Shown here: one piece after another, positions 1-21,741 of the stretch
Numbering within the stretch: the first letter of the stretch is position 1
How the letters are laid out: each line of letters starts with the position of its first letter
DNA from: a virus
DNA: 21,741 bases
Reading direction: 5' to 3' (one strand)
IMG/VR virus record: IMGVR_UViG_3300046665_000357
Span: 1-21,741 of that record
Notes under the pieces: generated by a model
Database searches by the model: none
What the model saw: only the letters and a program-made list of their open reading frames with translations
What the model was told of the DNA's origin: nothing
Made by a program: the position numbers and the translations under genes

Positions 1-15
1 GAACTGATGTCTCAT
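1..15 (-). CDS. Possible start of a leftward gene, cut by the window edge
   Basis: An ATG reading leftward at 15 is preceded by GAGGGC at about 5 bases and follows the operator and ssb terminator. Only five codons are visible (MRHQF), so nothing can be said about function. The promoter-like hexamer at 12-17 overlaps this ATG, so the promoter and this start codon cannot both be right unless the message is leaderless. Confidence 0.25.
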
Positions 16-25
16 AAGCCCTCGG

Positions 26-41
26 TTTGCATTCAAGCAAA
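26..41. promoter_or_regulatory. Operator-like inverted repeat, exact copy
   Basis: TTTGCATTCAAGCAAA has perfect TTTGC/GCAAA half-sites around six bases. The identical 16-mer recurs at 9724-9739. Read leftward it contains TTGCTT (35-40), then 17 bases, then TTATGA (12-17), a plausible sigma70-type promoter firing out of the window. The repeat would therefore cover a -35 box. Confidence 0.7.
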
Positions 42-54
42 TGTCTGTGATGCG

Positions 55-96
55 AAAAGGGGCGCCCTGGCACGCACAACCAGATCAGGGCGCCCC
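55..96 (-). terminator. Rho-independent terminator after ssb
   Basis: Read leftward, a perfect 10-bp stem (GGGGCGCCCT paired with AGGGCGCCCC, arms at 87-96 and 59-68) with an 18-base loop is followed by TTTT (55-58). It lies about 35 bases after the ssb stop and ends the ssb transcript just before the next operator and promoter. Confidence 0.8.
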
Positions 97-102
97 TCGA
101 TA

Positions 103-121
103 TTCCCCGCTCAACGGGGAA
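103..121 (-). other. Stable hairpin between ssb stop and terminator
   Basis: TTCCCCG and CGGGGAA form a perfect 7-bp stem around a 5-base loop, immediately downstream of the ssb stop codon and upstream of the main terminator. It has no T run of its own. It may protect the 3' end of the ssb message or act as an auxiliary terminator stem. Confidence 0.5.
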
Positions 122-130
122 GCTCAGCTC

Positions 131-739
131 TTAGAAGGGGATGTCATCATCCATGTCGCTGCGACCGCCGCCGCGGCTGGTGCCGTTGCCGCCGCGATCA
201 TCGCGACCACCACGGTCATCGCGGTTGTCACGGCTCGACGAACCACGGTTGTTGCCACCGCGATCATCACGGTCATCGCGACCGCCACGATCGTCACGAT
301 CACGGCTCGACGAGCGGCTGCCACGGTCGTCACGATCATCGCGACCACCGCGGTCATCACGACCGTTGCCGCTGCGCTCGTTGTCGTTCTTCTCCCAGAT
401 CTTCTGCACGGTGCCGTTGAAGGCGCCGACCTTGATCTCGGTCGAGAACTTCTCGACGTCCTGCTGGTCCTTCCACTTGCGGGTCTCGATCGAGCCTTCG
501 AGGTAGACCTGATCGCCCTTGCGGAGATTGTCCTCGATGAACTTGAGGGTGCCCTTGCCCTTCTCGCCCCACACGTTGACGCGGTGCCACTCGGTCTTCT
601 CTTCCCACTCGCCCGTCTGCTTGCTCTTCCAGCGCTCGCTGGTAGCAACCGACAGGTTCGCGACGTCGGCATTGCCGACAGCGCGGATCTCGGGATCCTT
701 GCCGAGGCGGCCCATGATGATCGCTTTGTTAACTGACAT
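131..739 (-). CDS. ssb: Single-stranded DNA-binding protein (SSB)
   Basis: This 202-residue protein binds and protects single-stranded DNA during replication and recombination. Residues 1 to about 110 match a bacterial-type SSB OB fold: an N-terminal MSVNKAIIMGRLGKDPEIR, then WHRVNVWGEKG and an EGSIETRKWKD segment. The acidic tip DMDDDIPF matches the C-terminal peptide that recruits partner proteins. Between them, residues 123-193 are an unusual Arg/Asp/Gly/Ser tract with repeated RDDRGG units, instead of the usual Gly/Pro/Gln linker. The start follows AAAAGGAGACGAC. A promoter and operator lie directly upstream and a strong terminator follows, so ssb appears to be its own transcription unit. 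Confidence 0.95.
   Translation of the reverse strand: MSVNKAIIMGRLGKDPEIRAVGNADVANLSVATSERWKSKQTGEWEEKTEWHRVNVWGEKGKGTLKFIEDNLRKGDQVYLEGSIETRKWKDQQDVEKFSTEIKVGAFNGTVQKIWEKNDNERSGNGRDDRGGRDDRDDRGSRSSSRDRDDRGGRDDRDDRGGNNRGSSSRDNRDDRGGRDDRGGNGTSRGGGRSDMDDDIPF
168..375 (-). repeat. Short tandem-like repeats encoding the RDDRGG tract of SSB
   Basis: On the plus strand, variants of CGATCATCGCGACCACC and CGGTCATCGCGG recur many times in imperfect register. They encode RDDRGG, RDDRDDRG and SSSRD units of the SSB linker. The repetition would let the tract grow or shrink by slippage or recombination. Boundaries are approximate. Confidence 0.7.
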
Positions 740-760
740 GTCGTCTCCTTTTCTCCGTTT

Positions 761-789
761 GCATTACCATCCCGTTTGCATTCATGCAA
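761..789 (-). promoter_or_regulatory. Candidate ssb promoter
   Basis: Read leftward: TTGCAT (784-789), a 17-base spacer, then TAATGC (761-766). Transcription would start near 754, leaving a short leader with the AGGAG ribosome-binding site before the ssb ATG at 739. The -35 box lies inside the operator palindrome at 771-794. The -10 match is weak. Confidence 0.45.
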
Positions 790-794
790 GCGGG
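771..794. promoter_or_regulatory. Operator-like inverted repeat, longest palindrome, upstream of ssb
   Basis: The core TTTGCATTCATGCAAG (775-790) is flanked by CCCG and CGGG, giving a nearly perfect 24-bp palindrome with mismatches only at the central pair and at one position per arm. A further half-site TTTGCATT lies at 758-765. It sits between the helicase stop (798) and the ssb start (739). Confidence 0.7.
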
Positions 795-797
795 AAA

Positions 798-2366
798 TCA
801 AAAATCTAGCTTGGTGAAGAGGCCGGTCTTCTCGTTGAAGCCGACGTCGACCGAGCCCGTGTTGCCGGCGATGCGCTTGAGGCGCACCTTCGGGATGAAG
901 ATGGTTCGTTCGTTCGGCGCCTCGTCCGGTCGGCAGGCATGCACGACCACGCCGAGGTCCGGCTTGTTCGCCCAGTGTGCCGAGTCCGAGATGTTGTAGA
1001 GCCCCGGGATCATCTTGCCCTCCAGCTTGGTCGGGTGCGCTACAACGCAGGTCGCGCAACCGAACCGGTTGCCGAACCGCTTCATCTTCTTGATCGCCTT
1101 GCCGACATACTCAGTCAGCGACATGGCGTTGGGCCGGTTGTGCTCCAGCTCGTTCCACGGGTCGATCATCAGCATCTTCACGCCGTAGCGGAAGACAGCT
1201 GCTGCAGCCCGGTCGAGCACGAAGTCCAGGTCGACCTCGATGTCGTCGTTATCGTCGTCGTAGTCGATGAAGTAGAAGTAGCGCTCGACGAATGCCTCGG
1301 CTCTCTTCCGGTCTTCAGGCGTCCACGCAGCGCGCTCCTTCTCCAGGAACGCGGTCATCAGCTCATAGGCCAGGAACGGCTTCACCGACTTCTCGCCTGA
1401 GAACATCGCGATCGGCCACTTGTGTCTCATCGCCAGCTTGACGGCGACCTGGTTCATGAAGGTCGACTTGCCGACGTTGGGGATGCCGGTGCAGACGATG
1501 AACTGTCCCTGGTAGAACTTCATCTTCTCGTCCAGCTCCTTCGAGATGCCAGCCTCGACCATCTCGGGGATCGCGATCTCCGGATAGTCTGACAGCTTGA
1601 AGAGGCCCTTGACGGGCCACTCCTTGGCATTCTCGATGACCTCGCGGACCTTCTCCGCACCCAGGTACTTCTTGACCTCGTTCAGATCCTTGCAGCGTCT
1701 CAGCTCGCCGGTCTTCTTGTCGGGAACCACCTCGTCTTCCGGATACTGGATCCAGAAGCATTTCGCGGGGCCGATGCGTCTGACCAACTCCTTCGCCAGC
1801 CGGCGACCGGGCTCGTCGCCATCAGTCGCGATGATGTGGTACTTCACCGCCATGATCGGCTGCAGGAGCCGAACCATGAACGAGAACTTGTCGTCGTCCT
1901 CGGGGTCGATGTCCTTGGCGTCATCCCGCACGGGGATGAGGTTGCCGTGCTTGTCGCGGGCAGGCGGCGCTCCATCCGGGACCGAGATGATCGTCTCATA
2001 GCCGGACTCCTTGCCGGCCTGGACGTCGAACTCGCCCTCGGTCCAGATCAGGGAATCCGTGCCGGCTTCCAGACGCGCCATCGTGTCCTCGTTGAAGAGG
2101 ACGTCGGCGTTGTAGACCGTCTTCACGGCGCCCTTCTTCTGCATGAACCGGCGCTCGCCATCCTGCGCCCACCGGTACTTGGCGTTCACTTCAACGCCGT
2201 GCTCGAAGTAGGGGAAGCACAGGACGTTGCCGCGTTCATCCGGCAGAACGACGAGGTTGTCCTGCGAATCTCGCGAGAGACGCCCGCTGTACATCCCCAT
2301 ATCCGCCGACATTTCCACGCTGAGGCCGCGGTCCTCGATCCCCCTTGCGTGCTTCTCGCTTAGCAT
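798..2366 (-). CDS. T7 gp4-like TOPRIM / replicative DNA helicase
   Basis: A 522-residue protein from ATG 2366. A TOPRIM-type primase half comes first, with WTEGEFDVQA carrying the conserved Glu and IATDGDEPGR carrying the metal-binding Asp residues. A DnaB/T7 gp4-type RecA-fold helicase follows: Walker A GIPNVGKST, SGEKS (H1a), Walker B MLMIDPWNE and the VVAHPTK motif. It would unwind the fork and, with a zinc domain, prime lagging-strand synthesis. The frame stays open upstream to about 2428 with possible GTG starts at 2378 and 2411, none with a good ribosome-binding site; ATG 2366 has GGAG 11 bases upstream. The zinc domain lies in the preceding, overlapping frame, so this may be a separate gp4B-like helicase or the second half of a frameshifted protein. 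Confidence 0.9.
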   Translation of the reverse strand: MLSEKHARGIEDRGLSVEMSADMGMYSGRLSRDSQDNLVVLPDERGNVLCFPYFEHGVEVNAKYRWAQDGERRFMQKKGAVKTVYNADVLFNEDTMARLEAGTDSLIWTEGEFDVQAGKESGYETIISVPDGAPPARDKHGNLIPVRDDAKDIDPEDDDKFSFMVRLLQPIMAVKYHIIATDGDEPGRRLAKELVRRIGPAKCFWIQYPEDEVVPDKKTGELRRCKDLNEVKKYLGAEKVREVIENAKEWPVKGLFKLSDYPEIAIPEMVEAGISKELDEKMKFYQGQFIVCTGIPNVGKSTFMNQVAVKLAMRHKWPIAMFSGEKSVKPFLAYELMTAFLEKERAAWTPEDRKRAEAFVERYFYFIDYDDDNDDIEVDLDFVLDRAAAAVFRYGVKMLMIDPWNELEHNRPNAMSLTEYVGKAIKKMKRFGNRFGCATCVVAHPTKLEGKMIPGLYNISDSAHWANKPDLGVVVHACRPDEAPNERTIFIPKVRLKRIAGNTGSVDVGFNEKTGLFTKLDF

Positions 2367-2571
2367 TCTCGTATTCACTCCAGGTGCAGTGGTGGCAGTT
2401 CCAGACGACACCTGAGGCGTCGATCTTGACGCTCAGGCATTTGAGTTTCTTGTGGGCGCCCTTCCGCTTGTGAGAGCAGTTCGGGCAGATCGCGTACGAC
2501 GTGCCCATCTTGATGGACTTCAGCTTGATGCCGGCCTTGCTGAGGACTTTCTCAACGTCGACGCTGGCCAT
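2236..2571 (-). CDS. Primase zinc-binding domain in a separate, overlapping frame
   Basis: The first 65 or so residues resemble the zinc-binding domain of T7 gp4-type primases: CPNC at residues 29-32 and CHHC at 59-62 bracket a short beta-rich segment (KLKCLSVKIDASGVVWNC). This domain reads the template trinucleotide that starts primer synthesis. After CHHCTWSEYEN the frame runs about 45 more residues of Arg/Gly-rich sequence that overlaps the N-terminus of the helicase in another frame and looks like unselected translation. The helicase frame is +1 relative to this one. Zinc domain plus helicase adds to about 585 residues, close to intact T7 gp4 (566). The ATG overlaps the upstream stop as TGATG. 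Confidence 0.75.
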   Translation of the reverse strand: MASVDVEKVLSKAGIKLKSIKMGTSYAICPNCSHKRKGAHKKLKCLSVKIDASGVVWNCHHCTWSEYENAKREARKGDRGPRPQRGNVGGYGDVQRASLARFAGQPRRSAG

Positions 2572-3377
2572 CAGATCGCCATCCCGGGGCGACCCGGCCT
2601 CGTGCGCTCCGGAGCACGCTCGGTTTCCCAGCGCTCCTGATTGACCCAGACGGCGCCGGCCGCGATGTACTTCTCGTTCTTCGCGTCCTCCTTGACCGCA
2701 GCATTCATGCGGTCGGCGTAGAAGCGGAGACCGGCCATCAGGTCGATGAACTCGACCTCATCGTCGTCGTGGACCTTGTCCAGCTTGGTCAGCGCAGCCT
2801 TTTTGCTGTCGCCTCGCTTCTTCGGGTAGAGATCCCAGAACTGCTTCCGGTAGTCCTCAGGCCACGGAGCGGTCTTCCGCTTCCGGTTAGCTTTGGGTTC
2901 TCTTGATGGGTTCAGTGTGGGTTCATCTGATAGGTTAGGCGGCACGTCTTGCCGCTGGTCACCGGCACCAGTTGCCTCACCCCCCGGCATCTCTTGCCGC
3001 TGGTCACCGGCATCCTGTGCCGCACCCTCCGGCATCTCTTGCCGCGGCACGTCTTGCCGCTGGTTGTCGTTGGCGGCCTTGCCCTTCGCGCGGGCCTTCG
3101 GCGGCACGACGTCGCCGGGGTCTTCCATGTTCAGGAAGATCAGGTCGGTGGTGTCGCGGCGCTTCTGGCGGCGGATCAGGCCCATCTCTTCCAGATCGGC
3201 CAGTGCGTATCGGACGGAGCGCGGGCACGCCTCGACCTCGTCGGCGATCCGCTGCTGCGATGGCCAGCATGCGCCATCAGCATCGTTGGCCCGGTTGGCG
3301 ATCGACATCAGCACTGCCTTGCGGAGCGTGCTGCCAGTCTTGATCTTTCTCGCCCAGGCTTGTGCGTCGAAGCTCAT
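2571..3377 (-). CDS. Winged-helix phage replication protein (O-like / HTH_36)
   Basis: A 268-residue protein from ATG 3377, chosen because AAGGGAAC lies about 9 bases upstream and the open frame beyond it crosses the promoter region. Residues about 10-90 form a winged helix of the kind found in phage and plasmid replication proteins (LRKAVLMSIANRAND, CWPSQQRIADEV, SVRYALADLEEMGLIRR). A repetitive Gln/Pro/Gly linker with QRQDVP and QRQEMP units follows. The C-terminal 90 residues contain PWPEDYRKQFWDLYPKKRG, a motif seen in O-like replication proteins. It probably binds the origin and recruits the adjacent primase-helicase, whose gene is coupled to it by TGATG. Family assignment is from motifs. 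Confidence 0.7.
   Translation of the reverse strand: MSFDAQAWARKIKTGSTLRKAVLMSIANRANDADGACWPSQQRIADEVEACPRSVRYALADLEEMGLIRRQKRRDTTDLIFLNMEDPGDVVPPKARAKGKAANDNQRQDVPRQEMPEGAAQDAGDQRQEMPGGEATGAGDQRQDVPPNLSDEPTLNPSREPKANRKRKTAPWPEDYRKQFWDLYPKKRGDSKKAALTKLDKVHDDDEVEFIDLMAGLRFYADRMNAAVKEDAKNEKYIAAGAVWVNQERWETERAPERTRPGRPGMAI
2940..3069 (-). repeat. Imperfect repeats inside the replication protein gene
   Basis: Units built on GGCATCTCTTGCCGCTGG and TCACCGGCA recur four to five times on the plus strand. They encode the linker repeats QRQDVP, RQEMPEG, QRQEMPGG and QRQDVPP separated by GAGD segments. In lambda-like phages the replication origin lies inside the O gene as short direct repeats, so these iterons could be the origin as well as linker-coding sequence. 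Confidence 0.55.
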
Positions 3378-3395
3378 CTCGTAGTTCCCTTGGAT

Positions 3396-3424
3396 TTGAC
3401 CCGCGTGGCGGGTTCGTGTATTTG
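3396..3424 (+). promoter_or_regulatory. Candidate promoter for the RuvC-like gene
   Basis: TTGACC (3396-3401), a 17-base spacer, then TATTTG (3419-3424). The spacer holds a perfect inverted repeat, ACCCGC-GTG-GCGGGT (3399-3413). The -10 overlaps the operator at 3421-3436, so repressor binding would block polymerase. The start point would be near 3431. Confidence 0.5.
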
Positions 3425-3447
3425 CAGGAAAGCAAATGCAAATGCAA
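3421..3447. promoter_or_regulatory. Operator-like inverted repeat plus two extra half-sites
   Basis: TTTGCAGGAAAGCAAA (3421-3436) is an exact TTTGC-N6-GCAAA copy. It runs into two further direct half-sites (ATGCAAATGCAAG), giving three GCAA units in a row. It lies between the divergent replication-protein and RuvC-like genes and could control both. Confidence 0.7.
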
Positions 3448-4098
3448 GCCACGAAATGTCGTGGCTGCACAACTCGAGTCACACCAAAAATGGGTTCCAT
3501 CCTCGTGGCCGGTCTCGACCCGGCCTTCGCCAACTTCGGCATCGCCAGAATGCGTCTCGACCTCGACAGCCTGGAGCTGTCCTTGGAGGCCGTGCGGACG
3601 CTCGTGACGCGCCCCATCGACAAGAAGGCCCGCAAGGTCGTCCGGAAGAACAGCGACGATCTGCGCCGCGCCAAGGAGCTGCACGACGGCTTCCACGAGG
3701 CTATCGCCGGGTGCGTTGTCGCCTTCGGTGAAATCCCTACCGGAACGCAGGGGCAGCGCGCTGCACTGGGCTTCGGCGTCGCGCTGGGCGTCCTGGCTTC
3801 ATGCCCGATCCCTATCATCCAGGTGATGCCGGCCGAGACCAAAGCCGCGATCGGGAACCCAAAGGCGGAGAAGCCCGAGATCATCGCCTGGGCCGGCGCC
3901 CGTTATCCACAGATCGACTGGCTCAGATATCACGAAGACGTGATCTACCGCGGCGAGAAGCGGCGGAGCGCCGGGGATTTGCACGAAGACAATGAGCATG
4001 TTGCGGACGCCACGGCGGTTTGCCACGCCGGAATCAAAACGGAGCAATTCAAGCAACTGATGGCGCTTTGGAAAGCTGCCGGGGTTCCGGTGTTTTAA
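3436..4098 (+). CDS. RuvC-like Holliday junction resolvase
   Basis: A RuvC/RNase H-fold nuclease expected to cut branched DNA made during phage recombination or replication. From the start at 3436 (220 residues) the acidic catalytic positions are D28 in VAGLDPAFANFG, E99 in VVAFGEIP, and the Asp/His set in EDNEHVADATAV around residues 184-193. The start is uncertain. ATG 3436 has AGGAAAG 5-6 bases upstream, but its first 18 codons overlap operator half-sites and a perfect hairpin (3448-3465). ATG 3490 (202 residues, MGSILVAGLDP) matches where RuvC proteins usually begin but has no good ribosome-binding site. It is one of three sizeable rightward genes here. Confidence 0.8.
   Translation: MQMQATKCRGCTTRVTPKMGSILVAGLDPAFANFGIARMRLDLDSLELSLEAVRTLVTRPIDKKARKVVRKNSDDLRRAKELHDGFHEAIAGCVVAFGEIPTGTQGQRAALGFGVALGVLASCPIPIIQVMPAETKAAIGNPKAEKPEIIAWAGARYPQIDWLRYHEDVIYRGEKRRSAGDLHEDNEHVADATAVCHAGIKTEQFKQLMALWKAAGVPVF
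3448..3465 (+). other. Perfect hairpin at the 5' end of the RuvC-like gene
   Basis: GCCACGA-AATG-TCGTGGC is a perfect 7-bp stem with a 4-base loop. It lies between the two possible start codons (3436 and 3490). If translation starts at 3490 the hairpin sits in the leader and could affect translation; if at 3436 it is coding. Confidence 0.45.
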
Positions 4099-4367
4099 CG
4101 GAACCTCAACCTTCATCTGTTGTTTCGCTTGCTTCGCGCTATTTTCGGGTCTTCGAACAGACCCGGAACAAAAAATCGTTTGCAATCAAGCGAAACCAGC
4201 CTTACTGAGTCGCGTTAGCATCCGTGCAAACGGAGGAACGCGGAACAATGTTGACAAGTTGCATTTTGAGTTTGCTTAGAGCCCGTGCTGCCGCTGATGT
4301 TAGTCAGCGCTGACTTTTCATTGTTACCAGTTTGCACTGCGCATTTATGCTATTGGAGGACCGCCAA
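4099..4367 (+). promoter_or_regulatory. Control region between the RuvC-like and repressor genes
   Basis: No convincing large gene lies here. It holds two degenerate operators, TTTGCAATCAAGCGAA (4179-4194) and TTAGCATCCGTGCAAA (4215-4230), and more half-sites near 4259 and 4331. A strong -35-like TTGACA is at 4251-4256, but its best -10 (GCTTAG, 4274-4279) is weak. A perfect palindrome AGTCAGCGCTGACT lies at 4302-4315. Two perfect stems occur: GGTTCCG/CGGAACC around the RuvC-like stop codon (4083-4105) and CGGGTCT/AGACCCG (4146-4165). Neither has a T run. The arrangement suggests a repressor controlling its own promoter. Confidence 0.5.
4248..4313 (+). CDS. Possible 21-codon upstream ORF ahead of the repressor
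   Basis: An ATG at 4248 is preceded by GGAGGA about 10 bases upstream and runs 21 codons (begins MLTSCILSLL) to TGA at 4311, inside the palindrome. It may be a leader peptide for the repressor gene, or chance. It overlaps the TTGACA promoter-like box, and both are unlikely to be real together. Confidence 0.2.
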   Translation: MLTSCILSLLRARAAADVSQR

Positions 4368-5087
4368 GTGTCTGAAGCGGTATTAGAAATGAAATCCCCG
4401 AAGAAGATTGTGATCGAGTGGATCGATCACATCCTCGACCGGAAGAAGTGGGATGGGACTCGGCTCGCGCGAGAAGCAAAGCTCGCACCGTCGACAATCC
4501 TACGCCTCATCAACGATCCGGAACATCCCTTTATCCCGACCCTCAAAACTCTGCAGAAGATTGCGGATGCCTCCGGGTATCCGATCCCACGCAAGGTGAC
4601 TGAGGCTCTCGGCGCTCCGAAGATGGAGCCGCTGGCAGAGGGTGAAGTCGAAGAGAATGGTGACGGCAGTGCCCGGCGGGACCGTAACGGCCGTATGCGG
4701 GCCACGACGGTCGAGCTGAAGCACGTCTCGTCTCTACCTGCCTCGCTGCAGGCTGCGTCATCAGCACGACGCGAGGCGTTCGTGCCGGCGCCGCCCCAGC
4801 TGGCTGACGACGAGTCGGCGTTCGCATTCTACATGCCGGACGATACCTTCGAGCCGTGGCTCAAGTCGGGCACGCTCATGTTTGCGACCAAGCGTCGTGA
4901 TCCTGTGCGGAACGACATGGTCGTCGTGACCGACAAGAACGACCGCACGCGGGTGCGACTGCTCTGCGGTATCGATGAAGGTGGTCTGCGGCTACTGAAG
5001 CAGATGGGCAGCCAGGAAGAAGAGCGGATCGAGTTCGACGACGTCAAGGATCTCGCGATACTCGTCGGCCTGTTCAAGGCCATATGA
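4368..5087 (+). CDS. CI/LexA-like phage repressor with degenerate S24 dyad
   Basis: A 239-residue two-domain regulator. The GTG start at 4368 is set by GGAGGA 7 bases upstream; the frame is open further upstream without a site. Residues about 12-80 hold a helix-turn-helix (WDGTRLAREAKLAPSTILRL). Residues about 150-235 resemble the S24 dimerisation/self-cleavage domain. In that domain, the usual D-S-M-x-P nucleophile motif reads DDTFEP (Thr160 instead of Ser), and the Lys position reads RVRLL (Arg197). If aligned correctly, RecA-triggered self-cleavage is lost. It is the best candidate to bind the TTTGC-N6-GCAAA repeats. It converges on the gene ending at 5101. Confidence 0.8.
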   Translation: MSEAVLEMKSPKKIVIEWIDHILDRKKWDGTRLAREAKLAPSTILRLINDPEHPFIPTLKTLQKIADASGYPIPRKVTEALGAPKMEPLAEGEVEENGDGSARRDRNGRMRATTVELKHVSSLPASLQAASSARREAFVPAPPQLADDESAFAFYMPDDTFEPWLKSGTLMFATKRRDPVRNDMVVVTDKNDRTRVRLLCGIDEGGLRLLKQMGSQEEERIEFDDVKDLAILVGLFKAI

Positions 5088-5089
5088 TA

Positions 5090-5112
5090 GCGGCAGGGGC
5101 TCAGCCCCCGCC
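5090..5112. terminator. Possible bidirectional terminator between converging genes
   Basis: GGCAGGGG-CTCAG-CCCCCGCC forms an 8-bp GC-rich stem with one mismatch. It spans the 13-base gap between the repressor stop and the stop of the leftward gene at 5101. No T run follows on either strand, so efficient intrinsic termination is doubtful. Confidence 0.35.
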
Positions 5113-5493
5113 GTTCTCAACCTCGAACGTGTTCTCAACATCGCCGACCAGCTGCTCGATGCGCTGCACCGAAGCCGTCAACTCGTAGATGTCGAGATCT
5201 CGCCTCAGGTCCGTCAGTCGCTTGAGCCAGGCCTCGTCGGTGGCGACCTTCTGAACGTTCACGATGCTCTCCCATTTCTCCTGGTTGAGGGACAGCGTGA
5301 CCTTCTCGATCTCGAAATCGAGGAAGTCGATGAACTCCCTGAGCGGGATTGCGACCTTATCCATCGCCGGCCTGATGATCAGCATCTGCTGACAGATCTC
5401 CTCCAACATCGGATGGAGACGGCTTTGGAATCGAGCGTTGATCGGCTGCGGTCGCACAGCCGGCTCTTCAGTCCTAGTTTGCCTTTTTGCCAT
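5101..5493 (-). CDS. Hypothetical protein, probably helical
   Basis: A 130-residue protein I do not recognise. The sequence is rich in Leu, Ile, Glu and Arg with heptad-like spacing (FIDFLDFEIEKVTLSLNQEKW, LRRDLDIYELTASVQRIEQLV), suggesting a mostly alpha-helical, possibly coiled-coil, cytoplasmic protein. No Cys, signal peptide or membrane segment is seen. The ATG at 5493 follows AGGAAAGG by about 8 bases and lies 20 bases inside the upstream HTH gene, so the two are probably co-translated. Pairing with a small HTH gene is compatible with a two-gene regulatory or toxin-antitoxin-like unit, but no toxin family is visible. Confidence 0.7.
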   Translation of the reverse strand: MAKRQTRTEEPAVRPQPINARFQSRLHPMLEEICQQMLIIRPAMDKVAIPLREFIDFLDFEIEKVTLSLNQEKWESIVNVQKVATDEAWLKRLTDLRRDLDIYELTASVQRIEQLVGDVENTFEVENGGG

Positions 5494-5770
5494 TCGGCAC
5501 GCCTTTCCTCAGGGCCCTCATTCGAACATGCTGTTCGACAGCCTTGAAGTCTTCCTTGGTCGCTCGCCATGGCTTCAGCCCGCGGTCGATCGCAGACAGA
5601 GCCAGGGCGGTCGCCTTGGTGGCACCGCGCTCCTCGTACTTGGAAACAGCTTGAGGGGTGAGGCCGAGCCAGTCGCCCAGCTCGGCATGAGTCAAGTCCC
5701 TGGAGATCCTCCAGGCACGAACCTCTTCACCCGTCAGGAATTTCGCCGACGCATTTCGGCTGCCTGGCAT
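5474..5770 (-). CDS. Small XRE-type helix-turn-helix regulator
   Basis: A 98-residue DNA-binding protein. The segment LTGEEVRAWRISRDLTHAEL, then GDWLGLTPQAVSKYEERGA, is a typical XRE/Cro-type helix-turn-helix in the first two thirds; the C-terminus is basic. ATG 5770 is preferred because GAGAAG lies about 6 bases upstream; a GTG at 5788 would add six residues. It heads a two-gene unit with the overlapping downstream gene. A perfect inverted repeat CCGGTTA-GCG-TAACCGG lies about 50 bases upstream and is a candidate site for self-regulation, as is usual for this class. Confidence 0.8.
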   Translation of the reverse strand: MPGSRNASAKFLTGEEVRAWRISRDLTHAELGDWLGLTPQAVSKYEERGATKATALALSAIDRGLKPWRATKEDFKAVEQHVRMRALRKGVPNGKKAN

Positions 5771-5795
5771 AACGTTCTTCTCTTGCACAAAAACA

Positions 5796-5835
5796 ACTGC
5801 ATTTGCGCAGTGACTGTGCCGGTTAGCGTAACCGG
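5796..5835. promoter_or_regulatory. Palindromes upstream of the XRE gene
   Basis: CCGGTTA-GCG-TAACCGG (5819-5835) is a perfect inverted repeat unlike the phage-wide motif, probably the XRE protein's own operator or a terminator stem for the upstream gene. Next to it, ACTGC-ATTTGC-GCAGT (5796-5811) has the same spacing as the TTTGC-N6-GCAAA repeat with changed outer bases. A lone half-site TTTGCAT is at 5899-5905. Confidence 0.5.
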
Positions 5836-5904
5836 TACAGAAGAGAAGTCACATATGCTTGAGGTGCTAAACAGCAAGGGCATGGGTGACCCCTGCCATT
5901 TGCA

Positions 5905-6096
5905 TTAAGCTTCACTTGCAGGAGCTGGTGTGATTCGGGCGGGATTGCCCAGTTGCCACTGATCGCGAACGACAAGCACGGCAGACGCTCGTGTGATCGG
6001 TTCGCTGACGGCCTGCCACTTCGGCGGCTTGCCCTGGCGCATGAACGCCACGACAATCACCATCGGCTCAGCCTTCGGTTGCTTCCTTTGCTTCAT
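5905..6096 (-). CDS. Small basic hypothetical protein
   Basis: 63 residues from ATG 6096, set by GAGGAG five bases upstream and lying 10 bases after the preceding stop. The sequence is basic at the N-terminus (MKQRKQPKAEP), then a beta-like stretch (MVIVVAFMRQGKPPKW) and VLVVRDQWQLG. No family is recognised. Its stop overlaps an operator half-site, and it is the last gene of the leftward run before the XRE promoter region. Confidence 0.55.
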   Translation of the reverse strand: MKQRKQPKAEPMVIVVAFMRQGKPPKWQAVSEPITRASAVLVVRDQWQLGNPARITPAPASEA

Positions 6097-6106
6097 GTCT
6101 CCTCTT

Positions 6107-6376
6107 TTACACGGCCTCCACAAATTGCTCAATCGGGCCGTCCAGCTCGTCGAAGGCATTGACGATTGCACACCCCTGACTGCTGTCCACCCAGATCACC
6201 ACGGTCACCACGACACCCTGGTCGTTGTCGTACCGCTCGATGCTGTCGACGAAGGCCTCGGTGCCAGGCGGCATCGTGTGCTCGACGTCTTCGTGGTCTG
6301 CCCCCTTCGCCTCGGTGAGGGTCTTGACCTTCTGGCCCGGCGTAAAGCCTCGCCATTCCTTCAGCCGCTCAGGCAT
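6107..6376 (-). CDS. Hypothetical protein, possible SH3-like small barrel
   Basis: 89 residues from ATG 6376, which overlaps the upstream gene by 8 bases. The pattern GFTPGQKVKTLTEA, then MPPGTEAFVDSIE, then GVVVTVVIWVD resembles a small SH3-like or KOW-like beta barrel, which is an inference from the alternation of hydrophobic strands and Gly turns. It is acidic overall. It belongs to a tightly packed run of small genes and no specific role can be given. Confidence 0.65.
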   Translation of the reverse strand: MPERLKEWRGFTPGQKVKTLTEAKGADHEDVEHTMPPGTEAFVDSIERYDNDQGVVVTVVIWVDSSQGCAIVNAFDELDGPIEQFVEAV

Positions 6377-6692
6377 CGACCTTGCCCTCCAGCTCATCGG
6401 AGAGTTTGTCAGCGTTCGCCATGATGTGCTCCAGGCTGATGCTGTAGTCGGCGACCACATCCCACCCGGAGTTGCCGTAGACGAACCAGACCGTTCCCAT
6501 GCGACGGTCTCCCTCATGGAAGACCAGCAGGTCGCTATCGGTCGAGAACATCGCACCGACGATCGCCTCCGGATCGATGCTGCGTTTGAGGACGGTCGCC
6601 CCGCCATCGTACACGTCGATGGTGTAGCCAGCGGCGATGCCGTCCTCGATTATCTTCTGAGCAATTTGGCGCTCAGCATCTTGTACTTTCAT
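6369..6692 (-). CDS. Hypothetical protein
   Basis: 107 residues from ATG 6692, with AGAGGA about 10 bases upstream. Starts with a helix (MKVQDAERQIAQKIIEDGIA), followed by a mixed alpha/beta body containing MGTVWFVYGNSGWDVVADYS. No Cys, catalytic motif or membrane segment. The stop overlaps the next start by 8 bases, so it is translationally linked to the neighbours on both sides. Not recognised. Confidence 0.65.
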   Translation of the reverse strand: MKVQDAERQIAQKIIEDGIAAGYTIDVYDGGATVLKRSIDPEAIVGAMFSTDSDLLVFHEGDRRMGTVWFVYGNSGWDVVADYSISLEHIMANADKLSDELEGKVDA

Positions 6693-6937
6693 GTTGCGGT
6701 TATCCTCTTGACGTATGCCATGTCGACCTCGCCGAAGCGGCGGGGCATCCTGGCGCGCACTTCTGCGCACCAGTCCTTCTTCTTGGGAATTTCCTTGACC
6801 TTGCGGACGGGAGCGCACTGCTCGCAGACCGCAACGTCGGATCTTCTGTGCCAGTGCCGGGTGAGGCCGAAGCAGAAGCAGCAGTTCTCCGCTGGTTCGG
6901 GAAAGCTGCTGCCGTCATGCACGATGGTGATCGGCAT
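6689..6937 (-). CDS. Small zinc-binding-type hypothetical protein
   Basis: 82 residues. Two cysteine pairs, CCFCFG near residue 19 and CEQC near residue 38, with His residues between them suggest a treble-clef or zinc-ribbon-like metal site. The C-terminal part is strongly basic (RKVKEIPKKKDW, RARMPRRFG), which fits nucleic-acid contact, though this is inference. The ATG overlaps the upstream stop as TGATG and its own end overlaps the next gene by 4 bases. Confidence 0.65.
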   Translation of the reverse strand: MPITIVHDGSSFPEPAENCCFCFGLTRHWHRRSDVAVCEQCAPVRKVKEIPKKKDWCAEVRARMPRRFGEVDMAYVKRITAT

Positions 6938-7710
6938 CAGGCCGCTTCCAACGCCTTGGCGAAGTTGTTCTTGCCGGCGCCGTGAACAGCGATGGTGATG
7001 TCGGCGTTTGCCTTGGTCCGGTTACCGCCGCACAGCATGCAGGCTGCGCACTGCACCGCCTTGCCCATCTCCGCAGAGGCGGGGCAGTGACCCTCGCCCG
7101 GGAGCTTCGGGTCTTCCTTGCCGCGGACACGGTAGGTTCGAAAGCCGAGAGCCTTGGCGAGCATGCGGTCGACCTCGCTGTCGCAGGAGGCCATGCAGAA
7201 CTCCGCCAGCTCGGGGATCTCGCGCCACATGTGGGTGTAACCGGTGAGGTCAGCGACCTGGCTTAGCGCGGTCTTCCAGACCTTGACCGGCACAGCTCCG
7301 GGATCACCATAGGCGCCGACGCGGACGACCTTGCGGGCGAGAAGCTTGCGGGCCTTGGCGAGCGGCATCTCCGGATACTTGCCGCGGGAGTAGGCGTCCC
7401 AGACCACGCGAGGACCGCGCATCAGGGTGACGTAGCAGGACCGGCCGACATTGGTCAGTAGGCCCGTCTTATGGTCCCGGACGACCTTGCCGCGGTGACG
7501 GCAGTTGCCGCAGATCGAGAAGTCGGCACCGGTCTGCACCGCCTTCATCGGGTTGATCCCATCGGGAAGGATGTAGATCTGGACCATCGGTCCAGTCTTG
7601 GAATTGGAGCCACCGTCCTCGAGTCCGGTGGCGATGCATATAATGGGCTTGCCGTCGATCACGGACGGGCCTTTGTATAGAACGAAGCCGTTCACGGGTC
7701 TCTCCTTCAT
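6937..7710 (-). CDS. Conserved-looking phage protein with cysteine motifs, unknown role
   Basis: 257 residues, not assigned to a named family. It has several Cys groups: CGNCRHRG near residue 68, CYVTLMRGP near 92, CMASCDSEVD near 172, and CPASAEMGK followed by CAACMLCGG near 210-225. These could bind zinc or an iron-sulfur cluster. The N-terminal part is beta-rich (GFVLYKGPSVIDGKPIICIATGL). The ATG at 7710 overlaps the upstream stop as ATGA; a GTG at 7695 has a better ribosome-binding site (AAGGAG, 6 bases away) and would remove five residues. It lies between the UvrD-like helicase and small zinc-type genes, suggesting a nucleic-acid-related role. Confidence 0.7.
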   Translation of the reverse strand: MKERPVNGFVLYKGPSVIDGKPIICIATGLEDGGSNSKTGPMVQIYILPDGINPMKAVQTGADFSICGNCRHRGKVVRDHKTGLLTNVGRSCYVTLMRGPRVVWDAYSRGKYPEMPLAKARKLLARKVVRVGAYGDPGAVPVKVWKTALSQVADLTGYTHMWREIPELAEFCMASCDSEVDRMLAKALGFRTYRVRGKEDPKLPGEGHCPASAEMGKAVQCAACMLCGGNRTKANADITIAVHGAGKNNFAKALEAA

Positions 7711-8069
7711 GCGATCAACATCAGTTCACGGGGTTTGGTCAGAGCAAGCTCCCGTTCGGCAGCCCGTAGCTGCCGGCAGAGGATTTCGATTTGCTTGGTC
7801 TTGCGGGCTTTGAAGTCCCGGATGGCGCCTGCCTCAGACTCCGAGTACTTCTTCTTGAATGCGGTGAGCAGCTGAAACTCACCGGTACACAGCCATGCGC
7901 CCTTGGGCGTCCGGCGCTCGATCTCCCACCACCACATCTCAAGACGAGGGTCGGTGACGCCGTACTCATCGCGATCGGCGTCGATGATGTAGGAGTAGCT
8001 CTTGGCGTCGCACCGCCAGAGGACGTCTTCCCCCTCTGGCGGCTTGCCTCGCGGATAGTGCAGCTTCAC
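7707..8069 (-). CDS. Hypothetical protein
   Basis: 120 residues from a GTG that overlaps the helicase stop as GTGA, so it is coupled to the helicase. The N-terminal half has a Trp-rich segment (LEMWWWEIERRTPKGAW) and the C-terminal half is a charged helix (KARKTKQIEILCRQLRAAER) that could form a coiled coil. No family recognised. It may assist the helicase, but only gene order suggests that. Confidence 0.65.
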   Translation of the reverse strand: MKLHYPRGKPPEGEDVLWRCDAKSYSYIIDADRDEYGVTDPRLEMWWWEIERRTPKGAWLCTGEFQLLTAFKKKYSESEAGAIRDFKARKTKQIEILCRQLRAAERELALTKPRELMLIA

Positions 8070-9679
8070 GCAACGCCGGGCAGTGCGAGCTGCCCCTTCT
8101 TGTTGTCGTTGGCTGCAACGGCCTTCTGGTTGTCGTTAGCCGGCGGCATCTTCACCTTCGGCAACGGCGGATAGAGATCGATCAACTCCTCCATGGCGCG
8201 GGTGGCCGCCACGTATTGCAGATTGAACTCCTGCTCCTTCTCCCAGGGCATGGTGGCGTACTTCGACGGGCAGGTGTTCAGCCGGTCGAGCCAGTAGACG
8301 CGCTTCCACTCGCGGCCCTTCGACCGGTGGATGGTGCAGAGGGTCAGGATACCCTTCACGTCATCTGCGAAGATGTTGTCGATGTAGGCGGTGACGGATG
8401 AGATCGAGTCCTGCTTCTCCTCACGGCACGCATCCATGATGACCTTCAGGGTCTCGAACTTGTCCTCGGCCTCCTGCACCTTCGACATCTTCTTCTTCGG
8501 CAGCCAGCGCTCCTTCTCCTTCTCCAGCCAGTCCTCCAGCTTCTCCTCCAGCTCTGGGATGGTGCTGATCGACTTCCAGCGGGTAGCCAGCTTCTTGAGG
8601 CCGTTGCCGATGTCCCGGCCTTCGATGCGGCAAGGGATCTTGTCGCGGATCATCGCGAATGCGGCAGTGACCAGCGGGCGGGTGTTGCGGCAAAGGATTG
8701 CCGCATCGCCGTTGAGCCGGCTACGATCCTGGATCAGGTTCTCGAACGTCTCGGTGCTGATCTTGCCGTCTGGAGCGGTTTCGTGCGCTTCGATGTGGCT
8801 GACCCACGTCTTGGCGAACTTCACCACGTTCTTCGGGCAACGGTACGTGACCGTCAGTGGCATCTCCTTGGCGCCGAACTCCGCCTTGATGATGTCTAGG
8901 CTATCGTTATCGGCCCCCGTGAAGCCGAAGATGGCCTGGTGGGGGTCGCCGACAGCGAACACGCGGCCGGTGTGGGGCTTCATCAGCGCTCGCACCAGCA
9001 GCCGGCGCACCGTGTTGGTGTCCTGCGCCTCGTCGATCCAGACGTTGTCGAACTGCCAGAACCTGATCTTGTAGAGTAGGGGCAGGTAGATCATGTCGTT
9101 GAAGTCGATGACCTCCGGGTTCTTGTTCGACTCCTTCAGCGTCTCGATCGCCAGGTCGATGATGTCCGACGCCTTCTTCTGCAGCGGCTCTTCATCGAAG
9201 ATGTCGTAGTGCTCGGCGATGTCCTCCCAGATCGAGTGGTCCTCGATATGGCCCTGTCCCTCGATGCCGAGGCCGCTCTGCTTGGCGAGGCCGACTAGCT
9301 GGCAGACGACAGCGACATGCGGTACGAGCGACGGCTCGATCTTGCTGTCCTCCACCCACTGGGCGGTGATGCGGCCGACCTTCTCGTCGTCGACGCGAAC
9401 CTTCGGGAACGTCTTGCGGTAGTTTCGCAGAGCGATGGCGTGACAGGTCGAGGACTCTGCCTTCTTCCAGTCGATGCCGAGCTTCTCCAGCTTGCCCTTC
9501 ATTTCCTTGGCGATCTTGGCGCCAAAGGACAGGATGATGCTGCTGCCGAGCATCTTCTCGACGGTATGGACTATGGTCGTGGACTTGCCGGCGCCGGCCA
9601 CCGCGATCACGAGCAGGGAGCTGGAGCCGTTCCAGGCCTCGTGCTGGACCGCCGCTTGCTGCGGGGAGGGGACGTACAT
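8066..9679 (-). CDS. UvrD/PcrA-like superfamily 1 DNA helicase
   Basis: A 537-residue ATP-dependent 3'-5' type helicase for phage DNA repair, recombination or replication. The SF1 motifs appear in order: PSPQQAAV near residue 4 (Q motif), Walker A AVAGAGKSTT at 26-35, motif II VWIDEAQDT at 213-221, motif III AVGDPHQAIFGFTGA at 242-256, motif IV TYRCPKN at 278-284, and C-terminal TIHRSKGREW and YVAATRAMEE (motifs V and VI). The protein is shorter than cellular UvrD (about 720 residues). ATG 9679 follows AAAGGTGATCCA. An operator lies 45 bases upstream, so it appears to start a transcript that includes the small genes downstream. Confidence 0.93.
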   Translation of the reverse strand: MYVPSPQQAAVQHEAWNGSSSLLVIAVAGAGKSTTIVHTVEKMLGSSIILSFGAKIAKEMKGKLEKLGIDWKKAESSTCHAIALRNYRKTFPKVRVDDEKVGRITAQWVEDSKIEPSLVPHVAVVCQLVGLAKQSGLGIEGQGHIEDHSIWEDIAEHYDIFDEEPLQKKASDIIDLAIETLKESNKNPEVIDFNDMIYLPLLYKIRFWQFDNVWIDEAQDTNTVRRLLVRALMKPHTGRVFAVGDPHQAIFGFTGADNDSLDIIKAEFGAKEMPLTVTYRCPKNVVKFAKTWVSHIEAHETAPDGKISTETFENLIQDRSRLNGDAAILCRNTRPLVTAAFAMIRDKIPCRIEGRDIGNGLKKLATRWKSISTIPELEEKLEDWLEKEKERWLPKKKMSKVQEAEDKFETLKVIMDACREEKQDSISSVTAYIDNIFADDVKGILTLCTIHRSKGREWKRVYWLDRLNTCPSKYATMPWEKEQEFNLQYVAATRAMEELIDLYPPLPKVKMPPANDNQKAVAANDNKKGQLALPGVA

Positions 9680-9723
9680 TGGATCACCTTTCCGAATTGG
9701 GGTGGGTCAGAGGTAGCAGGCCA

Positions 9724-9752
9724 TTTGCATTCAAGCAAACAGAAAATGCAAA
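9724..9752. promoter_or_regulatory. Operator-like inverted repeat plus half-site upstream of the helicase
   Basis: TTTGCATTCAAGCAAA (9724-9739) is identical to the copy at 26-41. A further half-site ATGCAAA follows at 9746-9752. Read leftward, TTGCAT and TTGCTT can serve as -35 boxes, but no good -10 is seen 17 bases on. It lies in the 73-base gap between two same-strand genes, marking a new transcription start for the helicase. Confidence 0.65.
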
Positions 9753-10121
9753 CTATGCGGCCTGGGATTGGGTAGCCTCGGTCCTGGCGAGGAGTTTCAG
9801 CGCCTCGACCACGCGCCTGGCGTTCGGCTCCTTGTAGACCTTGCAGACGTAGCGCTTGGCGTCGAAAATCAGCCAGCCTTCGCCGTGGAAGTTCTGGATC
9901 ATGAACGTGGGCTCATTCTCAAGGAAGAACACGTTCTTGACCCGCTCGGTCAGGTGGCGGATCTGCAGACTCCCGTAGGCGTCGCCGACAACGAGCCCCT
10001 TGGCCTTCAGATTGTTGAGCGAGTGGACCTCGCCGTTGTTAACCCAGACGTAGTTTGTGGTGTCGAGCGTCAGCACCTTGGCGATCATGCGCTCTTGCAG
10101 GTCGGTCAACGTCTTCGGCAT
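9753..10121 (-). CDS. Hypothetical protein
   Basis: 122 residues from ATG 10121, chosen because GGAGG lies 5 bases upstream. N-terminal helix (TLTDLQERMIAKVLTLD), then a beta-rich region (NYVWVNNGEVHSL, NVFFLENEPTFMI, GWLIFDAKRYVCKVYKEP). Segments such as EVHSLNNLKAKGLVV resemble the wing of a winged-helix domain, but the evidence is thin. Not recognised. It is last in the operon that contains the rIIA/rIIB-like genes. Confidence 0.65.
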   Translation of the reverse strand: MPKTLTDLQERMIAKVLTLDTTNYVWVNNGEVHSLNNLKAKGLVVGDAYGSLQIRHLTERVKNVFFLENEPTFMIQNFHGEGWLIFDAKRYVCKVYKEPNARRVVEALKLLARTEATQSQAA

Positions 10122-10132
10122 AAGAACCTCCT

Positions 10133-10453
10133 TCACTTCAGGTATGCTGGGCCGTACGGACCCATCTTGGCGAGACCGTTGCTGTCGTCGAAGATGTTGC
10201 CGCGAGCGTGCTTCGCCGGCCGCGCCCAGGTCTCAGCCTTGAGCACGTCGCCGGTCAGCTTGCAGATGAAGCAATGGACGCCGGTCTCTCGGACGATGCG
10301 CCAGCGCTTCTGCAGCTCCTGCATTTCGAACGGCGGTTTGGTGAGGCTCGGATAATTCGCCGTCATGTAGTCGTCGCTGATCTTTTTGACGCCAGCGAAG
10401 AAGCGATCAAGCGCCTCGCGAAATTCCTCGGGAGGACGTGTCGGTTCAGGCAT
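10133..10453 (-). CDS. Hypothetical protein
   Basis: 106 residues. The ATG at 10453 follows AGGAGG by 7 bases and overlaps the rIIB-like gene by 8 bases. A helical N-terminal half (FREALDRFFAGVKKISDDY) leads to a short CFIC pair near residue 61 and a Gly/Pro-rich end (MGPYGPAYLK). A single CxxC is too little to claim a zinc site. No family recognised. Confidence 0.6.
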   Translation of the reverse strand: MPEPTRPPEEFREALDRFFAGVKKISDDYMTANYPSLTKPPFEMQELQKRWRIVRETGVHCFICKLTGDVLKAETWARPAKHARGNIFDDSNGLAKMGPYGPAYLK

Positions 10454-10931
10454 CGGATGCCTCCTTGATGATCTCTTTGATTGAGGTGTTGGCGACGAAC
10501 CCGAAGTAGTCCTCGTCGTTGTCGACCGGCTCGACGTAGACGCGCTTGTCGACGTCGGTATTATCGACCTCGCCTACGGTGTAGATGCCGTCAGGCGCAT
10601 CTTCGTCGCCTTCGACACGGACCCGATCTCCCGGTGCCACCACCAACACCTTCACGGCGTCGGGCTCGGCGCAGGCTTTGTAGAGCCATGCATCCGAGAG
10701 CTGCTCCCCGTTGAGATACAAGCCATCCTCCGTGAGGGTGGCTGCGCCTTGGGAATGCTCCCCCACTGCGACACGCACGTCGGACAGTCGAACGATCGCG
10801 TCAGCGTCGTCGGACCCGGAGGTCAACAGTTCCTTGACCTTCTCGAAGTGCGTGTGGTCCGCTGCCAGGGTCCACGGACGGCCCCTGGCAATGAACGTGA
10901 TGGAGGTGTCGGTGATGACACTCGGGATCAT
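10446..10931 (-). CDS. rIIB-like protein (tentative)
   Basis: 161 residues from ATG 10931 with CGGAG upstream, 13 bases after the rIIA-like stop. The N-terminal half (ITFIARGRPWTL, HFEKVKELL, LSDVRVAV, then LTEDGLYLNGEQLSDA) resembles the N-terminal part of rIIB-like proteins that usually sit beside rIIA-like genes in large phages. The C-terminal half (VVAPGDRVRVEGDEDAPDGIYTVGEV) looks like a small beta barrel and is acidic. T4 rIIA/rIIB act at the membrane and affect lysis timing and exclusion; the molecular activity is not established. The call rests on my recollection of the pattern and on the neighbour. Confidence 0.5.
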   Translation of the reverse strand: MIPSVITDTSITFIARGRPWTLAADHTHFEKVKELLTSGSDDADAIVRLSDVRVAVGEHSQGAATLTEDGLYLNGEQLSDAWLYKACAEPDAVKVLVVAPGDRVRVEGDEDAPDGIYTVGEVDNTDVDKRVYVEPVDNDEDYFGFVANTSIKEIIKEASDA

Positions 10932-10944
10932 TGGATCGCTCCGT

Positions 10945-13179
10945 TCAGGCTGCTTCGTCGAGGACGTCAAGGTCTTGATCGACCTCCTCCTCGACGATCT
11001 GGTTGTTGTCGTTCAGCCCCAGCTCAACCCGTGCCGCAGCCGCCCGCTGCTGCAGGAGCTGCTGCTCTGCATGCAGGAGGTCGCAGTAGGTCTTGAGCTG
11101 AAGTTCGGTGGTGCGGGCGTCCGTACGGTTGCCATAGGAGTAGTACGGGTTGGGCTCGATGATGAGCTTCAACAGCGAGTACTTGGAGCACAGCTCGCGA
11201 TAGCGGCGCTCCATCGCATGGATCGGACACTGGACTTCCGGCGTTTCAACGTGAACACCGAGCTGCGCCAAGGCGGAATGCGCCTTGTCGGTATCGGTCT
11301 CGACGTTAGACTGGGCCTTCAGCGTGTTGCCGAGAGTGGTCAGCTCGGCCTTGAACGACAGAAGGTCTTCCGGAGCGTTCGCGAACGTCGCCGATTGCAT
11401 GCCAAAGATGCCACGCAAGGCGGTGTCCAGATCGTTGAAGCTTTTCTTGTGCAGACCGGTGAAGGTGCTGACGTCGATCTTCGCTTGCAGGTCGGTGATC
11501 AGGTCGTCGCCGAACAGCGTCCAGTTCTCGCCAAGGGCGGCGTGATCCTCGTTCTGCACCACGATCATCGTTCCGGCCTCGACCAGGCCCAGGTCGTAGC
11601 CGGCCGAGATGGCCTGCTTGAGCGAGCTGGACGAGACACCGCTGCGATCCTGAGAGACCCGGAAGAAGTCCGAGCCGCCACGCCGCCGGCTGCTGAACCG
11701 GTTGTCCTGGCGGATGATGTAGAGCCCGCCCTCGGCGAGATCGACATCCTCCTGACTCATCGCGATCCCGCCACCCTCCAGAACGAGAAGGGTTTTGCGA
11801 CGGCGCACGGTCTTGCCCCGCTTGACGCGAGCCGAGGCCGGCACCTTGAAGGTATCGAGCTCAATGATCTCGGGATTGCCGAGATCGGCCAGAACCTGCT
11901 CGCGGAAGGCGCGCTTGCAGCGGACCCACAGCACCTTCTCGCCGATCAGCCCCGCCAGCTGGAAGCGGGAGAACGAGTAGCTGGGGTTGTGCTCGATGAC
12001 GATCTTGGCATCGCGAACCGTGCGGCAACGCACGGCGCTATCCTCGAATTTGTCGAACTGCGACCAGCCATCGTCCAGCATCATGGTCTTGGCGTTGCGC
12101 TTCGGCACGTTGGTGCCGAGGTACAGGCCAGCCCACTTCACGACGTTGCGCAGGCTGTCGACGCGGCTGACGCCCAGGTTCTCGGTCGCATCCTCGAACA
12201 GCTCGACGGCTTCGAGCAGGTCTTGCGCCTGGTCGACGATGCCCTGGAGCTGGGTGATGAAGTTGCTCTCGTACTCCTGGACGAGGCGGGTCAGAGTCGC
12301 CTTGGTGTTATCGTCGTACGCCAACTCTTCGCGGGATAGCGTGACCTTCAGCGAGCCGATCGGCGCGTCGAACAGCACGTTGTCATTATAGTCGAGGAAG
12401 CCCGACGTTTTGATCTGGCGCAGATCGAACGGATACATCACGCAGCCCATGCGGACGCGCGGGCCAGAGAACGGGATTGTGTTCGGCTTGTAGCGGGTCC
12501 AGTTGTCGCCCTGGCTGAGGACGACCGGGTCCTTCCAGTTCAGCGACGGCGTGACCTTCGGCCGTGGCTCGAACGACCAGAGGATCTGGCGGGCACGGTC
12601 ATGGAACTCGGCGATGTCCTCGCGGCGCACCGGGAAGGAAACCTCCAGGCCCGTATCCGCATCGGACGGCGCCTCGATCAGCAGGCGCATGGTCGGCGCA
12701 CCGCTCTGCGAGAGCGACAAGACGTAGGTCCGCATCATGCCGCCGTGGTACGACGTCACGGTGTAGGAGCCCGAGCCATTGTCCGAGATCAGGTAGGCGT
12801 ACGGACTCTTCGAACCCAAGCCCCAGCCACCAACCTGGTTGTTGCTATCCCGCTTCGTCGAAGCGTAGAGGCGGGCGTAGACGTTCTTCATGTCTTCCGG
12901 CGACATGCCGGGACCGAAGTCACGGAACGTGATCGTCGGATTGAGCGGGGTCGGCAGCGTGATCTGCGGGATCTTGTCCTCGGGGATGTTGTCCCCGTAC
13001 TTGATCCGGGAGCCGTCCCACATGTTCGTGGTCAGCTCGCGCATCGGGTAGCCGATCTTGTCCTTCGCAAGACCGGAGATCTGGGCGTAGAACGCCACGG
13101 CGTTCGCTTCGAACGAAATGGCGACTTCATCCTGCACTCCCGAGGCGACGTCGACGTGCTCTTGCAATCCGAGTTTCAT
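10945..13179 (-). CDS. rIIA-like GHKL ATPase
   Basis: A 744-residue protein. The N-terminal third has a GHKL/Bergerat ATP-binding fold: N box RELTTNMWDGS with Glu48 and Asn52, G1 box DFGPGMSPED at 87-96, and G2 box GGWGLGSKSPYAY at 117-129. This arrangement matches rIIA-like proteins of large phages. The C-terminal part is long and mixed, ending in an acidic tail. Start ATG 13179 follows AAAGGACACGGAACA. It shares an operon with the rIIB-like gene downstream and the metallopeptidase upstream. The family is linked to lysis control and resistance to exclusion by resident prophages; mechanism unknown. Confidence 0.85.
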   Translation of the reverse strand: MKLGLQEHVDVASGVQDEVAISFEANAVAFYAQISGLAKDKIGYPMRELTTNMWDGSRIKYGDNIPEDKIPQITLPTPLNPTITFRDFGPGMSPEDMKNVYARLYASTKRDSNNQVGGWGLGSKSPYAYLISDNGSGSYTVTSYHGGMMRTYVLSLSQSGAPTMRLLIEAPSDADTGLEVSFPVRREDIAEFHDRARQILWSFEPRPKVTPSLNWKDPVVLSQGDNWTRYKPNTIPFSGPRVRMGCVMYPFDLRQIKTSGFLDYNDNVLFDAPIGSLKVTLSREELAYDDNTKATLTRLVQEYESNFITQLQGIVDQAQDLLEAVELFEDATENLGVSRVDSLRNVVKWAGLYLGTNVPKRNAKTMMLDDGWSQFDKFEDSAVRCRTVRDAKIVIEHNPSYSFSRFQLAGLIGEKVLWVRCKRAFREQVLADLGNPEIIELDTFKVPASARVKRGKTVRRRKTLLVLEGGGIAMSQEDVDLAEGGLYIIRQDNRFSSRRRGGSDFFRVSQDRSGVSSSSLKQAISAGYDLGLVEAGTMIVVQNEDHAALGENWTLFGDDLITDLQAKIDVSTFTGLHKKSFNDLDTALRGIFGMQSATFANAPEDLLSFKAELTTLGNTLKAQSNVETDTDKAHSALAQLGVHVETPEVQCPIHAMERRYRELCSKYSLLKLIIEPNPYYSYGNRTDARTTELQLKTYCDLLHAEQQLLQQRAAAARVELGLNDNNQIVEEEVDQDLDVLDEAA

Positions 13180-13213
13180 TGTTCCGTGTCCTTTCTGATG
13201 TCTGCGTTGATGG

Positions 13214-14254
13214 TCAGGCGACGGCGATTTCGTCGTCGCCCAGGAGATCGAGCAGCGTCCGCTCCGGTTCGTATGCCGGCGGCATGCGGTTGGTGAACTT
13301 GATGGCGTCATCCAGCTCATCGACGCCGACGTTCATGTCGTTGAGGTACTCGGCGACCTGGCGCGGATATTTCCACACCAGTTCCTCCAGATCGCGCAGC
13401 CGCAGCCGACGCAGGGTGCGGAGCTTGCTGATCCCCAGGCCGGAGGATGAAGAGCTGCTGCCCCACGACGAGCTGCTGTAGCTTCGACGTTGCGAGCGCT
13501 GCGGCACCTCTGAGACATTGCCCTTCGGATCGCGCTCGATGACGAACTTCGAGGCGTCGATCTTGACCATGAGGTCACGCAGCTCGAAGAGATGCTTGAC
13601 GCACTGGGTCTCGTCGTCGTGATGCTCGTTCTCGTATCCGACCGAGATGTTCGAGCACTCCGGGACGATGCCCATGTAGATCTTGGTGTCGGTCAGGACG
13701 CCGGTCGGATCGGGCTTGAACCCCGGCAGCTGCTCGCAGACCGATTTGGCGAAGGCATCCGACGCTGTCCTGCCGCGCTGGTGGGTGATCACCGAGTCGA
13801 AACCGCGGCGATCGAACGCGACCGCAGCCTTGATGCCGTCCAGGAACTCCGGCGTCTCGTTGGCGATGCCTCCGGAGCCCTTGCACCCCACCTCCTCGCC
13901 GAAGTGGAAGACGTAGAGGCCTGGCACCTTCGCCTCGATCATCTTGATCATGATGAAGTTGCCGGCCGCGTCGTCAGCGCCGAGACAGTTCGACTTGGAC
14001 TTCTTCGGCAGGTGGATCTTGGTGCCGGTCATCTCGATCTTCTGGAAGCCCTCGTCCCGGTGGACGCTGTCCGTGTGGGAGGACCAGAGGATCGTCGGCT
14101 TCTCTTCCCCGACGATGAGGAAGCGGTTGCCGAACTTGTCCGTGTTGACGCCGAGCGGGTTGAGGAAGCGCTCGATGTAGGCAGCCTCGGTCTTCGAGCC
14201 ATAGGGACGGCGATGGCTAAGCATCGCCTTGATCATCTCAAGGTCGTTGGACAT
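13214..14254 (-). CDS. M20/M28-fold zinc metallopeptidase with extra C-terminal domain
   Basis: 346 residues. A complete set of co-catalytic zinc residues can be read: His60 and Asp62 in SSHTDSVH, the bridging Asp in LGADDAAGN (94-95), Glu120-Glu121 in FHFGEEVGC, Asp148 in AFDRRGFDS, and His211/212 in YENEHHDDE. This is the pattern of M20 peptidases such as PepT and M28/M42 aminopeptidases. The catalytic part ends near residue 235. A Ser-rich linker (258-271) then joins a 70-residue basic, helical domain of unknown kind. No signal peptide, so it acts in the host cytoplasm. ATG 14254 follows AGGAACTGAA. Substrate unknown. Confidence 0.82.
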   Translation of the reverse strand: MSNDLEMIKAMLSHRRPYGSKTEAAYIERFLNPLGVNTDKFGNRFLIVGEEKPTILWSSHTDSVHRDEGFQKIEMTGTKIHLPKKSKSNCLGADDAAGNFIMIKMIEAKVPGLYVFHFGEEVGCKGSGGIANETPEFLDGIKAAVAFDRRGFDSVITHQRGRTASDAFAKSVCEQLPGFKPDPTGVLTDTKIYMGIVPECSNISVGYENEHHDDETQCVKHLFELRDLMVKIDASKFVIERDPKGNVSEVPQRSQRRSYSSSSWGSSSSSSGLGISKLRTLRRLRLRDLEELVWKYPRQVAEYLNDMNVGVDELDDAIKFTNRMPPAYEPERTLLDLLGDDEIAVA

Positions 14255-14269
14255 TTCAGTTCCTGTTGA

Positions 14270-15928
14270 TTAGCGATTGTTGCTTTGGGCGTAGCGACGG
14301 GGGCGATCAGTGCGTCCCATCAGCTGGTCTTCGACCATGTCGTTCATCCAGCGCTGCATCTGCTCGTGCTGACGCGGATCGAGCTGTGCAGTCTGGATGT
14401 CGTCGACGATCACTTGTCGGGCGGTCAGGCCGGAGACGCCGAGATTGGCGACATGAGCAGCGTCAGCACCTGGAGCAGCAGGATCGACGCTGAAGAACAC
14501 CCGATGATCATGGTCGTTCGGGTAGTCGCGGTACTGCATGGTGCGGAGCCAGGGGTTGCGGCCTTCGCGGTCTGCTGCCATCAGCTCCTTGCGCAGCATG
14601 TCCCTGATGGATGGGCCGTTGGCGTGGTCACCTTCGAGACGGAGGCGCATGATCTGATCCTGCTCGATCATGCGGATCTGCACGGGCGAAAGTGGGTTTC
14701 CCTGTTCGTCAAACCGCCATTCGACACTCTTGTGGATTCGGCGCTCACCCTTCTGAACCATCTCGTCTTTGGGATGGTTCTTGCCAGTGAATGTGCAGTG
14801 CTCGCCGTGAGTCTCGAAGTGCTCCTTGCACCAGTAGTAGCCGGCACCCATCAGCACCCGGTACTCGTTTGACCAGATCTGCTTGGTGGCGCGACAGGTG
14901 AAGGCGTAGCCGTCGATGGCGTCCTTGCACCACTCCTGCTCGATGCCGCGGACGAGCCGGAACTCCTTCGCAGGCCTGCCAGCACGCATCTTTGGGCACC
15001 ACTGATACAGATCGGAGTGACCCACGCTGCTGCCGCAGATGATGTACTTGTGACCGACCGTATCCTTGAGCGGTCCATCGTACGTCTCGAAGTAATCACC
15101 CTTCAGGATGACACAGTCGATGTTGTCGAAGTACGGCATCACGTAGAACCCAGGCTTCTCCGGATGTTCGATCTTCAGAATCTTGGCGCCTGACGGAAAC
15201 TTCCCGTCGTTGTAGGCGTCCGCGTAGCCCTCGGCTTTCATCGCCGCCTGCATGCGCTGGATGTCGCCGTAGCAGCGCCCGAAGAGCTTCTTCTCGGGCC
15301 AGCACAGGACGCGGGACTGGATGCGGCCCTCGGCGTTCTTCGTGTAGGCGACGGCGAGGTCGCCGGCCCCGTAGGGATCGGTCGGCCAGTAGGGGTCCAT
15401 CGCACTGAAGTTGTGCTTGCCGTCCATGCAGGACGAGGGCCCGGTCTTGTAGATCTCGGAGATCTCCTCCGGCTTGAAGACGTAATGAATCTCACCAGCC
15501 GGATCGACCGCGGCGATCAGGCGACGACGATGGTCGTCATCCACCTCCGGGTAGAACTTGGTGAGGTATCGGCCGGGCGTCGTGATCGTCACGCGATCGA
15601 TCGTCCCCAGCTCCTCGCTCTCGGTGTAGGCGATCTTGGAAGGGTCGCGTGCCGAGAGATGGGCGAAGTGATCCGTAATGGGCTGGAGGTCCCACGCCTC
15701 CGGCAGCGCCTTGAGTTGGCCGGATGCGAGACGCTCCTGCTGGCGACCGCGCCAGTCCGGAGCCTGTGCCATGCGCCGCGGCTGCACCTTGTAGCCGAGC
15801 TGGTCGGTCAGCTGCTTGGCAGCCTTTGCTGCGTCGCTGCCCTTCTCATAGGGATCGTGATCGGGAAGGGGCACGTCACGCATGCCACCGTTCCCGTCCG
15901 GCTCTAACCGGACGAGGTAGAACGACAT
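14270..15928 (-). CDS. Large hypothetical phage protein
   Basis: 552 residues from ATG 15928, set by GGAGGA five bases upstream; the frame extends further but crosses the operator. I do not recognise the family. Residues about 175-240 hold an ordered block, GPSSCMDGKHNFSA then PYGAGDLAVAYTKNAEGRI then SRVLCWPEKKLFGRCYGD. Later come CGSSVGHSDLYQWCP and a Trp/Tyr/Cys-rich segment (YRVLMGAGYYWCKEHFETHG) with His/Cys that may bind metal. The C-terminus is helical and charged. It has no membrane segment. The initiation context ACTGAAATGTC is nearly the same as that of the peptidase gene 16 bases downstream, and the two are probably co-transcribed. Confidence 0.8.
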   Translation of the reverse strand: MSFYLVRLEPDGNGGMRDVPLPDHDPYEKGSDAAKAAKQLTDQLGYKVQPRRMAQAPDWRGRQQERLASGQLKALPEAWDLQPITDHFAHLSARDPSKIAYTESEELGTIDRVTITTPGRYLTKFYPEVDDDHRRRLIAAVDPAGEIHYVFKPEEISEIYKTGPSSCMDGKHNFSAMDPYWPTDPYGAGDLAVAYTKNAEGRIQSRVLCWPEKKLFGRCYGDIQRMQAAMKAEGYADAYNDGKFPSGAKILKIEHPEKPGFYVMPYFDNIDCVILKGDYFETYDGPLKDTVGHKYIICGSSVGHSDLYQWCPKMRAGRPAKEFRLVRGIEQEWCKDAIDGYAFTCRATKQIWSNEYRVLMGAGYYWCKEHFETHGEHCTFTGKNHPKDEMVQKGERRIHKSVEWRFDEQGNPLSPVQIRMIEQDQIMRLRLEGDHANGPSIRDMLRKELMAADREGRNPWLRTMQYRDYPNDHDHRVFFSVDPAAPGADAAHVANLGVSGLTARQVIVDDIQTAQLDPRQHEQMQRWMNDMVEDQLMGRTDRPRRYAQSNNR

Positions 15929-15950
15929 TTCAGTCCTCCATTTGCTCTTA

Positions 15951-15966
15951 GTTGCATTCAAACAAA
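15951..15966. promoter_or_regulatory. Operator-like inverted repeat upstream of the 552-residue gene
   Basis: GTTGCATTCAAACAAA matches the TTTGCATTCAAGCAAA form at 14 of 16 positions. A further half-site TTTGCTC is at 15941-15947, between this repeat and the ribosome-binding site of the gene starting at 15928. Confidence 0.6.
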
Positions 15967-16051
15967 CGTGCAGACGCACGTATCCCGTTGATTGCGCTGG
16001 GGTTCCTTTGAAATAGGAGGAAGTCCCAGCGGTCGTTGCTACACCGCGTTA

Positions 16052-16077
16052 TTTGCATTCATGCGCATGAAAGCGCA
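16052..16077. promoter_or_regulatory. Overlapping pair of operator-like inverted repeats
   Basis: TTTGCATTCATGCGCA (16052-16067) is a close variant of the common repeat. It overlaps TGCGC-ATGAAA-GCGCA (16062-16077), a perfect inverted repeat with the same 6-base centre. Together they could bind two repressor dimers about 10 bp apart, on the same helical face. Confidence 0.55.
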
Positions 16078-16087
16078 AGCTAAATTT

Positions 16088-16168
16088 TCAAACGACCCCG
16101 CCCGGGTCTATCGTTTGGATGGCCTGTAGGGATGGTCTATCCCTCGCATTGTAGAATCGTTTTCGCAT
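16088..16168 (-). CDS. Micro-ORF 2, 26 residues, RDRP motif
   Basis: Starts MRKRFYNARDRPSLQAI and ends in a Gly-Gly-Val-Val tail. GGAG lies 7 bases before the ATG and the ORF begins 14 bases after micro-ORF 1. It shares the pattern N-x-R-D-R-P-x-L with micro-ORF 1, and the R, D and P codons differ synonymously (CGG/AGG, GAC/GAT, CCG/CCA), which favours a translated peptide over DNA-level repetition. Small, basic N-terminus; function unknown. Confidence 0.4.
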   Translation of the reverse strand: MRKRFYNARDRPSLQAIQTIDPGGVV

Positions 16169-16182
16169 TTCCTGGCTCCGTC

Positions 16183-16242
16183 TCACTGTGAAGGGGGTAT
16201 GAGAAGAACCCGGAGCAGCGGTCTGTCCCGAGAATTGAACAT
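16183..16242 (-). CDS. Micro-ORF 1, 19 residues, hairpin-embedded ribosome-binding site
   Basis: MFNSRDRPLLRVLLIPPSQ. AGGAGG lies 6 bases before the ATG, a better site than most genes here have. That site is the loop of a perfect 7-bp stem (16242-16266) whose base includes the A of the start codon, so the RNA fold could gate translation. The frame is open upstream to 16395 but without a comparable site. It could be a leader peptide or a small phage protein. Confidence 0.45.
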   Translation of the reverse strand: MFNSRDRPLLRVLLIPPSQ

Positions 16243-16266
16243 GCGGAACCTCCTGATGATTCCGCA
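16242..16266 (-). promoter_or_regulatory. Hairpin presenting the ribosome-binding site of micro-ORF 1
   Basis: Arms TGCGGAA and TTCCGCA pair perfectly around an 11-base loop. Read leftward, the loop contains AGGAGG and the start codon begins at the stem base. It resembles a switch that exposes or hides an initiation region. Confidence 0.5.
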
Positions 16267-16447
16267 GAGATTGAGGGTGAGCATTGTACGCACTCTTTTT
16301 GGTTTGACGCTCCGGTTTCGAGTCGTCTGTTGGTAGCCAAGTTCCCTGCCTATTGTGATGCTAGTCGTGGTGTTGACGTCGAGGCCAACCGGCACCCCGA
16401 ACGTCGGCGGTTGAGGGGGACCTCATGAAGCATCCCCCGAAGCTCGA

Positions 16448-16639
16448 TCACTCCTCCTCGGTGACGTAGTCGATGAGGAAAGACTCGAGCCCATCTGCGT
16501 GCGCCGCATCGCATACGGCGTCGATATTCTTGTAGGCGCCGTGCCAGCGTTTGCCTGGCCACTTGGCGCGAAGCGTGTTGCCGTTCAGCCTGGCGTAGAG
16601 CACAGGCTTGCCGGCTTGTTCGTCAGAAACCTCGGACAT
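16448..16639 (-). CDS. Small hypothetical protein
   Basis: 63 residues from ATG 16639, which lies inside the end of the upstream gene and follows GAAGGG by 8 bases. The order is strand-rich LYARLNGNTLRAKWPGKRWHG, then a helix (NIDAVCDAAHADGLESFLI) and an acidic tail. Possibly a compact alpha/beta fold. No family recognised. It is the last gene of the leftward operon that starts near 19468 or 18411. Confidence 0.55.
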   Translation of the reverse strand: MSEVSDEQAGKPVLYARLNGNTLRAKWPGKRWHGAYKNIDAVCDAAHADGLESFLIDYVTEEE

Positions 16640-16808
16640 GATCGATCCCTTCGAACAGGCGGGTCTGCTCTCGGATGCGAGCGACCTCGATCTCGGCGTC
16701 CACGCGCTCGTCCTCAAGGATCGCCAGTGCGGCTTCCTTGCGACGGCGCATCAGTTCGGCCCATGATCCCCGATATGGAGTGATCGGCCCCTTTCTTGAG
16801 AGTCCCAT
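16623..16808 (-). CDS. Small helical hypothetical protein
   Basis: 61 residues from ATG 16808, with AAGGA about 9 bases upstream and 1 base after the preceding stop. After a short basic start (MGLSRKGPITPYRG) nearly the whole chain reads as one charged helix (AELMRRRKEAALAILEDERV), suggesting a coiled coil or an adaptor. Its end overlaps the next gene by 17 bases. Confidence 0.55.
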   Translation of the reverse strand: MGLSRKGPITPYRGSWAELMRRRKEAALAILEDERVDAEIEVARIREQTRLFEGIDHVRGF

Positions 16809-16809
16809 G

Positions 16810-17469
16810 TCAGTAGTCCTTCCAGTCGATCGTGATGGTCCCATCTGGACCGGTTGCCAGCTCAGCCTCGAAAAACTCAACGGCCTTGCGAATTGCGGGC
16901 ATGTACGGGCCAGACCCTCGCCTTGCGCGGAGGGCGGCCACATTCGTGAAGTAGGCTGATGTCCCAAGCTCGCAGTCGAGGCCGCGCATCGACAGGCCAT
17001 CTTCCCTGGCGCGCTTCCGGATCGCGTCTGCGAGCGGCTCGCCGATGATGGCGAGTGGCTTGTCCCAAGGGTTGAACAACTCAATGCCGAGCGCCTGAGC
17101 ACGCTGTTGGATTTCGAATCTGGTGCGGTGTGGAAGGACGCGACGGACAGCACTCGGACCTCTTGTCGGTGCAAGTCGCCGTAGCTCCTCATCTTCGCCA
17201 TGCCTCCAGGGCAGACGCTGGAAGCCGAGCCCCGGCGTTTTGTCTCTCTTTGCCTGGACCGATTGTCTTGATCTGTACGGCGGCAGAAGCTGCAAGAGAT
17301 CGGACGTCTTCAGGTGCCGATTGCGGCGCATGATATCGATCTCTGCCGTGGTGTATTGCTTGCCGCTAGTGACCCACGGATTCGGATCGTCAGTGGACCT
17401 CTCGGCAGACGAATTTCTCTCTGCAGTCCGGGCAGCTGATGACGTCGCCCGAGCAGTCTCCTTCTTCAT
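16810..17469 (-). CDS. DNA-binding protein with tandem Myb/SANT-like domains
   Basis: The body holds two Myb/homeodomain-like units: YTTAEIDIMRRNRHLKTSDL with SRQSVQAKRDK, and PWRHGEDEELRRLAP with FEIQQRAQALGIE. A third helical region (LADAIRKRAREDGLSMRG) ends in an acidic tail. Such proteins bind DNA and are found in phages as regulators or packaging factors. The start is unclear. ATG 17469 and 17547 lie inside the overlapping zinc-ribbon gene and have no ribosome-binding site; ATG 17331 would cut into the first domain. The folded part begins just after the zinc-ribbon stop, in the +1 frame, so it may be the second half of one frameshifted protein. Confidence 0.6.
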   Translation of the reverse strand: MKKETARATSSAARTAERNSSAERSTDDPNPWVTSGKQYTTAEIDIMRRNRHLKTSDLLQLLPPYRSRQSVQAKRDKTPGLGFQRLPWRHGEDEELRRLAPTRGPSAVRRVLPHRTRFEIQQRAQALGIELFNPWDKPLAIIGEPLADAIRKRAREDGLSMRGLDCELGTSAYFTNVAALRARRGSGPYMPAIRKAVEFFEAELATGPDGTITIDWKDY

Positions 17470-17554
17470 CGAACTCAAAGTTGCATTCAGGACAGATGAA
17501 GTGGGTGCGTAGCCATCCAAGGCAGCGTTCGAGGTTCTCATTGTCATGGCTCAT
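17390..17554 (-). CDS. Small zinc-ribbon protein
   Basis: 54 residues from an ATG that overlaps the preceding stop as ATGA. Two cysteine pairs, CPEC (21-24) and CPDC (41-44), separated by an acidic turn (FDEEGDCSGD), form a textbook zinc ribbon; two other Cys flank it (Cys11 and Cys49). Such folds bind nucleic acid or partner proteins. The last codons overlap the Myb-like gene in another frame. The stop context is GAGAGG-TC-CAC-TGA-C, with an SD-like run just before the stop, which recalls the prfB +1 frameshift site, although CAC would re-pair poorly. Confidence 0.6.
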   Translation of the reverse strand: MSHDNENLERCLGWLRTHFICPECNFEFDEEGDCSGDVISCPDCREKFVCREVH

Positions 17555-17769
17555 GCGCGGGCGAACCGCTTGTTGATGTCGACGAAACGCCGCTCTTGTC
17601 GGCGTTGCCGTCCTCGATCGGATTTCGAGAACGGCTCGTAGTGGCGCTTCCAGGTGTGACCTTCGAGAAGGAAGCGGAATGCAGCGCCGATCGAGCGCTG
17701 CGCTGGTGTCCCCTTGTCACAGGGATGACGACTCCTACGCTGCCGCCAGATCTCCCGCATGCTGCCCAT
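17551..17769 (-). CDS. Small Arg-rich hypothetical protein
   Basis: 72 residues from ATG 17769 (GGAGC about 8 bases upstream; ATG 17760 is also possible). Very basic, with runs such as WRQRRSRHP and DRGRQRRQERRF, suggesting nucleic-acid contact. No domain recognised. It overlaps the phosphoribosyltransferase-like gene by 35 bases and the zinc-ribbon gene by 4 bases, inside the same operon. Confidence 0.55.
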   Translation of the reverse strand: MGSMREIWRQRRSRHPCDKGTPAQRSIGAAFRFLLEGHTWKRHYEPFSKSDRGRQRRQERRFVDINKRFARA

Positions 17770-18142
17770 CGTTCCAGCTCCGTTCGTGCCTGTAGTGTTG
17801 TGGTTTGCGCGCCTCGTACCAGAAGGCCACGCGCGGAGGCTCTTCGAAGACGGCGATGACAGTCGGAGCCCGACCCATGCGCTTCGTGTACCAGCTCGCG
17901 GATTTGCGCAGCGTCCGGCCGCTCTCGCGGGCGGTGTCGATCAGCAGCAGATTGAACTTGTCCGGGCACTGGGCGCCGAATGGGATGAACGGGATGCCGA
18001 GGATGTGCGAGGCGTAGACGCCAGCGATAGCGCCCGATCTGCCTGGGCCGGTGACGGCGCCGACGTGACTCAGGTCTCTGCCGAAGAGGATCTCTCTGAT
18101 CCGATGAGCGAACTCGTTCTCGGTGATGATGCGGATGGTCAT
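17735..18142 (-). CDS. Phosphoribosyltransferase-like protein
   Basis: 135 residues from ATG 18142, which overlaps the preceding stop as ATGA. A type I PRTase fold can be read: the pyrophosphate-loop-like TGPGRSGAIAG (31-41) and the PRPP-binding segment LLLIDTARESGRTL (65-78), which corresponds to the family DDxxxTGxT pattern. The acidic pair is reduced to one Asp (69), with Glu73 nearby, and the usual Thr before Gly is Ser74. The chain is shorter than most cellular enzymes (170-230) and lacks a recognisable base-binding hood. It may salvage or modify nucleotides, or have become non-catalytic. Confidence 0.7.
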   Translation of the reverse strand: MTIRIITENEFAHRIREILFGRDLSHVGAVTGPGRSGAIAGVYASHILGIPFIPFGAQCPDKFNLLLIDTARESGRTLRKSASWYTKRMGRAPTVIAVFEEPPRVAFWYEARKPQHYRHERSWNDGQHAGDLAAA

Positions 18143-18411
18143 GCCACGGCCTTTCGTTTCACGGTGTCGATGATGCAGTCGTGTTCGATGGGGTTGTGAT
18201 CGGCGAGGAACTGGAGCGCCTTCTGGTGATAGGCGCTGCCGGCACTGGCTTCCTTGGCGACAAGGCGCCACGCCTCGATGTCAGTGAGGAAGCGGTCGCT
18301 CTCGTCGAGCTTCTGCAGCTGCCAGGGACCGTTCTCGCTGCCGAAGCATTCGAAGATGCCCCAGCCCTGGTCGAAGGCGATTGCGTTGTCGAAGGTGGCT
18401 CTGTCCGGCAT
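18139..18411 (-). CDS. Hypothetical protein
   Basis: 90 residues. Starts MPDRATFDNAIAFDQGWGIF and reads as a small alpha/beta protein with two helices in the second half (TDIEAWRLVAKEA, YHQKALQFLADH). No catalytic motif. It overlaps the phosphoribosyltransferase-like gene by 4 bases (ATGA), implying coupled translation and perhaps related function. Not recognised. Confidence 0.65.
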   Translation of the reverse strand: MPDRATFDNAIAFDQGWGIFECFGSENGPWQLQKLDESDRFLTDIEAWRLVAKEASAGSAYHQKALQFLADHNPIEHDCIIDTVKRKAVA

Positions 18412-18439
18412 GTGATCCTCGCGGGAATGGGAGAGGGGT

Positions 18440-18463
18440 GCCCGTCCCCCGAAGGAGACGGGC
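18440..18463 (-). other. Hairpin with UUCG tetraloop between genes
   Basis: Read leftward, GCCCGTCTCC-TTCG-GGGGACGGGC is a 10-bp stem (one G-T pair) closed by C(UUCG)G, among the most stable RNA tetraloops. It lies 9 bases after the stop of the acidic protein gene and before the gene at 18411. No T run follows. It may stop 3' exonucleases or partly terminate transcription between the two genes. Confidence 0.6.
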
Positions 18464-18472
18464 GAGGCTGGA

Positions 18473-19468
18473 TCAGCGGAGGTTCTTGTTCAGCGCCCAG
18501 TACGGATTGGTCCCGTCCATCGGCTTGACGAACAGGGTGGCGTAGGCGTGGTCGCGGGTCTTGACGACCTCGACATCGCGGACGCCGGCATACTGCTTGT
18601 GGAAGCGGACGACCTGACCGGGAGCGATCAGGCGACCGTTGACCCACTTCGCATCCGGATGAGGCGGAGCAGCCGGAGCCTGCTCGACGACAGGCGCTTC
18701 GGCCTGAAAGTCGGCATCGCCCTCGTCGTGCTCCTCCTCCTCGGTGTACTCGTCGTCCGTCAGCTCCTCGTTGAGACCGACGATGTCAGCAGCTGCGACG
18801 ACCGGCGTCTCGACGACCTCCGGAACGCGCGGCGGGATCGTGATCGGGAAGATGCCGAACAGGTCACCGTGGTCGTAGACCCGCTTGGCCGAGGCCTCGC
18901 TGTCGTAGACGGTCTCGTCGGTCGTCAGGGTCCGCTCGTCGTCGATGAGCAGGCGGATGTACTTCACCTGCGGCTCGGTCGAGAGGTTCTCCAGCGACCA
19001 ATCGCCGCTGATGTCGTCGCCTTCCAGGTCGAACTGGAGGACGATGTGCTCACCGCCGTCCTGCCCGGCGATCACCACCGGGTGGCTGCCATGCGGCAGC
19101 ACGGCGATGATCGAAGCGTCATCCAGCTGCTGCTGGTAGTCGTTGTCCCGGAAGATCTCGAACGGCTTGTTGAAGTCGACCTTGCCGACCGGATACTTCG
19201 GCGGCTCGGGCGGCGTATCGGCAGCGGGCAGTGCCTCGGCGACGACCGGCTGCTCTTCGCCAGTGACGGCGGCGAGCACGGTCTCGGTCGAGACGTCGGC
19301 GGCGAATGCCTCGGTGTCAGCCGGGTAGGCGAGGGTGGAAGCCTGGTCGGCAGCCATGTGGTCGCGGCTGACGTAGCCGGACATGCCGATCACGTTCGAC
19401 TCCGGGGTGAGCGTATGCTGCTCGTCGGAGATCGTGGCGATCGGTGCTTGTCCCATGGTCGGGTCCAT
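18473..19468 (-). CDS. Large acidic hypothetical protein
   Basis: 331 residues from ATG 19468, set by AGGAG 9 bases upstream. Strongly acidic, with two low-complexity linkers: an Ala/Pro/Glu segment around residues 60-100, and DDEYTEEEEHDEGDADFQ followed by AAPPHPD near residue 260. Between them is a beta-rich folded region (VDFNKPFEIFRDNDYQQQ, then ASIIAVLPHGSHPVVIAG). The C-terminus (WVNGRLIAPGQVVRFHKQ) looks like a small barrel. No family recognised. It is first in the leftward unit behind the double operator at 19576-19614, so it is probably highly expressed early. Confidence 0.7.
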   Translation of the reverse strand: MDPTMGQAPIATISDEQHTLTPESNVIGMSGYVSRDHMAADQASTLAYPADTEAFAADVSTETVLAAVTGEEQPVVAEALPAADTPPEPPKYPVGKVDFNKPFEIFRDNDYQQQLDDASIIAVLPHGSHPVVIAGQDGGEHIVLQFDLEGDDISGDWSLENLSTEPQVKYIRLLIDDERTLTTDETVYDSEASAKRVYDHGDLFGIFPITIPPRVPEVVETPVVAAADIVGLNEELTDDEYTEEEEHDEGDADFQAEAPVVEQAPAAPPHPDAKWVNGRLIAPGQVVRFHKQYAGVRDVEVVKTRDHAYATLFVKPMDGTNPYWALNKNLR

Positions 19469-19575
19469 TTGCAGTTCTCCTTTGGATTGCGGCCGACTGG
19501 TTGAGGTCACCCCGTCAGTGACGGCGGCCCGCGCTTGATTTGACGAGGTGTTTCGAACAGGTCCGTAGACCATCG

Positions 19576-19614
19576 TTTGCATTATGCGCAAGAGCAAATT
19601 TGCATTTGAGCAAA
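19576..19614. promoter_or_regulatory. Two operator-like inverted repeats between divergent genes
   Basis: TTTGCATTTGAGCAAA (19599-19614) is an exact TTTGC-N6-GCAAA copy. TTTGCATTATGCGCAA (19576-19591) is a looser one, with its second half shifted by a base. Their centres are 23 bp apart, about two helical turns, as in cooperative operator pairs. They separate the acidic-protein gene (leftward) from the GIY-YIG-like gene (rightward). Confidence 0.65.
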
Positions 19615-19628
19615 CGATTTGATATAGA
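19600..19628 (+). promoter_or_regulatory. Promoter for the GIY-YIG-like gene
   Basis: TTGCAT (19600-19605), a 17-base spacer, TATAGA (19623-19628). The -35 lies inside the exact operator at 19599-19614, so bound repressor would block it. The expected start point is at or next to the ATG at 19635, suggesting a leaderless or near-leaderless message. Confidence 0.55.
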
Positions 19629-19634
19629 GGGGTC

Positions 19635-20087
19635 ATGCAGAAACCTGATAGCGTGTACGGGCTGCCCTGGCCTTCATCGAAGCCGGAGCGAGCGATCTTT
19701 GCGGAACTGAAGCTCGCTTGTGTCTACGCAGCCGGCCCCGATGGCGGCCGACCGCTACGGATCGGCGCCTCGACGAACCTGCTGAAGCGGATCGAGTGCC
19801 TGCAGCCCGGGAGCTGGAAGGAACTCATGGTCCACCATGTGATCTGGACCGCGAACGATGTGCTCGCGAGCCGGATCGCAGCAGACACAGCTGCACTTCT
19901 CGACAAGTCCAACCGCCGGATGACCGGCGACTGGTTCGATGTGACGCCCGAGCTGGCCGCGCAGGCCATCCGGATCGTGGCGGAGAAGGCCGGCATCCCG
20001 ACGCTGTCTCACGGTGAGGCACTGGAGCGGGTGAGAAACATCCGCCAGCACAGACTCGACAACGGCATCGTCACCAGGAAGCGCTAG
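19635..20087 (+). CDS. GIY-YIG-like nuclease-domain protein
   Basis: 150 residues from ATG 19635 (GAGGGG 2-3 bases upstream). Residues 27-60 read ACVYAAGP, then RPLRIGASTNLLKRIECLQ, matching the GIY-YIG core in its T5orf172/MUG113-like form (V-Y ... I-G-x-S-x-N ... R). The Tyr of GIY, the Gly of YIG and the downstream Arg are visible; a metal-binding Glu is not obvious (candidate Glu in the C-terminal helix). It may be a DNA-cutting enzyme or a non-catalytic DNA-binding relative. It stands alone on the plus strand, and its stop codon shares CTAG with the stop of the converging gene. Confidence 0.6.
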   Translation: MQKPDSVYGLPWPSSKPERAIFAELKLACVYAAGPDGGRPLRIGASTNLLKRIECLQPGSWKELMVHHVIWTANDVLASRIAADTAALLDKSNRRMTGDWFDVTPELAAQAIRIVAEKAGIPTLSHGEALERVRNIRQHRLDNGIVTRKR

Positions 20088-20275
20088 GTCTCCAAGGCTG
20101 CCCCGAGAGCGCTGACGTACCGATAGAGGGTGTTGTAGGTGTCGCCATTAGGAGGCACCTCAGCTTCGTTCAGGCTGCCGTCGAGATACTCCGCGGATCG
20201 AACGAGGAAGACGGCCTCCTCTTCGATCCGTATCAGGTGACGGATACGGAATAGCGACTTGATGATGTCGATCAC
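20084..20275 (-). CDS. Small hypothetical protein
   Basis: 63 residues from a GTG at 20275, with AGGAG 9 bases upstream and 12 bases after the preceding stop. N-terminal amphipathic helix (MIDIIKSLFRIRHLIRIEEE, with the GTG read as Met), then VFLVRSAEYLDGS and a helical end. No family recognised. Its stop and that of the converging GIY-YIG-like gene share the four bases CTAG (20084-20087). Confidence 0.55.
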   Translation of the reverse strand: MIDIIKSLFRIRHLIRIEEEAVFLVRSAEYLDGSLNEAEVPPNGDTYNTLYRYVSALGAALET

Positions 20276-20287
20276 TTCAGATGCTCC

Positions 20288-20527
20288 TCAGCGCTTGACG
20301 TAGGGGTGGCTGCATTCGCTGCCATCCATGAAGCGGTAGTGGACGAGGCCGCCGCGAACAGCAGTTGCCTCAGCCGGAACGTTGAATGCCGAAACGTTGG
20401 CGACCCGCTCCAGATGGAGCGCTGCCATAGTGCGCCCGGTCTGCGCAGACTCCCGCTGGAGCATGGTTGCGTGCCAGCCGCGGGCCCAGCCGCTGGAATT
20501 GATTCGCTCGACCTCTGTCTGCGCCAT
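20288..20527 (-). CDS. Small hypothetical protein
   Basis: 79 residues from ATG 20527 (GAGG 7 bases upstream). The N-terminal half is polar (MAQTEVERINSSGWARGW), followed by a helix (TGRTMAALHLERVANV) and a beta-like end with GLVHYRFMDGSECSHPYVKR. One Cys and two His near the end are too few for a confident metal site. It is 8 bases after the preceding stop. Not recognised. Confidence 0.55.
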   Translation of the reverse strand: MAQTEVERINSSGWARGWHATMLQRESAQTGRTMAALHLERVANVSAFNVPAEATAVRGGLVHYRFMDGSECSHPYVKR

Positions 20528-20535
20528 GTTCTGCC

Positions 20536-20844
20536 TCAGTTTCCGGTTAGAAAATCCATGAGACGATCCTTCACATCGTGATCGTCGCATTGGATGTTGA
20601 TCTCGCTGCCGCAGCACGAGACTGTCGCGGCCAGGAGATCGGGGTGCGGGAGATTGAAATCGTCGCGCCGTCGTATCCCCTGGCGTTCCTTGATGGCGTC
20701 GATCTGCTTTTGCGCCTTCTTTAGCGAGGCAGCTCGGCGGTCATCCATTGCCGCCTTGAAGAAGCGCGGCTTGCCGCTGTAGCTGACCCAGCACGGAGGA
20801 TCGAGCGTGTAGGCCAGCTCCTTCACGTCTTGGGAATAAGGCAC
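20536..20844 (-). CDS. Hypothetical protein starting with GTG
   Basis: 102 residues. The GTG at 20844 is preferred because AAGGAG lies 8 bases upstream, and it overlaps the previous gene by 22 bases. Contains WVSYSGKPRFFKAAMDDRRA, a basic helix (KKAQKQIDAIKERQG) and, near the C-terminus, a CC pair and IQCDDHDVKDRLMDFL. The pattern may indicate a small alpha/beta protein. No family recognised. Confidence 0.55.
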   Translation of the reverse strand: MPYSQDVKELAYTLDPPCWVSYSGKPRFFKAAMDDRRAASLKKAQKQIDAIKERQGIRRRDDFNLPHPDLLAATVSCCGSEINIQCDDHDVKDRLMDFLTGN

Positions 20845-21371
20845 TTTTCGATCTCCTTGATGAAGTCGAGCAGGGCGCCGCAAGTGATGGCGTAGCCGCC
20901 CTCATAGGTGGCGGTTTCCCTGTAGAGCTTCTTCATCTGCTCCACGATCTTGCGAAGGTCTTTGGACGGGTCGTGTCCGCAGTCCTCGAACGCCACCTCA
21001 CGGCAACGCCGCATCATGAACTCCAGCGCGCCTTCGCCGTCGTCCTTCCATCCCTGACCTCGGGCGCAGGCCAGGAGATTTGCTCCTGTGCGCTGCTCCC
21101 GGTCGATGCGCTGGACGGCATCTGCGGCTTGCTGAATGATCGGGTGCGTGGCGTAGAGCGAGCGGAGCGCTGTCACCAGTTCACCCGAAGACTGCAACCG
21201 AGGCATTTCGTGATGCCAGGTGAACCATTCCAGGCGCTCGCCGAGGTGATCGGCCAGCTTCTCGATCTCCTCTTCACTCAGGCCGGGGCATGGCATCTTC
21301 CGCCAAATCTCGTCCTTGTGACTGGGGCCGGCGATGAAATGGATCGTCGGATAGGTCACTTCTTGCGCCAT
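20823..21371 (-). CDS. Hypothetical protein downstream of rtcB
   Basis: 182 residues from ATG 21371, which lies 16 bases inside the end of rtcB and follows GGAGG by about 10 bases. Mostly helical (LSEEEIEKLADHLGERL, ELVTALRSLYATHPI, ALLDFIKEIEKCLI) with scattered Cys and His. The overlap implies coupled translation with RtcB. No family recognised; a role with RtcB is suggested only by position. Confidence 0.65.
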   Translation of the reverse strand: MAQEVTYPTIHFIAGPSHKDEIWRKMPCPGLSEEEIEKLADHLGERLEWFTWHHEMPRLQSSGELVTALRSLYATHPIIQQAADAVQRIDREQRTGANLLACARGQGWKDDGEGALEFMMRRCREVAFEDCGHDPSKDLRKIVEQMKKLYRETATYEGGYAITCGALLDFIKEIEKCLIPKT

Positions 21372-21741
21372 GGTGCATCCACCTCCCAGTCGCCGGCCAT
21401 GATCGACCCGTAAGGGATGATCTCGTCGACGACCTTGCCGATTCCGTACTTGTTGATCTGAGCCCGAACCGAAGCCGCGTTCTTGTAGGCCTGTGGCAAC
21501 TCGGACAGGTCCGGCTTGCCGCAGTAGAAGCGAGCGTCGATGCCGATCGGCATCTCGGGCTGGTTCTCACGCAGGAACGCCTTGCGTCCCATGTTGCGGC
21601 CGGCGCCGTGGGGAGCGAAGCCGAGCGCATCCTTGTTGTTGGTGTGCTCCAGGATCAGGATCGGCTCCGCCATGTTCAGCGGCACCAGCGTGCGCCCGTC
21701 GTCGTCGGCCGAGAAGCCGGACCAGTTCGGGGTCGCGCCCT
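21356..21741 (-). CDS. rtcB: RNA ligase RtcB, C-terminal part (cut by window edge)
   Basis: The visible 128 codons hold the conserved C-terminal end of RtcB: NWSGFSADD, VPLNMAEPILILEHTN and the GFAPHGAGRNMGRK box. The His in HGAGR corresponds to the guanylated histidine of the family; a Gly replaces the usual Ser in the following SRT/SRS position. RtcB joins 2',3'-cyclic phosphate or 3'-phosphate RNA ends to 5'-OH ends using GTP and Mn2+. In phages it probably repairs tRNAs or mRNAs cut by host nucleases. The 5' part, with most metal ligands, lies outside the window. Confidence 0.85.
   Translation of the reverse strand, partial: GATPNWSGFSADDDGRTLVPLNMAEPILILEHTNNKDALGFAPHGAGRNMGRKAFLRENQPEMPIGIDARFYCGKPDLSELPQAYKNAASVRAQINKYGIGKVVDEIIPYGSIMAGDWEVDAPWRKK

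Follow-up and report, generated by a model that had tools for sequence, protein, structure and literature searches.

A dispersed, polar operator-like element and its candidate CI-like repressor in large temperate Bradyrhizobium phages

Introduction

Cluster A actinophages such as L5 and TipsytheTRex carry more than 20 repressor sites throughout the genome, located at promoters and in short intergenic gaps, and the orientation of these sites tracks transcription. The stoperator is a 13-bp asymmetric site, recognised by a monomeric repressor with two DNA-binding domains (PMC9283540, PMC6550527). In phage P1, the single repressor C1 acts on 22 dispersed operators, represses its own gene and has a known antirepressor; its operator is a 17-bp asymmetric sequence, ATTGCTCTAATAAATTT (PMC8546580). 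In SPbeta, the intergenic repeat SPBRE was initially found by sequence and was later recognised as the site of the master repressor MrpR (PMC10516654).

The window analysed here (the whole stretch of 21.7 kb) is a piece of a larger phage from a group of ~120-kb Bradyrhizobium myoviruses. Among named phages, its closest relative is Bradyrhizobium phage BDU-MI-1, a 121-kb myovirus with a tail sheath and an integrase. The group comprises large temperate Bradyrhizobium phages and one distant relative, the Methylobacterium indicum plasmid pVL1_2 (NZ_AP024147), which is a complete phage-plasmid with capsid, tail sheath, terminase and ParA. The regulation of these phages of soybean symbionts appears to be undescribed so far, and the literature searched contains no phage paper with the exact site sequences reported below.

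With P1, these phages share dispersed operators under what would be one self-repressing repressor. Unlike in P1, the site is not the 17-bp asymmetric C1 operator, and no antirepressor was identified. As with SPBRE, we are dealing with a repeated intergenic element that was first found by sequence; unlike MrpR, which has a tyrosine-recombinase fold, the candidate repressor combines a helix-turn-helix (HTH) with a LexA-like domain. The resemblance to stoperators lies in the many sites dispersed over promoters and short gaps and in an orientation that follows transcription. Unlike in Cluster A, the site is a 16-bp inverted repeat with an asymmetric core, its probable repressor has a LexA/CI fold, and a block to elongation is a prediction.

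Results and discussion

The preliminary description of the window reported four exact copies of TTTGC-N6-GCAAA, at 26-41, 3421-3436, 9724-9739 and 19599-19614, and all four are present. Its estimate of about 0.02 expected copies agrees with Markov-1 resampling (~0.1 per 120 kb, scaled to the window). With up to two mismatches, the window holds 16 matches where 5.7 are expected, a number reached in none of 100 shuffles. A matrix built from seven other genomes finds 11 sites with a score of at least 8 (0.41 expected; maximum of 3 in 200 resamplings), the weakest two of which, at 5782 (10.0) and within coding sequence at 3978 (9.6), are near background. The proposed close variants at 775-790, 15951-15966 and 16052-16067 score 29.2, 21.0 and 18.9, respectively. 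Among the four degenerate sites, 4179-4194 (14.8) and 4215-4230 (19.5) are retained, and the other two are not scored by the matrix: 19576-19591 is at most a TTTGC half-site, and 5796-5811 is a different palindrome, ACTGC-N6-GCAGT. The statement that all sites are intergenic thus holds for the nine supported window sites, and 5796 and 19576 fall away as sites.

The matrix scan of relatives that had been proposed as a check extends this picture. Full-length relatives in IMG/VR (records of at least 100 kb) contain 9-12 exact copies each, with 5 in one genome (G006), where ~0.1 are expected and a reversed-pattern control gives 0-1. In a count made without a prior motif, TTTGC with a gap of 6 is the top gapped 5-bp palindrome in seven of nine full genomes. 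The matrix detects 22-38 sites per full genome. With seven genomes as training set and three sequences kept aside for the scan, it recovers 45 strong sites, 43 of them intergenic, and none in resampled sequence. The plasmid pVL1_2 has 20 matrix sites against 0.05 expected. Because orthologous sites of related genomes lack full independence, we attach no literal meaning to p-values. We also rejected a host regulator site: outside the prophage contig, the 8.8-Mb B. hipponense genome contains only 12 exact matches, and the phage core is missing from all of them. The phage sites are genuine and far exceed the chance level.

Placement of the sites depends on the gene caller. A longest-ORF caller placed the majority of sites within ORFs; it populated gaps with spurious ORFs, clashed with the BDU-MI-1 annotation and was dropped in favour of a codon-usage caller. 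With the latter, just 2 of 93 exact sites are inside genes, though 73-89% of the DNA is coding. Over all genomes, the matrix sites number 268. Of these, 247 are intergenic, and at 189 of the 247 a start codon follows within 100 bp. Tight same-strand junctions, that is, positions inside operons, hold 74 of 208 sites. BDU-MI-1 has no sites in its structural-gene blocks (52-75 and 77-98 kb). A general tie to terminators was rejected, as a strong hairpin precedes just 8 of 207 sites.

Many sites stand 10 bp ahead of a start codon and beside GGAG, an arrangement that would also suit an element acting in RNA, as a hairpin ahead of the ribosome-binding site like start-associated sequences. The variation of the arms speaks against this: 172 changes are one-sided and 5 compensatory, and the element is therefore read as DNA rather than as an RNA hairpin. 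Furthermore, some sites contain a -35 element and would hence be untranscribed. We regard an RNA function as hardly credible. The exact site at 26-41 (minus strand; score 28.8) illustrates the arrangement, lying 10 bp before a minus-strand ATG (16-14) and behind a GC-rich hairpin with a T tail, in the same position in relatives. This hairpin (43-96, minus strand) follows ssb, and its GTGCGTGCC-like loop is kept in relatives; it may be a terminator whose loop is conserved.

The site had been described as inverted rather than asymmetric. Its arms are indeed inverted, but neither the core, TTGAAT, nor a flanking TG is symmetric, and both are oriented along transcription. At sites with a gene on one side, the core points along transcription in 120 cases and against it in 10; at divergent sites the numbers are 11 and 13. 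This bias is present in every genome. The TG is found exactly 10 bp upstream at 88 of 156 sites, where the mean elsewhere is 9, and its mirror image, CA, is not comparably enriched (17 vs 11). The TG may represent a weak third half-site (TGC). At most sites it does not serve as an ordinary extended -10, as the next hexamers are not TATAAT-like. Nor do we read TG-N9-TTGC as a sigma-54 (-24/-12) element, since G hardly ever follows the TG. With an asymmetric core and a TG that run along transcription, the likeness to stoperators is closer than the preliminary description held.

Polarity also bears on a possible role of the sites as dispersed, centromere-like partition sites. Dispersed inverted repeats would suit such a role, and pVL1_2 is a plasmid with ParA. 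However, the sites follow gene direction, an integrase is encoded by 9 of 10 genomes, and a search for ParB_N gave no match above the cut-off, with one sub-threshold match in 10 genomes. A partition function is thus extremely improbable.

Two registers relate the sites to promoters. In the first, the site itself provides the -35 (TTGCWT), and an extended -10 (TGnTA) lies 17 bp further on. At 24 of 208 sites, TGnTA occurs at a distance of precisely 21 bp from the start of the site, and in the reversed control this position is not one of the top-ranking ones. The window has three examples. Upstream of ssb (131-739, minus strand), the site at 775-790 (minus strand) contains a putative -35, TTGCAT (789-784), followed by the extended -10 TGGTAAT (769-763); orthologous sites exist, and the promoter overlap suggested earlier for ssb agrees with this arrangement. 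Before the UvrD-like helicase gene (8066-9679, minus strand), the exact site at 9724-9739 (minus strand; 30.9) has a -35 inside and the extended -10 TGCTAC at 9718-9713. Before the plus-strand gene at 19635-20087, the exact site at 19599-19614 (plus strand; 22.8) holds TTGCAT at 19600-19605, and the extended -10, TG-A-TATAGA, is at 19620-19628. In the second register, seen at one orthologous gene in several genomes, TTGACA-17-TTATAC stops just before the site, which lies over the start.

The remaining window sites comprise an exact copy at 3421-3436 (25.7), unoriented and kept in relatives, between the divergent genes for a replication-initiator-like (2571-3377, minus strand) and a RuvC-like protein (3490-4098, plus strand), and two minus-strand sites, 15951-15966 and 16052-16067, ahead of the minus-strand gene 14270-15928. 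A scan of the window with strict -35/-10 consensus sequences gave nothing above chance. A recognisable sigma-70 promoter is missing at 172 of 208 sites, so simple promoter blocking does not explain all of them.

The polarity, the TG at exactly -10 and the proximity to start codons would equally be expected of activator or promoter elements, through which another phage regulator turns on middle or late operons. Yet the sites take up several different registers with respect to sigma-70 elements, often on the -35 or the start, where binding would block, and a pair of sites flanks the predicted promoter of the repressor gene. A search for the sigma-region-4 family found none above the cut-off, and the rarity of G after the TG does not fit a sigma-54 promoter. 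We consider activation unlikely and favour repression.

The best candidate binder, very probably, is the CI-like protein encoded at 4368-5087 (plus strand). It is found in 11 of 11 records of at least 100 kb and in none of the records with a single (chance) site. Two contigs of 60-75 kb have 5-6 sites and lack it; these may be fragments. The recognition helix, LAPST-LR, is nearly invariant among homologues, and the pVL1_2 protein (32% identical) retains PST-LR; its gene is surrounded by a similar gene set (RusA, DUF1376, helicase, ssb, dnaQ). Two sites upstream of the gene, O1 (4179-4194, plus strand) and O2 (4215-4230, plus strand), are conserved in relatives including G009. O1 would cover the -35 (TTGCAA, 4180-4185), with a weak -10 at 4203-4208, and O2 the predicted transcription start. 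The absence of a second HTH gene from G009 likewise points to the CI-like protein. The earlier proposal of one regulator acting on many dispersed sites is strongly backed by co-occurrence, recognition helix, auto-operators, promoter overlap and pVL1_2, with the CI-like protein as the candidate that these sequence comparisons favour.

The second HTH (XRE) protein (104 aa; 5474-5788, minus strand) is encoded by 9 of 10 genomes and has a weak match in pVL1_2, which would allow it to be the binder. G009, however, lacks the gene and retains 33 sites along with the neighbouring genes, and the palindrome upstream of the gene differs from the operator. We give this protein a very small chance of being the binder; a role as partner regulator is possible. 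The palindrome (ACTGCGCAAATGCAGT, 5796-5811) is followed by a T run and is conserved in close relatives; it could be the second HTH gene's own operator or a terminator.

Operators of phage 186 are few and clustered rather than genome-wide. The 186 CI protein (PDB 2fjr) shares the architecture of an HTH and a LexA-like C-domain with our CI-like protein and is its best Foldseek match, at 13% identity. The AlphaFold model of the CI-like protein (mean pLDDT 73, pTM 0.47) shows an XRE HTH (residues 8-82) and a LexA/CI-fold C-domain (~111-239). With VIA-align, LexA/lambda CI give the best matches; Z is 11.4 for 3k2z (rmsd 3.0, 114 aligned), 10.9 for 8gmu and 9.3 for 2fjr. The structure matches listed are LexA/CI folds, with no L5-type fold among them; this lends no support to a place in the L5 Rep family but does not by itself exclude one. 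A PDB sequence search and Rfam returned nothing useful.

Catalytic residues were matched by eye on the alignment. The S24 motif GDSMEP...VKR reads D[DN][STA]xxx...VRL in the homologues: the serine position is S, T or A, and the lysine position is an invariant arginine (R197), leaving no Ser/Lys dyad. The Ala-Gly or Cys-Gly cleavage pair is likewise absent, with VSSLP or VSAFP in its place. Replacement of the catalytic lysine and loss of the cleavage pair indicate that the protein is probably not RecA-cleavable, and hence probably not self-cleaved. Judged by these aligned residues, the predicted repressor is outside the self-cleaving LexA/CI class.

We infer that the sites are bound by this repressor and used for repression. 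In a lysogen, some 20-35 sites throughout the ~120-kb genome would be occupied by repressor dimers, and one protein could silence most lytic genes. At some sites, the dimer would cover the -35 or the start of promoters read by host sigma factor and block initiation; the repressor gene would be autorepressed through its two weaker sites. At tight junctions within operons that have no recognisable promoter, the sites would probably act as stoperator-like, one-directional stops for elongating RNA polymerase. As the C-domain has neither the catalytic lysine nor the cleavage pair, induction would probably proceed via an antirepressor or repressor loss rather than RecA-stimulated self-cleavage. This mechanism as a whole, including non-cleavability, is in our judgement likely. 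More tentative, and in our estimate somewhat short of an even chance, is the joint proposal that the sites are tripartite, with a TGC as the third half-site, 12 bp upstream of the palindrome's left arm, and that a non-cleavable dimeric CI/LexA-fold repressor on such polar sites halts polymerase one way, a stoperator mechanism that would have evolved separately from that of the actinophages.

The proposed mechanism would give large temperate phages of soybean-symbiont bacteria a master-repressor regulon, which predicts immunity groups, the genes silenced in lysogens and an induction independent of RecA cleavage. If polar sites do block elongation, silencing in one direction across a whole genome would have arisen with an ordinary repressor of the CI type.

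Several genes of the window have features of their own. The rIIA-like gene adjoins a gene of a phage peptidase family (10945-13179 and 13214-14254, minus strand). The replication-initiator-like gene contains a tandem repeat of ~45 bp at 2940-3045. In the SSB protein, the C-terminal tail carries a low-complexity DDRGGRDD repeat (131-420, minus strand), followed by the usual DDDIPF end.
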